DNA of 64,000 nucleotides from Candidatus Nitrosocosmicus oleophilus. Lineage in GTDB: Archaea; Thermoproteota; Nitrososphaeria; Nitrososphaerales; Nitrososphaeraceae. Made by a program: the position numbers and the translations under genes. This document shows, piece after piece, positions 1-64,000 of this stretch. The stretch spans positions 3,064,587 through 3,128,586 of the forward strand of contig NZ_CP012850.1 of assembly GCF_000802205.1 (NCBI RefSeq), read 5' to 3'. Numbering within the stretch: position 1 is the first letter of the stretch; each line of letters opens with the position of its first letter. Under the pieces are notes generated by a model that was given only the letters and a program-made list of their open reading frames with translations, had not been told where the DNA came from and made no database searches.

Positions 1-918
1 CACAATTCCTCCATATAGATTCACAAGGATTACTTTTACTTTCGGAAGTCTACTTATGACTTTAAGAGCTTCATAAATGGTTTCGCTCGTAGCTCTTCCC
101 CCAAAGTCAAGGAAAGCCCCTGCTTTTCCATTTGCATCCGTAACCATATCTAGAGTTGACATGACTAAACCTGCGCCATTGCCTATGATTGCGATGTCTC
201 CTTCCAATTCAACAAAAGAAAATCCATTTTCAGCAGCTTGCTTTTCCAAATCGCTAAGATACAGATACTTTTTTAAATCCTCGTGTCTAAAGAGAGAGTT
301 ATCATCAATTATCACTTTAGCGTCCAAGGCAAGTAAGGAGTCATCAGAAATGATAGCCAGAGGATTTATCTCTGCTAGTTCGGCCTCCTTCTCTACAACT
401 ACTCCAAAGAGATTTAGTAATAAGTTGACAAAACTTTCTTTGGATTTATCGGGGATATTCAAACTAGATGCGATAGTACTCGCCAACTCACTTGAAACGC
501 CTTCAATAGAAATATCTTGAATTATTTTATTGTCAGTTTGTTCAATATCAATCCCCCCTTCTGATGAAGCAATTATCGAGAAACAACGTTTGCTCCGATT
601 TAAAAAGATAGACAAATAGATTTCTTTCACAATGTCAACCATTTTCTCTAAGAGGATACCCCTTGGCAATTCGCCCTTTACTTCTTTCACTAATAATTCA
701 CCAAACTTAGTTTCTAACTCAGAGGAATCTTTGCATTTTTGAATCGCTCCTGCTTTGCCTCGACCCCCAACTGTTAGTTGAGATTTCAAGACAAACGGAA
801 AACCTAGTTTCTGAGCTCCAATTCGGGCATCTTCCACATTTTCAGCCAGAATAGACTCTGGTGTTTTGATACCAAATTGATTAAATAGCTCTTTTCCTTG
901 ATATTCGAGAAGTCGCAT
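1..918 (-). CDS. sucC: succinyl-CoA synthetase (ADP-forming) beta subunit, partial
   Basis: The reading frame is open from an ATG at 918 to the window edge (306 codons) and continues outside. It begins MRLLEYQGKELF, the typical start of the ATP-grasp beta subunit of succinate-CoA ligase. Family motifs follow: KSQLTVGGRGKAG in the nucleotide-binding half, an AEINPLA motif, and a DFGGRA / LVNLYGG stretch entering the C-terminal CoA-ligase domain. The enzyme converts succinyl-CoA to succinate with ATP formation in the citric acid cycle. The C-terminal roughly 70-80 residues are cut off, and the sucD partner is probably just outside the window. The next gene (961-1479) lies in the same direction 42 bp upstream, so the two could be co-transcribed. 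The family call is firm; nucleotide specificity (ADP or GDP) cannot be read from sequence. Confidence 0.93.
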   Translation of the reverse strand, partial: MRLLEYQGKELFNQFGIKTPESILAENVEDARIGAQKLGFPFVLKSQLTVGGRGKAGAIQKCKDSSELETKFGELLVKEVKGELPRGILLEKMVDIVKEIYLSIFLNRSKRCFSIIASSEGGIDIEQTDNKIIQDISIEGVSSELASTIASSLNIPDKSKESFVNLLLNLFGVVVEKEAELAEINPLAIISDDSLLALDAKVIIDDNSLFRHEDLKKYLYLSDLEKQAAENGFSFVELEGDIAIIGNGAGLVMSTLDMVTDANGKAGAFLDFGGRATSETIYEALKVISRLPKVKVILVNLYGGIV

Positions 919-960
919 CTTTGTAAAGGTTTGAAAATACTCTTTATAAACAATCCTTTT

Positions 961-1479
961 TTAGATTTGTTTAAGGATTGCTGAATTATTTCCTAAATTC
1001 TTCAAGTCCTCGCTCATATTGAGCGAGTTTGATGTAATATTCTTAACGTTTAACAGATAAACAGAGTAATCTTTCAGATTATTCATTAATTCAACGTATC
1101 TTGGCATTAAAGTTTGATTTGGTTGTCCATTTAACAAGGTCTGCATTAATTCATTATTTTGATTGATCGAGACACTAATGACGTCATTAATGTACGTCCT
1201 ATTGACAGTGTTTGCTTTAGCATCATCAATCTGATTTTGAACCTCGTTTTGTAATAGTGAAAATTGACTGTTGACTGAAGTTAATGTATCATTTGGATCC
1301 AAGAATGAAATGGTCATGTTACTCACTCCATTATTTTGTACATTTTCTGATGGCAGAAACCATACAATAAAGCTAGCGCCTATAATACCTATAACTAGAA
1401 TACTGGTTAAGATGATTCCTTTTTTATTAATTCTCTTACTATTATGAGTATTATCATTTTCCTTCTTGTCAGTAGTCAT
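961..1479 (-). CDS. membrane-anchored extracellular protein, unknown function
   Basis: A 172-residue protein with a charged, Asn/Lys-rich cytoplasmic start of about 22 residues, one hydrophobic segment (about residues 23-44, GIILTSILVIGIIGASFIV), then a hydrophilic outer domain of about 125 residues. The outer domain is rich in Asn and predicted helical, and contains several N-x-S/T sequons. There are no cysteines and no family I recognise. An A/T stretch with a TATA-like element at about 1495-1508 lies 16-30 bp before the ATG, which fits a leaderless transcript. The IS5 element begins at 1522, just beyond that promoter, so upstream promoter or operator sequence may have been replaced. Confidence 0.7.
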   Translation of the reverse strand: MTTDKKENDNTHNSKRINKKGIILTSILVIGIIGASFIVWFLPSENVQNNGVSNMTISFLDPNDTLTSVNSQFSLLQNEVQNQIDDAKANTVNRTYINDVISVSINQNNELMQTLLNGQPNQTLMPRYVELMNNLKDYSVYLLNVKNITSNSLNMSEDLKNLGNNSAILKQI

Positions 1480-1513
1480 TGATTTTTTTTTGATTATACT
1501 ATAATTATTACTT

Positions 1514-1521
1514 TATGTTTG
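1514..1521. repeat. left 8-bp target-site duplication of the IS5-family element
   Basis: TATGTTTG here is repeated exactly at 2519-2526. The two copies directly abut the matching ends of the insertion element, so this is a target duplication made on insertion. Confidence 0.85.
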
Positions 1522-2518
1522 TGCTTTGTTGCATAATTCCTTATTCTCCGGTTATCATCATGATCATCATGTTATATTCTTCTAAAAATGTTATACAATG
1601 ATACTTTTATCATGATCTCCTTTACCATGTTTTGAAACCTGTTTGCTGATGTGTATTCACCAAACATTCTCTTTATAGCTGAGAACACAGTTTCAGATAT
1701 CCATCTCTGTCCGTATTTTCTTTTTGTCTTCCATTTCAACAGATCCTTTGCTTGTAACTTTACTTCGTTGTTCCTTAACCTATTGTTTTTAGGAGAAACA
1801 ATAGAGTTCCTTCTTACCTTTATACCTGGATTGATCTTTTTGTCCTCAAGATACACAAAGTTTGGATTTGAATCATAGGCTCCATCAGCTAGTACCGATT
1901 TTATCTTTACAGTGTTTGGTTCTCTCGAATCCAAAACATGATTGACTAGTTTCTTTAGCATTTTCCCATCATGTACCTTCTCATCTGTCACTTCCAAAGC
2001 AATGATTTTCCTGGTCTTTATGTCTACAGCAACGTGGATCTTGAGATATCCTTTTCTATTTTGTGTATTCCATTTCTCATCCATCCACTGACCTCTGTTA
2101 GTAATCTTGATACCTGTACTGTCTATTGATATTATTAGGTCATCATCGTCATCCATCTTGTCTCTTTTAATATCGATGTTTAGCTTGTTGATTCGTTTAC
2201 AGATGTGACCATAACTTGGTGGATTAGCAGGTAACCTTTTTCCTGTGGCCTTAATTATACCTTGGGTTTGTCTGTATGGTAGGTGAAATAAATAGCGAAT
2301 GTAACCAATGGCCAAGATGAAAGAATCTGGAAATACAAATGGTTTACCCTTTTTGTTTATATTCATATTCTCTATCTCTGAACCCCAACCATCAAGGAAA
2401 TCATACGAGAAGAGGATCTCACCGCGTTGAACTAATGAGCGATTGTAAGAGGGCCAGTCTATCACAAATAATCAATCTGTTCATTCCAGCTAAATATGTT
2501 GAGTTAGGCGACAAAGCA
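1522..2518 (-). mobile_element. IS5-family insertion sequence, complete (997 bp)
   Basis: The element is bounded by imperfect inverted repeats. The left end reads TGCTTTGTTGCATAATTC, and the right end (reverse complement, from 2518) reads TGCTTTGTCGCCTAACTC, with 15 of 18 matching. Perfect 8-bp direct repeats flank it. It carries one transposase gene spanning nearly the whole element. The ends resemble the GGCTTTGTTG ends of the IS903 group of IS5, while an 8-bp duplication is typical of the ISH1 group, so the subgroup is left open. Intact ends, exact target duplication and an unbroken transposase suggest a fairly recent insertion. It sits between two divergently transcribed genes and breaks neither. 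Confidence 0.88.
1572..2465 (-). CDS. IS5-family DDE transposase
   Basis: A 297-residue transposase with an N-terminal IS903-like segment (WPSYNRSLVQRGEILFS) and an RNase H-like DDE catalytic core. The first Asp lies in ISIDSTGIKI (about residue 114), the second in SVLADGAYDSN (about 195), and the Glu in the helix RWISETVFSAIKRMFGEY near 260-270. The intervening KGYLKIHVAVDIKTRKIIA strand is typical of the family. Length matches full-size IS5 transposases and no frameshift is seen, so the element may still be able to move. The start lies 53 bp inside the right terminal repeat. Confidence 0.92.
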   Translation of the reverse strand: MIDWPSYNRSLVQRGEILFSYDFLDGWGSEIENMNINKKGKPFVFPDSFILAIGYIRYLFHLPYRQTQGIIKATGKRLPANPPSYGHICKRINKLNIDIKRDKMDDDDDLIISIDSTGIKITNRGQWMDEKWNTQNRKGYLKIHVAVDIKTRKIIALEVTDEKVHDGKMLKKLVNHVLDSREPNTVKIKSVLADGAYDSNPNFVYLEDKKINPGIKVRRNSIVSPKNNRLRNNEVKLQAKDLLKWKTKRKYGQRWISETVFSAIKRMFGEYTSANRFQNMVKEIMIKVSLYNIFRRI

Positions 2519-2526
2519 TATGTTTG
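2519..2526. repeat. right 8-bp target-site duplication of the IS5-family element
   Basis: TATGTTTG, identical to 1514-1521, directly follows the right inverted repeat. Confidence 0.85.
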
Positions 2527-2591
2527 GTTAGATTTTTTGGGTAGAAATATAATCAATGACATACCATCTCAATAAAAGAGTTAGATTTGTC

Positions 2592-2912
2592 ATGAATCAA
2601 GAAAACAAATATGCGCTAAGAAGGATAAAGTATCAAGGAACGTATATGATCAATATTTGTGATCTCAATTTGGTGGATAAAGTGATTAACAAGGGCGACT
2701 TTGCGATAAGTATATCAAAAGAATATTTTCATGATGAAGAGATTGATGAAGAGGAAGCCACAAGTTTACTAAAATCATCGTCAATGCTAAATTTGGTTGG
2801 AAAGAATGTTGTTGCCCTGGCCCTAAGACTAAAGCTCGCAAAAGAGAATAGTGTGAAGGTGATTGAAGATGTTCCCTTCTTGATGGTGTTTAGTTTTTTG
2901 GGTAATTATTAA
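2592..2912 (+). CDS. DUF424 family archaeal protein
   Basis: A 106-residue protein starting MNQENKYALRR. An upstream in-frame ATG at 2556 exists, but the family starts near the later Met, and the upstream piece lies close to the IS end. The body matches the archaeal DUF424 pattern: a short beta hairpin (YMINICDLNLVDKVI), an acidic helix (EEIDEEEATSLLKSS) and a core LVGKNVVALALRLKLAK, followed by VPFLMVFSF. DUF424 proteins are small, nearly universal in archaea and without a firmly assigned reaction. The IS insertion at 2518 is 73 bp upstream and may have changed its promoter. Confidence 0.8.
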   Translation: MNQENKYALRRIKYQGTYMINICDLNLVDKVINKGDFAISISKEYFHDEEIDEEEATSLLKSSSMLNLVGKNVVALALRLKLAKENSVKVIEDVPFLMVFSFLGNY

Positions 2913-2931
2913 GTTACAAAGCAATTGTTTA

Positions 2932-3720
2932 TCAGTGGTCCCAATACTCAAGCCCTTTTACTAAATCATAAATGTCCTTTACCTTGTTTAATGGTGAATC
3001 AGAATTGATTATCGCTCTGCCTATAATCAAATAGGTAGAACCAGATTCAAGTGCCATTTTGATATCTCCTCCCTGTGTTATAATACCAGGGGAGTAAATA
3101 GGTAGGCCCTCATCTCCTTTATCTCGCAATTCCTTTAAAATATCTAATCTATTTCCTCCAATTACTACACCATCTACACCTGCCGACTTGGAATTTTCAT
3201 AAAATATGCGATAGACAGGCTTTGAATTTTCCGATTTGTTAATACCGTCCGGATTCGCTAACGAGGCTCCATACCCTTCTACTGCATCAGCATGACTCAT
3301 GTATACAAGAGATATTACTCCAAAATTCAATGAATGAGCATAATCAACTGTTGCTTTAAGACTGATTTTACCTATAAAAGGATTTACAATAACAGAATCG
3401 AATCCTGATGACGATAGATATTTTATAGTAACTTTATTAGTATCAAAAATATCATTTAATTTAATATCTGCTATAATCTGGAGATTGTCTTCATGAGCAA
3501 TTTGTGTAATTTTCTTTAATTCAATTTTAGACAAGGGCAATATTACATGGAAATTTAGCTTAATAGCACAAACATAATCATGTAGTTGATCAATAACATG
3601 ACATACGTAGTCAAATATGTTTTCTACATCAAAATTTGGGTCTACGGCTAAAACGATATTGCTGTTCTTCTTTCTTCTGATTTTGTTAATTCGGTTAGCG
3701 AAAGATTCGTATTTATCCAT
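2932..3720 (-). CDS. pyrF: orotidine 5'-phosphate decarboxylase
   Basis: Catalyses decarboxylation of OMP to UMP, the last step of de novo pyrimidine synthesis, in the cytoplasm. The 262-residue TIM-barrel protein keeps the catalytic signature: Asp27 in LAVDP, Lys54 in CAIKLN, and the Asp85-x-Lys87-x-x-Asp90 tetrad region in ADIKLNDI. Phosphate-binding glycines are seen in SPGIITQGG and YLIIGRAI. It is somewhat longer than the usual 210-230 residues, close to the longer archaeal/class-III forms. It begins 1 nt after the stop of the gene at 3722-4432, so the two form one transcription unit. Confidence 0.93.
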   Translation of the reverse strand: MDKYESFANRINKIRRKKNSNIVLAVDPNFDVENIFDYVCHVIDQLHDYVCAIKLNFHVILPLSKIELKKITQIAHEDNLQIIADIKLNDIFDTNKVTIKYLSSSGFDSVIVNPFIGKISLKATVDYAHSLNFGVISLVYMSHADAVEGYGASLANPDGINKSENSKPVYRIFYENSKSAGVDGVVIGGNRLDILKELRDKGDEGLPIYSPGIITQGGDIKMALESGSTYLIIGRAIINSDSPLNKVKDIYDLVKGLEYWDH

Positions 3721-3721
3721 A

Positions 3722-4432
3722 TCAAAATTTAATTAGAGGGTGCATATCTTGCAATTTTATGATCTTTAAATAAATATAACCGTGTTCATCGATGTGATTT
3801 GAAAAAGTAGGAGCAGCTGATTTTTGCAGGCTAAATTTCATGAAATACTTTTCGATTTCTTGCTCTAATAAAACATAATAAAAATAACTCGTATCTGAAG
3901 AGTCAGTTAAGCTTAAGTGAGCTCCCAAAACGTATTCCATATTAGATACTTTGTCTGGAAGGTCCAAATCATTTAATTCTGTTTTTGGGAAAAGGAACAA
4001 TGGCAATGTTGATTCCTCATAAATAGTGTGAAACGCAACTAATTTCGACAAACTAAATAGATCTCGTAAACCTATACCTGTGTATTTGGTTGTTGTGCTT
4101 ATCTTTGCCGGTTTGAGGAATGTCTGTGGTGGAATAGATAACTTAATGATAGGCGAGTACAGCGATGAAGTATCCTTTATAGAATTAACCATCGCAGCTT
4201 CCTCACTATTGTTATTGATCTTATATGAAAGATATTGATTCTCCCCTGACTTTACGTTATCGACGTAATAGGTAATTGAGTGTCCATTGAGTGTATCTAA
4301 CTGGGCAGCGAAGATATCTGTATTTTGATAATTATATTCATAAATAGGGATTGGAATTCTCTCCAACGAACAAACTAATCTAGCAAAATCATTGAGGGAT
4401 TTTAATTTTATATAAATTGGTGATTTTAGCAA
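3722..4432 (-). CDS. conserved-looking protein of unknown function, operon partner of pyrF
   Basis: A 236-residue soluble-looking protein with no signal peptide, membrane segment, cysteine cluster or recognisable catalytic motif. The composition is mixed alpha/beta. Its stop codon is 1 nt before the pyrF start, so it is almost certainly translated from the same message and transcribed first. No function is assigned; the tight linkage to pyrF is the only clue and does not prove a role in pyrimidine metabolism. Confidence 0.7.
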   Translation of the reverse strand: MLKSPIYIKLKSLNDFARLVCSLERIPIPIYEYNYQNTDIFAAQLDTLNGHSITYYVDNVKSGENQYLSYKINNNSEEAAMVNSIKDTSSLYSPIIKLSIPPQTFLKPAKISTTTKYTGIGLRDLFSLSKLVAFHTIYEESTLPLFLFPKTELNDLDLPDKVSNMEYVLGAHLSLTDSSDTSYFYYVLLEQEIEKYFMKFSLQKSAAPTFSNHIDEHGYIYLKIIKLQDMHPLIKF

Positions 4433-4758
4433 TTTGAAACGAACTTAACAACAAGGTAAAAATTATCCATATATAATTTTAATACAATAAAGTATATTAA
4501 ATAGAAAAGCAACAAAAGTCTCAATAGCATACACGCAGTGAATATTCTTTTGAAATTTGGCAAGTATGCCGTTGAGAAATTTCCTAATATCTAGAATGAA
4601 GGGTTATTTTGAGGAATACCAAAATTAATGAAAATGACTTAATTCTTATAACCAGTATTTGTTTAATTCATAAAAATAGATAAGGGGTAAGCGAAAATTT
4701 CAGACAGGAACAAGTGACAATAAATAACATTTAATATCGAAAAAAATCAAATCAAATT
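4433..4758. other. intergenic region between divergent genes
   Basis: AT-rich, 326 bp. It must hold the promoters of the leftward pyrF unit and of the rightward 4759-6953 unit. Several A/T-rich TATA-like stretches occur near 4470-4500 and 4725-4750. No repeat, RNA or ORF is supported. Confidence 0.5.
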
Positions 4759-5418
4759 ATGCTAGGTTACTCTGATGACGATATAAAAAATGCAGCAGAG
4801 ATAAGGGAATGGTTAACTAAACAAATATTGGAAAAACAGGATGAAATAGAAAAAATAAAGATAACACTCTCATTAATTGATTCTGTATTAAAACAAGGAA
4901 GTTTCAAGACTGCAGCCAATCTTAATTTCTCAAAAAAATTCTCAACCAATGAACAAAACAGTGAGATGAATTCGCTGAAGAAAATCCCTAATCAGTACCA
5001 AGAGAAACGTAGAGGTGACGAGGAACGAACTGAGCCAAGAAAACAAGCCTTTGAGGAAACAAGGCTAATAAAAAGATTAAAAGACAATACCCCCGTTGCC
5101 CGATTTCATGTAACACCGGAAGAAGTAATAATTCTTCTCGAAGATCCAATTAGACTTAGCATAGAAACTCCACCCTTTAAGTCATTTTTTATAAATAGAA
5201 TATTACAAGGTATGATAAACAAGGACCTTGATAAGATCAATCAAGGACAATTGTCCGAAGCTGAAATAATCAGCTATGATATCATTACCGAAAATGAAAA
5301 TAAGGATATCCTTAACAAAATTTCGATTAGGAATTATAAAGATAAGGAAAGGATCAATGAAATTTTCAATACTGCTGCATGGGTATTGACAAGAATGTTA
5401 GATAAAGTGGACAAATAA
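4759..5418 (+). CDS. coiled-coil protein of unknown function, translationally coupled to guaA
   Basis: A 219-residue protein. Residues 10-50 form a likely coiled coil (EIREWLTKQILEKQDEIEKI). A charged linker of Lys/Glu/Arg runs to about residue 110. A compact C-terminal domain begins NTPVARFHVTPEEVIILL and ends in a helix NTAAWVLTRML. Its TAA stop overlaps the guaA ATG by one base, so it is probably co-translated with GMP synthase. No known family is recognised; the C-terminal domain looks globular and is a good search target. Confidence 0.75.
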   Translation: MLGYSDDDIKNAAEIREWLTKQILEKQDEIEKIKITLSLIDSVLKQGSFKTAANLNFSKKFSTNEQNSEMNSLKKIPNQYQEKRRGDEERTEPRKQAFEETRLIKRLKDNTPVARFHVTPEEVIILLEDPIRLSIETPPFKSFFINRILQGMINKDLDKINQGQLSEAEIISYDIITENENKDILNKISIRNYKDKERINEIFNTAAWVLTRMLDKVDK

Positions 5419-6953
5419 TGGACAAAATAGTAGTATTGGATTTTGGATCTCAGTACAGCCATTTAATATGCAGGAGGATACGGGAATTAAATATCTATTG
5501 CGAATTAGTTCCTTACAATACTCCGGCCGAAAAAATAAAAGATTTAGAACCAAAGGGAATAATTTTTTCTGGTGGTCCTGCCAGCGTATACAGCAAGAAT
5601 TCCCCTAAACCCGACTATGAAATATTTGAATTAGGTGTTCCTATTTTGGGCATTTGTTATGGACATCAGATCATTGTTGATCACTTTAACGGCAAGATAA
5701 AGAGAGTTTTGAATAGAGAATATGGAAACGCATTGTTAACAATAATGGACAAAACTAATTTATTTAAAGACATAGGATCATCTGGTCTGAAATGTTGGAT
5801 GAGTCATAGTGATGCCGCAGAAGTACTCCCTAAAGGATTTGAAGTTTTAGGTAAAACGAGCAGTTCTTTTTCAGCAGCAATAGGTAACAATGACAAAAAG
5901 ATTTTTGGGTTACAGTTTCATCCAGAAGTAGCTCATACTGAAAAGGGAGATAAAGTATTATTCAATTTCGCTTATGAGATTAGCAAAGCAAATCCTGAAT
6001 GGAGTATGTCGAACTTTATTGAAACAAGCGTTAATGATATACAAAAGAAGGTTAAAAATGAAAAGGTCCTGTGCGCGGTGAGCGGAGGTATTGATTCTAC
6101 CACTTGTGCAATTCTCATACATAGGGCTATCAAGGATAATTTGACATGCGTTTTTGTAGATAATGGATTATTGAGAGAGAATGAAAGGGAAAATGTTGCA
6201 GAGATATTCAAAGAAAAATTAGGGATACCCCTGCGAATCATAGATGCAAGGGAGAGATTCTTGAAAGGTCTTGGAGGATTAAACGATCCGGAACAAAAAA
6301 GAAAAAAAGTAGGAGAGGAATTTGCAAGAGTATTTACAGAATTCGCCGAAAATGAAGGACCATTTCAGTGGTTAGCTCAAGGAACTTTGTACCCGGATGT
6401 CATAGAGAGCGGAGTCTCGGGCGGTCCTGCTACAGTAATAAAAACTCATCACAACGTAGGTGGACTTCCAGAATGGCTTCATTTAAAAATTTTAGAACCT
6501 TTGAGATATTTGTATAAGGACGAGGTGCGAAATATGGCAAGAATAATGGGTGTACCCCCGGACTTGCTTACAAGACACCCATTTCCTGGACCAGGGTTGG
6601 CGGTAAGAATTGTCGGTGAAGCTAGTCAGGAGAAGATAAATGTAGTTAGGCAGGCAAGCCATATAGTTGAAGAAGTACTCGTTGAAGATAATTTGTACGA
6701 CAAAGTATGGCAAGCATTCGCCATAGTGGGAGATGATAAAGCAGTTGGAATTTTAGGGGATGAAAGAATTTTTGGACATATTGTCTCAATAAGAGTTGTT
6801 GAATCGGTTGATGCGATGACAGCCGATTGGTCAAGATTACCTTTCTCCACTTTAGAAAAGATTAGTTCCAAAATAACCAATGAAATCGAAAATGTAACTT
6901 GGGTAACATATGCTATATCAAGCAAACCACCTTCCACAATTGAACCTCAATAG
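5418..6953 (+). CDS. guaA: GMP synthase (glutamine-hydrolysing), fused two-domain form
   Basis: Amidates XMP to GMP using glutamine and ATP. The 511-residue protein has both domains in one chain. The N-terminal class-I glutamine amidotransferase carries nucleophile Cys80 in GICYGHQ and the His168/Glu170 pair in QFHPE. The ATP pyrophosphatase domain has P-loop SGGIDS at about 222-227, followed by the C-terminal dimerisation domain ending SSKPPSTIEPQ. Many euryarchaea encode these as two proteins, so the fused bacterial-like form is notable but not rare. It works downstream of the IMP dehydrogenase at 17.6 kb. Coupled by a 1-nt overlap to the preceding gene. Confidence 0.97.
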   Translation: MDKIVVLDFGSQYSHLICRRIRELNIYCELVPYNTPAEKIKDLEPKGIIFSGGPASVYSKNSPKPDYEIFELGVPILGICYGHQIIVDHFNGKIKRVLNREYGNALLTIMDKTNLFKDIGSSGLKCWMSHSDAAEVLPKGFEVLGKTSSSFSAAIGNNDKKIFGLQFHPEVAHTEKGDKVLFNFAYEISKANPEWSMSNFIETSVNDIQKKVKNEKVLCAVSGGIDSTTCAILIHRAIKDNLTCVFVDNGLLRENERENVAEIFKEKLGIPLRIIDARERFLKGLGGLNDPEQKRKKVGEEFARVFTEFAENEGPFQWLAQGTLYPDVIESGVSGGPATVIKTHHNVGGLPEWLHLKILEPLRYLYKDEVRNMARIMGVPPDLLTRHPFPGPGLAVRIVGEASQEKINVVRQASHIVEEVLVEDNLYDKVWQAFAIVGDDKAVGILGDERIFGHIVSIRVVESVDAMTADWSRLPFSTLEKISSKITNEIENVTWVTYAISSKPPSTIEPQ

Positions 6954-7102
6954 ATAGACTGGTTATGAGAAAAATGCCAAAACGAGTATGGGAATAGGAG
7001 CACTCTATGGACCTAGTATACCAAAAGAAATAAAGAAATAGACAGTTTTAGATTAATTATTTGTAAGGTAGTGATCTATTATCAATGAGATAATCTTAGA
7101 GC

Positions 7103-7321
7103 TCAGACATCATCATCTTTAGAATTAATCTGTTTATGCTTGTTACTAAATTTGTTTCTGTTTTTTAGTCTATTCTTGTTCATACGATTAATTCGAAATA
7201 TAATCAAAAAAGTCAAACCCCAAAGGATCATGCCAAAAGTAATCTGTCCTATCATCCACAAATAACCTCCAAGCAATGCCAGTCCAAAACCTGCAAAAGC
7301 TAGAATATTCTTAGTTTTCAT
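7103..7321 (-). CDS. small two-helix membrane protein
   Basis: A 72-residue protein with two hydrophobic segments (about residues 6-25 and 28-43) joined by a tight turn, then a strongly basic, Asn/Lys-rich tail of about 27 residues ending in an acidic KDDDV. Its ATG overlaps the stop of the mptE-like gene by 4 nt (ATGA type), so it is real and co-translated. No family recognised. Confidence 0.65.
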   Translation of the reverse strand: MKTKNILAFAGFGLALLGGYLWMIGQITFGMILWGLTFLIIFRINRMNKNRLKNRNKFSNKHKQINSKDDDV

Positions 7322-8097
7322 ATTACCTTATAATTATTCACCCCATAAAAAGATGAATCGTGATTAGAAGTCGTAATATGGGTTACTAAGGCGCTAGAAT
7401 TTTCCAGGAGCATTCCAGTCAAATATTTGCCAATTTGCAATTTTTGTTTCTTCAATTTAAGATTTGCCACCTTTCTTTTTGAAAAAAAACCGATCCTAGA
7501 GTCAAAATCCATACCTATTAACAAGATTTCTCTAGCTAAAAACTCAACCGCAAGGGATACACCTCTATCACCATCAGTAAACCCTCCAAAGTTATAGACA
7601 TTCCTCAATGGAAAATTTTGAGTTGTTCCTATAACATTACTAAGTGATGGAACATAAGAAGCGATCTTATCAAAGTTATCACCATGAGCGTGGACTACCA
7701 TAATTGAGCCACCAGAATCAGCCCTGAGTAAGGATTCATAATCTCCATCAAGATCCGTTACAACATAATCTGGAATTATTCCTAAATCTAGACACATTTC
7801 AGTAGCCCCGTCGGCGGCTATTACAACCGGATTTTCTGACATGGCAGTACTAAATTCGTTTTTGCCACATTTGCAGATTTCAATTATGAAATTTTGTACC
7901 GTGCTTTCTTCAATGCTCGGTCCTGCTCCTATGACTAATGCTTTGCTATATTGTATTTTCCTGAAGCATTTTGGACCCAAGAATCCAATTTGTTTCAGGC
8001 CCGACAAGTTCAGCGAATTTAGAAAATCCTTTTGAATGTGAATGTCCAATAATCCAGCAATTATTAGGTAATAAGGATACCAGTTATTGAAATGCAA
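7318..8097 (-). CDS. mptE: 6-hydroxymethylpterin pyrophosphokinase, MptE-like (DUF115)
   Basis: The MptE family transfers pyrophosphate to 6-hydroxymethyl-7,8-dihydropterin in archaeal pterin (tetrahydromethanopterin/folate-type) synthesis and replaces bacterial FolK. The 259-residue protein shows the family core: ALVIGAGPSIE (about residues 53-63), VVIAADGATEMCLDLGIIPDYVVTDLDGD split across about 90-118, HAHGDN, and FGGFTDGDRGVSLAVEF. These Asp- and Gly-rich loops bind Mg-ATP. Thaumarchaea use such pterins in the one-carbon pathway. Symbol given by family resemblance. Confidence 0.85.
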   Translation of the reverse strand: MHFNNWYPYYLIIAGLLDIHIQKDFLNSLNLSGLKQIGFLGPKCFRKIQYSKALVIGAGPSIEESTVQNFIIEICKCGKNEFSTAMSENPVVIAADGATEMCLDLGIIPDYVVTDLDGDYESLLRADSGGSIMVVHAHGDNFDKIASYVPSLSNVIGTTQNFPLRNVYNFGGFTDGDRGVSLAVEFLAREILLIGMDFDSRIGFFSKRKVANLKLKKQKLQIGKYLTGMLLENSSALVTHITTSNHDSSFYGVNNYKVI

Positions 8098-8222
8098 TCA
8101 ATTATTCATTAATCAATGAGTAGTATATCTTAATTTCATTGACTAGGAATTATTGGGAAAATGGTTTCAAGCTTTTTCGATTTTCAAAGTGTATATGCCT
8201 TCCAACCGTTAAATAATAAGAT

Positions 8223-8660
8223 ATGTCAAAACATGGTATGAATACTATTGATATAGACAAAAATTCGGATGATGTCATAAAAAGGATATATGATTTTAAG
8301 AATATTGCAGTAGTTGGAATGTCCCCAAATGAAGGAAAACCGTCTAACTATGTTCCAAAATACTTAATCGAAAAAGGATACAATGTCATTCCTGTAAATC
8401 CTATTTATGGGGAGATCCTAGGGAAAAAGTCATATCCAAAAGTATCGGACATCCCGCATCAAGTTGACATATTAGATATTTTTCGAAAATCAGAAGACGT
8501 ATTACCAGTAGTTCAAGATGCAATTCTCAAGAATGGAATCAAAGTTATATGGATGCAATTGGGAATTTACAATATGGAAGCAAAAGAAATTGCAGAAGAG
8601 AAAGGTCTTAGCGTTATTTATAACAGGTGTATCCTAAAAGAACATCAACGATTGTTTTAG
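8223..8660 (+). CDS. CoA-binding domain protein (YccU/COG1832 type)
   Basis: A 145-residue single-domain Rossmann protein. The start IAVVGMSPNEGKPSNYVPKY and the following GYNVIPVNP, DIPHQVDILDIFR and VIWMQLGIYN stretches are diagnostic of stand-alone CoA-binding proteins related to the N-terminal domain of succinyl-CoA synthetase alpha. The end VIYNRCILKEHQRL is also typical of the family. A second Met six codons in (8238) may be the true start. The cellular role of this family is not settled. Confidence 0.85.
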   Translation: MSKHGMNTIDIDKNSDDVIKRIYDFKNIAVVGMSPNEGKPSNYVPKYLIEKGYNVIPVNPIYGEILGKKSYPKVSDIPHQVDILDIFRKSEDVLPVVQDAILKNGIKVIWMQLGIYNMEAKEIAEEKGLSVIYNRCILKEHQRLF

Positions 8661-8754
8661 CCATATAGATCTAATATGAATATTAGTCAGTAGAATTTTG
8701 AAAACATCGAGTAGCTTAATTAAATAGTAGATCATCTTATTTATTGTATCATTA

Positions 8755-9942
8755 ATGCCTAAATTGGGCCAACTTGACAATAAAGTAGATTTAAAAAAAA
8801 ATGAGAATTATGACAAAATAGGTTCCTTACAAAATTTTACTAAGGTTATTGTCTTTTGTATCGACAGAGATGATGATATTGGTATTAAGGGAGGACTTGA
8901 AACTCCAATTATCGGGAAAGAATTATGTATTAATGCGGGAACAAGACTAGCGATCGAAGATCCAGAAGATTCAGATTGTAATGCAATTTTTGGAGCCGTA
9001 AAATCCTATGAAGAATTCAAAATGAAAGGATACGATGTTGAGATAGCCTTGGTTGCAGGCAAATATAATAGAGGCATTGAGGGAGATCTAAAAATAACTC
9101 AGGAGATTGACAGGGTTCTAAGTGTGTACGGAGCAGATGGGGCGGTAGTAATATCAGATGGGGAAGACGATGAAACCGCAATACCTTTGATTCAGGGTCG
9201 GATTCCTATTATATCTATCCAAAGAATAATAGTAAGACAGAGTAGAAGTGTTGAATACTCCTATGCTATTTTAGCTCGTTATATAAAAATCCTGTTTTAC
9301 GATCCTAGATATTCAAAATTTTTCCTGGGACTTCCTGGTGCACTTTTAGTTATAAGCGGTCTGTCAATAATTTTTGGATTCTCTCGAGAGGCATTTGCAT
9401 TAGGAATTAGTATTCTGGGTGCGGCTTTTATTCTCAGGGCATTTGATATAGATAAATCAATAGCTAGTTTTTCAAAGCCTACTCCTTCTGGATTTATCAG
9501 ATTATTTTCTTATTTTGCTGGTACAATGATAATCTTAGCATCAATTCTAAGCGGAATTTCTCACATTCCTCAGGAATTACTGGATTCAGATCAAGGAATA
9601 ACAGCGATTATAACTGACAAAGTTGTGCTGAGTAGTTTTGCAACTGGAACAATAACGCTGCTGTGGATAGGAATTGCAACAATATTTGCAGGGATATTGT
9701 TGAGTAATTGGTTCAAAGGTAGTATCAATATTATATATGATATTCTGCGATTGGTCGTTTTGGCTTTATTATACATACCCATGTTGCAATTAACTTCCTT
9801 AATCACCGAGCGTGGAAATCCATTCAATCTGATTTCTTCATTGTTAATCGGTTTAGCGGTTACTCTGATAGTGGCAACTTTTCTATTTCAATACTTTAGA
9901 AACCGAAAGGGTGGTGAAGCTCTAAAACATGACGACCAGTAA
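8755..9942 (+). CDS. DUF373 family membrane protein
   Basis: A 395-residue protein typical of archaeal DUF373. The cytoplasmic N-terminal domain (about residues 28-175) carries the signature VFCIDRDDDIG and AIEDPEDSDCNAIFGAV, then DGAVVISDGEDDE. About six or seven membrane segments follow from residue 185 to 385, ending in a short basic tail. The function of DUF373 is unknown. It lies 42 bp before the cis-prenyltransferase gene on the same strand, so both may be expressed together and act at the membrane. Confidence 0.85.
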   Translation: MPKLGQLDNKVDLKKNENYDKIGSLQNFTKVIVFCIDRDDDIGIKGGLETPIIGKELCINAGTRLAIEDPEDSDCNAIFGAVKSYEEFKMKGYDVEIALVAGKYNRGIEGDLKITQEIDRVLSVYGADGAVVISDGEDDETAIPLIQGRIPIISIQRIIVRQSRSVEYSYAILARYIKILFYDPRYSKFFLGLPGALLVISGLSIIFGFSREAFALGISILGAAFILRAFDIDKSIASFSKPTPSGFIRLFSYFAGTMIILASILSGISHIPQELLDSDQGITAIITDKVVLSSFATGTITLLWIGIATIFAGILLSNWFKGSINIIYDILRLVVLALLYIPMLQLTSLITERGNPFNLISSLLIGLAVTLIVATFLFQYFRNRKGGEALKHDDQ

Positions 9943-9984
9943 GATATATTAGAGCATAGATGAACGTATAAAGCATCTCTCCTA

Positions 9985-10794
9985 ATGTCTATAATAGACA
10001 AGATTTTCAAACTACTGTATTTAACATCTAGACAAAATCTAATTTATAAAATATATGAAAAACACCTGACAAGCCAAATTAATCAATTTCCTTTCCCTCA
10101 ACACATAGGAATTATTCTGGATGGTAATAGGAGATGGTCAAAAATAATGGATATCGATAAAGCAAAAGGTCATCAAATGGGTGCAGACATTGCAGAAGAT
10201 TTATTGAATTGGATTTACGACCTGGGGATAAGAATAACCACAGTGTATGTATTATCTAATGAAAATCTTAGTAGGGAGACGAACGAACTCGAAAATATTT
10301 ACTCCTTGCTCGAGGACAAATTAATTGGTTTGTATAATGATAAGAGGATACATGAAAAGCAGATCCGAGTAAAATCGATTGGAGAATTCAACATACTCCC
10401 AAAGAGATTGCAAGATATTTTGAGAAAGTTGGAAACGAGAACGGAAAAATACGAAAATATGTATTTAAACATAGCCATTGCATATGGTGGACAGAAGGAA
10501 CTAATCGACGCAATTAGAAAAATAGCAATGCTGGCAAAAGAAAACAAAATTGGAATAGATGATATTGATGAAAAGGTTATTGAAGCAAATTTATATACTG
10601 CACATCTCCCTCAAGCGGAACCAGACTTGATTTTAAGAACATCAGGGGAAAAACGATTGAGTGGTTTTTTGCTCTGGCAGAGTGCATATAGTGAACTCAT
10701 ATTTGTAGATATTTTTTGGCCAGAATTTAGAAAAATTGATTTGATGCGAGCAATCCGAACTTTTCAAAAGAGAGCCCGAAGATATGGCAAATAA
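9985..10794 (+). CDS. uppS: cis-prenyltransferase (polyprenyl diphosphate synthase)
   Basis: Condenses isopentenyl diphosphate with an allylic diphosphate to long cis-polyprenyl diphosphates, the precursors of the lipid carrier for glycan assembly. The 269-residue protein has catalytic Asp46 in IILDGNRRW, the GHQMGADIAEDLL helix, YVLSNENLSRETNELENI, AYGGQKEL, and the C-terminal PDLILRTSGEKRLSGFLLWQ / ELIFVDIFWPEF signature. In archaea the product is a dolichol-type chain. It could feed the glycosylation island at 34-61 kb, although it is unlinked. The symbol is the bacterial family name. Confidence 0.93.
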   Translation: MSIIDKIFKLLYLTSRQNLIYKIYEKHLTSQINQFPFPQHIGIILDGNRRWSKIMDIDKAKGHQMGADIAEDLLNWIYDLGIRITTVYVLSNENLSRETNELENIYSLLEDKLIGLYNDKRIHEKQIRVKSIGEFNILPKRLQDILRKLETRTEKYENMYLNIAIAYGGQKELIDAIRKIAMLAKENKIGIDDIDEKVIEANLYTAHLPQAEPDLILRTSGEKRLSGFLLWQSAYSELIFVDIFWPEFRKIDLMRAIRTFQKRARRYGK

Positions 10795-10836
10795 TTTCAG
10801 GATTTAAATTAGACCAGTACCCTTTACATGTGATCA

Positions 10837-10989
10837 ATGCCTCAACATGGAGAAATTGATAAAGAGAAAAAATTAGTCTATTGTGGATATTGGATGACGT
10901 TTGAAGATTGGGAAGACATTCACAAATATAGCCCCAATATAGATGAGTCAGAAGATGATGAAAAAGAGACGGTTAAAGACATTGCATAG
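10837..10989 (+). CDS. small protein of unknown function
   Basis: A 50-residue ORF, MPQHGEIDKEKKLVYCGYW followed by MTFEDWEDIHKYSP and an acidic tail DESEDDEKETVKDIA. The rich aromatic core (YCGYW, FEDW) is unlike random AT-rich translation. A T-run directly after the stop looks like a terminator. It starts 42 bp after the prenyltransferase gene. No family is recognised. Confidence 0.55.
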   Translation: MPQHGEIDKEKKLVYCGYWMTFEDWEDIHKYSPNIDESEDDEKETVKDIA

Positions 10990-10993
10990 TTGA

Positions 10994-11000
10994 TTTTTTT
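10994..11000 (+). terminator. T-run terminator after the uppS unit
   Basis: Seven T residues 5 nt after the stop of the small ORF, the usual archaeal intrinsic termination signal. Confidence 0.4.
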
Positions 11001-11009
11001 ATTAAAGGT

Positions 11010-11198
11010 GTGGGAAGTGATTCACGATTAAGTAAATTCTCAATCTTACTGGAAAAATATCATAAAAACTTGCGGAAGGGAAGATTTCAGATCCGCGATC
11101 TGTATAAGCTTTTCAATCTGTTTAAAAGGTTGTCACTTATTAACAACAAAATGTCAGTTTCAAAAGTGGCTATTATGGAACTAAACTTTTTAGACTGA
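11010..11198 (+). CDS. doubtful small basic ORF
   Basis: GTG-started, 62 residues, rich in Lys/Arg/Leu (for example YHKNLRKGRFQIRDLYKLF). No homology is recognised and there is no clear ribosome site. It could be a small helical protein or a gene remnant. Confidence 0.25.
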   Translation: MGSDSRLSKFSILLEKYHKNLRKGRFQIRDLYKLFNLFKRLSLINNKMSVSKVAIMELNFLD

Positions 11199-11774
11199 TA
11201 ATCTGATCGTAATATCGCATTTTATGAAAAAAAGTGTGAATTTTATGGTTAGTCTTTTAAGTAAAAAAAATTATGATAAGGTATAATCATACTCGAAAAA
11301 TAGTATTTTCCATTCGTAGTTTTGTCCTATGGTGCAACTTGTAAATACAAAACTAAAGTAGGGAAGCAACTCATTATCGTAATTTTGTGAAACTCGAATT
11401 TGGTTCAAACGGATTATTGATGAAGTCTGATACTAAATACAAATAATTAAATTCAATCAAAGTTAGATTTTTTGAACTTTGAACTGTGAACTAACAGATT
11501 TATGATATTTTTAATAATTTACTTACAGCGGTTTTCGGATTGCCTTTATGTTATTTCTCAACAGGAATACGCTATCTCTATATTTATCTAATGATTTGTC
11601 TGTTGTCTATCATAGTAGGTTTTTCACGGGAATTCATATGACTTGATTCTTGTTTCACTTTATTTGACCACTATTGGATGTGATTTTATAAGGATATCAT
11701 TTAGCAATTTCAATTATGATAACAAATTCACTATATTAGTTTGGTGAGGAGTTGTGTAAAAGAAAGTCTTGATA
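11199..11774. other. gene desert, no feature seen
   Basis: About 575 bp of AT-rich sequence with short stop-filled frames on both strands. It leads into the decayed transposase at 11775-12300. Confidence 0.5.
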
Positions 11775-12300
11775 GTGCTGACATGCATGCTTGCAAGCAA
11801 ATCGAATCATTTTTTGACATGCTCTAGTTTGTAATTCTTTTTTCTACATTGAAAATAGCCATAAAATCCTTTAGTTCTGACTTGATTCAATGCATCTTTC
11901 TCTTTTTATCAAGTTTTTCCCCATAGAGGAATGGACTAGGTGACCAAGATTTAATAGCCTTCCTGCTTGATGGGTCCTACGTACTACCAACTGTGGAAAC
12001 CAAATGTTTACCATGAATCTATCAATGTCCAAATGAAGTTCTATGCTATGAGATGCGGGTATGTTTCTCAATGGGTGTAGGTAATGCAAAATTTTGTTTG
12101 TTTTTAGGGTCTATTGCAACTCACAGCCGAATGTAATCAAACCAGACTTTGATTTTATTTAGTCAGTAATATGTTCTGATAGTATTATTTCCATATAGAG
12201 GATGTCTTTTAAGGTTGACACTTTGTATCCAGTCAATTAATGAAGTGTGAATTCTCTTGACAATTCTGGAATATAGTAAATAGGTTTCCTCAAAGAAAAA
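11775..12300 (-). pseudogene. decayed IS6-like DDE transposase
   Basis: Reading the minus strand from about 12300 and allowing frame changes and stops, successive pieces match the layout of archaeal IS6-type transposases. A HTH-linker piece (VKRIHTSLIDWIQSV) is followed by the pre-catalytic strand (VWFDYIRL-stop-VAIDPKNKQ), GKHLVSTVGST where the family has STDGGTW, HLVHSSMGKNLIKRE, and a C-terminal GFYGYFQCRKKNYKLEHVKK. At least three frameshifts and several stops are present, and the second catalytic Asp appears as Val (STVG). This is an old dead element. The assignment comes from my recall of the family pattern and should be confirmed by a translated search. Confidence 0.6.
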
Positions 12301-12466
12301 CGGTCAAAAAAGAGATTTATAGATGGTTATAGCTCCAATCTCAACTTATTTCTTGTTTGACAAATCATGTCTCATAGAAGCAAAGGATTGTTAAAGCTTT
12401 TTCGTTAGCCCTACAGCCCGATGCTACATGAACACGCTTTTATAATTGTTAAATTCATTCAAGGCA

Positions 12467-12916
12467 ATGTATGATGAAATTTCGGCCGGGGCTGTATTAT
12501 ATTTGATTGACGAAAATTCCGAAATAATGTATTTGATCCTCAATTATAATTATGGACATTGGGATTTTCCCAAAGGTAATATGGAATTAGGGGAAACAGA
12601 GATAGATACAGTTTTTAGAGAAGTGTCAGAAGAAACTGGAATAGTCGACCTCCAAATAATCAACGGGTTCAGACAACAAATTTCATATAAATATAGGAAA
12701 AAATCAAAATTAGTTAATAAAGCTGTAATATACTATCTGGCGGAAACTAAATCAAAGAAAGTTGTCTTATCATTTGAGCATGTAAATTTTGAATGGCAAA
12801 CTTTTGAGAAGGCACTACAAAAGCTCTCATTCGAAAACAGTAAAAGAGTGTTAAGAATGGCAAATGAATTTCTGTTAACACCAGAAAGCATGAAAAGAAG
12901 TTCGGTTAAATCCTAA
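12467..12916 (+). CDS. Nudix hydrolase (Ap4A hydrolase-like)
   Basis: A 149-residue Nudix-fold enzyme. I use the ATG at 12467 (MYDEISAGAVLYL) rather than a TTG seven codons upstream, because the family begins with the EISAGAV strand. The full Nudix box GX5EX7REUXEEXGU occupies residues 37-59, from GNMELGE through REVSEETGI, with the metal-binding glutamates intact. The HWDFPKGN lead-in is typical of diadenosine tetraphosphate hydrolases. It probably cleans up dinucleoside polyphosphates or other nucleotide diphosphates. The 3' end overlaps the convergent nuclease gene by 11 bp. Confidence 0.88.
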   Translation: MYDEISAGAVLYLIDENSEIMYLILNYNYGHWDFPKGNMELGETEIDTVFREVSEETGIVDLQIINGFRQQISYKYRKKSKLVNKAVIYYLAETKSKKVVLSFEHVNFEWQTFEKALQKLSFENSKRVLRMANEFLLTPESMKRSSVKS

Positions 12917-13523
12917 AAAAGTTTTGCTTATAGTTATCAAAATCAATTAAGAATGAGTTAAAAGAGCTTATTGGAACTATAGGCACTTGATTTACGCTTT
13001 GAAATTCATTAGGGTAAAAAGTAATAATTATTGGATATGCATTTTCAATTTCAATTGATTTATTCTTTTTCATAAAGAGGGTACCTCGTTCTTTTTGTTT
13101 ATCTACTACACCTACCATTTCAGGGTAAGAATTTCTTCTCCAGTGCTTACAGTCTATAACCAAAGCATTTTGCAATCTTACACCTATTACATCAATTTGT
13201 CGAGTAGGATTCTTAATCCGATAGTTCTTGTATACCACGTAGTGATGAAATTTCATAACTTCAGAAGCAAATAATTCGAAATCCTTCCAGTTAATTAGCT
13301 TACAGACAGTTAAGATATCTATGCCACACTCGACTGCAGCTAACGCAATCATAATTTTATTATAGGAAGAGGCATCTATTTGCTTGTCTCTAATTGCGAC
13401 ACCTCTAGTATACAGAAAATCTAAAAAACCAATAGTTAAAACATTATTCTTGATTCTAATTTTGTTTATGTTTGAATCAAATTCTTTTAGGAGACTAAGG
13501 AGCGAATTAGGATTAATTTTCAA
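12906..13523 (-). CDS. PD-(D/E)XK nuclease-like protein
   Basis: A 205-residue protein whose middle shows a restriction-endonuclease-like core. Asp111 lies in RQIDVIG, followed 13 residues later by Asp124-Cys-Lys126 in VIDCKHW, i.e. the D...(D/E)xK metal site. The N-terminal 100 residues are helical. No methyltransferase or other defence gene lies nearby, so it may be a repair or RecB-like nuclease rather than half of a restriction system. The catalytic pattern is seen; the function is inference. Confidence 0.65.
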   Translation of the reverse strand: MKINPNSLLSLLKEFDSNINKIRIKNNVLTIGFLDFLYTRGVAIRDKQIDASSYNKIMIALAAVECGIDILTVCKLINWKDFELFASEVMKFHHYVVYKNYRIKNPTRQIDVIGVRLQNALVIDCKHWRRNSYPEMVGVVDKQKERGTLFMKKNKSIEIENAYPIIITFYPNEFQSVNQVPIVPISSFNSFLIDFDNYKQNFFRI

Positions 13524-13551
13524 AAATAAGAATAAAAAAAGAGTTTGAGTT

Positions 13552-13959
13552 TTAGCTCACTACTACCTTACCGACCATTGCTGGATGTAAGGTACAATGA
13601 TATGGAAATTCTCCTGCTGTATCAAATTTATGCTCAAAGGTTTTTCCCTTGGCAGTCAAGGCTGATGGACCTTGTAAACCTGAATCAAATGCTTTCCCAA
13701 CATCTGCTCCACCGGCGGTTCCAGATGTTACAGTATGGAATGCGGAATCCTCATTTGTCCATTTTACTTCCTGACCAACTTTGGCTTGAATAGGATTTGG
13801 ACTGTAAGCTGTATCGGTCAATGTAGATGCACCCGGTACAATTGTTGCCTGCACTTCATCTGATTGAGCAAAAACATTATTGTTTGCGCTTGCTCCAATA
13901 GCTATTACGCTAAGGATTGCAAGTAAACTTGCTGCAAGATAAATTGGTTTATTTACCAT
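13552..13959 (-). CDS. secreted plastocyanin-like cupredoxin
   Basis: A 135-residue type-1 copper protein. The ATG at 13959 (MVNKPIYLAAS) is preferred over a TTG three codons upstream. A signal peptide ends at about NNNVFAQ. The mature domain has the copper ligands His in SAFHTVTSG and the C-terminal Cys-His-Met set in YHCTLHPAM. Thaumarchaea encode many small blue copper proteins that carry electrons outside the membrane in place of c-type cytochromes. A partner cannot be named from here. It has its own promoter region and stands alone. Confidence 0.92.
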   Translation of the reverse strand: MVNKPIYLAASLLAILSVIAIGASANNNVFAQSDEVQATIVPGASTLTDTAYSPNPIQAKVGQEVKWTNEDSAFHTVTSGTAGGADVGKAFDSGLQGPSALTAKGKTFEHKFDTAGEFPYHCTLHPAMVGKVVVS

Positions 13960-14083
13960 TTTTATCAATCTTAAAGTAAAATTTACGGTAATAAATATTA
14001 TAAGGTAAAGATCATCAAAATAAGCATAAAATAGTCGATAAATATTTTATACAAAATGGGCATAATAAATCTAAAGATGCAAA

Positions 14084-14896
14084 GTGAATGAATTCATAAC
14101 CATATTGCAGAGTGTTAAACGTTTTCCAATTTCAGATTCCGAAAAAAGAGTCCTATATAATATAATTAACAATACACAAAGGGATTCGAGAAATAAAATA
14201 AAGATGTTAAAAAAATTGCTCGGTTTTATTAGTAATAGAAAGGATGAAAACATTTCAGCAGTGTCTTTTGAAACAAACAGTTTGCTTGAAAAAGGCATAA
14301 TCCACTCAATCAATACGACCATAAACTCGAATCCAGGGGTTAACATCAACCAGAAGCCAGCTAATGAAGAATACAGATTAACTAGTATAGGCCTCATTCA
14401 CATCTTTAACGACAGATATACTTATTCGCCTGACTTTCTGCTCAAATATCAAAATGACATCTTTTTGCAAGAAGTATTGTTCAGCCTCTTTCAAACTATT
14501 ACAATAAAGGCAGCTACAGCCAAATTTTTTAACATCATTACAGATTATTTGACCTCAACATCTGACTATGTAATAAATTTGTCACTTGAGATGAACAAAC
14601 CCGTGAATGAAGATATAAAAAATGAAATTGAGCACAAAATAAAGGTTTTTTCTTTGATTTTAGGCTTTAAGATAACTATTCTATTTAATGAAAACAACAT
14701 CATATCATCTAATCTTGAAACAAATAATGATAAAGTAATTTTTGCTATTCACGAGGTAGAAACCCTTATGAAAAAGAATTTATCCAAGGATTCGAAATTT
14801 CTAAATTTATTATCCACAGTCTCGAGCGAATTCACATCAGGCTATGATGATTTAACCGGTTTCTTAAATCAAGATAATAAACACAGGTACGAATAA
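14084..14896 (+). CDS. protein of unknown function
   Basis: A 270-residue GTG-started protein. The only upstream ATG (14077) is out of frame. The N-terminal 110 residues look like a winged-helix or helical domain (SEKRVLYNIINNT, LTSIGLIHIFNDRY). The C-terminal part is helical and hydrophobic but lacks clear membrane spans. No family recognised. It may be a transcription-related protein, but this is a guess from the winged-helix look. Confidence 0.65.
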   Translation: MNEFITILQSVKRFPISDSEKRVLYNIINNTQRDSRNKIKMLKKLLGFISNRKDENISAVSFETNSLLEKGIIHSINTTINSNPGVNINQKPANEEYRLTSIGLIHIFNDRYTYSPDFLLKYQNDIFLQEVLFSLFQTITIKAATAKFFNIITDYLTSTSDYVINLSLEMNKPVNEDIKNEIEHKIKVFSLILGFKITILFNENNIISSNLETNNDKVIFAIHEVETLMKKNLSKDSKFLNLLSTVSSEFTSGYDDLTGFLNQDNKHRYE

Positions 14897-15011
14897 TATT
14901 TTTCATCATTCAATGCATTACATCCAAGAGACGGATTAAAAACCATACAAAGAATCATTTATCACAAAAACAAAATATAATAAGTATCCTATGCGTCAAT
15001 CTACTATCGGA

Positions 15012-15257
15012 ATGTCAAAAACATGTCTAAGATGTAATAAATCATTTAATGAAAGTGATGTTGAAGACGAAATTTCACAGAAATACCCATCTTGTCCTGA
15101 ATGTTGGAAAGAATGGACAACTTATGCAGTCATGGTCATGAATGAGATGAGATTAGATATGTCCTTGCCAGAGCATAGAAAAGCTTTAAGAAAATATGAG
15201 AAAGGATTCTTTGATAAAACAATTGGGGAAATAGAAAAAAAACCGGAGAATAAATAA
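15012..15257 (+). CDS. small zinc-ribbon protein, Fe-S protector/YggX-like
   Basis: About 81 residues from the ATG at 15012 (MSKTCLRCNKSF); an ATG at 14991 is an alternative. Two Cys pairs, CLRC and CPEC, form a probable zinc or iron site. The CPECWKEWTTYAVMVMNEMR segment, a helix, and LPEHRKALRKYEKGFF resemble the archaeal proteins annotated as oxidative damage protection proteins. The role is inferred only from that resemblance. Confidence 0.6.
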   Translation: MSKTCLRCNKSFNESDVEDEISQKYPSCPECWKEWTTYAVMVMNEMRLDMSLPEHRKALRKYEKGFFDKTIGEIEKKPENK

Positions 15258-15274
15258 TCATACCAAAGCCGTAA

Positions 15275-15751
15275 TTATTCATACATTGTCCCTAGCAATG
15301 TAGTGGGGATTACACTCAAGATCAATTTGGGATTGGGAGTATTAAGGATTGATTCAAAAAAACAGTCAAGTAGTTTTATCTTTTTGAAGCTTGGAAAACT
15401 AGTAAATATATCAGTCATAGATATAACAAGATCGTGCTTGAAAGTATTGATTAGAGAGGGATTTAAGGAAATTTCAATCAAGTAAGAATAGAATATGATA
15501 CTAATTTCATCACTTTTCATTTCTGTCAAAGAATTCAACCAAGAATCGAATATATTCAAAAAAGCCTGATTATCAATTTTCCCATAATTAGCAAAAACAT
15601 TTTGAATAATTTCCCTTTTTTCAACTTTATCGAAAGATAAGAATTCGTTCAGTCGACTTCTAATTATGGGAGATCTAAGACCAGGAGGCAAATTTGACAA
15701 AATTATTAGAATGTTTTCTACAAATGATGATGCAGAATTCTCATTGTCCAC
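15275..15751 (-). CDS. helical protein of unknown function
   Basis: 158 residues, almost all predicted helix, with repeated amphipathic helices reminiscent of HEAT-like arrays (NLPPGLRSPIIRSRLNEFL; FLNIFDSWLNSLTEM). No cysteine cluster or signal peptide, and no named family recognised. It is convergent with the zinc-ribbon gene, with an 18-bp gap. Confidence 0.6.
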   Translation of the reverse strand: MDNENSASSFVENILIILSNLPPGLRSPIIRSRLNEFLSFDKVEKREIIQNVFANYGKIDNQAFLNIFDSWLNSLTEMKSDEISIIFYSYLIEISLNPSLINTFKHDLVISMTDIFTSFPSFKKIKLLDCFFESILNTPNPKLILSVIPTTLLGTMYE

Positions 15752-15955
15752 ATGAATCTGAAAAAATCAACAATATTTTTTTCTTTCCAATTAGTACGAT
15801 TACAGTTCGACAATACAAAAAAAAATCATATCAAAAAGCATTATGAATTAGTAATTTTCGCTTTCATTTAGATAAATCTTTGTATTCCATCTCACGTGTA
15901 GCGAATCCTATAACTACTAGGATTAAATATTCTATGTTTTTTAATAATATACCGT

Positions 15956-16966
15956 ATGCCTTGTGTGGTCACTGTAGGTGGATTTTATGGAGATGAAGGG
16001 AAGGGAAAGGTAGTTGCATATCTTTCTATTAAGGATAATTACGACATAGCAGCTAGGGGTGGTGCTGGGCCTAATGCAGGTCATACTTTTGTTCAAAATA
16101 ACAAAGAGTTCAAAGTTAGAATGTTACCTAGTGCAGTATTGAACAAGGATACTAGGTTATTAATTGGTGCAGGTGTCCTCATAGAACCGAACATATTATT
16201 GAAAGAAATAGAGACATTCGGGACTACCGATAGGACTTTTGTAGACTTTCAATGTGGTATTATAGAAAAAATTCATCAGGATAAGGATAAAAATAGTGAT
16301 CATCTCAAGAAATTAATCGGTACTACGGGGACAGGGACTGGACCCGCGAATGCAGACCGAGCATTGCGAAGTCTAAAGCTTGCAAAGGATTTTCCAGAAA
16401 TAGCCTTATTTTTGGAGGATGTTAGTAATTCCATTAACCATTCAATAGACAACAAGGAAAAGGTACTAATTGAAGGGACTCAAGGTACTTTTTTGTCACT
16501 ATTTCACGGGACGTACCCTTTTGTAACATCAAAAGATGTTTCAGCTTCGGCCATTTGCTCTGATGTCGGGGTGGGCCCAAAAAAAATAGATGAGGTCTTA
16601 ATTGTTTTTAAGTCGTATGTTACAAGGGTAGGTGAAGGACCATTAAATTCTGAAATAAGTAGCGAGCAAGCAAAAGAGAGAAATTGGTTAGAATACGGAA
16701 GCGTAACGGGAAGACAAAGAAGGTCAGCTCCATTTGATTACGACTTAGCAAAAAAAGCGATTCGAATTAATAGTGCAACACAAGTGGCGTTGACAAAATT
16801 AGACATTATTTTCCCAGAATCTAAAGGTATTACAGATTTTTCTAAATTACCTCTCAAAGCTAAAGAATTTGTGAATAATATTGAATCAGAGACAGGATTA
16901 CCAGTAACTATTATAGGGACTGGAGCAGAGATAATGGATACGATAGATAGAAGAAATTACAAATAA
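15956..16966 (+). CDS. purA: adenylosuccinate synthetase
   Basis: Joins IMP and aspartate with GTP to adenylosuccinate on the way to AMP. The 336-residue protein is the short archaeal form, about 90 residues shorter than bacterial enzymes. The N-terminal P-loop is GFYGDEGKGK, then AARGGAGPNAGHTF with the catalytic His, TTGTGTGPANADRA, EGTQGTFLSLFHGTYPFVTS, and RVGEGPLNSE. The start ATG follows an A/T-rich TATA-like stretch by about 25 nt, suggesting a leaderless transcript. With guaA and guaB it gives both branches from IMP, though the three are not in one operon. Confidence 0.96.
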   Translation: MPCVVTVGGFYGDEGKGKVVAYLSIKDNYDIAARGGAGPNAGHTFVQNNKEFKVRMLPSAVLNKDTRLLIGAGVLIEPNILLKEIETFGTTDRTFVDFQCGIIEKIHQDKDKNSDHLKKLIGTTGTGTGPANADRALRSLKLAKDFPEIALFLEDVSNSINHSIDNKEKVLIEGTQGTFLSLFHGTYPFVTSKDVSASAICSDVGVGPKKIDEVLIVFKSYVTRVGEGPLNSEISSEQAKERNWLEYGSVTGRQRRSAPFDYDLAKKAIRINSATQVALTKLDIIFPESKGITDFSKLPLKAKEFVNNIESETGLPVTIIGTGAEIMDTIDRRNYK

Positions 16967-17566
16967 TTTTCAAGGATCGAAGATATCAACCTAGTTGTCA
17001 TAATCTTCAAAAGGCAAGAAAAAGAAAATGTTCTTGGTTTTGGCTCATCCCTAATCTTATGGAGTTCATACTTTAGTAGGTATGAAAAGATACCATATTA
17101 CATCATCTTGTTAAAAAGATCCCGTTTTAAGAACCATCTATTAGATAGAGAGACGTCCTTGATTATGCGACTACGAGTGGAATTTTATAGTCAGAATTAA
17201 AAGTTCGGGCTCAGTTTCAAATGAGTCAATAAAATCTTTAGGATGGTGAGATTTCATTTAAATGACAAACCAGTAATGAGGTAATGTACTTGGTCTTACC
17301 ATGATCCTTGCAAATGTTTAGACCAGTTATATATGGCGTTCAATAATGCAATTCCACGGAACTTAATATGGTTTGCCAGAGTTCCAGTGTTGTTCTTACC
17401 CTTGGAATTGGGCAAATACCTTACAGATGAGTGCTACAGGTATCAAGATTCTGCGTGACAAGAGTGTGAATATGAAAGATTCTTGATCACTAATCAGTTT
17501 AGCGCTAGTTTAGACATATTTAAAATACACTCATCAGAATAATTATAAAAAAAGTGGTTGAAAATC
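16967..17566. other. gene desert, possible decayed sequence
   Basis: 600 bp between purA and the end of guaB. Both strands contain frames of 30-40 codons between stops with a protein-like feel (plus strand around 17330-17450; minus strand over the same area). No family could be recognised. It may be an old remnant. Confidence 0.4.
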
Positions 17567-19024
17567 TTAAATTACGTCTACATCGTGTGGATGGCTCTCC
17601 TTATAACCTGCTAGAGTAATTTTTATGAATTCTGCATTTTCCTGCATTTCGCCGATTGTATTGGCTCCACAATAGCTTAGCCCGGATCTTACCCCACCGA
17701 CAAGTTGTCGTATAATTTCAATTACGCTGCCTTTATAGGGCACCATAGCTTCAACGCCTTCTGGGACATAGTCATTTAAATCCTCGTTATCTGAACTTGA
17801 ATCAGGGTTTTCTCTATATCTTCGTCCCAAAGCAGCATAAAAAGATGCCATACCGCGATACATTTTATATTTTTTACCATTTTTCACTAGGGTCTTGCCA
17901 GGGCTTTCATCAGTACCCCCAAACATACTCCCTATCATGACTGATGACGAACCAGCAGCTAAGGCCTTGGTCATATCGCCTGAAGTTCTAGTTCCACCAT
18001 CGGAAATAATCGGGATATCATATTTCTTTCCCATCTTAACACTATCAATAATGGCTGTTAATTGAGGAACCCCAGAACCAGTAACAATTCTGGTGATACA
18101 AATTGAACCTGACCCAACGCCTACCTTAACTGCATCAACTCCTGCTTTTATTAGATCTTCGGTTCCCCTTCCAGTTGCAATATTTCCAGCTATAAGCTCA
18201 CAAGAAGGAAATGCTTTTTTAATCATCTTTACAGTATTTATGGCGTTGTCACTGTGCCCATGTGCTATATCTACAACAATTACGTCTGCTCCATTGTTTA
18301 ATAGCGATTCAGTTCTTTCTAGGTAATCACCCTTTACTCCTACCGCGGCGCCAACAAGCAGTCTTCCTTTCTTATCTTTCGAAGCATTTGGATATTCCTC
18401 CATTTTCAATATATCTTTACCAGTAATAAGTCCGCTAATCTCGCCGTTTTCATTAATAACGGGCAATTTCTCAATTTTATTCCTATGAAGAATTTCTTTA
18501 GCTTGATCTATAGTAGTACCAACTTTAGCAGAAACTACATCTTTAGTCATCAGATCGGAGACCAGTACATTTAAGTTTCTTTCAAAAACAGTATCTCTGC
18601 GTGTCAATATTCCACAGAGTTTATTATTGGAATCTTTTACTAACAATCCGGAAATTCCATTTTCTGACATTAAAGAGTTAGCTTCCTTTATAGTACTAGT
18701 AGGACCAATCGTATAAGGTTGCTCAATAACAACAGATTCGCTCCGCTTTACCTTTAAAACTTGTTCGACTTGATCTTGGATAGTCATGAATCTATGTATT
18801 ATTCCAATTCCCCCTTCTCTTGCTAATGCGATTGCCATTCTTGATTCGGTCACCGAATCCATGTTGGCACTTATAATCGGGACATTAAGACTAACATTTG
18901 AAGAAAGTCTTGTTTTTAGACTGGTTTGTGATCGAGACACGATAGGTGATTTCTTAGGCACCAAGAGAACGTCATCAAAGGTGAGGCCTTCTTTGAAGTA
19001 CAATATTACCTTAATCCATATCAT
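17567..19024 (-). CDS. guaB: IMP dehydrogenase
   Basis: Oxidises IMP to XMP with NAD, the committed step to GMP. The 485-residue TIM-barrel enzyme begins with the usual FKEGLTFDDVLLVP and has a tandem CBS regulatory insert at about residues 98-215. The active-site Cys309 lies in VGVGSGSICITR, followed by IISDGGTRTSGDMTKALA and the catalytic-flap region RGMASFYAALGRR. A TTG at 19003, closer to the family start, is a possible alternative. Its product is the substrate of the guaA protein at 5.4 kb. Confidence 0.96.
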   Translation of the reverse strand: MIWIKVILYFKEGLTFDDVLLVPKKSPIVSRSQTSLKTRLSSNVSLNVPIISANMDSVTESRMAIALAREGGIGIIHRFMTIQDQVEQVLKVKRSESVVIEQPYTIGPTSTIKEANSLMSENGISGLLVKDSNNKLCGILTRRDTVFERNLNVLVSDLMTKDVVSAKVGTTIDQAKEILHRNKIEKLPVINENGEISGLITGKDILKMEEYPNASKDKKGRLLVGAAVGVKGDYLERTESLLNNGADVIVVDIAHGHSDNAINTVKMIKKAFPSCELIAGNIATGRGTEDLIKAGVDAVKVGVGSGSICITRIVTGSGVPQLTAIIDSVKMGKKYDIPIISDGGTRTSGDMTKALAAGSSSVMIGSMFGGTDESPGKTLVKNGKKYKMYRGMASFYAALGRRYRENPDSSSDNEDLNDYVPEGVEAMVPYKGSVIEIIRQLVGGVRSGLSYCGANTIGEMQENAEFIKITLAGYKESHPHDVDVI

Positions 19025-19177
19025 GTCCTAGGATTATAAGCGTTTTCTTTTTTGTTTGAAAGTTGTAAAGTGATTAGCGTACCACAATAATTGTGACTAT
19101 GAAGGATATAACTTTGTTTTCACTTTAGATAGAGCATAAAATTGTAAGTAGGTACTATGGTACCTATATTACAAAAA

Positions 19178-20209
19178 TTATTGTGTCGAATTCAAAGTAG
19201 AGTTGTGTGCTAATTGCGTTGATTCAGCTGCCGAACCCAATGGGATTTCTATGAAAGGAATAGCGCCAACGTCACTACCTCCACCTGCACCACCGCTGCT
19301 TCCAGTTACTAAGGGAAGTTTTCCATCCCATCTTTGAGTCTTTAACCAATCTAAGTATGTACTGCTATTTTGAAGCTGAACATCAATAATCTTTATGGCT
19401 TCGGATTCACCTTGTGCTTTTAATATGTTTGCTTGTCGAAGACCTTCTGCGTTCGCTATATTTGCCTTCTGTTCACCTAATGCCCTAGCTTCCGTTTGTT
19501 GGGCTTCGATTTGTATTCTGCGAAGTTCATTTTGAGCCTGGAGTGCACGCTGTTCGGCCTGGACCTTAGCTTCCACTGCTTGAACAAATTGATCTGAAAA
19601 TTGGAAGTCAGTGATTGATATTGTGTCCATAATGATATTGTAAGGAGTTAACCTAGCCTCTATTTGTTCCTCTATTTCAGATTTAACTTGATCTCTTTTA
19701 GTAATCAACTCTTCTGCGTTATATCTCGCAGTTACTTGCTTAACAGACTCCTGAATTGTTGGAACTATAACCCGGTTAGAATAATCAAGACCTATCTCTT
19801 TATACAATATTGGAACAGTGTCTGGGTTGATTCGATAATTCAACGCGACTTCTGTCGCCACATTTTGAAGGTCTTTTGAAGCTGAAGTGGTGCTCTCAAC
19901 AATTTTTTGGGTTCGAACTTCCATTGGCACTATTGAATCCCTGAACGGTAATACAAAATGCAATCCTTCGCTCAAAGATACCGAGGTATCAACTGCACCA
20001 AATTTTAGTAATACGCCACGGTTACCAGCCTCAACAATCTTCAAACTAGAGGTCAGTACAACAAAAATAATAATAATAGCAATTATTGCAGGTATAGCTA
20101 TTTTTAATGGACTAGAAAAACCAAATCCACCTCCACCGCCAACATCTTCCAGTGGTTCCCCATCTGGTGTAATTCGCCTATTTCGCTTAGATTTAAAAAA
20201 ATCTACCAT
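19178..20209 (-). CDS. prohibitin-like SPFH/band 7 membrane protein
   Basis: A 343-residue protein with a basic Gly-rich start, one transmembrane segment (about residues 34-55), then an SPFH/band 7 domain. VEAGNRGVLLKFGAVD and LHFVLPFRDSIVPMEVRTQ are classical prohibitin signatures. A long Ala/Gln/Glu-rich coiled coil (about 225-300, EAKVQAEQRALQAQNEL) follows, and the tail is Gly/Ser-rich. Such proteins form large membrane-bound rings and scaffold proteases or membrane microdomains. No NfeD or protease partner is adjacent. Confidence 0.92.
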   Translation of the reverse strand: MVDFFKSKRNRRITPDGEPLEDVGGGGGFGFSSPLKIAIPAIIAIIIIFVVLTSSLKIVEAGNRGVLLKFGAVDTSVSLSEGLHFVLPFRDSIVPMEVRTQKIVESTTSASKDLQNVATEVALNYRINPDTVPILYKEIGLDYSNRVIVPTIQESVKQVTARYNAEELITKRDQVKSEIEEQIEARLTPYNIIMDTISITDFQFSDQFVQAVEAKVQAEQRALQAQNELRRIQIEAQQTEARALGEQKANIANAEGLRQANILKAQGESEAIKIIDVQLQNSSTYLDWLKTQRWDGKLPLVTGSSGGAGGGSDVGAIPFIEIPLGSAAESTQLAHNSTLNSTQ

Positions 20210-20241
20210 GTTTGTATTAATTTACGAATATACGTGATTTA

Positions 20242-20258
20242 AATATTTATAAATATTA
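20242..20258 (-). promoter_or_regulatory. TATA-box region of the SPFH gene
   Basis: The reverse strand reads AATATTTATAAATATTT about 35-50 nt before the ATG at 20209, a strong archaeal TATA-like element implying a short leader. Confidence 0.45.
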
Positions 20259-20268
20259 ATTCTATGAA

Positions 20269-20559
20269 CTATAATTTACCAAAGTGTTCGAGGAATTCTT
20301 TGGAAAAATTAGCAGTTTCTGACAGATTTGAAACCTCTTTCATATTAGCATTTTTTATCCAAACTATATTTCCATCCAAATCTACTAAGATCTGCTTTGA
20401 TCGTTCGAGATATCTTAAAATGGCGTTAATTTTGTCCAATGATAGAGTAGGAGACAGCAGCTTCCTCAAATCTCTTAGCTTGGGAAAAGGCCTTACATTC
20501 TTTATCGTTTCGATAAAATAATCAACTTCCGCATCAGTATACACATTTAGGGCATCCAA
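20269..20559 (-). CDS. small winged-helix-like protein
   Basis: 96 residues beginning MDALNVYTDAEVDYFI. The helix-turn-helix-wing order is suggested by TLSLDKINAILRYLERSKQI followed by a hairpin LVDLDGNIVWIKN. It has no cofactor motif and is probably a small DNA-binding or adaptor protein. It is 59 bp upstream of the SPFH gene on the same strand. Confidence 0.6.
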   Translation of the reverse strand: MDALNVYTDAEVDYFIETIKNVRPFPKLRDLRKLLSPTLSLDKINAILRYLERSKQILVDLDGNIVWIKNANMKEVSNLSETANFSKEFLEHFGKL

Positions 20560-20858
20560 TCTTCTTTTCTTGTTGACTTTTTTTTTCTTAATATTTGAAT
20601 TTTAGATCCAGAGTTTATAAAAATTTTTTGTTGATATAAAATAGAAATTTAGCTTAAGGAAGATGGACAAACATACAGAATAATCTAATTGATCGGCGGG
20701 ACAATTTGAATTCAAGAATTAAGGAAAAAATTATTTTATGCACATATCACCCCTAGATATTTGTCTGTTGGAAATTGTACTCCCAAGAAGGAAAATAGAA
20801 ATAAAGAGAATAGACTCGACGTTATTCCTAAAGCCCATAATTAAAAGAAGAAGGATGA

Positions 20859-21257
20859 AATAAGAACAGACAGAATGGAAGGTCCCTTGAAGTCATTTAT
20901 GAATTAATCCAGCAGAAAGGATATGCAAATACAGCAGATATTTCAAATCACCTAAATGTAAGATCACCAAGCGTGACCAAGATGGTTAAGAAATTGGATG
21001 ATAATCATTATCTTATTTACGAAAAATACAGAGACCTGATGCTTACAGGGGCAGGAATCAATATAGCACAAAATATACGAGAAAAACACAGCTTGTTTGT
21101 AGAATTTTTAAAGATGATAAAAGTATAGGAGGATGTTGCTCATCTGGATGCGGAAGGGATAGAGCATCATTTACATCCACAAATGATAAAAAGTCTAGAG
21201 AAACTAATACCAGTTCTAAAAAAAATCAAACCAAAAATCAGCAACGGATTCAGGTAG
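20859..21257 (+). pseudogene. broken DtxR/MntR-family metal-dependent repressor
   Basis: The frame starting NGRSLEVIYELIQQKGYANT shows a full DtxR-family DNA-binding domain: DISNHLNVRSPSVTKMVKKL is the recognition helix region and YEKYRDLMLTGAGI the wing. A metal-binding dimerisation segment DAEGIEHHLHPQMI follows. A TAG at 21126-21128 splits the two halves at FLKMIKV/EDVAHLD. No in-frame ATG exists; a stop at 20856 precedes the frame and an ATG at 20875 is out of frame. Both defects indicate a pseudogene rather than two proteins. The intact family senses Mn or Fe and represses metal uptake. Confidence 0.8.
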
Positions 21258-21291
21258 TTTGTATTTATAGAGAAATTAGGGCTGCGACTTG

Positions 21292-21582
21292 CTAGGGAAA
21301 TGGAAGGTCTACATCTATTTTTAAGTATGAAATATCAACAATTCCCTTATTAACGGGAGACGAAATTTCACTCGATTTTTTGGCACCATCACCATTACAC
21401 AGGTTCAGGAAATCGCAGTTATTGTGAAAAGTTTGATTAATGTCATACTTATTAACGTAATAATCCGATGCCACTGGAGATTCGGAGTATGTGAAGTTCA
21501 AGAAGGACCCATTTAAGGTCAAGATTGAGAGTAAGGATGATATACTTATGACTAAAAGTGTAACTTTCCTAAATAAGATCAT
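21292..21582 (-). CDS. small secreted protein, unknown
   Basis: From the inner Met at 21582 (MILFRKVTLLVISISSL) the protein has a clear signal peptide, then a short mature chain with two Cys (HNNCDFLNLCNGDG) that could form a disulfide. A start 16 codons upstream (21630) would put an extra basic stretch before the signal. The mature part is about 70 residues. No family recognised. Confidence 0.5.
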   Translation of the reverse strand: MILFRKVTLLVISISSLLSILTLNGSFLNFTYSESPVASDYYVNKYDINQTFHNNCDFLNLCNGDGAKKSSEISSPVNKGIVDISYLKIDVDLPFP

Positions 21583-21630
21583 CTTAACTCGTATTTTATT
21601 TCTAAATAAATTATAATTGCATTTCTTCAT

Positions 21631-22232
21631 ATAGTGTAGTTATTTTAATTCTAATGGATATACTAGAAAAAATGATATGCGAATTAACAAAGTAGTATGA
21701 ATTAAACTATTATCAGAATATATCTATCCGGAAAAAAGAACCTGGTTTCATTTACTAGTATTTGATTCGGTTAATATATTGTGAATTCTGATAATTGAAT
21801 CTATATGAATCTAAATAGACCAGAATTAGGCATACAGTATTCATCAAGGCCCCTATCACCCATTTCTCAACACCAGACAAATCATTTTTTTGGATTCACT
21901 ACTATTATCAACCAAATTCCCAGTATCCAAAATCATTGAACTCCCTAGGAATTGGTTTTGGCAAACTCCTTAACAATAGTTTTATCTAACAATCAATTCG
22001 AACTAAAAATTCTTTACTACTTTTGTTTGTATTCATTGCAACCTAACATAAAATCCAAGTAATAGATTGAAAATAGATTAAAAAACAAGCAACCAAGAAA
22101 TCTAATAATAATAACCACATCTAGGATTTTAAAAAGTATTTTAAAACTAGAACTACCAGCAATCAAGTTGATAAATCAACGTCAGTATTACTATAATTAG
22201 GAAAGATTAAATGTTTGTAATGAAACAATAGT
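21631..22232. other. gene-free stretch
   Basis: About 600 bp, AT-rich and stop-dense in all frames, with no recognisable remnant. It probably contains promoters for the divergent flanking genes. Confidence 0.45.
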
Positions 22233-23018
22233 ATGGGTAAGGATAAGGAGTACAGAGTGGTCTCTATCTCGGATTGGAAAAAATGGATCATATATAATTT
22301 AATTGGAGAAGGAGTTCACAACGTTCTCTTTGAAGATCAGATTAGAAAACTTTCTGGTAGACATTTTGATGAGAACTTGATTTTTGCATTAAATAGTCTT
22401 GTGGATAGTGGCTTGCTTCTTAAATTGGAAACTAATAGAAAAAGAAAATTTATTGTTAACTATGAAAAACTGATTGACGCACAAAAGATTTTAAACGATA
22501 ATCGAAATTGGAGATTAGGCAAAATTTCTGGAATTGAAGACGGGGAAGGGAAATATGTCTCAAATAATATAAATCAATTTTACGCAGAGCCAGAAGGATA
22601 TAGTTTTTGGTTCAATTTAGAAGAAAGTCCTCAAAAAAAACGGAGTGTCTATAATATTTATCATCGAAAAACAGATGATCTTGAATTTGCAGCTCAAATA
22701 ATAACGCAAAAATACTCCAAAATACTTTATTTGGGATCCCTTCGACAAAATCGATCTATCATTTCAAGACTTTGGAAGGCTTGTCTTGATTTATCAGATG
22801 AAAAGATAAGAAGCGATGGTGGGTTTATTTTGCAGGATCTACAAGACAAGGAAAGAAAAGCTTGCGGCAATAATAGACAGCGTGGGAAAATAGCCTTAGT
22901 AATATTTAGAAAATTAGAATATGTAGAAGAGCATGGTAAGAAGGGTAATTCGATAATATTTAGAATCACAGGGAGACATCCTCCTTTTTCCACATTGGAC
23001 GATATTATATCAGCTTGA
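22233..23018 (+). CDS. protein of unknown function with N-terminal winged-helix-like region
   Basis: 261 residues. Residues 10-85 look like a helical/winged-helix domain (DWKKWIIYNLIGEGVHNVLF, ENLIFALNSLVDSGLLLKL). The C-terminal 120 residues are basic and contain FAAQIITQKYSKILYLGSL and FRITGRHPPFSTLDDI. Not recognised as any family. It is the first of three same-strand genes (22233-24646). Confidence 0.65.
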   Translation: MGKDKEYRVVSISDWKKWIIYNLIGEGVHNVLFEDQIRKLSGRHFDENLIFALNSLVDSGLLLKLETNRKRKFIVNYEKLIDAQKILNDNRNWRLGKISGIEDGEGKYVSNNINQFYAEPEGYSFWFNLEESPQKKRSVYNIYHRKTDDLEFAAQIITQKYSKILYLGSLRQNRSIISRLWKACLDLSDEKIRSDGGFILQDLQDKERKACGNNRQRGKIALVIFRKLEYVEEHGKKGNSIIFRITGRHPPFSTLDDIISA

Positions 23019-23101
23019 GATTCCTAATAATTCAATAAGTCTCAAAGGCTTGTTGATTTAAAAGCGTAAGCCTATTATTAAATACCAAACTATTTTTATC
23101 T

Positions 23102-23650
23102 ATGGAAATTCTGGAGGAGAAGATACTTGCCAAGCAGATATTCAAAAAATATTCAATAAACCCTAGAAATTGGAATTTCATTATATCCACGAATTCGATC
23201 CGCGATGGATTTTTTGATGCAACAGTGACAAACTCTGACGAATCTTGGCAGTTAAAAATTGATTCCATCTATAAACCCTCCCCGATCATAACAGGTACAA
23301 AATTGGATATTGATCCTATCAAGATGAAGAAAACATTTGATGAAGATATTATCCCATTTGGATATAGAAAAATAGATCCACCAGTCTTTATGAACATGTT
23401 TAGGAAAATTTCGGAGGAACATGAAATGTTGTCCAAGAAAAATACAGATTATATTAATAGAGAATTGAATTTCATGTTGAATTCCATGGAACCAACTGTG
23501 CCGACTAGAGGTACAGATTATCTTTACGGACCTTTCCTATATACTAGTAAAAACCTAATTGGAAAGAGCACGTATCACGATATCGTGTCAGACAAATTGA
23601 CTTCAAATATAAAAAAGAAAATAAAAGAGAGATATCCAGGATATGGATAA
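23102..23650 (+). CDS. protein of unknown function
   Basis: 182 residues, mixed alpha/beta, hydrophilic, with no motif recognised. Notable pieces are NWNFIISTNSIRDGFFDATV near the start and a Pro/Tyr-rich middle (PTVPTRGTDYLYGPFLYTS). It ends 6 bp before the esterase gene, so the two are almost certainly one transcription unit. Confidence 0.6.
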   Translation: MEILEEKILAKQIFKKYSINPRNWNFIISTNSIRDGFFDATVTNSDESWQLKIDSIYKPSPIITGTKLDIDPIKMKKTFDEDIIPFGYRKIDPPVFMNMFRKISEEHEMLSKKNTDYINRELNFMLNSMEPTVPTRGTDYLYGPFLYTSKNLIGKSTYHDIVSDKLTSNIKKKIKERYPGYG

Positions 23651-23656
23651 AATTAA

Positions 23657-24646
23657 TTGAACGGGAAGATAGATATCTTAAAACTTGAAAGCAAAATATT
23701 AAAGAATAATCCTTTAAAGGATCCATATGAAAGAGACATAATAGTTTACACTCCGGAAAATTATACTGCGAGTGTATCGTCGGGATATCCAACTATTATT
23801 TTGTTACCCTCTTTTGGAAATGATAATTATTCCACAATTAACTGGAATCCTTTTTCTATGCCAATTAACGAGAGATTGGAAAAATTGAACCTGGATCAAA
23901 AATGTGGTGAAATGATCATTGTAATCGTAAATTGTTTTAACAGATTAGGAGGAAGCCAATATATTAATTCTGTGGCTGTGGGCAGATATGAAGATTACAT
24001 TATAGATGAAATTATCCCTTTAATAGACTTTAAATATAACGTTTCAAAAAGAGCTGTTCTTGGGAAATCATCGGGAGGGTATGGAGCTCTTTCCTTAGGC
24101 ATGCGAAATCCAAAAATTTTTAGTGCCATAGCAGCACATTCATTTGATTCAGCGTTTGAATACTGCTACCTACCAGATTTTCCGATCGCAATCGATGTGT
24201 TAAGAAAGTACAAGAGTCCTAAAAGATGGCTTGTTGACTTTTGGAATAAGGCTAGTAAACACGATAAGAAAGATTTCACTACATTAAGTATTATGTCAAT
24301 GGCTGCACATTATTCACCAAATTTGAATAATCCAGAATTAAGCACAGATTTACCATTTGATATAGAATCAGGAGAATTCAAAGAGGCCGTATGGAAATTA
24401 TGGAAAGATTTTGACCCAATCAATAAAGTAAATGAATTTTCAGAGAATCTTAAAAAAATGAATCTTTTGTATTTTGATTGTGGATGTAACGATGAATTTA
24501 ATCTGACCATAGGTTCAAGAATATTCAGTAAAAGATGCAGCGATCGAGGTATTAATCACGAATATGAGGAATTCGAAGGGGGTCATTTTAATACAGGCTA
24601 TAGGTATGATACGTCTTTACAAAGAATATGGAATGCTATTGGATGA
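23657..24646 (+). CDS. alpha/beta-hydrolase, esterase D/putative esterase family
   Basis: A 329-residue serine hydrolase starting at TTG (NGKIDILKLESKIL). The nucleophile Ser is in the elbow LGKSSGGYGAL, following RAVLGK. The oxyanion-side strand is TIILLPSFGND. The C-terminal catalytic His is in FEGGHFNTGYRYD, after the acid-region LYFDCGCNDEFN. No signal peptide, so cytoplasmic. The substrate is unknown; esterase-D-like enzymes hydrolyse small acyl or thioesters. Tight linkage to the preceding gene suggests a shared role. Confidence 0.85.
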   Translation: MNGKIDILKLESKILKNNPLKDPYERDIIVYTPENYTASVSSGYPTIILLPSFGNDNYSTINWNPFSMPINERLEKLNLDQKCGEMIIVIVNCFNRLGGSQYINSVAVGRYEDYIIDEIIPLIDFKYNVSKRAVLGKSSGGYGALSLGMRNPKIFSAIAAHSFDSAFEYCYLPDFPIAIDVLRKYKSPKRWLVDFWNKASKHDKKDFTTLSIMSMAAHYSPNLNNPELSTDLPFDIESGEFKEAVWKLWKDFDPINKVNEFSENLKKMNLLYFDCGCNDEFNLTIGSRIFSKRCSDRGINHEYEEFEGGHFNTGYRYDTSLQRIWNAIG

Positions 24647-24922
24647 ATATTGGGATCGATATGATTAGAAAGGAACATACTTTATACTGGTTAGTTAAAT
24701 TTGACATGAAGTTTGTTAACAAGCAGACTATAAGTAGTAACACTATGTGCAACCAACTCATAGATCCGTTCATAGGATGAAAACGTAAAACATCAATCTC
24801 TCAATATAATTACAAAGAAAAGGAGAGAAATTATTTTATTACAATGTCAGGACAACTGACAATTAATAAAACATCTTGTTCCTGGTGAATGAAATACGAG
24901 GTTTTGATGAGGATTTTCAAGA

Positions 24923-25840
24923 TTATTGTATAATTGTAAGCCAATTACGTTTTTCATGGTTCTTACCTCTCACTATATTTTCAAAATGTTGTTGGATTTC
25001 TCTTGTAATTGGTCCAATACCCCCATCGCCTATAACCCTGTGATCAATGAATCCAACCGGAACAATTTCTGATGCAGTTCCGGTCAAAAATATTTCATCA
25101 AAGTAATAAAGTTCGTCCCTAGAAATGTTATCATAACAAATGTTGATACCATGCTGTTTGGCAATTTCAATAACTGTATCTCTGGTTATTCCTTCAAGGG
25201 CTCCTGTTGAAATTGGTGGGGTGTACAATATCCCACCTTTTACAAAGAAGATATTTTCCGCGCTTGCTTCTACGACAAAACCATTAGAATTTAGCATTAT
25301 CGCTTCATCGAACCCAGATTTCAAAGCTTCCATTCTTGCCAATGCAGAATTAGCATAATTTGCCACTCCTTTTGCATGAGTAGGCATTGATCTTATTCCT
25401 ACCTTCTCCCAAGAAGATACCATGATGTGAATACCTTGTTCCATATCTTCTTTTTTAATATGTTCAGTCCATTTCCATGCAGATATTGCTATAGATACCT
25501 TGTTGGGCAAAGGGTTGACCCCCAATTTGCCATAGCCATAAAACGCAATTATCCTGATATAACATTCGTCCAATCTATTAGCCCTAACTACCTTTACTGT
25601 AGCTTTTTTGAGCTCATCGAATGAATATTCAAACTTCATAAAGTAGGCTTTTCCGCTATTAAACAATCTTCTTATATGATCGTCCAGTCGAAATATAGTA
25701 ATTCCTTCTGCGGTTTTATAAGAACGAATTCCCTCAAATACACCGGTTCCATAATGTAATCCATGAGTTAATACATGCACCTTAGCTTCAGCATAATCAA
25801 TTAAATTTCCATCAATCCAAATTTTATCACTTTCGATCAT
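24923..25840 (-). CDS. ilvE: branched-chain amino acid aminotransferase
   Basis: PLP fold-type IV transaminase for Val, Leu and Ile. The 305-residue chain has IWIDGNLIDYAEAKVHVLTH at the start, HYGTGVFEGIR, and the Schiff-base Lys157 in PTHAKGVANY. The PLP-anchoring Glu191 is in FVVEASAENIF, followed by STGALEGITRDTVI and LTGTASEIVPV. It is the last gene of a leftward run GT - lysC - ilvE with gaps of 24-27 bp. Confidence 0.95.
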   Translation of the reverse strand: MIESDKIWIDGNLIDYAEAKVHVLTHGLHYGTGVFEGIRSYKTAEGITIFRLDDHIRRLFNSGKAYFMKFEYSFDELKKATVKVVRANRLDECYIRIIAFYGYGKLGVNPLPNKVSIAISAWKWTEHIKKEDMEQGIHIMVSSWEKVGIRSMPTHAKGVANYANSALARMEALKSGFDEAIMLNSNGFVVEASAENIFFVKGGILYTPPISTGALEGITRDTVIEIAKQHGINICYDNISRDELYYFDEIFLTGTASEIVPVGFIDHRVIGDGGIGPITREIQQHFENIVRGKNHEKRNWLTIIQ

Positions 25841-25864
25841 AAACAGTACACCAGGATAGTGTAT

Positions 25865-27280
25865 CTAATTTATTATCGAGCCTTTTGAGTGTATTGATCT
25901 AATAACTTCTTCAACATTTCGATCTTCTACTAAAATGAGAATTCTAGATGTCTCTTCTTGTGCATCTATATTCAGTATGTTAATGTCTTGCTGACTAACA
26001 ATACTACTGGTATCAGAAACTATTTTAGGAATTTTCCACATGGAATCTCCAATAAGAGTAACTACTCCTCTACCATATACCATTTCAACCTTTGGGTAAA
26101 ATGAGCGAAATATTTTTTCATGTCTTTTTACATAGTCCCCATCCAAAAATAGGAACCTTGTCATTTCCATATTGTCTTTTTTATATGGAGATAATTTAAT
26201 AAAATCATGATATTGTCTCTGTTTCTCAAATAATGCGGCAATGTGAGAGGCAGCTATGGATTCCATTCTAACGATAGCACAGTTTTTTTTACCAGTAACA
26301 ATCTTAATTTTGGCTTCTGTTTCGAGTTCATCGTCTGACAACCGTTTTAATATTTGTGTATAATTAGAAGGATTTGAAATATTAGTAACCAAGATGATCA
26401 AATTTAGGTCATGATCGTCTATATCTTTAATAGCAATTGGATCCAAAATTTTCATGCCAAACATTCCTGCAAGTTTAGCTTCGTTATAAGATAGAGTCTT
26501 CACGTTGTGAAGATTCTTAGAAACGATTTTAGGGTCTGCGCTTAATACGGAATTGTCTTTTTCAAAATCAAGAATGACGTTAAACTGTGATGATAACAAA
26601 ATCCCTAAGTCCGCAGCAGATCTATCAGATCCACCCCTTTCATAAGTGGTTTCCAACCCGTCTACTGTTTTTCCAATAAAACCCCCTATGCATAAAACTT
26701 CATTATCTTTAACTAACCTGATTAGTGAATCTATCTGATTTTTAGATTCGTCTAGCAAGAAACTAGCTGCTTCGAAATTATCGTCCGTAACTATTGGCCA
26801 TTCATTCACGTTCACACTAGAGGATTTAATACCGTTACTTTTTAAAATATAATCCATTAAAACAGAAATCACTATTTCTCCACTATATGCAAGGATTCGC
26901 GAGCGGCTAACATCAACAAATCGACGATTCTCTGCCACTTGCTTGAGTGATATCAAAACAGTCTTGTTAAATTTCTCTAACTCGGATTCAAAACTTAGTC
27001 TGTCAGCATCTGATAAATATTTATTTGAAATCTCCAAATAGACGGTTTTTAGGACATCGATGTCTACCGGATTTGATGATGCATAATTTTTTGAAATCCG
27101 GATGGCAACATCGGTCATAGACATATTCTTTCCTTCATAATTTGTAAGAGGAGCAGAAAACACGCAAATGATCTTAGATTTTTTCCTTAGTTCTCTTATT
27201 CTGTCAATTATGATTGGGATCTTTACGCCATTTACTCCTAACGCTGATCCGCCGAATTTTGCAATTACTAATGGCTCCAA
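25865..27280 (-). CDS. lysC: aspartate kinase
   Basis: Phosphorylates aspartate, the first step to Lys/Thr/Met precursors. The 471-residue monofunctional enzyme has the N-terminal amino acid kinase fold: KFGGSA at residues 8-13, the GGFIGKTVDG loop, and TYERGGSDRSAADLGILL. A C-terminal pair of ACT domains begins near residue 320 (KIVTGKKNCAIVRMESI) and includes INILNIDAQEETSRILILV, the probable allosteric site. Operon partner of ilvE. Confidence 0.94.
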   Translation of the reverse strand: MEPLVIAKFGGSALGVNGVKIPIIIDRIRELRKKSKIICVFSAPLTNYEGKNMSMTDVAIRISKNYASSNPVDIDVLKTVYLEISNKYLSDADRLSFESELEKFNKTVLISLKQVAENRRFVDVSRSRILAYSGEIVISVLMDYILKSNGIKSSSVNVNEWPIVTDDNFEAASFLLDESKNQIDSLIRLVKDNEVLCIGGFIGKTVDGLETTYERGGSDRSAADLGILLSSQFNVILDFEKDNSVLSADPKIVSKNLHNVKTLSYNEAKLAGMFGMKILDPIAIKDIDDHDLNLIILVTNISNPSNYTQILKRLSDDELETEAKIKIVTGKKNCAIVRMESIAASHIAALFEKQRQYHDFIKLSPYKKDNMEMTRFLFLDGDYVKRHEKIFRSFYPKVEMVYGRGVVTLIGDSMWKIPKIVSDTSSIVSQQDINILNIDAQEETSRILILVEDRNVEEVIRSIHSKGSIIN

Positions 27281-27307
27281 TACAAAAATTAATACAATAT
27301 CCTGTTA

Positions 27308-28396
27308 TTATTTATTCAGATATTCAGCAATAAGCTTGGCAGCCTCGGAAACTCCATTTGGCACCCTTTTTTCTTTTTTTAAACGAAAGCCTGAAAGATT
27401 ATCTTCCATAATTGTATCTAACTTATTAATATCCTCGTATGAAAACCCCAATTCTCTGGCCCTATCCTCTTGCTCAAAATGATTCTTAATTGGAATAAAA
27501 ATGCCAGGGGTACCGTATACTAAGCTCTCATCAATTGTAGATTTTCCTGCTAATGATATAATCAAGTCTGCTGCGTACACGTATTCATGGATATTGTTTA
27601 CAAAGCCGATATTCCTATAGGATTTATCTCTATTCTCATTGAATGAAATATTAGATGAATAAGATACTACCAAATCACAATCATGCCGTTTTTGTAATTT
27701 AGTAAAAGATTCGAGCGTCCTTCTTGTTAAATAATCTCCAGCTGACGTGCCCCCGGTAGTTAGCAAGATTGTAAATTTATTAAACGAGAACCTCTTTCTC
27801 AACTCATCTCGACTTGCTGTTATCTCTCTAACTATTGGACCCACATAAAATAAATTATCGCGATTATCCCCAGATTCTGGAATAATAACACAATCACTAG
27901 ATTTTATCAAATTACACATAGAATTGTTGAGATATTTTTCAATACCAGACAATATCCCATTTCTTATAAAATGAGTTCTAAGTATATCTGTAACAAAGAT
28001 TCTTGTAATATTGAGATCCTTGCCAACAGATAGAGAAGCAAAATCCTCATCAGTTACAATTAAAGGATTGGTATCCCGTTCCATGTCACTGGTAGATAGC
28101 CATTTTTTTACTTTTTTTTTGGATTTTCTGAAATAGGACACATATTTTAGCAACCATAAAAAACTGTTGTTTAACCTGCCTTCATCTATTGAAAACTCTG
28201 GAGGAAAATATAGATCATGGGCACTGAACTTTGATTCTTCTGAAGAATCATTCTCAATGGATATAAAATCAAAAGCTTTGGAACCCGTAATGAAGCTGAA
28301 ATCATAATAATTAAATGACTTGGCAATTTCCTTTACAATGGCAATATCCCGTGTTATATGTCCAAGACCAATTGGGCTTGAAAAAAATAATGTCAT
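27308..28396 (-). CDS. GT-B glycosyltransferase, MurG/GT28-like
   Basis: A 362-residue soluble GT-B fold protein. The N-terminal MTLFFSSPIGLGHITRDIAI is the Gly-rich acceptor loop seen in MurG and UDP-GlcNAc transferases. The C-terminal donor half has TILLTTGGTSAGDYLTRR, ADLIISLAGKSTIDE and YGTPGIFIPIKNHFEQEDRA, the nucleotide-sugar site. The acceptor is not known. It is first in the run with lysC and ilvE, an odd combination that may reflect shared transcription only. Confidence 0.82.
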   Translation of the reverse strand: MTLFFSSPIGLGHITRDIAIVKEIAKSFNYYDFSFITGSKAFDFISIENDSSEESKFSAHDLYFPPEFSIDEGRLNNSFLWLLKYVSYFRKSKKKVKKWLSTSDMERDTNPLIVTDEDFASLSVGKDLNITRIFVTDILRTHFIRNGILSGIEKYLNNSMCNLIKSSDCVIIPESGDNRDNLFYVGPIVREITASRDELRKRFSFNKFTILLTTGGTSAGDYLTRRTLESFTKLQKRHDCDLVVSYSSNISFNENRDKSYRNIGFVNNIHEYVYAADLIISLAGKSTIDESLVYGTPGIFIPIKNHFEQEDRARELGFSYEDINKLDTIMEDNLSGFRLKKEKRVPNGVSEAAKLIAEYLNK

Positions 28397-28550
28397 GTGG
28401 ATTAAACCAGCAGTATTAATGTAGAAATAATAAAAACAACGTGGATAGTTTCAAATTAAAGCTATTTTACAATCATAAGTAATTCATCGTCTGATATGAA
28501 TTTCATAAATAATGGTTTTGAAGACGAACCAAATAGTAGATTCCGCGGTT

Positions 28551-28811
28551 CTAAGGACAGCCTTCCATTTTTTGAATGTAGTAACCAGATTGACTAATGT
28601 CTTTTGCTACTACTGGTGGAGCCGCTTGAATATGGCAGAATTGACATTCCTCTTGTGTCATTTTCTGCCCTCCTTGATCAACACTTTCAAGATACTCCTT
28701 TCCGTATTCGATTGCTTTTTCATGGGGAGTATTTGCTTCTACAATCACATCAAAATGCATTATTCTTCCATCTTTTTTTGTAACATATGTATCATATACT
28801 GCACATTCCAT
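28551..28811 (-). CDS. DUF2024 family protein
   Basis: 86 residues beginning MECAVYDTYVTKKDGRIMHF, which is the DUF2024 signature, with a C-terminal CQFCHIQAAPP and SGYYIQKMEGCP. The cysteines could bind metal. Small stand-alone protein of unknown function, found in both bacteria and archaea. Confidence 0.8.
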   Translation of the reverse strand: MECAVYDTYVTKKDGRIMHFDVIVEANTPHEKAIEYGKEYLESVDQGGQKMTQEECQFCHIQAAPPVVAKDISQSGYYIQKMEGCP

Positions 28812-29032
28812 ATACCTTTTTTTGGACAGACATCATATTTAATTTATTACATCGTTATCTAATACGAAATTGAGATTTTGGTACTTTAGATGTTCAAAAT
28901 TCGATATGATATATGAAAACAGGATAATTGGCTTTACGTAACAACTACATAGAACCAACCATTATCAGAAAGCAAATGAAAATGTAGACAGAAAATCGTT
29001 GATTATACGCATGGAGTAGTAGTGGCACCTAC

Positions 29033-31618
29033 TTAGGGAATTCTTAAGGTATAAATCAATGGTTCTTTATGATGGTTCTGAACATCTTGGAAATGACCAT
29101 AGTTGACTCCTGCACAAGGCGTTGTATATGGCACACTAGAATTAATCAAGGCAGAAACTACTTCATCAGAAGTAGCACTAGGTTTAATACTTTTATACAA
29201 AGCGGCCTGTCCTGCAACAACAGGGGCTGCCATACTTGTACCACTGTCAAATGCGTACCCTTGTTCCTTGTAGGTCGAGAATATGTTCACACCCGGTGCT
29301 GCAAGATCAATACTATTGCCATAATTACTGAAACTCGCAGCATAATCGTCAGGACCTCCTATAGTACTATTGCCCCTACCTCCACATTCTCCGTCACTAT
29401 CAGATATCGCAGAAACTGCTATTACTCCAGGGATTCTTGCTGGAGAAGTTAATGAGGTGTTAATATTACTGTTTCCAGCGGCTACTACATATATCAATCC
29501 CTTTGCGAGAGATTCATTAATAGCCTTATCCAATTTGTTTGATGGTGGATTTTCAATACTTAGATTAACTATGTCTATCTCGTCAGCATGATCATTAACG
29601 TACTGTATGCCCTTTATTTGAGACGATAGAGGACAGTTGCCGTTGACATCACATACCTTTATTGCCCAAAGCTTTGCTCCGGGTGCGACGCCTAGAATAC
29701 CTATGGAATTATCTTTTGCTGCAGCTATTCCAGCAATATGAGATCCATGACCCAAGTCGTCATCCCCTGTTAGCGCACCTTCTACGAAAGATACATTCCT
29801 GTAGACATTCAAATCGGGATGGTCAAGACTTATTCCTGTATCCAAGATTGCGATATCAACATTCGAAAAATCTAATTCTCCCGATTGTTTGGAAAAAGCA
29901 TTTTCCAATTTTTCACTTGTGATATTGAGCACATTTGCATTGATCCTTTCAAGGCTATCAGGTATGGTTTGATTATGGTATCTAACTGAGGTGATCTTTC
30001 CGTTTAAATCTTGATTAATTGCAAAAATCCTTGGATCGTTACTAAGTTTGTTCATAAAATCCCTCTCATTTAGTTGTCCACTATTATTCATATTAATAAC
30101 AAAACCAGGTGGATTCTCAAAAACAAATTTTATTTCACCATTTTGGATATAATCTTGCGAAACTAGTCTTGAATTTGTGGTAACACTTTCATTCAACCAC
30201 ACAATAAATTGTAAAGGTATAGGTTCATACCTCAGATTTGGAACGAATGTTCTGTCAAATACGTATATCGTAGGAAAGGAAAAGTTTTCATTTAAGGAAA
30301 TATCAAATGTCTTGGTATTATTAACATTGTACTGATCTAGGATTTCTACTGTATACCAAGAATAATCTAGTCCGTTTAAGGTTATTACCGAGATATCAGA
30401 ATCACAATCAAAAAAATCATTATTCACAAAATATAGAGAATCTTCAGTTGTATATGGATTAGGAGATATCTTATATACTTGCGAAAAATCTTGATCGGTT
30501 ATAATTGTTAATGATCCTTTTGCAAAAATATCTGTTGGATTAGGTCCGCAATCCTTGACTGTTGTTTGAAACTCTTGTTGAATAGGAGTTTCAGGTGGGG
30601 TATCAGGAGTTTCAGGTGGGGTATCAGGAGTTTCAGGTGGGGTATCAGGAGTTTCAGGTGGGGTATCAGGAGTTTCAGGTGGGGTATCAGGAGTTTCAGG
30701 TGGGGTATCAGGAGTTTCAGGTGGGGTATCAGGAGTTTCAGGTGGGGTATCAGGAGTTTCAGGTGGGGTATCAGGAGTTTCAGGTGGGGTATCAGGAGTT
30801 TCAGGTGGGGTATCAGGAGTTTCAGGTGGGGTATCAGGAGTTTCAGGTGGGGTATCAGGAGTTTCAGGTGGGGTATCAGGAGTAACAGACACAGTTACAG
30901 AATCAGGATCACTGGTAGCAGTGTCACTACTTACCACTAACTGGAAGGTAAGTTTAGTTTCTTCTTCTACCTGTGGAGATGTAAATGTGGGATTTGCAGA
31001 TATAGGGTTATTTAGGATCACTTCTGGACCACTAGTCTGTTGCCAATCGAAGTTTAGTGATGGACGAACATCATCACCAGAAGTATTAGGATCATAGCTT
31101 TTGCTACCATCCAATTTGGTCAACATATCGCTTTGTACAGTTATGTCAGTGCCAGCATCAGCAACTGGAGATAAATAATCAGAGTTGGAGTCTGAGGAAG
31201 AGGTAGAGTTAGAGTTGGAGTCTGGGGAAGAGTTGGAGTCTGGGGAAGAGTTGGAGTCTGGGGAAGAGTTGGAGTCTGGGGAAGAGTTGGAGTCTGGGGA
31301 AGAGTTGGAGTCTGGGGAAGAGTTGGAGTCTGGGGAAGAGTTGGAGTCTGGGGAAGAGTTGGAGTCTGGGGAAGAGTTGGAGTCTGGGGAAGAGTTGGAG
31401 TCTGGGGAAGAGTTGGAGTCTGGGGAAGAGGTAGAGGTGTCGCCTTTTTCAACTTCTGGTTCAGAATTTCTCAATGTACCAAATGCTTTTGAGACATCAA
31501 AATCCTCTATTGATTTGAGTGGAATAAAAAAATAAAAATGAAAGACGCTAATTACAGACAATAAAAAAATAACAAATGAAACAAGAAATAATTTTCTATT
31601 GACCATTTTAGATTTCAC
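29033..31618 (-). CDS. secreted subtilisin-like serine protease with two tandem-repeat linkers
   Basis: An 861-residue extracellular protease (peptidase family S8). Order: signal/anchor segment (residues 8-32); 12 copies of the hexapeptide SSPDSN (about 63-135); a PKD/REJ-like beta-sandwich (about 150-245); about 14 copies of TPPETPD (about 245-345); an unassigned domain; an inhibitor-I9-like propeptide region (about 500-570); and the catalytic domain. Catalytic Asp is near 594 in VAILDTGIS, His near 626 in GHGSHIAG, oxyanion Asn in VVAAGNS, and Ser near 794 in GTSMAAP. All catalytic residues are intact. The Ser/Asp- and Thr/Pro-rich repeats probably form a stalk through the surface glycan layer and may be glycosylated. 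It lies 46 bp downstream of a small repeat protein. Confidence 0.93.
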   Translation of the reverse strand: MKSKMVNRKLFLVSFVIFLLSVISVFHFYFFIPLKSIEDFDVSKAFGTLRNSEPEVEKGDTSTSSPDSNSSPDSNSSPDSNSSPDSNSSPDSNSSPDSNSSPDSNSSPDSNSSPDSNSSPDSNSSPDSNSSPDSNSNSTSSSDSNSDYLSPVADAGTDITVQSDMLTKLDGSKSYDPNTSGDDVRPSLNFDWQQTSGPEVILNNPISANPTFTSPQVEEETKLTFQLVVSSDTATSDPDSVTVSVTPDTPPETPDTPPETPDTPPETPDTPPETPDTPPETPDTPPETPDTPPETPDTPPETPDTPPETPDTPPETPDTPPETPDTPPETPDTPPETPDTPPETPIQQEFQTTVKDCGPNPTDIFAKGSLTIITDQDFSQVYKISPNPYTTEDSLYFVNNDFFDCDSDISVITLNGLDYSWYTVEILDQYNVNNTKTFDISLNENFSFPTIYVFDRTFVPNLRYEPIPLQFIVWLNESVTTNSRLVSQDYIQNGEIKFVFENPPGFVINMNNSGQLNERDFMNKLSNDPRIFAINQDLNGKITSVRYHNQTIPDSLERINANVLNITSEKLENAFSKQSGELDFSNVDIAILDTGISLDHPDLNVYRNVSFVEGALTGDDDLGHGSHIAGIAAAKDNSIGILGVAPGAKLWAIKVCDVNGNCPLSSQIKGIQYVNDHADEIDIVNLSIENPPSNKLDKAINESLAKGLIYVVAAGNSNINTSLTSPARIPGVIAVSAISDSDGECGGRGNSTIGGPDDYAASFSNYGNSIDLAAPGVNIFSTYKEQGYAFDSGTSMAAPVVAGQAALYKSIKPSATSDEVVSALINSSVPYTTPCAGVNYGHFQDVQNHHKEPLIYTLRIP
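30587..30882. repeat. about 14 tandem copies of a 21-bp repeat
   Basis: The plus-strand unit GTTTCAGGTGGGGTATCAGGA is repeated nearly perfectly and encodes TPPETPD in the protease. Because 21 is a multiple of three, copy number can change without a frameshift, and other frames also stay open. Confidence 0.95.
31213..31430. repeat. about 12 tandem copies of an 18-bp repeat
   Basis: The plus-strand unit GAGTTGGAGTCTGGGGAA encodes SSPDSN on the reverse strand. It is near-perfect and in-frame, within the protease gene. Confidence 0.95.
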
Positions 31619-31664
31619 GGTTGAACATATTTTGTATCTAAAAAAGTACTCGTGCTCGATTCAA

Positions 31665-31955
31665 TCACAAGACAGGCATATGACGTCTATCGCTATCTAA
31701 CGAGCCTGGAAATGAAGAGATAGTCCCATTTATGTTATTCTCGGTTGAGTTGGAATCTGTCAGGAGGGTGGAGTTGGAATCTGTCAGGAGGGTGGAGTTG
31801 GAATCTGTCAGGAGGGTGGAGTTGGTATCCAAATTAGCAAAAACATTCGACAAGGTCAATGTAAATAGAGCAAGGATTAATAAGCTAATCGAAAAGACAG
31901 CAAAGAAATTATATCCATCGAATTTGTTGTAGTTTTTTATTGTCATACTATCCAT
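31665..31955 (-). CDS. small secreted protein with an 8-residue repeat
   Basis: About 96 residues; the third-codon-later Met (31946) may be the true start. A hydrophobic signal (FFAVFSISLLILALFTLTLS) ends near NVFA. Three copies of NSTLLTDS follow, then NSTENNINGT. Each repeat carries an N-x-T sequon. The stop is 46 bp before the subtilisin start, so the two are probably one operon. A TATA-like TTTATAAA lies at 31960-31967, close to the start. Confidence 0.65.
   Translation of the reverse strand: MDSMTIKNYNKFDGYNFFAVFSISLLILALFTLTLSNVFANLDTNSTLLTDSNSTLLTDSNSTLLTDSNSTENNINGTISSFPGSLDSDRRHMPVL
31746..31822. repeat. three tandem copies of a 24-bp repeat
   Basis: Unit GAGTTGGAATCTGTCAGGAG plus GGTG on the plus strand, encoding NSTLLTDS in the reverse frame. 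Its first 14 bases differ by one base from the start of the 18-bp repeat in the neighbouring protease gene. Confidence 0.9.
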
Positions 31956-32052
31956 GAAGTTTATAAATAGATAAATTTTGTCTTGACTTTATTATACTCT
32001 CATAGTCTAAAATTCTAAAAGTATAAGAATAATAGAAATTATTTAAGAGATT

Positions 32053-32751
32053 ATGAAAAATTATTTTGAAGGATATTATTGCAGGGATGACCTTCATTTA
32101 CAAGTAATTAATAAGGACAGTAATCGGAAAATTCTAAATGCACTGCGTGAAGCATATCCTATAGGTTTGTCGGTCGAGGAACTAAGCGAAGTTACCAAAC
32201 TACCAATAAAGACTGTCTACGCTCAGAAGGCCGAACTCTATAGAGAGTATTACATAAATCATGTTGAGGAAGAAAAGAAAAATCAAAGAGGTAGACCATC
32301 CAAAAGACAAGATCCTTTTATTTTCCGTAAGAGGGCTCGACTAGTAATTGAGGAGTTGTTTGGAGTTCACGATATATATGAAGGCAATAAACCAGTTCCT
32401 TTACCCCCCGGACACACAATTTATTCTGACGGTTTTGCAGAAACCTTGAGTAAGCTGACCCTCAAGGAGGAGAAGAATGAATTATTTATCACTCTTTTAG
32501 ATTATGCGAGAAAAGTACTGTCGAGAGCGTACAATAACGAGGAGATCAAAGATAAATGGGCTCCAAGTAATGAGGGAAATTATTGTTGTACCCAATGCGG
32601 GTTAAACCACGAAGCGCGTGATTTTTTTCGGGCAATATTTTTGAACTTAATTGATGAATTTGAACAGAGTAAGCATTTTGTGGATTTTCTCAAGGGCCAA
32701 AACATGGTAACTCAAAATTCCTATGAAAAAATTCGAACAACAGTGGAGTAA
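32053..32751 (+). CDS. putative transcription regulator with HTH and Cys motif
   Basis: 232 residues. The N-terminal helix-turn-helix (about residues 25-65) reads NRKILNALREAYPIGLSVEE then TKLPIKTVYAQKAEL. A basic hinge KNQRGRPSKRQ resembles an AT-hook, and a helical C-terminal domain follows with CCTQCGLNHEARDFFRA (about 175-195), where three Cys and one His could bind metal. It is divergent from the small repeat protein and subtilisin with only 97 bp between, so it may control them. The DNA-binding role is inference from the HTH. Confidence 0.65.
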   Translation: MKNYFEGYYCRDDLHLQVINKDSNRKILNALREAYPIGLSVEELSEVTKLPIKTVYAQKAELYREYYINHVEEEKKNQRGRPSKRQDPFIFRKRARLVIEELFGVHDIYEGNKPVPLPPGHTIYSDGFAETLSKLTLKEEKNELFITLLDYARKVLSRAYNNEEIKDKWAPSNEGNYCCTQCGLNHEARDFFRAIFLNLIDEFEQSKHFVDFLKGQNMVTQNSYEKIRTTVE

Positions 32752-33005
32752 AAGGAAGTACTGAGAATAGGTAAAAAAGCAAACTGGATTAACATGTTTA
32801 CAATAGCGACAGTTTTTTCGTTTTGATTTCCGAAATTCCTTTATCATATAATAATAATAAAGTTAGCTTCATTTGCAGGTTAGATGGTGAATTGTTCTCC
32901 ATTTATATTAATCACGGGAATGATCAATTTTTTGTTGAACCTGGACTACACTTGTAATTAGCGGGATAGATTTTAAAATTTATATTATAAGGATATGTCA
33001 AGTAA

Positions 33006-33143
33006 ACTACGAAGAAAACAATTTATGGGAAATGTCCCAATTGTAGATCCAAGGGTCAACTAGACGTGGTTTCCAGCACTCCAGGAAAAGAAAAATTTAA
33101 GTGCAATTCTTGTTATTTTAAATTTAGTTTAAATGATTTATAG
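33006..33143 (+). pseudogene. small zinc-ribbon ORF without a start codon
   Basis: The frame reads KTIYGKCPNCRSKGQLDVV, then a Gly/Lys turn and FKCNSCYFKFSL, ending at TAG 33141. The two CxxC knuckles are well formed. Directly upstream is a TAA in the same frame, while an ATG at 32995 (SSKLRRK) is in another frame and would join sensibly after a one-base shift. Either a frameshifted small gene or a non-ATG start. Confidence 0.45.
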
Positions 33144-33146
33144 CCA

Positions 33147-33180
33147 TTTACTATTCAAAAATAAATATTTGAATAGTAAA
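33147..33180. promoter_or_regulatory. perfect 13-bp inverted repeat
   Basis: TTTACTATTCAAA and TTTGAATAGTAAA are separated by 8 bp. It lies 30 bp before the 33211 gene and 3 bp after the zinc-ribbon ORF. It could be an operator or a transcript-end hairpin. The half-site TTTGAATAGT recurs near 63650. Confidence 0.6.
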
Positions 33181-33210
33181 ATTTAAAATATAATCGATAT
33201 AAGGAATGAT

Positions 33211-33486
33211 ATGAGTGCTACCTTTTTAGTTTTCTATAGATTTAAAACAATGACTCCGGAAGAATCCAAAAAAGCAAATGAGCAGTGGAGAGAGATGAAG
33301 AGGAGTTTGCCGCAGGGAATCGAGTTAATGGGAGAATATAGTCATGCGTGGGGTACTGAGTATAATGGATTTTTGCTCTTTGAATCAGATACCAGTGATG
33401 GATTTATGGACTGGTGGTCTAGTTTTAAGGATAGTATTAGATGGTATGTAGATCATACACACACGATTACTGCCAGAAGAAAATAA
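33211..33486 (+). CDS. small dimeric alpha/beta-barrel-like protein (DUF3303-like)
   Basis: 91 residues starting MSATFLVFYRFKTMTPEESK. It has a beta-alpha-beta pattern with an aromatic-rich second half (GEYSHAWGTEYNGFLLFESD, MDWWSSF), which resembles DUF3303/ABM-type small proteins. Its function is unknown. A T-run follows the stop. Confidence 0.6.
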   Translation: MSATFLVFYRFKTMTPEESKKANEQWREMKRSLPQGIELMGEYSHAWGTEYNGFLLFESDTSDGFMDWWSSFKDSIRWYVDHTHTITARRK

Positions 33487-33495
33487 TTTTTTTTT
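33487..33495 (+). terminator. T-run terminator
   Basis: Nine T residues immediately after the TAA of the 33211 gene. Confidence 0.5.
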
Positions 33496-33541
33496 ATTAA
33501 AAAGATAACAGTTTTATTTTGTGACGTTATAGTCAAGTTGT

Positions 33542-33778
33542 ATGAATCACAATGCCTTTGTTTTAATTAATTGTACGCTAGGGTCTGAAGCAAAGGTAAT
33601 GGAACAAATAAAGGATTTGGAATACGTCAATAAAGCTTATCGCGTTTATGGCGTTTATGATATAATAGTAAAAGTAAATGCTAGTGACAAAGAGGATTTG
33701 CAAAGGAAAGTCCTTTTGATTAGACGACTCAATGATATAAAATCCACATTGACACTACTTGAAATAAACAATTCATGA
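33542..33778 (+). CDS. stand-alone Lrp/AsnC ligand-binding (RAM) domain protein
   Basis: 78 residues forming only the effector-binding domain of Lrp/AsnC regulators: AFVLINCTLGSEAKVMEQIK, VNKAYRVYGVYDIIVKVNA, and STLTLLEI. There is no DNA-binding helix-turn-helix. Such single-domain forms are common in archaea and may oligomerise with full-length Lrp proteins or sense amino acids. Confidence 0.85.
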   Translation: MNHNAFVLINCTLGSEAKVMEQIKDLEYVNKAYRVYGVYDIIVKVNASDKEDLQRKVLLIRRLNDIKSTLTLLEINNS

Positions 33779-34141
33779 TCGCATTTTTGAAAATGATTTA
33801 TTGGTAGATAATATTGACGTTTTGAGAGCAAACGAAATTGAATTCATATCTACAAATTAGGAATAGATAGAAGGGCGTCATAGATGAGTAAGAATGTATG
33901 ATAGAGTAATACCCATCGTTCGCAATTCAGAATATTTTATGATTATTTCAAAAAATGATAATACCAATTTGACAAGAAATAGTACCCGATATTTTTGATT
34001 TTGGGTAACCGGATTTAGTTTACATTTATATTTGATCTTAACAGGCAAAATAAAAAAGAAAAATATATTAATAATACCTAAAAACCAAGCAAATTTCAAT
34101 TAATATTTATAGGATTTATATATAATAGAAAACTGCAGTCT
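33779..34141. other. intergenic region upstream of the flippase
   Basis: 363 bp, AT-rich. A leftward hydrophobic TTG-started frame (33878-34099) exists, but its composition is that of AT-rich noise. The flippase TATA box lies at the right end. Confidence 0.4.
34115..34122 (+). promoter_or_regulatory. TATA box of the flippase gene
   Basis: TTTATATA, about 20 nt before the GTG start at 34142, consistent with a leaderless transcript. Confidence 0.55.
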
Positions 34142-35599
34142 GTGAATGAATTTTTTGACAAGGATAGCGAAAAAAGGGATGAAAACCAAGACAAAAACAT
34201 AGATGGCATCTCCTCTCATTTTACAAGCTCTGGTATACTTTTATTTCTAAATCAGTTAGTTTTGGCCTTTGGTAACTGGATTTTCTGGATGCTGATTTCA
34301 AGATTCGCATCAACAGTAGAAATAGGTCAAGCAACCACCATATACAGCTTGGTGGTTTTTGTTACCACAATCATTCAATTTGGCATAGAATATCCAATTC
34401 TGAAATATTCCTTAAAATATAGAGAGTCCATACTATTTACTACTTTTATCATTGAGATGGGTTTAAGCCTCCTTGCCATCCCATTCATGGTTTATTTCTT
34501 CGCAAATTTTGAAGATAACAACCTGGGTCAGTTTGAATGGCTAGCTATACTAATGGTCATCATGACTGCACCGGGCATAATCGCACATTACCTTCTATTG
34601 AGTTTATTTAAAATCAGAACAGTTTTAATCATAGACATTATTGCTACAGTCATAAAATTTTTGGTTGGTTTTATTCTTGTAATATATGGTTTTGGAGCCT
34701 CGGGCATTTTGTTTGCATTTTTAATAAATGTCAGCATTGTAAGTTTGTTTACGTTTGCAATTGTCCTAAAGGAGATGCCATTTAGATTAAATTTCAAGGT
34801 TTTTAAAGTAGTAATCAAAGATGGTTTGATAAACACACCTTCAAAAATATCAAGGGTCTTTGTTTTTAGTCTAAGTGTAATCCTATTAGCCGTTTTTGGT
34901 GTTGATGTTTCACAGATTGGAATTTTCTACATGGCTTTAACAATAAGTCTCATAGCCGGAGGATTTGCTACCAATATTGGTCTAATGGTAATACCCGCAT
35001 CAATCAGAACCGAGAGAGACTATGCATCTTCAGCTTTGCGGATAGGTTTAAGCTTCACGATCCCGCTCATAATGATTTTGATAACTCAATCATATGCCAT
35101 ACTAGGCTTCATAGGTAATAGCTATACTGTCGCAAGCGTTGATTTAATAATTCTTGGACTTTCCATATTACCTTCGTCTATAACTATAATAGCAATTTCG
35201 GAATTTAACCTTACAAATCAATATAAAAAGATCCTGTTTATAGGAATAGTAGAAATCATTATCTTCATTGTAACCTTCTCCATTCTAGTTCCAAATCTCA
35301 ATATTTTGGGAGCATCATTAGCTACTTTAGTTGCTTTCATAGCGTCTGCAATAATATCCATAATTTGGATCAAAAAAACTTCCTTACGATACATCTTAAC
35401 CTCATTAGTATCACTTGCATCTGGAATCATAATATGGCAAACTATAAGCTTTATTGCAGGAAATGGGCTCATAGCCACTATCATAAATCTGATAGTAGTG
35501 GTACTTGCCTCATCAGCTATAGTATTTTATTTAAATAAAATTACTATTCGTGAGTTAATTTCTATGATAAGGTCGGTGGCTAAAATGAATAATGAATAA
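34142..35599 (+). CDS. polysaccharide/oligosaccharide flippase (Wzx/MVF-like)
   Basis: A 485-residue membrane protein with about 14 predicted helices and a short polar N-terminus of about 25 residues; starts at GTG. The arrangement LNQLVLAFGNWIFWMLISRF, then TVEIGQATTIYSLV, and a central long amphipathic segment (TPSKISRVFVFSLSVILLAV) match the polysaccharide transporter (PST/Wzx) family, which flips lipid-linked glycans across the membrane. Its place at the start of the glycosylation island fits this role. Confidence 0.85.
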   Translation: MNEFFDKDSEKRDENQDKNIDGISSHFTSSGILLFLNQLVLAFGNWIFWMLISRFASTVEIGQATTIYSLVVFVTTIIQFGIEYPILKYSLKYRESILFTTFIIEMGLSLLAIPFMVYFFANFEDNNLGQFEWLAILMVIMTAPGIIAHYLLLSLFKIRTVLIIDIIATVIKFLVGFILVIYGFGASGILFAFLINVSIVSLFTFAIVLKEMPFRLNFKVFKVVIKDGLINTPSKISRVFVFSLSVILLAVFGVDVSQIGIFYMALTISLIAGGFATNIGLMVIPASIRTERDYASSALRIGLSFTIPLIMILITQSYAILGFIGNSYTVASVDLIILGLSILPSSITIIAISEFNLTNQYKKILFIGIVEIIIFIVTFSILVPNLNILGASLATLVAFIASAIISIIWIKKTSLRYILTSLVSLASGIIIWQTISFIAGNGLIATIINLIVVVLASSAIVFYLNKITIRELISMIRSVAKMNNE

Positions 35600-35995
35600 T
35601 AATGATTGACTAAGAACTCAGTTCACTAACCATAATTCTGCTTATGGGATATGTTCATATCCGCTTCTATGTGTATACGATAGAAAACAAAAGAAGCATT
35701 AGCGTTTATTCTAGAATTTGAGACAATATCTCACCTAGATAGGTCGAAATTTCAGATAGCTTTAGACAAATGATCAATCAAGTGAAATTGGACTCATTCT
35801 AATGGAAAAGATCATATGAATGGAACCTGTCAAACTTAAGATATTATCCCAATTCAGATCCAACATAATTCAAATTCGTGGTAACAAGGATATAGAATTA
35901 AGAGCGTAAATGAAAATGTTGAAATCTTTAATAATTTATATTAAGAAAAATAAAAAAAGGAAAATTTTTTTTTTTGGCGTTCAAAATAAAAAAAA
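35600..35995. other. intergenic region between convergent genes
   Basis: 396 bp, no ORF supported. It contains an 11-T run (35965-35975) at the distal end and A/T stretches that probably serve as terminators for both flanking genes. Confidence 0.45.
35983..35995 (-). terminator. U-run terminator of the repeat protein gene
   Basis: Read leftward, a near-continuous T-run follows directly after the stop at 35996. Confidence 0.45.
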
Positions 35996-36910
35996 TTATC
36001 TGGTTTGTCCTATCACATTATTGCCGTAATTAGTCTGTGTTTGGCTATTAAAGTTGTTGCATGATCCACTAGTACTACCGCCAGAAACACAAAGGCTACC
36101 TTGGTTTGCTGATTGGGATTGGCCTATACCTTGTGTTGCAGTATTGCCGCCACCTTTATATCCGCTGCCGCCTTGTTGGCCTGCTACATTGTTTCCGAAG
36201 TTGGTTTGCTCTTGGTTACTTAGGTTGTTGCAAGAGGCACTAGTATCATCGCCAGAAACACATAAGCTTCTTTGGTTTGCTGATTGGGATTGGCCTATAC
36301 CTTGTGTTGCAGTATTGCCGCTTCCGCTACCACTGCCGCCTTGTTGGCCTGCTACATTGTTTCCGAAGTTGGTTTGCTCTTGGTTACTTAGGTTGTTGCA
36401 AGAGGCACTAGTACTACCGCCAGAAACACAAAGGCTACCTTGGTTTGCTGATTGGGATTGGCCTATACCTTGTGTTGCAGTATTGCCGCCACCTTTATAT
36501 CCGCTGCCGCCTTGTTGGCCTGCTACATTGTTTCCGAAGTTGGTTTGCTCTTGGTTACTTAGGTTGTTGCATGAGCCGAAGGTGCCATCACCGCTTACAC
36601 AAACTGCACCTTGCTTTACTGATTGGGATTGGCCTATACCTTGTGTTGCAGTATTGCCGCTTCCGCTACCACTGCCGCCTTGTTGGCCTGCTACATTGTT
36701 TCCGAAGTTGGTTTGCTCTTGGTTACTTAGGTTGTTACAGGATATGAAGGTGTTCACACCTGAGAGACAAATTCCAAGCTGTGTAGCTAATTGCAGTTGT
36801 CCTATACCTTGAGTTACAGAATTTTGAGCAAAAACATTGTTATTTGTAGCCAGTAAAACTGGAGCTATAAATAATACAGATGCTATTGCAAGTACTGAAA
36901 GGGTTCTCAT
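35996..36910 (-). CDS. secreted five-repeat Gln/Asn/Gly-rich protein, curlin-like
   Basis: 304 residues: a signal peptide (MRTLSVLAIASVLFIAPVLL, cut after NNNVFAQ) followed by five repeats of about 55 residues. Each repeat has a strand-like NTATQGIGQSQSANQ, a C-x9-C pair (for example CVSGDGTFGSC), the near-invariant NNLSNQEQTNFGNNVAGQQ, and a Gly/Ser linker GGSGSGSG or GGSGYKGGG. The Q-x-N-x-G-x-N-x-A-x-Q spacing resembles curlin repeats that stack into beta-helical amyloid. The paired cysteines may lock each turn. It is monocistronic with its own terminator. An extracellular matrix or fibre role is inference; the repeats and signal are plain. Confidence 0.8.
   Translation of the reverse strand: MRTLSVLAIASVLFIAPVLLATNNNVFAQNSVTQGIGQLQLATQLGICLSGVNTFISCNNLSNQEQTNFGNNVAGQQGGSGSGSGNTATQGIGQSQSVKQGAVCVSGDGTFGSCNNLSNQEQTNFGNNVAGQQGGSGYKGGGNTATQGIGQSQSANQGSLCVSGGSTSASCNNLSNQEQTNFGNNVAGQQGGSGSGSGNTATQGIGQSQSANQRSLCVSGDDTSASCNNLSNQEQTNFGNNVAGQQGGSGYKGGGNTATQGIGQSQSANQGSLCVSGGSTSGSCNNFNSQTQTNYGNNVIGQTR
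36060..36750. repeat. direct repeats of about 165-170 bp within the curlin-like gene
   Basis: Four to five copies with long identical tracts (for example CCTTGTTGGCCTGCTACATT recurs in each copy). Two linker types alternate (encoding SGSGSG and SGYKGGG), suggesting duplication of a two-repeat unit. Confidence 0.85.
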
Positions 36911-37220
36911 TATGGTACATGTATCTTAACACATACATTTAACCTTTTCTTGAAATATCCATTTATCTTCTAAATAGCCAAACGAAATACAATTGTTGTA
37001 ATTACTATATAACAAATCGAAATTTGTCTTTAACAAATGAACTGGATTTATATATTTAGACAACTTTATATTTAATGATATAGATTTTAAATTATTAATT
37101 ACAGTATAATCTTATATTTTAACCAAGCTATAGCTATCTAAATTTTTTGTTTCAAGTATAATTTGAATTCTTCAATGATTCTTTAACATATATAAATAAG
37201 TAAGAGTATTATAAAACTGC
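36911..37220. other. divergent intergenic region with promoters
   Basis: 310 bp, very AT-rich. A TATA-like ATATATAAA at 37188-37196 serves the rightward GT2 gene. TTTATATATTTAG near 37047 has no gene close to it on the plus strand. No ORF supported. Confidence 0.45.
37188..37196 (+). promoter_or_regulatory. TATA box of the GT2/wecB unit
   Basis: ATATATAAA about 25 nt before the TTG start at 37221, typical spacing for a leaderless archaeal transcript. Confidence 0.5.
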
Positions 37221-38054
37221 TTGAAATTTCCAATAAGTGTCATAATCCCAATATTCAATGAAGAAAAAAGGATTAGAAAATGCCTGGAGCGATCTCTGGA
37301 ATATTGTACAGCTCAGGATTGGGATTTTGAAATTGTGATAGTAGAAGATGGATGTACTGATCAGTCCGTCATGATAGTAAAGGAATTTGAGAAGATAGAT
37401 AAGAGAATTATACTTGTCTCGTTAACCAAAAGATATGGTAAAGGTGGGTCAGTATTACGAGCTATTGATCATTGTACAAAGTCAAACATAGGATTTATGG
37501 ATGTTGACTTATCAGCTGACCCATCGGAATTTGAAAGATTGATTCCGTTTATTGAAAAGAACGACATAGTTATTGGTTCAAGAACTCTGCGTGGAAGTTT
37601 AGGTGTGGCAACAAGGCCTATTAGAAGAAAGCTCTTGTCATTTATGTATCATTTGTTTTTCAGCTGTCTATTTGATATCAAAATTCGTGATCTTCAATGT
37701 GGTTTTAAATTATTTAAAAAAAATTCATTGTCTAGAGTCTTGTCAGGAATAAGAGTTAATGGTTTCGCATTTGACACAGAGTTTTTGGTAATGAGCAAGT
37801 TGAATGGTTTGCAAATAAAAGAAGTCCCTATCGTTTGGCACCATGACAAAAATTCCAAGCTAAATCTATTTTCCACCATATTTAATATGTCCCGCGATTT
37901 ACTCAATATTTGGGTAAAGGCTTTCATGACACAATTACACGAGTGTTCGTCTCAGAAAGTCAAATTTGTTGCAAGACCAGTCATCCTATTTCAAGCAATT
38001 TCATATAACCCCTTCGCCAAACGTTCTATCAAGACAGATGTTCTAACGGGATAG
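37221..38054 (+). CDS. family 2 glycosyltransferase, dolichyl-phosphate sugar synthase-like
   Basis: 277 residues, TTG start, GT-A fold. SVIIPIFNEEKRIRKCLE at the N-terminus, VIVEDGCTDQS, then GKGGSVLRAI and the metal-binding FMDVDLSAD, all typical of Alg5/DPM1-type enzymes that load glucose or mannose on dolichyl phosphate. RDLQCGFKLF and VNGFAFDTEFLVMS are characteristic of this subfamily. There is no strong C-terminal membrane segment. The product would be the donor used by the GT-C proteins farther on. It is 11 bp upstream of wecB. Confidence 0.87.
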   Translation: MKFPISVIIPIFNEEKRIRKCLERSLEYCTAQDWDFEIVIVEDGCTDQSVMIVKEFEKIDKRIILVSLTKRYGKGGSVLRAIDHCTKSNIGFMDVDLSADPSEFERLIPFIEKNDIVIGSRTLRGSLGVATRPIRRKLLSFMYHLFFSCLFDIKIRDLQCGFKLFKKNSLSRVLSGIRVNGFAFDTEFLVMSKLNGLQIKEVPIVWHHDKNSKLNLFSTIFNMSRDLLNIWVKAFMTQLHECSSQKVKFVARPVILFQAISYNPFAKRSIKTDVLTG

Positions 38055-38065
38055 GAGTAATCACC

Positions 38066-39187
38066 ATGTTTGCGATTGTAACAGGCACAAGACCCGAAAT
38101 TATCAAAATGTTTCCAATAATGAAACAGATGGACAGACATAATATTGATTATAAGTATATTCATACAGGCCAACACTTTGATGTTTCATTGTCAACACAA
38201 TTTCTTAATGAGTTCTCTATCCCCCATCCTGACTATAGTATCGATTTGTTCGACTCAAAAATAAATCCAACCCTTCAAATTCCAGAAATGATGATAAAAC
38301 TAGATAAGTTGTTTAGAGAAGAAAATTTTGACGGTGTAATAGTACAAGGTGATACCAATAGTGTTTTAGCTGCGTCACTAGTTTCTACACAACATAACAT
38401 ACCAATTTATCATGTAGAATCAGGATTACGATGTTTTGATTACAGTATGCAGGAGGAGCGAAATCGATTATTAGTAGATCACATGTCAGATGTTCTTTTT
38501 GCTTCAACTGCAGTTTCCAAAAAAAATCTCGAGAATGAAAATGTAAAGGGAAAGATATATGTCGTTGGGAACACAGTTATGGATGCAATAAGCATAATTT
38601 CGAATAGCGAAATGAGCGCTCTAAATGATGAAAAACCAATTGATAAAATTGTATCTGAAGAATATGTAGCAGTAACATTACACCGACATGAAAATTTGTC
38701 AAATAGAGATTTCTTGTACAACTTTTTTAGTGGATTACATGAATCTAACTTAAATTATATATTTCCTATACATCCCCATACTTTAAAACAAATGAAGAAA
38801 TTTAAGTTGGATTATTTTCTTAGAGATAGAATAAAAATCGTCCCACCATTAGGATATACTAAATTTCTGAATTTATTGAAAAAGAGTAAATTTGTAATAA
38901 CTGACTCCGGCGGGATTCAAGAAGAAATTACGTCCCATTTAGTAAACAAATGTGCTATTGTGGTAAGACCTAATACGGAACGACCAGAGTCAATAGAATC
39001 GGGACATTCCAGATTGCTTAGTGATTTTAGTAAGAATAAATTAGAGAACGAAATTTATAAACTCAATAATGATCTAGAACACGGAATTAATTTTAGAGCC
39101 AGCCCATATGGCGTTGGTAACAGTGCCCAAAGGATCGTGAATGTGTTATTAGAACATTATCAACCGGTTTCAAAGATATTGAATTAA
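38066..39187 (+). CDS. wecB: UDP-N-acetylglucosamine 2-epimerase (non-hydrolysing)
   Basis: 373 residues. Interconverts UDP-GlcNAc and UDP-ManNAc, supplying ManNAc-type sugars for surface glycans. Family signatures: VTGTRPEIIKMFPI, HTGQHFDVSLS, VIVQGDTNSVLAASLV, HVESGLRCFD, PEERNR-like MQEERNRLLVDHMSD, the HRHENL loop, and TDSGGIQEEI with the UDP-binding Ser/Glu. All key residues are present. Follows the GT2 gene with an 11-bp gap and belongs to the same operon. Confidence 0.94.
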   Translation: MFAIVTGTRPEIIKMFPIMKQMDRHNIDYKYIHTGQHFDVSLSTQFLNEFSIPHPDYSIDLFDSKINPTLQIPEMMIKLDKLFREENFDGVIVQGDTNSVLAASLVSTQHNIPIYHVESGLRCFDYSMQEERNRLLVDHMSDVLFASTAVSKKNLENENVKGKIYVVGNTVMDAISIISNSEMSALNDEKPIDKIVSEEYVAVTLHRHENLSNRDFLYNFFSGLHESNLNYIFPIHPHTLKQMKKFKLDYFLRDRIKIVPPLGYTKFLNLLKKSKFVITDSGGIQEEITSHLVNKCAIVVRPNTERPESIESGHSRLLSDFSKNKLENEIYKLNNDLEHGINFRASPYGVGNSAQRIVNVLLEHYQPVSKILN

Positions 39188-39232
39188 GGTTGACTTTACG
39201 AATTTAGATAAGGAAAAGTCATAGTTTTCCTG

Positions 39233-40387
39233 TTAGATGAAAAACTCTATTTTTGAATGACGTACATCTTTGTTGTTATTTCTTTTATTCCAGAGGTCTA
39301 GTGCTTGTAAAGAAAACATGCTGCACCAAGTACAAGCAAAATTGGATTGCTCATTATACTTTATAGCTTTTTCTGAATTAATAAAAAAGCTCATTACTCT
39401 AACAAGAAGACTATCCATGGCCTTTTCTATTTTATCTCTAGGCAACTTCAAATAAACTTCCAATTCTTTACCATATAGGATTAGTAACCGTAGTAACTGT
39501 GAAGTACAATCGGCTTGATCATTTAAGTCGACATTGCTCCTTGGAACACCGCCCATGATTGTCATATTGGAAATGGCCCATTCAATTCCCTTCAATCCAT
39601 TAATTAACAATTTCCTATCGTTTTTTATAAACCCAACATATGTTAATCCTTCACAGGCATAAAGGTGTGGATGAAGGTAAATCTGGTCATTTTTATCTAG
39701 ATTATTCAAAAAACTACCTTCATCGTTCTGCATACTTGTTGCAAGTTCGCAAAGACTTCCACAAATTTTTAAATATGTCTCATTTCCGGTAATTCTATAT
39801 AAATCTATCAAACCAATTCCCAATTTAGCGTGATATGAGCCAATTTGAGTAGACCACTTTTCAGAGCCATAGTTTAAGGGTGACAAGTTTACATCTAATA
39901 GTGCATAACATAGTTGGTCATTCTTAAAGAAATATTTTATTAAGGCATTTGCTAATTTCTCTGCCATTTTAAGAACCACTTGATCTTTGGTAACTTTATA
40001 ATAATTTAAAAGACCAGCAAGAACCATGCCATTATCAAAAGAATAAATTTGATTTTCGATCATACCTTTTTCCGTAAAATTTTCATTTTTTCTCTTACCC
40101 GTATTTAATAAATTGTTAATCATATTTTTTTGAATGTATTCGACAGTTTGTTTCATGGCTTCTAAATATTCAACATCATTAGTCTCGGTATACAAGTAAC
40201 TAAAGCAACTTAATGAATAACCAGTAATTTCATTATATATATAAGGATACTTGCCTGCTTCATCCAATGCATCTAGATTTTTCCATCCGAAAAAACCTCC
40301 ACAATCTTCTCCTGCCGTAATCCTTATATCAGAATGCAAAAGCCAATTTTGCAGATCCTTTGCAAGTTCAAACTCTTTATTCTTCAA
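39233..40387 (-). CDS. alpha/alpha-barrel protein, sugar epimerase/glycoside-hydrolase-like
   Basis: 384 residues; TTG start directly after an in-frame stop. The repeating long helices separated by Gly-rich loops (GYSLSCFSYLYTETNDVEYL, GSYHAKLGIGLIDLYRIT, PHLYACEGLTYVGFI) are typical of six-hairpin glycosidase or GlcNAc-2-epimerase-like folds. No signal peptide, so cytoplasmic. WGKNL-type ITAGEDCGGFFGWKN near residues 23-36 may be part of the active site. The substrate is unknown, and the family is assigned by fold impression only. Confidence 0.6.
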   Translation of the reverse strand: MKNKEFELAKDLQNWLLHSDIRITAGEDCGGFFGWKNLDALDEAGKYPYIYNEITGYSLSCFSYLYTETNDVEYLEAMKQTVEYIQKNMINNLLNTGKRKNENFTEKGMIENQIYSFDNGMVLAGLLNYYKVTKDQVVLKMAEKLANALIKYFFKNDQLCYALLDVNLSPLNYGSEKWSTQIGSYHAKLGIGLIDLYRITGNETYLKICGSLCELATSMQNDEGSFLNNLDKNDQIYLHPHLYACEGLTYVGFIKNDRKLLINGLKGIEWAISNMTIMGGVPRSNVDLNDQADCTSQLLRLLILYGKELEVYLKLPRDKIEKAMDSLLVRVMSFFINSEKAIKYNEQSNFACTWCSMFSLQALDLWNKRNNNKDVRHSKIEFFI

Positions 40388-40573
40388 TTATCAATTCCAT
40401 ATATGCGCTCATATTTCTTTTTATTGCAAATTGTGAACTTTTAGTCGATTTTGCCCTTACTCAAGCTACTTATATAAAGGCCATAAATCGAACATTGGGA
40501 TTAGGTATGTTTAAGGTTTCCAATAGGAATAGAAACGTAATATTTTCGAAAATATATAGTCAGCCTATTATTG

Positions 40574-43500
40574 TTATGGTATTGGCTTTGTTTTACTTGT
40601 TTTATAATAATATATTGTTGCAGTAGCGGCTAAAATCAACAAAACAATAATGCTTATAGTTAACCCGGTATAAAACCAAGCCTGGGGTTCATATTCTAAA
40701 ACAATATCAAAACTACCAGTTTTATTAATCAAGAATCCATTAACTATTGAGAAAATAGGAACATTATCTATTTCCTTTTGAGACTGCGGATCATTACCAA
40801 CAATGCTAGCTTTCCACAATGGATCATAGGTTTCTGAAAATGACAAGACAAATGGTTTTGTTGCATTGTCTATTTTTATGATATGTTTTGTAGGATTAAT
40901 TTTGGAATAATTGCTCAGATATGCTGGTATGCTTTGATCACTAAAAGGTAGACTAGAGGTAGATGAGGAATAAGCATCATTTGTATCTGCATTTTCATTA
41001 CTGTTAATTGTATAAATCAGTGCAATATCTAACTTAGTTTTTGGATCAGGCATGGTTAACTTTATTTGATGTGTTCCTTTTGGCAGGTAGACAGTAGAAC
41101 CAATTGAAAACGTATTGTCTGAAGTTAAGGATGAGTTTGAGGATGAATTGTGGTTGGATTCATTATTAGAAAGACTCTGATAATCTCTTTCCACACCATC
41201 TATTACCAACTTAACTGGTTCATCTTTCAAGTCTCCTGTACCATTATCATAAAACTGGAAATCAAAGGAATAACTACCACTTTTTATTATATCGATATCC
41301 TTCTGTAATGTGTACCCCATACTACTGTTGTCCATGATTGTATTCATAGTTTCTGTACCTGTATCAGCTGTGGCATTGATAGCAGTAGTGGTAGTATTGG
41401 TGGTAGATGAAGTCATATTAGATTGATTTGATTCGCTAAATAGTGCATAGGATTTTATCGAATCAATATTTTCATCGTTTACCTTTATGTTATAACCATA
41501 GGAAGCGTTATTAACAACAGGAATAGATCTTGTTTGGACCAAGGAAGTTGAAGACGATGCATTACCATCTGTGTTATTCTGGATTAGACTTTCACGATGC
41601 ATATCAGCATAATATTCATCAGTATATCCAAGATTATTCAAATGAATACGTGGAATTATCTCTGTCACCTCAGTGTCATCTAAATAGAAGGTACTTTTTG
41701 AATTTGCATTAGGTAAGAACAGAAAAGCAACCTGGATAAATTCTGTATTACGTGGAGGTACAATGTCAATAGCGTATTCCTTTTCAAAGGAACCATTAAT
41801 GGGTTCAGAGACAGGATTTTCACTTATCAGATTATAATTCAAATCGTAAAAGTGCACTTCTGGGTGAAAATCGTTCATGTCAAATGCTTTAACTTTGGAC
41901 TTGAATTTTAGATTAGTGTCATCACCGATTGGTATATAATCTGTCTGTAAAATATTCCACGTATTCATACTATCGGGTGTAGATTGGTTTACATTAACTT
42001 TTAAACTGCTATTTCCTGCAATAGGATAATTTTCTTCCAAATTCTCTGAGTATAGTTCATCGCCAAATAATTCAAATGGATTGGTAGCATTCTCATAATC
42101 TTCAGAATAAACAGTTTTTTGACTTGTAGGTATTAGGTCAATAGATCTGATAGGATTAGTAGTTTGGGTATCATTACCGCTATTCTCAGGAGAAAATGGT
42201 TTGTACTTGTTTTCAAAATTTAATCTAAGTGAATCAACATTATCAGGCGTATTTAGTGTGCCATTAAACATGACAGTACCAGCTGTTGTATTATTGATTT
42301 TGTTTGGAGTCATAGTCATGGTATTATTTGAAATTGTAGTATCAAATAGCGGAACTAGTATAGAATTAGTGCTGTTACCAAAACTGTCAAAGTCGGCTTG
42401 ATCCATCAAATATATAATATTCATCTCACTAGTTTTATCCATAACAGCAGACATTGATTGTTCAAATTGGCTATGAGGAACTACTGCAAATGTGTTTATA
42501 GCATTAAAACCATTTACATTTTCGATGGTTAATTTGTGCGTACCTTTAGTCAAATTGCCTGACCATATTTTTTTCCATACAAACTTGTCGTTGTTGTCTG
42601 TGCCTTGAGTATTGATTTCATTTATTAAATCATCGTCTAGGAAAATCTTGATGTTTCCTCCTCTGAAATTCTCAAGATAGCGTATGAACAAGTCGTATTG
42701 ATCATCCTTGTCAATTTTAATAGGTATGTCAAGTTTGACACCTGAAGCTTGTGTTATAACTATACCCTTCCCATAATCTAAATCCCAATTATCTATTCCT
42801 ACTGGTTGTAAATAAGGATGGAATTCCCCATGTAATGAATCAATGGCATTGACTCTGGACCAAAATAGGGAGTGGTCATTATGAAAAGTATATTCAAAAG
42901 GTGAAACAAAGTAGTCATTAGGCATAAATGGAAATACAAGTCCTAAGAAAGATGGTTCCATGATTATGTTGTTAAAATAATTTAGAGAACTGATATTTTG
43001 TGATGGATTTTGATCCAAAAATAATACCGAAGAATTTGTGGAACTAAAGGACTTGATCTTATTAAGAAGGGATAATTTGTCTAAGCCTTGAACTACTCCA
43101 ATGTTGTTGTTGGTATTCATTATATCAATGGATGATGACTGATTTTTTGGTAATTTGAAGACGTCAAAAAATCCAATGTTCTTATCATGCTGTAAATCAC
43201 TCAAAGTATAAACCTTGTTCGAGAAAGACAAATCATCTTCTGATATTGTATCATTGTGATATATCAAATACGATGTACCGAAAGGATAAATGTAATTGCT
43301 GATACCTTCTTTTGTTTGATTATTTTGAATCAATTGGGTAAAATAATTATAGTAATTCTTTTGCACCGGATAAAAGATCTGATTGCTTGGAAGATCAGAT
43401 TCTAACTGATAAATGCCAGGTTGATTTGGACCGATTATTCCATGATTAAGACTCCAGTATGGCGGGGTCGCAGAGTAAGGCATAAAAAAGACCTTTTGAG

Positions 43501-44899
43501 TATCAAGGGTAGATAAGTAGTTGTTTAAATTATCAAAATCCTCTGGCAATTTTATGGAATTATAAATTTCATCCATCGTATAGTTATAAACCGGATATGC
43601 AAAAATAGCAATACTACCAATAATAATAACAATATAGATGGATGAGACAATGATGTTTTTAGATCGATTTGAAAACAGTTTGAAAATGAAAACTGAAAAT
43701 AAAGTTATGAAAAAAGAATAACTAAATGCTATCAAAAATGACCACTTATCAGGGTCTCTAAAAACCCAGGCAATCTTTCCAAGTATAGGTGTGGAAAATA
43801 AAATACTAAAATAATCAATCCGAATGTTTGTTCCCATAGCCAGCACAAATCCAATTACAAAAAAAACAAACAAAATAAGAGAATATTTTATTTTTTTAAC
43901 CCAAAGAATGAAAGATAGTATAGCTAATACTGGAAACAGGTAGATAGTAAATAACCACAAAGAATGCAGGATAGATGTAGGAGGCGATGGTTCATAATTG
44001 ACTCCAAAATTTATCCAGTCAGCAGTGAGAGTCAGAGTGTTTAATAACGCACTATCTCTGCTTAATAGGTCTGTTATCTCTAAATTCAAAACATATGTGG
44101 GTGCAATTAATTCAGAGGAGGTGACCGAACTCAGAACATACGGTAGAATCCAGTACAGATTTACTACAACAAAAAGAGAAAATAAAGATACCAGTGTTAT
44201 TGTGGAATGTAATACTGGTTTGAATTTCCTTTTGCTAAGATAGTAAACAAAAAATGAAAGAAAAGTAATTGTCAAAATTATTCCATAAAATATCACCATG
44301 TGTGGAGTAGATGAAGCGATGATAGAAGTTAAGGCAGCTATTATTATGTATTTAAACTTGAACCGCTGAAATGAAAAAACAAGAGATACAAAAAAGATAG
44401 GCAAAATAGAATATCCAATCCATAAGTAGTAATGATCTATTCGATTAAATGACCAGACATTATACGCATAAAAAATGCTACCAATGATCAGCGCTATACT
44501 TAACTTTAATTCAGTAATTCCTTGAATCTTATTTTTTAGCAAATAAAAAAATGAAAAATAAAATGAAAATGAACATAACGAAAAACCCAGTATAATCATT
44601 ATTTTGGTAGATGCTTCAAAACTAACAGAAAATAAAGAGAGAAGAGCCCAGATTCCTATCATTGGAAATCTTGCCAAATTCTCAAAACCAGAATAGCTAC
44701 CTTTATCTATCCATAGCCAAAGCCTCTCAAAGGAATAATGAGAGGTATCAAAAGAAGGAAAATCTCCACCGATTAATACGCCAGATTGAACAAATAATCT
44801 AATAGAGATAATAAAAATTGGAACTAGTAATACAAGAAATAGATATTTTTGAACATAATGGTTAGAAGTACCTTGGCTGAGTGAATCTTTCTTGTACAT
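40574..44899 (-). CDS. large GT-C-like membrane glycosyltransferase, copy A of a mosaic pair
   Basis: 1441 residues. The N-terminal half (about residues 18-445) holds about 12 membrane segments. The first outer loop has the motif GGDFPSF, the likely catalytic Asp region of GT-C/YfhO-type enzymes. A soluble ectodomain (about 460-1400) follows, rich in Asn/Ser/Thr sequons. It includes a carbohydrate-binding-like beta domain (DQYDLFIRYLENFRGGN, KGTHKLTIENVNGFNAIN). One final membrane helix (about 1412-1432) and a short basic tail end the protein. It probably transfers sugar from a polyprenyl donor to surface glycans. Copy B at 54266-58651 is the same gene with long identical tracts and sharply bounded different patches. 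Confidence 0.8.
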   Translation of the reverse strand: MYKKDSLSQGTSNHYVQKYLFLVLLVPIFIISIRLFVQSGVLIGGDFPSFDTSHYSFERLWLWIDKGSYSGFENLARFPMIGIWALLSLFSVSFEASTKIMIILGFSLCSFSFYFSFFYLLKNKIQGITELKLSIALIIGSIFYAYNVWSFNRIDHYYLWIGYSILPIFFVSLVFSFQRFKFKYIIIAALTSIIASSTPHMVIFYGIILTITFLSFFVYYLSKRKFKPVLHSTITLVSLFSLFVVVNLYWILPYVLSSVTSSELIAPTYVLNLEITDLLSRDSALLNTLTLTADWINFGVNYEPSPPTSILHSLWLFTIYLFPVLAILSFILWVKKIKYSLILFVFFVIGFVLAMGTNIRIDYFSILFSTPILGKIAWVFRDPDKWSFLIAFSYSFFITLFSVFIFKLFSNRSKNIIVSSIYIVIIIGSIAIFAYPVYNYTMDEIYNSIKLPEDFDNLNNYLSTLDTQKVFFMPYSATPPYWSLNHGIIGPNQPGIYQLESDLPSNQIFYPVQKNYYNYFTQLIQNNQTKEGISNYIYPFGTSYLIYHNDTISEDDLSFSNKVYTLSDLQHDKNIGFFDVFKLPKNQSSSIDIMNTNNNIGVVQGLDKLSLLNKIKSFSSTNSSVLFLDQNPSQNISSLNYFNNIIMEPSFLGLVFPFMPNDYFVSPFEYTFHNDHSLFWSRVNAIDSLHGEFHPYLQPVGIDNWDLDYGKGIVITQASGVKLDIPIKIDKDDQYDLFIRYLENFRGGNIKIFLDDDLINEINTQGTDNNDKFVWKKIWSGNLTKGTHKLTIENVNGFNAINTFAVVPHSQFEQSMSAVMDKTSEMNIIYLMDQADFDSFGNSTNSILVPLFDTTISNNTMTMTPNKINNTTAGTVMFNGTLNTPDNVDSLRLNFENKYKPFSPENSGNDTQTTNPIRSIDLIPTSQKTVYSEDYENATNPFELFGDELYSENLEENYPIAGNSSLKVNVNQSTPDSMNTWNILQTDYIPIGDDTNLKFKSKVKAFDMNDFHPEVHFYDLNYNLISENPVSEPINGSFEKEYAIDIVPPRNTEFIQVAFLFLPNANSKSTFYLDDTEVTEIIPRIHLNNLGYTDEYYADMHRESLIQNNTDGNASSSTSLVQTRSIPVVNNASYGYNIKVNDENIDSIKSYALFSESNQSNMTSSTTNTTTTAINATADTGTETMNTIMDNSSMGYTLQKDIDIIKSGSYSFDFQFYDNGTGDLKDEPVKLVIDGVERDYQSLSNNESNHNSSSNSSLTSDNTFSIGSTVYLPKGTHQIKLTMPDPKTKLDIALIYTINSNENADTNDAYSSSTSSLPFSDQSIPAYLSNYSKINPTKHIIKIDNATKPFVLSFSETYDPLWKASIVGNDPQSQKEIDNVPIFSIVNGFLINKTGSFDIVLEYEPQAWFYTGLTISIIVLLILAATATIYYYKTSKTKPIP

Positions 44900-45210
44900 A
44901 AAAATTTAAAGTTAATGAAAATGTCATTTGGTCCAATAAAAATCATCTGCTCGTCATATTTAATGTAAGCTCGATGGTAAAACTGCCATTTTAAGTATAG
45001 CGACATCACGTTCAAAATACTTCTTTAGCAAATAGGGAACTCAATCAAAAAAGATAAACAAAAGTGCATGTGACAAAAAGACTGTTGAATCGGTATGGAT
45101 CCCCTAAAATAAGGTTCTCAATTTACTTTGTTGTGAGATAGCATTATAACCCATTTTCTCCAAAACTATAATAGATTTATTAAACAATAATTCAGAATCT
45201 AAGTTAAGTA
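44900..45210. other. divergent intergenic region
   Basis: 311 bp, AT-rich, with no supported ORF. Its left part (to about 44950) resembles the region upstream of copy B, including a shared TTTGGTCCAATAAAAATCAT stretch. The promoters of both flanking genes should lie here. Confidence 0.5.
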
Positions 45211-46377
45211 ATGAATATTCTGTATATCACCCAGTGGTTTTCTTCAGAGGGTGGAGGAGGAGAGGTCGTTTTTATGAATGTTGCTAGAGGTATGGCTAAA
45301 AAAGGTCACAAGGTCGATGTAATTTCCCATATACTTAGTAATACTGTTGATGAACAAATCCATGGTTTAAAAATTCACAGAATTAATCCTAAACTTAGAA
45401 ATCAATTACCTTCGATATCTGACAACTTTCTATTTATGATACGCAGTTTGATTGAAGGAATAAGGATCATTCGAAAAAACAAAATCGATTTAATTCATTC
45501 GAATAACTTTATTTCCGTAATTGTGGGTAAAACGTTATCTAAAATATTTAATATTCCGCTAGTTACTACAATTCATTACGTATATTATCAGACTCCCGAA
45601 TTGTGGGATAAATGGGCTAAACAGGAAGGAGTATCAATATTCTCAAAAATTTTAGGCCCATTTTTAGAGAAAATGACGATAAAAATAAACGCCGATGCAG
45701 TTCATACGGTCAGTAAAGCTACATATGATGACGTTAAAAAAATAAATAAGAAGTCCAAGGTGGTAATAATAACCAACGGACTTTATCCAGAAAAATATTT
45801 GGGATATTTTTCTGAAGAATTTAAGAATTATATAGTCTTCATAGGAAGGCTTGTTTTCTACAAGAACGTGAATTTCTTAATCAATGCCTTTACTGATGTT
45901 TTGGAAAAAATCCCGGATGCGAAGCTAATAATAATAGGGGACGGCCCCCTAAAAAATGAACTATACGAACTAGTAACACATAATCATTTAGAAAAAAATA
46001 TATTCTTTATAGGATTTAATGATGGAGATAAAAAATTTGAACTGTTGGCCAATTCAACAGCATTAGTTCAACCCAGCCTGGCAGAAGGATCCTCCATGGT
46101 TGCTATCGAGGCATTTGCATTGGGAAAACCTGTAATCATGTCTAATTTGAAATGTTCAAATGAATTAATTGTCGATGGAATAAATGGGTTTACTATACCA
46201 CCAGATGATCAAAAACAGTGGACTGAAAAAATAATTATGCTGTTAACGGATAAAATGCAATCTAAAGAATTAGGGAAAAACGCTCAAAAACGGATGATTG
46301 AAAAATTCAATTTGAATGTACTTTTGAACGAATTTGAATTATTGTACAAAGATATTCTAAACGATAGAAAAACATAA
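45211..46377 (+). CDS. GT4 family glycosyltransferase
   Basis: 388 residues, GT-B fold. The N-terminal LYITQWFSSEGGGGEVVFMN contains the Gly-rich acceptor loop. The C-terminal donor domain has FIGRLVFYKNVNFLINAF, LIIIGDGPLKNEL, and the E-x7-E signature in PSLAEGSSMVAIEAFALGKP. No membrane segment. It probably adds a sugar to a lipid-linked glycan on the cytoplasmic side, with the acceptor and donor unknown. It is divergent from copy A. Confidence 0.88.
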   Translation: MNILYITQWFSSEGGGGEVVFMNVARGMAKKGHKVDVISHILSNTVDEQIHGLKIHRINPKLRNQLPSISDNFLFMIRSLIEGIRIIRKNKIDLIHSNNFISVIVGKTLSKIFNIPLVTTIHYVYYQTPELWDKWAKQEGVSIFSKILGPFLEKMTIKINADAVHTVSKATYDDVKKINKKSKVVIITNGLYPEKYLGYFSEEFKNYIVFIGRLVFYKNVNFLINAFTDVLEKIPDAKLIIIGDGPLKNELYELVTHNHLEKNIFFIGFNDGDKKFELLANSTALVQPSLAEGSSMVAIEAFALGKPVIMSNLKCSNELIVDGINGFTIPPDDQKQWTEKIIMLLTDKMQSKELGKNAQKRMIEKFNLNVLLNEFELLYKDILNDRKT

Positions 46378-46842
46378 CAAAATAAATATGTCAAAATATT
46401 TAATAGCATCAAGATTCTATCAACTTTCCTCTGGTTTAAGTTGATAATGAATTTATAACAAGTTATGATATTCACCTGCCTTAGAGACTTCATATTTTGA
46501 AATTGATTTGCTAATTCTTTTAATCTAAAATATCTTTCGAAAATCCCCAGTAATAACCTACATAGTGTTTTTATGTCTTTCTGCAAAATATTTGCAGTAT
46601 ATAAATCGGCCTTCACACACAAATATCTCTGTATAACAAATTCTTTCGTGCAGATTTAATCTTAATGCCTTGAAGTAACAGAATATATTTTATTTAAATA
46701 CTTAAGCAATGAATAACAGATAAAAGGAGTGTATAATTGCACCATATACAAGATCCATCCTGTAAACCAAGAGGATGATGGTAGAAATATTTGTTAAATT
46801 TGATACTTAATATCCTTATTCTTATTTAACCACCATGGATCC
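46378..46842. other. intergenic region
   Basis: 465 bp. A leftward frame of about 110 codons overlaps the end of the GT4 gene, but its composition and lack of any motif do not support a gene. No RNA or repeat seen. Confidence 0.4.
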
Positions 46843-48633
46843 TCATTTTTTCGTAATTTTATAAATTACTCCATATTTCCCCTGATTCTCCTTTGAATGA
46901 TCAAAGTCAATGATCTGATCGGGATTTATAGATAGCACATACATAGCACCATCAGGACCCACTTGGATATCCGTAATATGTCCAAAGCCTCTACCAAACA
47001 CCGGAGAAGAGGCATCACTATAGTTTGGCATCAGATCAATGTACTTACCCGAATAGTTATCGAAAAGTTTAATTTCATCATACTTACTGGTGGCTTCTTT
47101 ATCTTCTTTAGACGACCATCCGGCATTAATAGCAGGTTGGATTTTTGATATATTATTAGGGATTGTCAGGTCGCACTGAAATTTAGTCATATCCATCTTT
47201 CCCGTTTTTGCATCGGGGCATTGTATTAACGGAACCCATGATTTTGACGTTTCATTAAAACCCTGGACTACAATGTGTGAATCTGTAGAATATTTATTTT
47301 GTGACATGGACGTCTCAATCGTATATTTATTCCCTGGAATAACCCCATATTCCGAACCATAAATCCATGACCATAAATTTTCAACGTTAATTGGTGTAGA
47401 TATAGTCAAAGATCTTTCAAGATTATTGCTAGTTACATTGACAGATTCATCAACTGTGCATCTATAGTAATTAAAACAGGTTGTAAATGGATCCTGATAA
47501 ATTACTGGATAGCTTTTTCCCATTATTCCGACGTGACTTATCATATTTGAATCACTTTCAATAATCGACCTATTTTCATTCAGTTTAAAACGGTAAATAT
47601 TACCATCATTAAAATCTCCAACAAACATATCACCAAAATAATTTTCTCCCAAGTTGTGCGAATTCATAAACTTGATAGCAGTTATTCCTATTGTATCCAA
47701 GAAAGTCATTTTAGGATAGTCATATCCATTGGATTGATCAAATGTAACTAATTCAGTTAGGTTTGTAAATAGATCCCCGGCTTCTTCACCTGAAGGCTCC
47801 CACAAACCCTGAACTTTCTTCCATCCACTGTTGAACCCAGGTTGAACTAAATTGATCTCATCCCCGTATCCAGGTCCATTTTCTGTATCCCAAAGATTGC
47901 CGGTTAAGGGATCGAAATCTAAACCAAAACTGTTTCGAATTCCATATGCAAAATAATTATGTAGCGTGGAATTTTCAAAGATGTTTTTAATCGGCTTGTC
48001 ATCTAAACTGATCCTTATAATTCCACCTGATCCATTGACACCTGTACCGTTATCAAAATTTTGAGTTAAGGACCTGGATGCTAAAAGATCACCTATAGAT
48101 ACATAAAGATTATCATCAGGACCTATAACCATTTTACCGCCAACATGATATGGAGGTTCAGAATCATATGGCAAATCAAATAGTAGCTTTGGGTTGACTA
48201 ATTTGCCATTTATAAAATCATATTTGAAAATTCTATTCCCTAAAACATCGTCTTCAGAATTGGATTCATTGGTGCTTTCCTCACCATTTAACTGCGTGAA
48301 ATATAGATAGACGCTTGTTATCCCCGAAGAATTGGTAAGCGCAACTGAACCTAGCAACCCTCTTTCCTGCGAGTTGTCTACATCAAGTTGTAAAACAGGG
48401 TCATCCAACATTTGTCCATTTATGATTCTGTTTACTATTCCATCGTTTTTTTCTAAAACTAATATGTCATCATCTTTCAAGAAGGACATTGAAACAGGAA
48501 ATTCCAACCCATGGTATAATGTTTCAATTTTCAAATTTTTGTCGTATAGAATAGGCTCTGAAGATACATATTGTAGACAAGAATTAAAAAATACAAGAAA
48601 GAGAATTAATGGTAGAAAAAGGATTAATTTCAT
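46843..48633 (-). CDS. secreted sorbosone/glucose dehydrogenase-like beta-propeller with inserted module (paralog 1)
   Basis: 596 residues. Signal peptide MKLILFLPLILFLVFF; a Cys in NSCLQ could be lipidated but the lipobox is weak. The propeller has GSDH-family motifs: YHVGGKMVIGPDDNLYVSIG, YAYGI-type YFAYGIRNSFGLDFDPLTG, and LWDTENGPGYGDEINLVQPG. A roughly 130-residue module interrupts it near residues 385-515 (NKYSTDSHIVVQGFNE, IQCPDAKTG, KIQPAINAGWS), and the last blade resumes at FGRGFGHITDIQVGPDGAMY. The propeller family oxidises sugars with PQQ. Whether this one binds PQQ is not shown; a surface-sugar-binding role is also possible. Confidence 0.83.
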   Translation of the reverse strand: MKLILFLPLILFLVFFNSCLQYVSSEPILYDKNLKIETLYHGLEFPVSMSFLKDDDILVLEKNDGIVNRIINGQMLDDPVLQLDVDNSQERGLLGSVALTNSSGITSVYLYFTQLNGEESTNESNSEDDVLGNRIFKYDFINGKLVNPKLLFDLPYDSEPPYHVGGKMVIGPDDNLYVSIGDLLASRSLTQNFDNGTGVNGSGGIIRISLDDKPIKNIFENSTLHNYFAYGIRNSFGLDFDPLTGNLWDTENGPGYGDEINLVQPGFNSGWKKVQGLWEPSGEEAGDLFTNLTELVTFDQSNGYDYPKMTFLDTIGITAIKFMNSHNLGENYFGDMFVGDFNDGNIYRFKLNENRSIIESDSNMISHVGIMGKSYPVIYQDPFTTCFNYYRCTVDESVNVTSNNLERSLTISTPINVENLWSWIYGSEYGVIPGNKYTIETSMSQNKYSTDSHIVVQGFNETSKSWVPLIQCPDAKTGKMDMTKFQCDLTIPNNISKIQPAINAGWSSKEDKEATSKYDEIKLFDNYSGKYIDLMPNYSDASSPVFGRGFGHITDIQVGPDGAMYVLSINPDQIIDFDHSKENQGKYGVIYKITKK

Positions 48634-49114
48634 TTATACCCAATGTAATTTGTAGGTACACCTCTATCTATTTATTCGGATCCTAATCCTTGAATTTCGT
48701 TTCAGCTACGTAGATGTATAGTATTATATTTGCGTCGGGCATTTTATTCATTAAGAATTTAGGTGCATCTTATCAAATTGGTCTAGTTTTAGATTTCTCA
48801 TTTAAGGTCTTTGGCAAATCAGTCTCTGTTAGTAGACAGCAAGATCAATACTATCCAATTATTCAACATTCATTGACAAAGAGTACATGTAGAAAATTAA
48901 ATCAAATCTGGAGATTACATCAGGATTATTCATCTCGCACGAGTAAATTGCTATAGCATTAGACGCAAGCTATTGACTTTTCAAACCTGTATTCCACCCA
49001 GCGTAGAACGATAAATGAGTCAGATTACCTAATAATATAAATAATTTAATTTACTTGATTATGTCCGAGGTAATAGAATAAATCTTAATAATCAAACTTA
49101 AACAATACATTATT
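48634..49114. other. intergenic region with a possible decayed ORF
   Basis: 481 bp. A plus-strand frame of 80 codons (48714-48956) has a protein-like start (IIFASGILFIKNLGASYQ) but ends abruptly. It may be a transposase remnant; I could not place it in a family. Confidence 0.35.
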
Positions 49115-49915
49115 GTGAATGATAATCGATCGCCATATACTCCAACGAAAGTAGTTTGGGGTAACAAGTCATCAATATTAACAGAGCTACTCAAGGAAGC
49201 CCGGGAGTCCGTTAGGAAAAAGGGATTAATCCATGTTTTTAAGATGGGAATTGTAACCAGTTATGAATATTTTCAATTGTTCTTTTATAAAAAATTTCGT
49301 AATGATGAAACGTTCTATTTTAATGGAAAAAAATACCACTATCTTTTTCATGGAAGAGTAGCCGGAGCGGGTCCTAGTTGGAAAAATGAACGGTGTGTCA
49401 ACATTCCAATCATATGGGAAACTATTGAGGAATATAGAAAAAATAACAAGAAAGTATTGGAATTAGGAAATGTAATTTCATATGCAACAGATATCGATCA
49501 TGATGTGATTGACAAATATGAAATAATGGATGGGATAATAAATGAAGATATAATTGATTTTAATCCTAAATTCAAGTACGATTTAATTGTAAGCGTACTA
49601 TGCCTTCAAAGCGTAGGATGGGATGAAATACCTAAGGATCCACCAAAAATTCTTAAAGCGCTTGAAAACATGAATAACATTCTAGCTCCCGGAGGGAAAA
49701 TGGTTATTTCTGTAGGCTGGGGGTGGAATCAATACCTTGAAAGCTTGATTTTAGAGGGAAAATTCAAATTTGATGAACAATGGTTTTTGAAACATGACAA
49801 GGGATACAAATGGGAGGAAGTACAATCTATTAACGAAATTAAAGATCTTAAATATGATGAGAAAGCCTACACAGCACGAGGGATAATCATTGGAATAATT
49901 AACAAAAAATCATGA
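49115..49915 (+). CDS. SAM-dependent methyltransferase-like protein
   Basis: 266 residues, GTG start. The Rossmann-like core has KVLELGNVISYAT at about 117-130 (motif I, degenerate from the usual E/DxGxGxG), FNPKFKYDLIVSVLCLQSVGWD (motif II-III region) and NILAPGGKMVISVGWGWN (post-motif). The N-terminal 90 residues are basic and may bind the membrane or substrate. The unusual motif I makes catalysis less certain. It may methylate a glycan in this cluster. Confidence 0.65.
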   Translation: MNDNRSPYTPTKVVWGNKSSILTELLKEARESVRKKGLIHVFKMGIVTSYEYFQLFFYKKFRNDETFYFNGKKYHYLFHGRVAGAGPSWKNERCVNIPIIWETIEEYRKNNKKVLELGNVISYATDIDHDVIDKYEIMDGIINEDIIDFNPKFKYDLIVSVLCLQSVGWDEIPKDPPKILKALENMNNILAPGGKMVISVGWGWNQYLESLILEGKFKFDEQWFLKHDKGYKWEEVQSINEIKDLKYDEKAYTARGIIIGIINKKS

Positions 49916-49938
49916 AATTTTATATTTGGATTTTTTCT

Positions 49939-51012
49939 TTATCCATCCATAATAATCTTCTCAAATTCTGATACTGTATTATCCCAATTAAAATTCTTGG
50001 CATAATCCAAAGAAGATCGACTTAATGTTAATAACTTGATTGGATCCTTTAACAATGAAACGGCCATACTCGCCAGTTCATCAGGAGTATTTTTTTCTAC
50101 CAGGAGACCATTTATACCGTTTTGAACTGAATCCACCAACCCCGGCACCTTATATGCAATAACTGGGGTGCCCATCGCATTTGACTCGATCACCACCAAT
50201 CCCCATCCTTCCCTAGTTGCTGGCATCAGTACCAAATGTGAACGTGCAATGAGTTCATATTTTTGCTTATCATCAATATGACCAAAAAAAGTTATATTTT
50301 TAACATCGATTTGTTTTAGTTTCTTTATCATATATCCATTCCCTATGACATACATCTGACTTTCAGGAAAAGATTCCAGGATTTTTTTAAATGCCAAGAT
50401 TGCATGATCTGGAAGTTTATGTTTTTTTAACCTACCAATATAGGTAACTGTAATTTGATCTTCTTTTGGTAAAGGCTCAGGCAGTTGTTTGATACTTAAC
50501 CCTACTTTAATTACACGGACTCTATTATAACCTAGTTCTTCTAATGAAATACGTGTAGAATTAGACACTGTTATTGTTAAGATATCACGATAATACGATA
50601 ACCATTTTTTTTCCAAAAAATATCTACCGATGATGCCGATTGGAAATGGGAGTTCGGTGGTAAACTGTTCAGGAGATATCTGATGAATTAGACCAATTAT
50701 TGGCAATTCTTTAACATATTTTGGAGTCAGGAAAGGCTTGACATTTATCTCATCTATTATCAGGTCAAATTTGTTTTTATGGATTTTATAATATTTTTTT
50801 GCTTCCCTATAAACAGAGAATTTTCCCCCCTTTCTGACTACACTTACACCATCAATAACATCCGATTCGGAGCAATCTTGAAACGATGATGTAAAGAGTG
50901 TTATGTCGTGACCTTTTTTTACCAACCTACTAGAAATCTCATGAGTTAGTACCTCTGCACCGCCAGCTTCAGGATTTCTAATATCTCTCCAGTTAAACCA
51001 TAGGATGCGCAT
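49939..51012 (-). CDS. GT4 family glycosyltransferase
   Basis: 357 residues, GT-B fold. It begins MRILWFNWRDIRNPEAGGAE, the acceptor-side Gly loop, and has VTYIGRLKKHKLPDHAILAF, YVIGNGYMIKKL and the E-x7-E motif in PATREGWGLVVIESNAMGTP. Cytoplasmic. Its sequence differs clearly from the GT4 at 45.2 kb, so it should have another specificity. Convergent with the methyltransferase-like gene, with a 23-bp gap. Confidence 0.88.
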   Translation of the reverse strand: MRILWFNWRDIRNPEAGGAEVLTHEISSRLVKKGHDITLFTSSFQDCSESDVIDGVSVVRKGGKFSVYREAKKYYKIHKNKFDLIIDEINVKPFLTPKYVKELPIIGLIHQISPEQFTTELPFPIGIIGRYFLEKKWLSYYRDILTITVSNSTRISLEELGYNRVRVIKVGLSIKQLPEPLPKEDQITVTYIGRLKKHKLPDHAILAFKKILESFPESQMYVIGNGYMIKKLKQIDVKNITFFGHIDDKQKYELIARSHLVLMPATREGWGLVVIESNAMGTPVIAYKVPGLVDSVQNGINGLLVEKNTPDELASMAVSLLKDPIKLLTLSRSSLDYAKNFNWDNTVSEFEKIIMDG

Positions 51013-51129
51013 TCTCTGTTATGTGCTTATTATATTGCAAATATTTACCTTTGAATAATTAATGCCCATTTGTTGATTGATTTGATTATAGTTGATTTAT
51101 TAAATGATCACTATCTAAGGTTATGAGAT

Positions 51130-51730
51130 TTATTTTCTTTTTTTCAAGGAATAAAACCAGACCGTTGTTGTCTAATTTTTTATTCTACATGGAAAGTAAT
51201 CGTCGAAACTTTCTGTTCTGTTTCGATATACTATATCTTTCTTTCGATCATGCTTTTCTCCCATGGAGTGGATATGGTGTTTTAGTTCTACGAATTTACA
51301 GGCCATTGGAAACCAGAATCCGCCATCTGTAGAAATATGAAATATTTAATAAATTCGGATAATATCTGATAGGAAGCTCCCAGCAAGAAGTATGTTTCTC
51401 TCTTGTGAAATATGTTGTGCGAGAATTTGACCTATTTCTGGTTTAATAGCTATCCATACTCATACAAACTCTAAATCAGCCTTTAGTATGGTCTAATCTA
51501 CAATACATTAGGATATCTCATCCTTTCTGGTTTATGATATTTTTTGAGGACAGTACTTTAGAATCCACTTCCACATTGCTACATGACATCTCTTGTTTAA
51601 TTGAATATATGACTAGGCATTGACAAAGTTACTTGATCATAACCGAGAAAATATAAATACAAACCGTAGTCGATGTAATCTAAAGGTGTTCTGTCTCTTT
51701 TGTTTAACAAATCAAAATTAGAGCATCTTC
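51130..51730 (-). pseudogene. decayed IS6-like DDE transposase
   Basis: The minus strand, read from about 51720 to 51130, gives recognisable transposase pieces in order. These are RTPLDYIDYGLYLYFLG and RCHVAMWKWILKYCPQK, then a first-Asp strand CIVD-stop-TILKADLEFV and VWIAIKPEIGQILAQHIS. They are followed by QERNILLAGSFLSDII, HISTDGGFWFPMACKF with the second Asp, ELKHHIHSMGEKHDR, and NRTESFDDYFPCRIKN with the Glu. Most of the gene stays in one frame, broken by at least six stops, with a frame change near the N-terminus. It is a long-dead element of the same family as the remnant at 11.8-12.3 kb. Family placement is from pattern recall. Confidence 0.72.
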
Positions 51731-52226
51731 AAGCTAAATCATTTTCTTAAATTAATAGGGCTAACTAAAGGAATAATCAAATTTTTTAAGAATTGGTCAA
51801 CTAGTCATCATTCTACTAAGGAGACGATAGTAGACACACTGAGCTGGTTTTGTAATGATTGGTATTATAGCAATTTTTTTAGAACAAAAACAACCTTTAC
51901 GTGCGATTTTTAGAATTAACAGGTTTGACACCGTTTTACTTTCGATAAATAACGCATGGTTTTGACTAATCCTATCAATCAAGGCGTATTTATTACATTT
52001 ACCACCCTAATAGAGATCTTTCTAATGATTCTTTGATAAATGAACTGGAGTAATATGTTCTGCTAAACTAATCAAGGATCAATCTTAAGAAGTGTCCTAT
52101 TGGCAGGGATTTGTCGATTTTTTTTTAGATGAATAATTTTTGGAGGTAATTTGCTAAGATGGAAAAACTTCAGTATTTTTGAAAGACGGCATGAAAAAAT
52201 ATATAATAGAGAGTGTATTCCAATAA
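51731..52226. other. gene-free stretch upstream of the second propeller gene
   Basis: About 500 bp, AT-rich, no feature recognised. The region 52190-52215 (AAAAAATATATAATAG) is a good TATA candidate for the propeller gene. Confidence 0.45.
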
Positions 52227-52241
52227 GCGGAGGGAATACCA
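52227..52241 (+). promoter_or_regulatory. Shine-Dalgarno-like GGAGGG before an ATA codon
   Basis: GGAGGG at 52229-52234 lies 7 nt before the ATA at 52242, the first codon of an in-frame signal-peptide extension of the propeller gene. No ATG, GTG or TTG is available there. Confidence 0.45.
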
Positions 52242-53984
52242 ATAAGAATAACGTTATATTTAATCGTTTTAATAAGTTCTTTTTTACTCACACTTAATTG
52301 CATAGTTTTTGCCTATGCACAAGATATGACTAACTTTACTCATCCTCAGAATGTAAGTTTGGATCTGGATGCAAACAATCTCTTTAGCATTGATGACTTT
52401 TCAATGATTACTTCAACTACGGAAACGAAAAATAATACATGGTCACCCATTTTTGGCGATACCATAAGAGTCAAACCTGACAGAGAATACATGGTAATAT
52501 CCAATTTGGAACTGAATAAATATGCTATGCAGTCTCATATAAAAATATCAGGATTCAATGAAACTAGTGAAAAATGGTTCCAAATTATTCAATGTCCAGA
52601 GGGCCTAGACGGCCCTTTAGAATTAAGTAGATTTGTTTGCCCATTTACAGTACCGGAAAATGTGACCAAAATACAGCCCATTTTTCAGTCAGGTTGGTCC
52701 AACGAATCAGGACAAAAAGCTGAAACCATATTTGGAAATTTCTTCGTTATCGAACGACCCCCTGATGGAATTCCCATAGTATTTGATAATAAACTAAAGG
52801 TTCAAGAAATTTTTCACAATAACATTACATCAACTGCTATGACTTTCATAAATCAAAACGACATATTACTACCTGATTCCTATAATGGAACAGTATACAG
52901 GTACGTGAATGATACACTCATGGGGCCGATGGTTGATTTTAATGTAGCACAGAATGGATTATTGGGATTAGACAGTCTAGAAAAGAATGGAACTAGATAT
53001 GTATACATATTCGTCACTGAATCTGGAGGATCAGAAGATGGCGACGATATTAGTAAATCGGTAAAACCGAAATGTAACTGTATTTACAGATTTGAGTTAA
53101 AAGACAATAAATTAATAGATCCAAAGCTCATATTCAGTGTTCCAGCTTATTTAGGTGGAAACGCTCATGCTGGCGGTGTAATAAGAATAGATAAAAATCA
53201 AGATATCTTTGTTATGGTTGGGTCACTTAATTCTGAAGAAGCAGATGGTGAACCGAATCTAATTAACAACGAGATTAACGGTTCTGATCCCGATGGTAGA
53301 TCAGGGATACTAATAATGGATTATAATGGAAAGCCAATCAAAGGAATCCTTGGTGATCACTTTCCACTTAATCTATATTATGCTTACGGAATTAGGAATA
53401 GTTTTGGAATGGGTTTTGATCCAGTAACTGGATATCTATGGGATACTGAAAATGGACCTGACACAGGAGATGAAATTAATTTAGTTCGACCAGGATTCAA
53501 TAGCGGGTACAATAAAATTGATGGTGTTTGGACTTATGGGAATACATCTGACACTGAAAAGGGATATGTAGAAACCTTAAATCCGTCCAATCTGGTAGAT
53601 TTTAATGGAAGCGGAAAATATAGAACACCAGAACTGACATGGCAACAACCAATAGGCATAGTTGCATTGGGCTTTTTGAATTCAAGTTATCTCGGTAATG
53701 AATACCTAAATACAATGTTTGTTTCCGACATTAATAATGGCTATGTATATAATTTCAAATTGGATAAAAACAGAACTGGGTTGGAATTGAATGGCCCATT
53801 AAAAGACAAGATAGTGAATTCCACGAAAGGAATAAATGATTATTCAGAAATAAGTAGCAATATTTTTGGTATGAATATGGGTCTAATTTCAGATATTAAG
53901 ATGGGTCCAGACGGATATATCTATTTCCTGAAAATGAACGATAATTATTTTGGCAAATTATATAGATTAGTACCTAATACATAA
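52242..53984 (+). CDS. secreted sorbosone/glucose dehydrogenase-like beta-propeller with N-terminal module (paralog 2)
   Basis: From the first ATG (52326) the protein has 552 residues but no signal peptide. In frame upstream lies RITLYLIVLISSFLLTLNCI then VFAYAQD, an obvious signal peptide, reachable from an ATA codon at 52242 with a GGAGGG 7 nt before it. I therefore extend the gene to 52242, as a rare ATA start or a mutated ATG. The accessory module (NKYAMQSHIKISGFNETSEK, IQCPEGLDG, KIQPIFQSGWS) is N-terminal, before the propeller. Propeller motifs include GGNAHAGGVIRIDKNQDIFV, YYAYGIRNSFGMGFDPVTG and LWDTENGPDTGDEINLVRPG. It is a paralog of the 46.8 kb gene with a different domain order. 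Confidence 0.8.
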   Translation: MRITLYLIVLISSFLLTLNCIVFAYAQDMTNFTHPQNVSLDLDANNLFSIDDFSMITSTTETKNNTWSPIFGDTIRVKPDREYMVISNLELNKYAMQSHIKISGFNETSEKWFQIIQCPEGLDGPLELSRFVCPFTVPENVTKIQPIFQSGWSNESGQKAETIFGNFFVIERPPDGIPIVFDNKLKVQEIFHNNITSTAMTFINQNDILLPDSYNGTVYRYVNDTLMGPMVDFNVAQNGLLGLDSLEKNGTRYVYIFVTESGGSEDGDDISKSVKPKCNCIYRFELKDNKLIDPKLIFSVPAYLGGNAHAGGVIRIDKNQDIFVMVGSLNSEEADGEPNLINNEINGSDPDGRSGILIMDYNGKPIKGILGDHFPLNLYYAYGIRNSFGMGFDPVTGYLWDTENGPDTGDEINLVRPGFNSGYNKIDGVWTYGNTSDTEKGYVETLNPSNLVDFNGSGKYRTPELTWQQPIGIVALGFLNSSYLGNEYLNTMFVSDINNGYVYNFKLDKNRTGLELNGPLKDKIVNSTKGINDYSEISSNIFGMNMGLISDIKMGPDGYIYFLKMNDNYFGKLYRLVPNT

Positions 53985-54265
53985 TCCCAATCATAGAACA
54001 ATGTGCAAAATCAAACTTAATTACAAATTGAAATGCAATAGGTGAAAAAGATGCTTTAAGCAAATTCACTACTTCGAGTCGTAAAGCCATCCAGAAATAT
54101 CATTTCACTTCTAAATAGGATTCCAATTTCATGACCTAAACTATTTTGGACATCCATTAGTCCTAAGTTAACAAATCTATATCTTCATAATTATCATTAT
54201 ATTTCCAACCTTTTTCTTATACATTTCTTGTTATTGGCATATTATTGTCGTTGTTTTGATTTTTA

Positions 54266-57200
54266 CTAGGATTTATTTTTTCTGTGATAGTATAATATTG
54301 TTGTAGTAGCAGCTAAAATCAACAAAACAATAATGCTTATAGTTAACCCGGTATAAAACCAAGCCTGGGGTTCATATTCTAAAACAATATCAAAACTACC
54401 AGTTTTATTAATCAAGAATCCATTAACTATTGAGAAAATAGGAACATTATCTACGGCTGTGTGAGATTGTTGATTACTATCACCACTAGTATCATTAGTA
54501 TCATTAGTATCATTAGTATCATTAGTATCAACAATGCTAGCTTTCCACAATGGATCATAGGTTTCTGAAAATGACAAGACAAATGGTTTTGTTGCATTGT
54601 CTATTTTTATGATATGTTTTGTAGGATTAATTTTGGAATAATTGCTCAGATATGCTGGTATGCTTTGATCACTAAAAGGTAGACTAGAGGTAGATGAGGA
54701 ATAAGCATCATTTGTATCTGCATTTTCATTACTGTTAATTGTATAAATCAGTGCAATATCTAACTTAGTTTTTGGATCAGGCATGGTTAACTTTATTTGA
54801 TGTGTTCCTTTTGGCAGGTAGACAGTAGAACCAATTGAAAACGTATTGTCTGAAGTTAAGGATGAGTTTGAGGATGAATTGTGGTTGGATTCATTATTAG
54901 AAAGACTCTGATAATCTCTTTCCACACCATCTATTACCAACTTAACTGGTTCATCTTTCAAGTCTCCTGTACCATTATCATAAAACTGGAAATCAAAGGA
55001 ATAACTACCACTTTTTATTATATCGATATCCTTCTGTAATGTGTACCCCATACTACTGTTGTCCATGATTGTATTCATAGTTTCTGTACCTGTATCAGCT
55101 GTGGCATTGATAGCAGTAGTGGTAGTATTGGTGGTAGATGAAGTCATATTAGATTGATTTGATTCGCTAAATAGTGCATAGGATTTTATCGAATCAATAT
55201 TTTCATCGTTTACCTTTATGTTATAACCATAGGAAGCGTTATTAACAACAGGAATAGATCTTGTTTGGACCAAGGAAGTTGAAGACGATGCATTACCATC
55301 TGTGTTATTCTGGATTAGACTTTCACGATGCATATCAGCATAATATTCATCAGTATATCCAAGATTATTCAAATGAATACGTGGAATTATCTCTGTCACC
55401 TCAGTGTCATCTAAATAGAAGGTACTTTTTGAATTTGCATTAGGTAAGAACAGAAAAGCAACCTGGATAAATTCTGTATTACGTGGAGGTACAATGTCAA
55501 TAGCGTATTCCTTTTCAAAGGAACCATTAATAGTCTCAAAATTAACTGCCTCACCCAACAAATCATAATTGGAATCATAGAAGTATATCACAGGATGAAA
55601 GTCTTGTGTATCAAATGCTTTAACTTTGGACTTGAATTTTAGATTAGTGTCATCACCGATTGGTATATAATCTGTAATGATATAACTCCAATCTGTTGAT
55701 TCATTTGTAGCATGCATCTTCATGTCGACTCTTAAACTGCTATTTCCCGAAATAGAGTTATTTCTATCTAAGATTATATTTGAAATAGGATTATCAGGAT
55801 TTGACAATGCCGAAGACAACTCTTCGCCAAATAATTCAAATGGATTGGTAGCATTCTCATAATCTTCAGAATAAACAGTTTTTTGACTTGTAGGTATTAG
55901 GTCAATAGATCTGATAGGATTAGTAGTTTGGGTATCATTACCGCTATTCTCAGGAGAAAATGGTTTGTACTTGTTTTCAAAATTTAATCTAAGTGAATCA
56001 ACATTATCAGGCGTATTTAGTGTGCCATTAAACATGACAGTACCAGCTGTTGTATTATTGATTTTGTTTGGAGTCATAGTCATGGTATTATTTGAAATTG
56101 TAGTATCAAATAGCGGAACTAGTATAGAATTAGTGCTGTTACCAAAACTGTCAAAGTCGGCTTGATCCATCAAATATATAATATTCATCTCACTAGTTTT
56201 ATCCATAACAGCAGACATTGATTGTTCAAATTGGCTATGAGGAACTACTGCAAATGTGTTTATAGCATTAAAACCATTTACATTTTCGATGGTTAATTTG
56301 TGCGTACCTTTAGTCAAATTGCCTGACCATATTTTTTTCCATACAAACTTGTCGTTGTTGTCTGTGCCTTGAGTATTGATTTCATTTATTAAATCATCGT
56401 CTAGGAAAATCTTGATGTTTCCTCCTCTGAAATTCTCAAGATAGCGTATGAACAAGTCGTATTGATCATCCTTGTCAATTTTAATAGGTATGTCAAGTTT
56501 GACACCTGAAGCTTGTGTTATAACTATACCCTTCCCATAATCTAAATCCCAATTATCTATTCCTACTGGTTGTAAATAAGGATGGAATTCCCCATGTAAT
56601 GAATCAATGGCATTGACTCTGGACCAAAAGGATAAAGGATCGTTATGAAAAGTATATTCAAAAGGTGAAACAAAGTAGTCATTAGGCATAAATGGAAATA
56701 CAAGTCCTAAGAAAGATGGTTCCATGATTATGTTGTTAAAATAATTTAGAGAACTGATATTTTGTGATGGATTTTGATCCAAAAATAATACCGAAGAATT
56801 TGTGGAACTAAAGGACTTGATCTTATTAAGAAGGGATAATTTGTCTAAGCCTTGAACTACTCCAATGTTGTTGTTGGTATTCATTATATCAATGGATGAT
56901 GACTGATTTTTTGGTAATTTGAAGACGTCAAAAAATCCAATGTTCTTATCATGCTGTAAATCACTCAAAGTATAAACCTTGTTCGAGAAAGACAAATCAT
57001 CTTCTGATATTGTATCATTGTGATATATCAAATACGATGTACCGAAAGGATAAATGTAATTGCTGATACCTTCTTTTGTTTGATTATTTTGAATCAATTG
57101 GGTAAAATAATTATAGTAATTCTGTTGTACAGGATAAAAGATCTGATTGCTTGGAAGATCAGATTCTAGGTTATAAATTCCAGTAACACTGTGATTAAGA

Positions 57201-58651
57201 CTCCAGTATGGCGGGTTATCAGAGTAAGGCATAAAAAAGACCTTTTGAGTATCAAGGGTAGATAAGTAGTTGTTTAAATTATCAAAATCCTCTGGCAATT
57301 TTATGGAATTATACCTTTCATCCATCGTATAGTTATAAACCGGATATGCAAAAATAGCAATACTACCAATAATAATAACAATATAGATGGATGAGACAAT
57401 GATGTTTTTAGATCGATTTGAAAACAGTTTGAAAATGAAAACTGAAAATAAAGTTATGAAAAAAGAATAACTAAATGCTATCAAAAATGACCACTTATCT
57501 GGGTCTCTAAACACCCAGGCAATCTTTCCAAGTATAGGCGTAGTAAATAAAATACTAAAATAATCAATCCGAATGTTTGTTCCCATAGCCAGCACAAATC
57601 CAATTACAAAAAAAACAAACAAAATAAGAGAATATTTTATTTTTTTAACCCAAAGAATGAAAGATAGTATAGCTAATACTGGAAACAGGTAGATAGTAAA
57701 TAACCACAAAGAATGCAGGATAGATGTAGGAGGCGATGGTTCATAATTGACTCCAAAATTTATCCAGTCAGCAGTGAGTGTTAAGGTGTTAAAAAAATCG
57801 TTATCCCTGCTAAGTACATCAGTTATCTCTAAATTCAAAACATATGTGGGTGCAATTAATTCAGAGGAGGAGGTGACCGAACTCAGAACATACGGTAGAA
57901 TCCAGTACAGATTTACTACAACAAAAAGAGAAAATAAAGATACCAGTGTAGCTGTACTGTATAAAAGGGGCTTGAATTTCCTTTTGCTAAGATAGTAAAC
58001 AAAAAATGAAAGAAAAGTAATTGTCAAAATTATTCCATAAAATATCACCATGTGTGGAGTAGATGAAGCGATGATAGAAGTTAAGGCAGCTATTATTATG
58101 TATTTAAACTTGAACCGCTGAAATGAAAAAACAAGAGATACAAAAAAGATAGGCAAAATAGAATATCCAATCCATAAGTAGTAATGATCTATTCGATTAA
58201 ATGACCAGACATTATACGCATAAAAAATGCTACCAATGATCAGCGCTATACTTAACTTTAATTCAGTAATTCCTTGAATCTTATTTTTTAGCAAATAAAA
58301 AAATGAAAAATAAAATGAAAATGAACATAACGAAAAACCCAGTATAATCATTATTTTGGTAGATGCTTCAAAACTAACAGAAAATAAAGAGAGAAGAGCC
58401 CAGATTCCTATCATTGGAAATCTTGCCAAATTCTCAAAACCAGAATAGCTACCTTTATCTATCCATAGCCAAAGCCTCTCAAAGGAATGATCAGAAACTT
58501 CGAAAGAAGGAAAATCACCATTTATTATTACACCTGGTTGAACAAATAATCTAAAAGAGATAATAACAATTGGAACTAATAATACAAGAAATAAATATTT
58601 TTGAACATAATGTTTGGAGGTACCTTGGCTTAGCGAATCCTTCTTGTACAT
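54266..58651 (-). CDS. large GT-C-like membrane glycosyltransferase, copy B of a mosaic pair
   Basis: 1461 residues from the Met at 58651 (MYKKDSLSQGTSK), the start shared with copy A. A Met 16 codons upstream (58699) is in frame here, but the matching site in copy A is out of frame, so I do not use it. Same architecture as copy A: about 12 N-terminal membrane segments, NGDFPSF in the first outer loop, a large sequon-rich ectodomain with a carbohydrate-binding-like domain, and one C-terminal helix. It differs from copy A in sharp patches: the first 60 residues, an outer loop near 250-275, YSDNPPYWSLNHSVTGIYN, an ectodomain stretch near 920-1010, and a repeat-containing insert near 1395 (NDT repeats). 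Confidence 0.8.
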   Translation of the reverse strand: MYKKDSLSQGTSKHYVQKYLFLVLLVPIVIISFRLFVQPGVIINGDFPSFEVSDHSFERLWLWIDKGSYSGFENLARFPMIGIWALLSLFSVSFEASTKIMIILGFSLCSFSFYFSFFYLLKNKIQGITELKLSIALIIGSIFYAYNVWSFNRIDHYYLWIGYSILPIFFVSLVFSFQRFKFKYIIIAALTSIIASSTPHMVIFYGIILTITFLSFFVYYLSKRKFKPLLYSTATLVSLFSLFVVVNLYWILPYVLSSVTSSSELIAPTYVLNLEITDVLSRDNDFFNTLTLTADWINFGVNYEPSPPTSILHSLWLFTIYLFPVLAILSFILWVKKIKYSLILFVFFVIGFVLAMGTNIRIDYFSILFTTPILGKIAWVFRDPDKWSFLIAFSYSFFITLFSVFIFKLFSNRSKNIIVSSIYIVIIIGSIAIFAYPVYNYTMDERYNSIKLPEDFDNLNNYLSTLDTQKVFFMPYSDNPPYWSLNHSVTGIYNLESDLPSNQIFYPVQQNYYNYFTQLIQNNQTKEGISNYIYPFGTSYLIYHNDTISEDDLSFSNKVYTLSDLQHDKNIGFFDVFKLPKNQSSSIDIMNTNNNIGVVQGLDKLSLLNKIKSFSSTNSSVLFLDQNPSQNISSLNYFNNIIMEPSFLGLVFPFMPNDYFVSPFEYTFHNDPLSFWSRVNAIDSLHGEFHPYLQPVGIDNWDLDYGKGIVITQASGVKLDIPIKIDKDDQYDLFIRYLENFRGGNIKIFLDDDLINEINTQGTDNNDKFVWKKIWSGNLTKGTHKLTIENVNGFNAINTFAVVPHSQFEQSMSAVMDKTSEMNIIYLMDQADFDSFGNSTNSILVPLFDTTISNNTMTMTPNKINNTTAGTVMFNGTLNTPDNVDSLRLNFENKYKPFSPENSGNDTQTTNPIRSIDLIPTSQKTVYSEDYENATNPFELFGEELSSALSNPDNPISNIILDRNNSISGNSSLRVDMKMHATNESTDWSYIITDYIPIGDDTNLKFKSKVKAFDTQDFHPVIYFYDSNYDLLGEAVNFETINGSFEKEYAIDIVPPRNTEFIQVAFLFLPNANSKSTFYLDDTEVTEIIPRIHLNNLGYTDEYYADMHRESLIQNNTDGNASSSTSLVQTRSIPVVNNASYGYNIKVNDENIDSIKSYALFSESNQSNMTSSTTNTTTTAINATADTGTETMNTIMDNSSMGYTLQKDIDIIKSGSYSFDFQFYDNGTGDLKDEPVKLVIDGVERDYQSLSNNESNHNSSSNSSLTSDNTFSIGSTVYLPKGTHQIKLTMPDPKTKLDIALIYTINSNENADTNDAYSSSTSSLPFSDQSIPAYLSNYSKINPTKHIIKIDNATKPFVLSFSETYDPLWKASIVDTNDTNDTNDTNDTSGDSNQQSHTAVDNVPIFSIVNGFLINKTGSFDIVLEYEPQAWFYTGLTISIIVLLILAATTTILYYHRKNKS
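54488..54530. repeat. 9-bp tandem repeats in copy B
   Basis: AGTATCATT occurs four times plus a partial copy, encoding a run of Asn-Asp-Thr. Copy A has an unrelated sequence at this point (GNDPQSQKE). In-frame, so length changes are tolerated. Confidence 0.9.
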
Positions 58652-59039
58652 ATAAATTCCAAAGTTAATGACATTGTTATTTGGTCCAATAAAAATCATT
58701 TGATCGTTATTTGACTAGATAATTGTGGAGTTGAAATTTAACTAAAGCTATTGTTACTATAATATCAGCTTCGAACTACCTGTTAACGCTAATCTAGTTT
58801 TTCAAATTTTTCCCAAAGATCCAATTTAAAATTCTCATCATCATGAATTTCGCACTCAGAAATCCAAATCAATAATATGCCAAACTTCAATCCTACTTAG
58901 ATTGGATTATTTTTAAAATAAAAGCAATGTAGCAATATGAATCAATTATAGTCCTGTTCGTTCATAGAGGAAGATTTAACCTATTGTTATTCATTTCTTT
59001 GCAATAAAAAAATAGTATGGGGATTATCAAATTGTCTTT
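58652..59039. other. intergenic region
   Basis: 388 bp with no ORF supported. The part next to copy B resembles the 5' flank of copy A, but with many substitutions, then similarity fades. Confidence 0.45.
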
Positions 59040-60896
59040 CTAGGATTCTATCAAATAAAAATTAACCAAGGTTCTGATACCTATCGAGGTTTGGAGCATA
59101 ATGAACGCCCATAACAAATAGGTATTTCTTGTAGCGCTCACCAGGTAATATAATGCGATTGCAAAGGGAATTTGGAAAGGTATATCATAAAGAACCCTGA
59201 CCTGTATATTCCAATATCCCAGAAAAATTGGAACAATCAAAAGAGAGAAGAAAGATAACATTAAAAGATCAGGTAATTTCCGAAGATTCAAGTAAAAAAT
59301 TGAAAATAGTAATACGACTAAAAGGACAAGTCCATTTCCAAAAATTCCTCCATGTGAAATTAGAACACTTTCATAAATATTTTTTAGTAGTATAAAAAGG
59401 TTATTTACTCCGATAAATTCATTAGTTAATTTTATATCCTCTTGTACTCCACCAGAAGAACCAATCATAACATCTTTAACAACATCTATCGAAATTGTTA
59501 GTCCTATAGTAAGTAAAATCAAGAGAATCGGTCGTTTAGGAACAATCTTTAGCTTCAAAGAAATAAGAGAGAATATGAGAATGGTAATGATGTATATACT
59601 CCACGTATAGACGTGCACAAATACAAGGGTAGTAATAAGAATTACGAACAAGGCAAAATGAACCCTTTTGTAGGATTTGAGATATCGTAGTAGATAAATC
59701 AGAGATATATTTCCAAATATTAGCCCCAACCAGTTTGCATAGAATCCAGCGTATATACCAATAAGCACCTGATAAGATAATGTGGAGAAAAAAGTAACCA
59801 ACAGGCTAATCTTTATATTATTTGTGATTTCCCTGGTTAGAAAATATATGACTAATGTTAGTATTGGAGATAGTATAATAGGCATGTTATCAATTGCGTC
59901 TACAGTACTAAATGGAAGAATTTTTGAAAAAATAAATATGATAAACAATGAAAGTGGTCTATCACCATGACTTTGCTGATTAAATGCATTATTCAAAAGT
60001 TCTAATGGATCATTATTTTCAAAGGATCCCGTCCAGTTCACATACCAGAAGGTATCAACCCCAACATACCTATTATCAGGATTGATAGTAGGCAGCTGGG
60101 GAATAATTGGGAGCAGTACACTGAAGGATAATATTAGAATCAAAATCAATCTTGGATCGAGTATGGATCCGGAGTCGGGCTGATAAGTAGCAAAGTTACC
60201 AATCTTTGTTGAAATGATTTTTGTGATCCGAGGTTTCTTTTTCAAGTAATTTACTACTATGTTAATGAATATAGCTATTGAAATTAAGATAACAATGAAA
60301 GGAGAGAAGCGCGAAATTATAACAAAAAAATTGTACGCGTAATCTTGTATTTGTTCTTTTAATTCCAAATAGCCAATTATCTTGAGAAATGATAAACCCA
60401 AGCTATAAGCACATAAAATTATTAATATTATTGAAAAGTAAGTACATGATAAAGTAATTGAATTAAATTTACTTAGGATCTTGACATTGTAAAAAGAATT
60501 GAGAAAATATAAGAAAAAAAAGATTGGAAATGAAGGGATGATAATCAAGTTTGGTATTACTTCATCATTAACCAAGTATGAATACAAAAATAAAGAGACA
60601 ATGCAAATCGAGATAGCTATATTTAGTCTTTTCTTAAATACCAGTAAGGTAAGAACAGAAATCAAAATTCCCAAGACAAGCGTATCAAAATTCTTATCTA
60701 TTATGTAAAATGAATTTACGATAGTAACATCATACATTACACGGTTTTCCAAGACGTATACATTGAGATTAAAAAAAGATGACACGAAAAATACATAGAA
60801 GAAAGCCAACAAAGCGATACAAATGGACGTAATCCGCGTAAGATACGGTTTATCTAACCCTAATTGATATAGATATAGATTCTTTAGATTTGTCAC
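59040..60896 (-). CDS. multi-membrane GT-C-like protein
   Basis: 618 residues with about 15 membrane segments. A basic N-terminus leads into FFNLNVYVLENRVMYD. A central outer loop NPDNRYVGVDTFWYVNWTGSF with following GDRPLSLFIIFIFSKIL is similar to outer loops of GT-C mannosyl- or oligosaccharyl-type transferases, where acidic residues bind the lipid-phosphate donor. No soluble ectodomain is present. Probably another extracytoplasmic glycosyltransferase or a polymerase of the island; transport cannot be ruled out. Confidence 0.65.
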   Translation of the reverse strand: MTNLKNLYLYQLGLDKPYLTRITSICIALLAFFYVFFVSSFFNLNVYVLENRVMYDVTIVNSFYIIDKNFDTLVLGILISVLTLLVFKKRLNIAISICIVSLFLYSYLVNDEVIPNLIIIPSFPIFFFLYFLNSFYNVKILSKFNSITLSCTYFSIILIILCAYSLGLSFLKIIGYLELKEQIQDYAYNFFVIISRFSPFIVILISIAIFINIVVNYLKKKPRITKIISTKIGNFATYQPDSGSILDPRLILILILSFSVLLPIIPQLPTINPDNRYVGVDTFWYVNWTGSFENNDPLELLNNAFNQQSHGDRPLSLFIIFIFSKILPFSTVDAIDNMPIILSPILTLVIYFLTREITNNIKISLLVTFFSTLSYQVLIGIYAGFYANWLGLIFGNISLIYLLRYLKSYKRVHFALFVILITTLVFVHVYTWSIYIITILIFSLISLKLKIVPKRPILLILLTIGLTISIDVVKDVMIGSSGGVQEDIKLTNEFIGVNNLFILLKNIYESVLISHGGIFGNGLVLLVVLLFSIFYLNLRKLPDLLMLSFFSLLIVPIFLGYWNIQVRVLYDIPFQIPFAIALYYLVSATRNTYLLWAFIMLQTSIGIRTLVNFYLIES

Positions 60897-61428
60897 CGCT
60901 AACTCCTATGAAATATGCATGATGAATTGGAGTTATATGTATATAGTGGTCACTAGAGTTATGGGACTAAGAATTGAATTTACACAACTAAGATAAACCG
61001 TAAAACCATAATCATTTGTTTCATAAACTGTATTTCATGCTTTATTACTCAAGTAGAAACAACAAAGTAGTGTTTTTGAACGTCCTTTTTTGTACTAAAT
61101 ATTGTACTCATGATTTTTCAATATAGATAAATTCCACTGCAGTAACCTGAATCCTCATTAAAGATCGAGCAAAATTTCAATATTCAATCTGCCTGTCGTC
61201 CCAAAGGATTGCTATATCTATTTTGATACTTTGGTACAACTCAATATCATTTTGGATTATGCCAGCGAAAATTCATGAGTTTCAGGATTATCATTATTCT
61301 ATTCTAATCAAATAATAATCTATTGAACTTGAAGTGTGAAATGTTCAATTGATAAATAATTAAATCTATTGTGTAATTAGTCCAAAACAGCTTTATTTCT
61401 GTACATCTTATGTAAAGATGTATACCAT
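60897..61428. other. gene-free stretch before the transposase remnant
   Basis: About 530 bp, AT-rich, no frame of interest on either strand. It may include the lost end of the decayed element at 61429. Confidence 0.4.
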
Positions 61429-61990
61429 TTGTTATCCTACGATAGGTTATCCAGGAAACCAACACTTTTCAAGTCATTCACCCGTACCTCAGTCAAGCAG
61501 TTGGATGACATTTATAAAATAATGGAATCAATATCCAAAACACGAGATAAAACGCTTCTCACAATAAGAGAAATAGGGAGAAAGAGCTGTTGGGGCTGGC
61601 TGGTAGACGACGTTTCAAACTGGATGTTAAAGACAGGGTTATCTATTATCATGGTCTTGGCATATTATCGTCCATATACCTCACACATACCTATATCTTG
61701 ACAGGTTTTATGTTTGACCTTGGCTTTCTAGGAGTGGAAAAATACTTTCCTCAACAATAATCATCATTACCTATCAAGGAGGAGTAAGGTTGCCAGCTAA
61801 CTGCAGAACAGAAAAAGAGTACAACAAGAACCATTCTGCAAAAAGAATAGAAGTAGAACATGTCATGCCATCTGCAGAATAAAAAGGTACAGAATAATGA
61901 ATGATGTGTTTAGGAATAAGTTAAGAAAGTATGATGGAGTTTCAGATATAGTTTCATGATTGGTAAACTACCAGATAATGAATACCGGTT
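61429..61990 (+). pseudogene. decayed IS5-type (DDE_Tnp_4-like) transposase
   Basis: The plus strand begins LSYDRLSRKPTLFKSFT, SVKQLDDIYK, typical of the N-terminus of archaeal IS5-type transposases, then VLAYYRPYTSHIPIS. A shifted frame reads THTYILTGFMFDLG, and a later frame KEYNKNHSAKRIEVEHVIC then RIKKYRIMNDVFRNKLRKYD, the C-terminal Glu helix region (usual IEH..CRIKKYRI). The catalytic middle is missing: about 100-150 residues are gone. Frameshifts and stops make it a dead remnant. Confidence 0.7.
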
Positions 61991-62632
61991 AGATATCAAT
62001 GGATGATAATGGTTAGAAGATATGATTAATCCCTGTTAATTACGCAAGAGATCTATTATATTAAACGGTAACTTGGCAATATGACCGCAATTCTGTAATA
62101 TCAAGTCGGAATTCAAATAAATCGGTAATGGAAAACAAATCAAGTTTATTGAATATTTCGCTACCTGTTCATACCTTCTCCATAAAGTTATCTCTAAAGT
62201 AAAATACGGTGAATACCCCCTTAATATATGAATGAATATTTGAATATTGACAATCTTCGAGAAAATAGTACCAGAGTTGTATTTTTTATCGTTTGAGTAA
62301 GGATCTCTAATTCTTTCTAATGGAGTAAAAACGAAACCTTGTGGACTTTCTAATTTTTGCGCTTTTTATGTATTCTAGACATAAATGCCCAAACAAGATG
62401 AATCTCATCTGTTCCAGAATTTTGAATTGGCTTGGGTTGTACTACCTTTACAATCAAAAACTAGAGAATAACATGGAGATATATACCCGGGTTAGAACCT
62501 AAATGAAAGCATGTATAGAAATCAAAAAGTGATTATGTGACTATTTAGAACGCAATGTAAGAAATGAGATTTTGATATTTTGTTAATTCCAAAGAATCTA
62601 CGTTCTATTTATATATAACATAGAGAATAAAA
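61991..62632. other. gene-free stretch
   Basis: About 640 bp, stop-dense and AT-rich; only the promoter of the next gene (TATA at 62608-62615) is recognised. Confidence 0.45.
62608..62615 (+). promoter_or_regulatory. TATA box of the 62633 gene
   Basis: TTTATATA 18 nt before the TTG start; a leaderless transcript is likely. Confidence 0.55.
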
Positions 62633-63109
62633 TTGTTAAATTTGACTACAAATAAAGAAAGACCTGACGGCATTACCGTCATAGCGATTTTGATAATAAT
62701 AGGTGGAATTTTCCTTATCACCGGCGGAATATCTCTAATGGGACTAGGTGCGGTCTTGTCTATGACATCAGAAAATATTATTCAAAGTAATGACACTTCA
62801 GGTGACCTGACACAACTTGCATCCCTGGGGACAATTCCATTAGCTATAGGTGCGGTACTGTTGATTCTTGGAATTGCATATTTAGTAGTCTCATACGGTC
62901 TGCTGAAGGCTAAAGCCTGGGCTTGGGTTATTACAATAATAGTAACCATAATTGGGCTTATTATTCAGATTATTTCAGCTATTATAGCTGGATCCATTAC
63001 TTCATCAGTTTTATATGGACTAGTCAGCCACATAGTGGGCATATTCATAAGCGGAGTCATAATTTATTATATGTTTAGACCCAATGTGAAAGCTTATTAT
63101 AGAAAATAA
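62633..63109 (+). CDS. small four-helix membrane protein
   Basis: 158 residues, TTG start. A polar N-terminus (NLTTNKERPDGITVIAILII) is followed by four hydrophobic segments at about 14-45, 65-92, 97-118 and 122-148, ending in a basic tail MFRPNVKAYYRK. The RPxGITVIAIL start and overall layout resemble small multi-helix membrane proteins such as DUF2127-like families, but no function can be given. A T-run follows the stop at 63117-63123. Confidence 0.7.
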   Translation: MLNLTTNKERPDGITVIAILIIIGGIFLITGGISLMGLGAVLSMTSENIIQSNDTSGDLTQLASLGTIPLAIGAVLLILGIAYLVVSYGLLKAKAWAWVITIIVTIIGLIIQIISAIIAGSITSSVLYGLVSHIVGIFISGVIIYYMFRPNVKAYYRK

Positions 63110-63116
63110 TCTCCAA

Positions 63117-63123
63117 TTTTTTT
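63117..63123 (+). terminator. T-run after the membrane protein gene
   Basis: Seven T residues 8 nt after the stop codon. Confidence 0.35.
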
Positions 63124-63210
63124 GGATACAGATTAGTCCCCATATTTTTTACTTCCCTCAAAAAACAAACAAATCAAATACTTATTATTAAACAGAATTT
63201 CATTTTAGAT

Positions 63211-63393
63211 ATGAGAAAATTCTTAGAACCATATAACGACAGAAATAGGGAAGGTAATCCAGAGAATGGCGCCACCAGAATTCAAAAGACTTCAGATAGT
63301 TCGATGCATTTACAAATTTTTTATAATGGAAGCTGGAGACATGATAACAATTGCAGAATAAAAACAAATAAAGAATGCAATATTACTGTATAG
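63211..63393 (+). CDS. possible small hydrophilic protein
   Basis: 60 residues, MRKFLEPYNDRNREGNPENG then QIFYNGSWRHDNNCRIKTN. ATG start about 25 nt after a TTATTATTAAA stretch that could be a TATA box. Two Cys in the tail. No family recognised and the length is marginal, so low confidence. Confidence 0.35.
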   Translation: MRKFLEPYNDRNREGNPENGATRIQKTSDSSMHLQIFYNGSWRHDNNCRIKTNKECNITV

Positions 63394-63623
63394 AATTTTA
63401 AATTTGTAATTTTTTCAATTTTTTCTGTTAGATCCTTCAATTGAGTTAATAGTAGTTACCTCATCTTTAAGGAATTTAACATTTTGCAACAAGAGAAAGC
63501 CAAACAAAATTTTCCTAAATTCAATTTTACGATCATCTAATTCTACCTTTCTACCTTTCTCAAACAAGGAGAAAATGGTTTACTTATTTAAATACTCTAA
63601 ATCATAAATCCTTACCAATATTT

Positions 63624-63656
63624 TTCAAATATTTAAATTAACTTTAAATATTTGAA
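63624..63656. promoter_or_regulatory. perfect 14-bp inverted repeat
   Basis: TTCAAATATTTAAA and TTTAAATATTTGAA separated by 5 bp, directly upstream of a TATA-like run (63661-63674). A likely operator or hairpin. Confidence 0.6.
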
Positions 63657-63677
63657 TAGTTATATAATATATAACTA

Positions 63678-63699
63678 ATATTTGAATTGATTCAAATAT
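63678..63699. promoter_or_regulatory. perfect 10-bp inverted repeat (second of a pair)
   Basis: ATATTTGAAT and ATTCAAATAT with a 2-bp spacer, between the TATA-like run and the ATG at 63718. It shares the half-site TTTGAAT with the first palindrome and with the one at 33147. Placement is right for an operator at the transcription start. Confidence 0.6.
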
Positions 63700-63717
63700 A
63701 GTTAGTAGGTATTTCAT

Positions 63718-63901
63718 GCCCGGCGAGAAGGTTTCAAACCTGTCTTCTCGCGGGTGAATTATGTTGAAAATATAAAGAAGCTAATCCAGGACCATCTTAA
63801 TTCCTGGCCGGAATGGAAATAAGGAAAAGGCTTTGTCCATTATGAAACAAATCAATAAAATTATTGATCAGATAAAGATAACCAAGGAATTCACTGCATA
63901 A
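63718..63901 (+). pseudogene. possible frameshifted small gene
   Basis: Three pieces lie in order on the plus strand: MPGEKVSNLSSR from the ATG at 63718; VNYVENIKKLIQDHLNSWPE then WK in a second frame; and EKALSIMKQINKIIDQIK then ITKEFTA in a third. Joined, they would give a protein of about 60 residues with a helical basic end. Each joint needs a one-base change. It could be a decayed gene, or a coincidence of short frames. A GC-rich hairpin lies within the first piece. Confidence 0.3.
63723..63751. promoter_or_regulatory. GC-rich hairpin
   Basis: GCGAGAAG pairs with CTTCTCGC, with a nested GGTTT/AAACC inside the loop. It is far more stable than the AT-rich surroundings and would form in the 5' part of the transcript. 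Confidence 0.5.
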
Positions 63902-63920
63902 CATTACCTAATTTTCGGTA

Positions 63921-64000
63921 CTATTCAACAGAATGCCCGATAACAGAATTATCTTTCATATCTATGCAACAAGGGCATTTTTGTTTAACACAGACATTTG
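63921..64000 (-). CDS. possible C-terminal end of a small Cys-rich protein, partial
   Basis: The minus strand from the edge reads VCVKQKCPCCIDMKDNSVIG, then HSVE and a stop at 63921. The CPCC cluster hints at a metal-binding protein whose main part lies outside the window. Confidence 0.25.
   Translation of the reverse strand, partial: NVCVKQKCPCCIDMKDNSVIGHSVE

Follow-up and report, generated by a model that had tools for sequence, protein, structure and literature searches.

Gene conversion around a segment retained across species in two giant glycosyltransferase-like genes of Candidatus Nitrosocosmicus oleophilus

Two giant genes of Candidatus Nitrosocosmicus oleophilus, copies A and B, are probably an old duplicate pair that undergoes ongoing short-tract ectopic gene conversion, in which one segment, p8, was spared across speciation, probably by selection. 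Both lie in the window (the whole 64,000-nucleotide stretch of DNA that was analysed), have intact reading frames and are 13.7 kb apart. The two copies and their neighbours are as follows.

40574..44899, minus strand: copy A, an open reading frame for a giant membrane glycosyltransferase-like protein of 1441 aa
54266..58651, minus strand: copy B, 1461 aa counted from the A-matching start (from reading frame and alignment; the frame is listed from 58699, and the start equivalent to that of A is 58651)
39233..40387, minus strand: GH127/GH76-like gene adjoining A downstream; anchors the A position in contig C226 of the sister genome WA-bin7
45211..46377, plus strand: GT4 gene adjoining A upstream
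52326..53984, plus strand: GSDH gene adjoining B downstream; fixes the B position on contig C153 of WA-bin7

The codon alignment of A and B comprises 4296 aligned columns with 199 substitutions (95.4% identity), besides indels, and all 199 are confined to 11 clusters. The identical runs measure 1003, 806, 517, 481, 234, 184, 142, 125, 94 and 65 nt. When the 199 differences were placed at random in 2000 shuffles and the longest run was scored, its mean was 123 nt and its maximum 322 nt. A sequence-only reading had regarded A and B as one mosaic gene pair, and base-by-base alignment bears this out with coordinates correct almost to the base: its tracts of about 1 kb and 0.8 kb and its block of about 60 bases correspond to the runs of 1003, 806 and 65 nt. 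The patches that it named were all found, while five small ones (at 44198, 43751, 43565, 42866 and 40771) had been overlooked; its description of the flanks as diverged holds in part, except that about 60 nt upstream of the A start are 85% alike with B. In A coordinates, all on the minus strand and all defined by alignment, the main tracts and the patches are:

40798..41800, minus: identical tract, 1003 nt; the sister copies differ by 22-26% here
42060..42865, minus: identical tract, 806 nt, containing the CBM6/35-like module
42879..43359, minus: identical tract, 481 nt
44220..44736, minus: identical tract, 517 nt
41880..41944, minus: identical block, 65 nt, separating p8 and p9
44737..44888, minus: p1, aa 4-55, N-tail, TM1 and first outer loop around invariant D46
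44198..44219, minus: p2, aa 227-234, cytoplasmic end of TM7; A, B and WA-bin7 all mutually different
44030..44072, minus: p3, aa 276-290, outer loop
43751..43795, minus: p4, aa 369-383, outer loop, changes mostly silent
43565..43566, minus: p5, aa 445, I/R
43360..43470, minus: p6, aa 477-514, ectodomain, 15-nt indel
42866..42878, minus: p7, aa 674-678, 9/13 nt differ, flanked by the 481- and 806-nt tracts
41945..42059, minus: p8, aa 947-985, ectodomain, retained across species, B type with a 33-nt insert
41801..41879, minus: p9, aa 1007-1033, ambiguous or partial retention across species
40771..40798, minus: p10, aa 1368-1377, 48-nt GATACTAAT-type insert in B
40577..40628, minus: p11, aa 1424-1441, end of the last TM and tail

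Silent sites, whose comparison had been proposed with the mosaic, separate the two classes sharply. In the tracts none of the 749 synonymous sites differs between A and B (dS 0), and in the patches pS is 0.60 and dS about 1.2. Between A and WA-bin7, the tracts have a dS of 0.42-0.65, with a dN/dS of about 0.13 against the WA-bin7 A-side copy.

A time axis is provided by Nitrosocosmicus WA-bin7, a sister metagenome-assembled genome (MAG) with two copies and the sole genome recovered in a search of genome contigs for relatives; site patterns and trees of the four copies were compared. Its contig C226 holds the downstream neighbours of A, and C153 holds the GSDH gene downstream of B. Since the flanks are conserved at both loci, the duplication is older than the WA-bin7 split. 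With a and b denoting the WA-bin7 copies, the tracts contain 208 informative sites grouping AB/ab and 0 grouping Aa/Bb (bootstrap 100). The paralogues within a genome are thus closer than positional orthologues, a pattern that indicates concerted evolution. In p8 the grouping is reversed (4:15:2 sites): B joins the WA-bin7 copy at B's position with a bootstrap of 100, and these two have the 33-nt insertion in common. The contrast between tract and p8 site patterns points to ectopic gene conversion that has been active since before the split and spared p8; the preference of the earlier reading for gene conversion over a recent simple duplication is thereby upheld. p8 is also highly divergent between the presumed orthologues (63-69% identity), so besides being spared it also evolves fast. 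With regard to the other 3′ patches, p9 is ambiguous for copy identity across species (7:5:2), and p10 and p11 show no retention.

The WA-bin7 copies are near identical over about A 40594-41130 and diverged at 41340-41430 and 41540-41680, within an identical tract of A and B, and by alignment they form an independent mosaic whose patches differ from those of A/B. In p1, position is not kept across species: the WA-bin7 copy beside A's GT4 neighbour is B-like (19:3 sites). Both the promoter (132 nt, 91%) and the 5′ end of this gene are B-like, so exchange takes place in WA-bin7 as well. WA-bin7 is a hybrid-assembled MAG, and its C153 gene contains frameshifts together with what is probably a misjoin (500 nt recur at L018:12833). 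Since its B copy lacks the 5′ half, trans-species retention is assessable over just the 3′-terminal 40% of the gene length. The L018 gene was considered as a true A/B hybrid and dropped because of the probable misjoin. Contig C309 of genome G059 was considered as an orthologue from another genus; at 88% collinear identity misbinning is more likely, and it was kept for side comparison only.

It is quite unlikely that homologous recombination brought the patches in from other strains or species, with one copy as the recipient, once a recent full duplication or conversion had taken place. The odd p1 allele of A would fit such an origin (dS 0.50 for A-B, 0.54 for A-WA-bin7 and 0.27 for B-WA-bin7). 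However, about ten separate short imports would be needed following complete homogenisation, and the orthology of p8 and of the flanks places both loci and both p8 types before the split. An assembly artefact, in which collapse or polishing produced the identical tracts, is extremely improbable. The assembly was judged from the assembled sequence, repeats are error-prone, and the WA-bin7 misjoin is an example at hand; on the other hand, the whole window lies inside one 3.43-Mb contig (99.75% complete), copies with a patch dS of about 1.2 would not merge solely between patches, and the independent WA-bin7 assembly shows such a mosaic as well, bounded at different points.

Helices in the structure model together with hydropathy predict for A about 11 N-terminal TM helices, an ectodomain of about 980 aa and one C-terminal TM. 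Neither A nor B was assigned to a family in Pfam or NCBIfam. There is a weak profile match to AftD structures (E = 0.008) and a collinear AftD profile match across 309 positions, and 3/9 family members match PF11847 at E <= 0.1 (best 1.2e-5). D46 and R381 are invariant across nine relatives. Structure models are of low confidence (pLDDT 48 and 45), and structure-based placement of the glycosyltransferase core was abandoned because they were too poor. Within them, aa ~715-815 form a confidently modelled beta-sandwich with Foldseek matches to CBM6/35/36 (prob 1.0); convincing matches were limited to this CBM-like module, which sits in an identical tract, outside the patches. The proteins thus weakly resemble GT-C enzymes of the AftD kind, and they carry a CBM6/35-like module. 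The AftD arabinofuranosyltransferases (PF11847; PDB 6w98, 6wbx) are likewise giant GT-C membrane enzymes with a large ectodomain, whereas A and B have no Pfam match of their own.

The patches had been tied to outer loops, a criterion that proved uninformative: the patches score 170/228 in outer segments against 178 expected (p = 0.70), an absence of enrichment that follows from 78% of residues already being extracytoplasmic in the predicted topology. Furthermore, p2 lies at a cytoplasmic helix end, and the spans of p1 and p11 extend into the membrane and the cytoplasm.

This lack of enrichment would also be expected of purely neutral patchy conversion, in which short-tract heteroduplex resolution leaves patches, p8 included, as chance remnants or uncrossable heterologous blocks; this is a possible but somewhat doubtful explanation. 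Random tracts with a mean of about 100 nt and 1.7-2.2-fold coverage reproduce the mosaic in 16-22% of simulations, the criteria being the number of patches, the uncovered length and the longest tract. In addition, searches of the genome gave no match to MutS, MutL or NucS, with positive control searches, including a match to the NucS of Sulfolobus acidocaldarius. In PMC4471258, which cites Mao and Grogan 2012, short-patch conversion is described as discontinuous in S. acidocaldarius, with multiple tracts in an archaeon as in A/B, and hyperthermophilic archaea are described as lacking MutSL; there, conversion was demonstrated by transformation in a hyperthermophile, whereas for A/B it is deduced from sequence. 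Such conversion would yield mosaics neutrally, which leaves the trans-species segment as the sole argument for selection. Against the neutral explanation, p8 copy identity survived the split while the surrounding informative sites were homogenised (0/208). At a steady rate chance survival is very unlikely, although a bursty rate is possible and the argument is not decisive.

The earlier reading had also proposed cassette exchange and a surface-glycan diversification system in an archaeon. That silent donors or dedicated machinery swap patches and so vary a surface glycan is very improbable. Several patches (p2, p3, p7-p10) are mutually diverged among A, B and WA-bin7, and the host genus is indeed archaeal, with an S-layer reported absent and a glycocalyx-like coat seen (PMC11559005). 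However, the complete genome contains two copies and no third copy, pseudogene, partial donor or donor cassette; pilE/pilS-type antigenic variation, which likewise produces mosaic genes of conserved and variable blocks, has silent donor loci. A diversity-generating retroelement was rejected: a search for reverse transcriptase (RVT_1) gave no match, and the substitutions are mainly A/G and C/T in balance, without the typical A bias. On balance, conversion here homogenises the copies, and programmed diversification stays hypothetical.

In the preferred account, A and B would be old duplicates of one giant surface glycosyltransferase of the AftD-like GT-C type, between which, as the site patterns indicate, ectopic conversion has acted repeatedly since before the WA-bin7 split, presumably via short, discontinuous tracts. 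RadA-dependent recombination without surveillance by MutS, MutL or NucS is plausible. p8, and probably part of p9, has escaped homogenisation across speciation, most likely because selection maintains two versions, different in function, of a region that is beta-sandwich-like and may bind sugar. Most other patches can be accounted for without selection, as remnants between random conversion tracts or as gene-end effects.

Comparable systems have been described. In methanogens, mtrA-1 and mtrA-2, which count among concertedly evolving prokaryotic genes (PMC6053082), underwent long-lasting conversion in one gene part while the other stayed distinct (PMC4632066). Like A/B, they are archaeal paralogues that are partly homogenised and partly distinct, but in them a complete fused transmembrane domain is what stays distinct, whereas A/B have short islands in an otherwise identical 4.3-kb gene, that of a putative surface glycosyltransferase of an ammonia oxidiser. 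Divergence peaks under gene conversion are also known in exon 5 of the human red/green opsins (review: PMC3924837) and in the GOT1 paralogues of Tigriopus (PMC3728101), with a small, highly divergent segment between homogenised flanks as in A/B. There the peak is attributed to selection that opposes conversion where the sites matter for function; these cases are eukaryotic, and the function of the island is established for the opsins, whereas the A/B island is defined from sequence.

It is conceivable, though unlikely, that the two glycosyltransferases keep identical cores while a small ectodomain segment that sets specificity persists as two long-lived types, open to exchange between the loci; the outcome would be a pair of related but distinct surface glycans that recombine on an evolutionary time scale. 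Such an arrangement presumes an archaeon without known mismatch-repair surveillance and with frequent short-patch ectopic conversion.

To our knowledge, few clear examples outside eukaryotes seem to exist in which islands within paralogues hold on to their identity across species despite conversion. A/B would be a plain example from nature of islands left by gene conversion, and the enzyme concerned would act in the envelope of a soil ammonia-oxidising archaeon. The pair may also give a natural record of conversion tracts in an archaeon whose genome yielded no MutS, MutL or NucS match, and it singles out p8 as the segment to swap for the specificity of these uncharacterised giant enzymes.

Copies A and B, two giant GT-C-like glycosyltransferase genes lying 13.7 kb apart, are a mosaic pair whose differences are sharply bounded.

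40574-44899, minus strand: copy A, 1441 aa
54266-58651, minus strand: copy B, 1461 aa

All 199 substitutions over 4296 aligned columns fall within 11 clusters (patches p1 to p11) that sum to about 0.7-0.8 kb, and the identical runs between clusters (tracts) measure 1003, 806, 517, 481, 234, 184, 142, 125, 94, and 65 nt. When 199 differences were scattered at random (2000 shuffles), the longest run averaged 123 nt and never exceeded 322 nt. Synonymous divergence was 0/749 sites outside the patches, while pS inside them was 0.60 (dS about 1.2). Even very short patches, such as p7 (13 nt, 9 differences) and p2 (22 nt, 12 differences), are set between long identical tracts. The near-identity with sharp patches described in the sequence-only reading is thus real and precise, and divergence along the alignment is not uniform. 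Since the differences are confined to 11 clusters with no synonymous change elsewhere, point mutation after duplication could not produce this pattern, and recombination must have been involved. Pairwise comparison of A, B, and the sister genome WA-bin7 also showed ~50% difference each time in p2 (44198-44219, at a cytoplasmic helix end), whose flanks are 85-92% alike to WA-bin7.

The window occupies positions 3,064,587-3,128,586 of one contig of 3,430,706 bases, 99.75% complete, and A and B are the sole family members in the genome, as judged by a protein query and by a profile of distant relatives. Their neighbours include GT4 enzymes, two GSDH-type proteins, a GH127/GH76-like protein, and a UDP-GlcNAc 2-epimerase, and the surroundings are therefore read as a glycan locus. 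Reported features of Nitrosocosmicus are the absence of S-layer genes, a coat resembling a glycocalyx, and numerous glycosyltransferases (PMC11559005). The GSDH-type proteins (46843-48633, minus strand; 52326-53984, plus strand) flank the locus and share 38% identity; a weakly CBM4_9-like module of ~120 aa lies on the C-terminal side of one and at the N-terminus of the other, a placement resembling domain permutation. Other Nitrososphaeraceae genomes (G043, G066, and G005; loci L020, L023, and L024) likewise have a giant GT-C gene close to genes for a GSDH-type protein and a GT4, and this recurring grouping suggests a conserved glycan module. Elsewhere in the window, the ORF at 35996-36910 contains five repeats (spacing 168 or 171 nt, 68-86% alike) with no Pfam match, and the subtilase gene at 29033-31618 carries one 21-nt and one 18-nt tandem array, several units of which are exactly identical.

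The closest named relative found was the MAG Candidatus Nitrosocosmicus sp. WA-bin7, in which two contigs are relevant.

C226: A-side downstream neighbours, then the 3′ part of a copy
C153: upstream GT4 of A, one copy, downstream GSDH of B

Because the 5′ part of the C153 copy overlaps the C226 copy at 97-98% identity, C153 is probably a misassembly in which the 5′ part of the gene is A-side and the 3′ part B-side, the other reading being a real tandem hybrid; about 500 nt within this giant gene is repeated at L018:12833, on the same contig. The four-way comparison used the 3′ parts of A, B, a (C226), and b (C153), with positions named by flanks. In addition, contig G059:C309 (locus L021), which binning assigned to a different genus, is collinear with window 36629-41718 at 88% identity and is probably a misbinned Nitrosocosmicus contig.

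In the tracts, all 208 informative sites (19+7+83+75+24) support the pairs A+B and a+b, with none for the orthologous or the third grouping. In p8 (41945-42059), the orthologous grouping is ahead (15:4:2 sites), a 33-nt insertion is common to B and b, and these two also pair in the maximum-likelihood tree (bootstrap 100), whereas trees of the tracts on either side join A+B and a+b (bootstrap 100). Patch p9 is mixed (7:5:2 sites), and p10 and p11 sort by genome. These groupings show that both loci and both p8 types are older than the split from WA-bin7, and that the remainder of the compared region has been homogenised since. Identity of p8 between presumed orthologues is 63-69%, versus 81-89% directly upstream, and given this fast change p8 is labile as well as spared.

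The sister has a mosaic of its own. Over roughly A 40594-41130 its two copies hardly differ, and they are diverged at 41340-41430 and 41540-41680, within a tract identical between A and B. Upstream of the WA-bin7 gene that follows A's GT4 neighbour, the 132 nt before the start are B-like (91%), and the sequence beyond them, adjoining GT4, is A-like; p1 of this gene matches B at 19/25 differing sites and A at 3/25. The two loci of the WA-bin7 lineage thus keep exchanging sequence too, promoter included.

Whether selection spared the patches was approached by simulating random conversion tracts, scored on patch number, uncovered length, and longest identical run. Tracts averaging 100 nt at 1.7-2.2-fold coverage reproduced the mosaic features in 16-22% of trials, and those averaging at least 200 nt in at most 3%; selection is thus not proven by mosaicism alone. 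Nor do the data demonstrate the proposed surface-glycan diversification system. The argument for selection comes from p8, which outlasted the split: tract dS is 0.4-0.65 between A and WA-bin7 and below about 0.004 between A and B (upper bound from 0/749), and had conversion run at a steady rate, the odds of p8 surviving by chance would be negligible. Its persistence could also be due to conversion in bursts, or to strongly heterologous segments that block conversion mechanically.

Neither A nor B by itself falls into a Pfam or NCBIfam family. When A and B were combined with seven relatives from the order in a nine-sequence profile, it gave a collinear match to structures of mycobacterial AftD (E 0.008), and three of the nine match the Pfam AftD GT-C domain (best 1.2e-5); two residues are invariant, R381 and D46, the latter in the first outer loop. 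From hydropathy and the helices of a low-confidence model, the protein would have about 11 membrane helices at its N-terminal side, followed by a large outer domain and a single C-terminal helix. Residues about 715-815 form a confident CBM6/35-like beta-sandwich outer module inside an identical tract, and p8 and p9 lie in a separate, poorly modelled beta-rich module that is missing from a 1090-aa relative in G043. The proposed preference of patches for outer parts was not borne out (170/228 patch residues in outer positions versus 178 expected, p = 0.70), because 1129/1441 residues are outside.

With regard to mechanism, gene conversion is favoured by the tract and p8 groupings, while its proposed alternative, cassette exchange, and retroelement mechanisms are not supported, since no reverse transcriptase and no third copy or donor fragment was found. 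Searches for MutS_V, MutL (DNA_mis_repair, PF01119), and NucS_C (PF01939) gave no genome match at E <= 0.001 and did give matches in expected control genomes. Short-patch conversion as in Sulfolobus (PMC4471258) would account for tracts of about 100 nt and for recombination between copies strongly different in places; such a mode may operate here by analogy, although NucS is present in Sulfolobus (a control match) and this genome is seemingly without it.

The verdict is based on assembled sequence from a single genome of each lineage, with one sister genome of MAG quality. In the A/B pair, concerted evolution has left a spared island, and the case is well marked. Processes of this kind are known for mtrA of methanogens (PMC4632066), for opsin exon 5 (review: PMC3924837), and for GOT1 (PMC3728101); the setting here is new.
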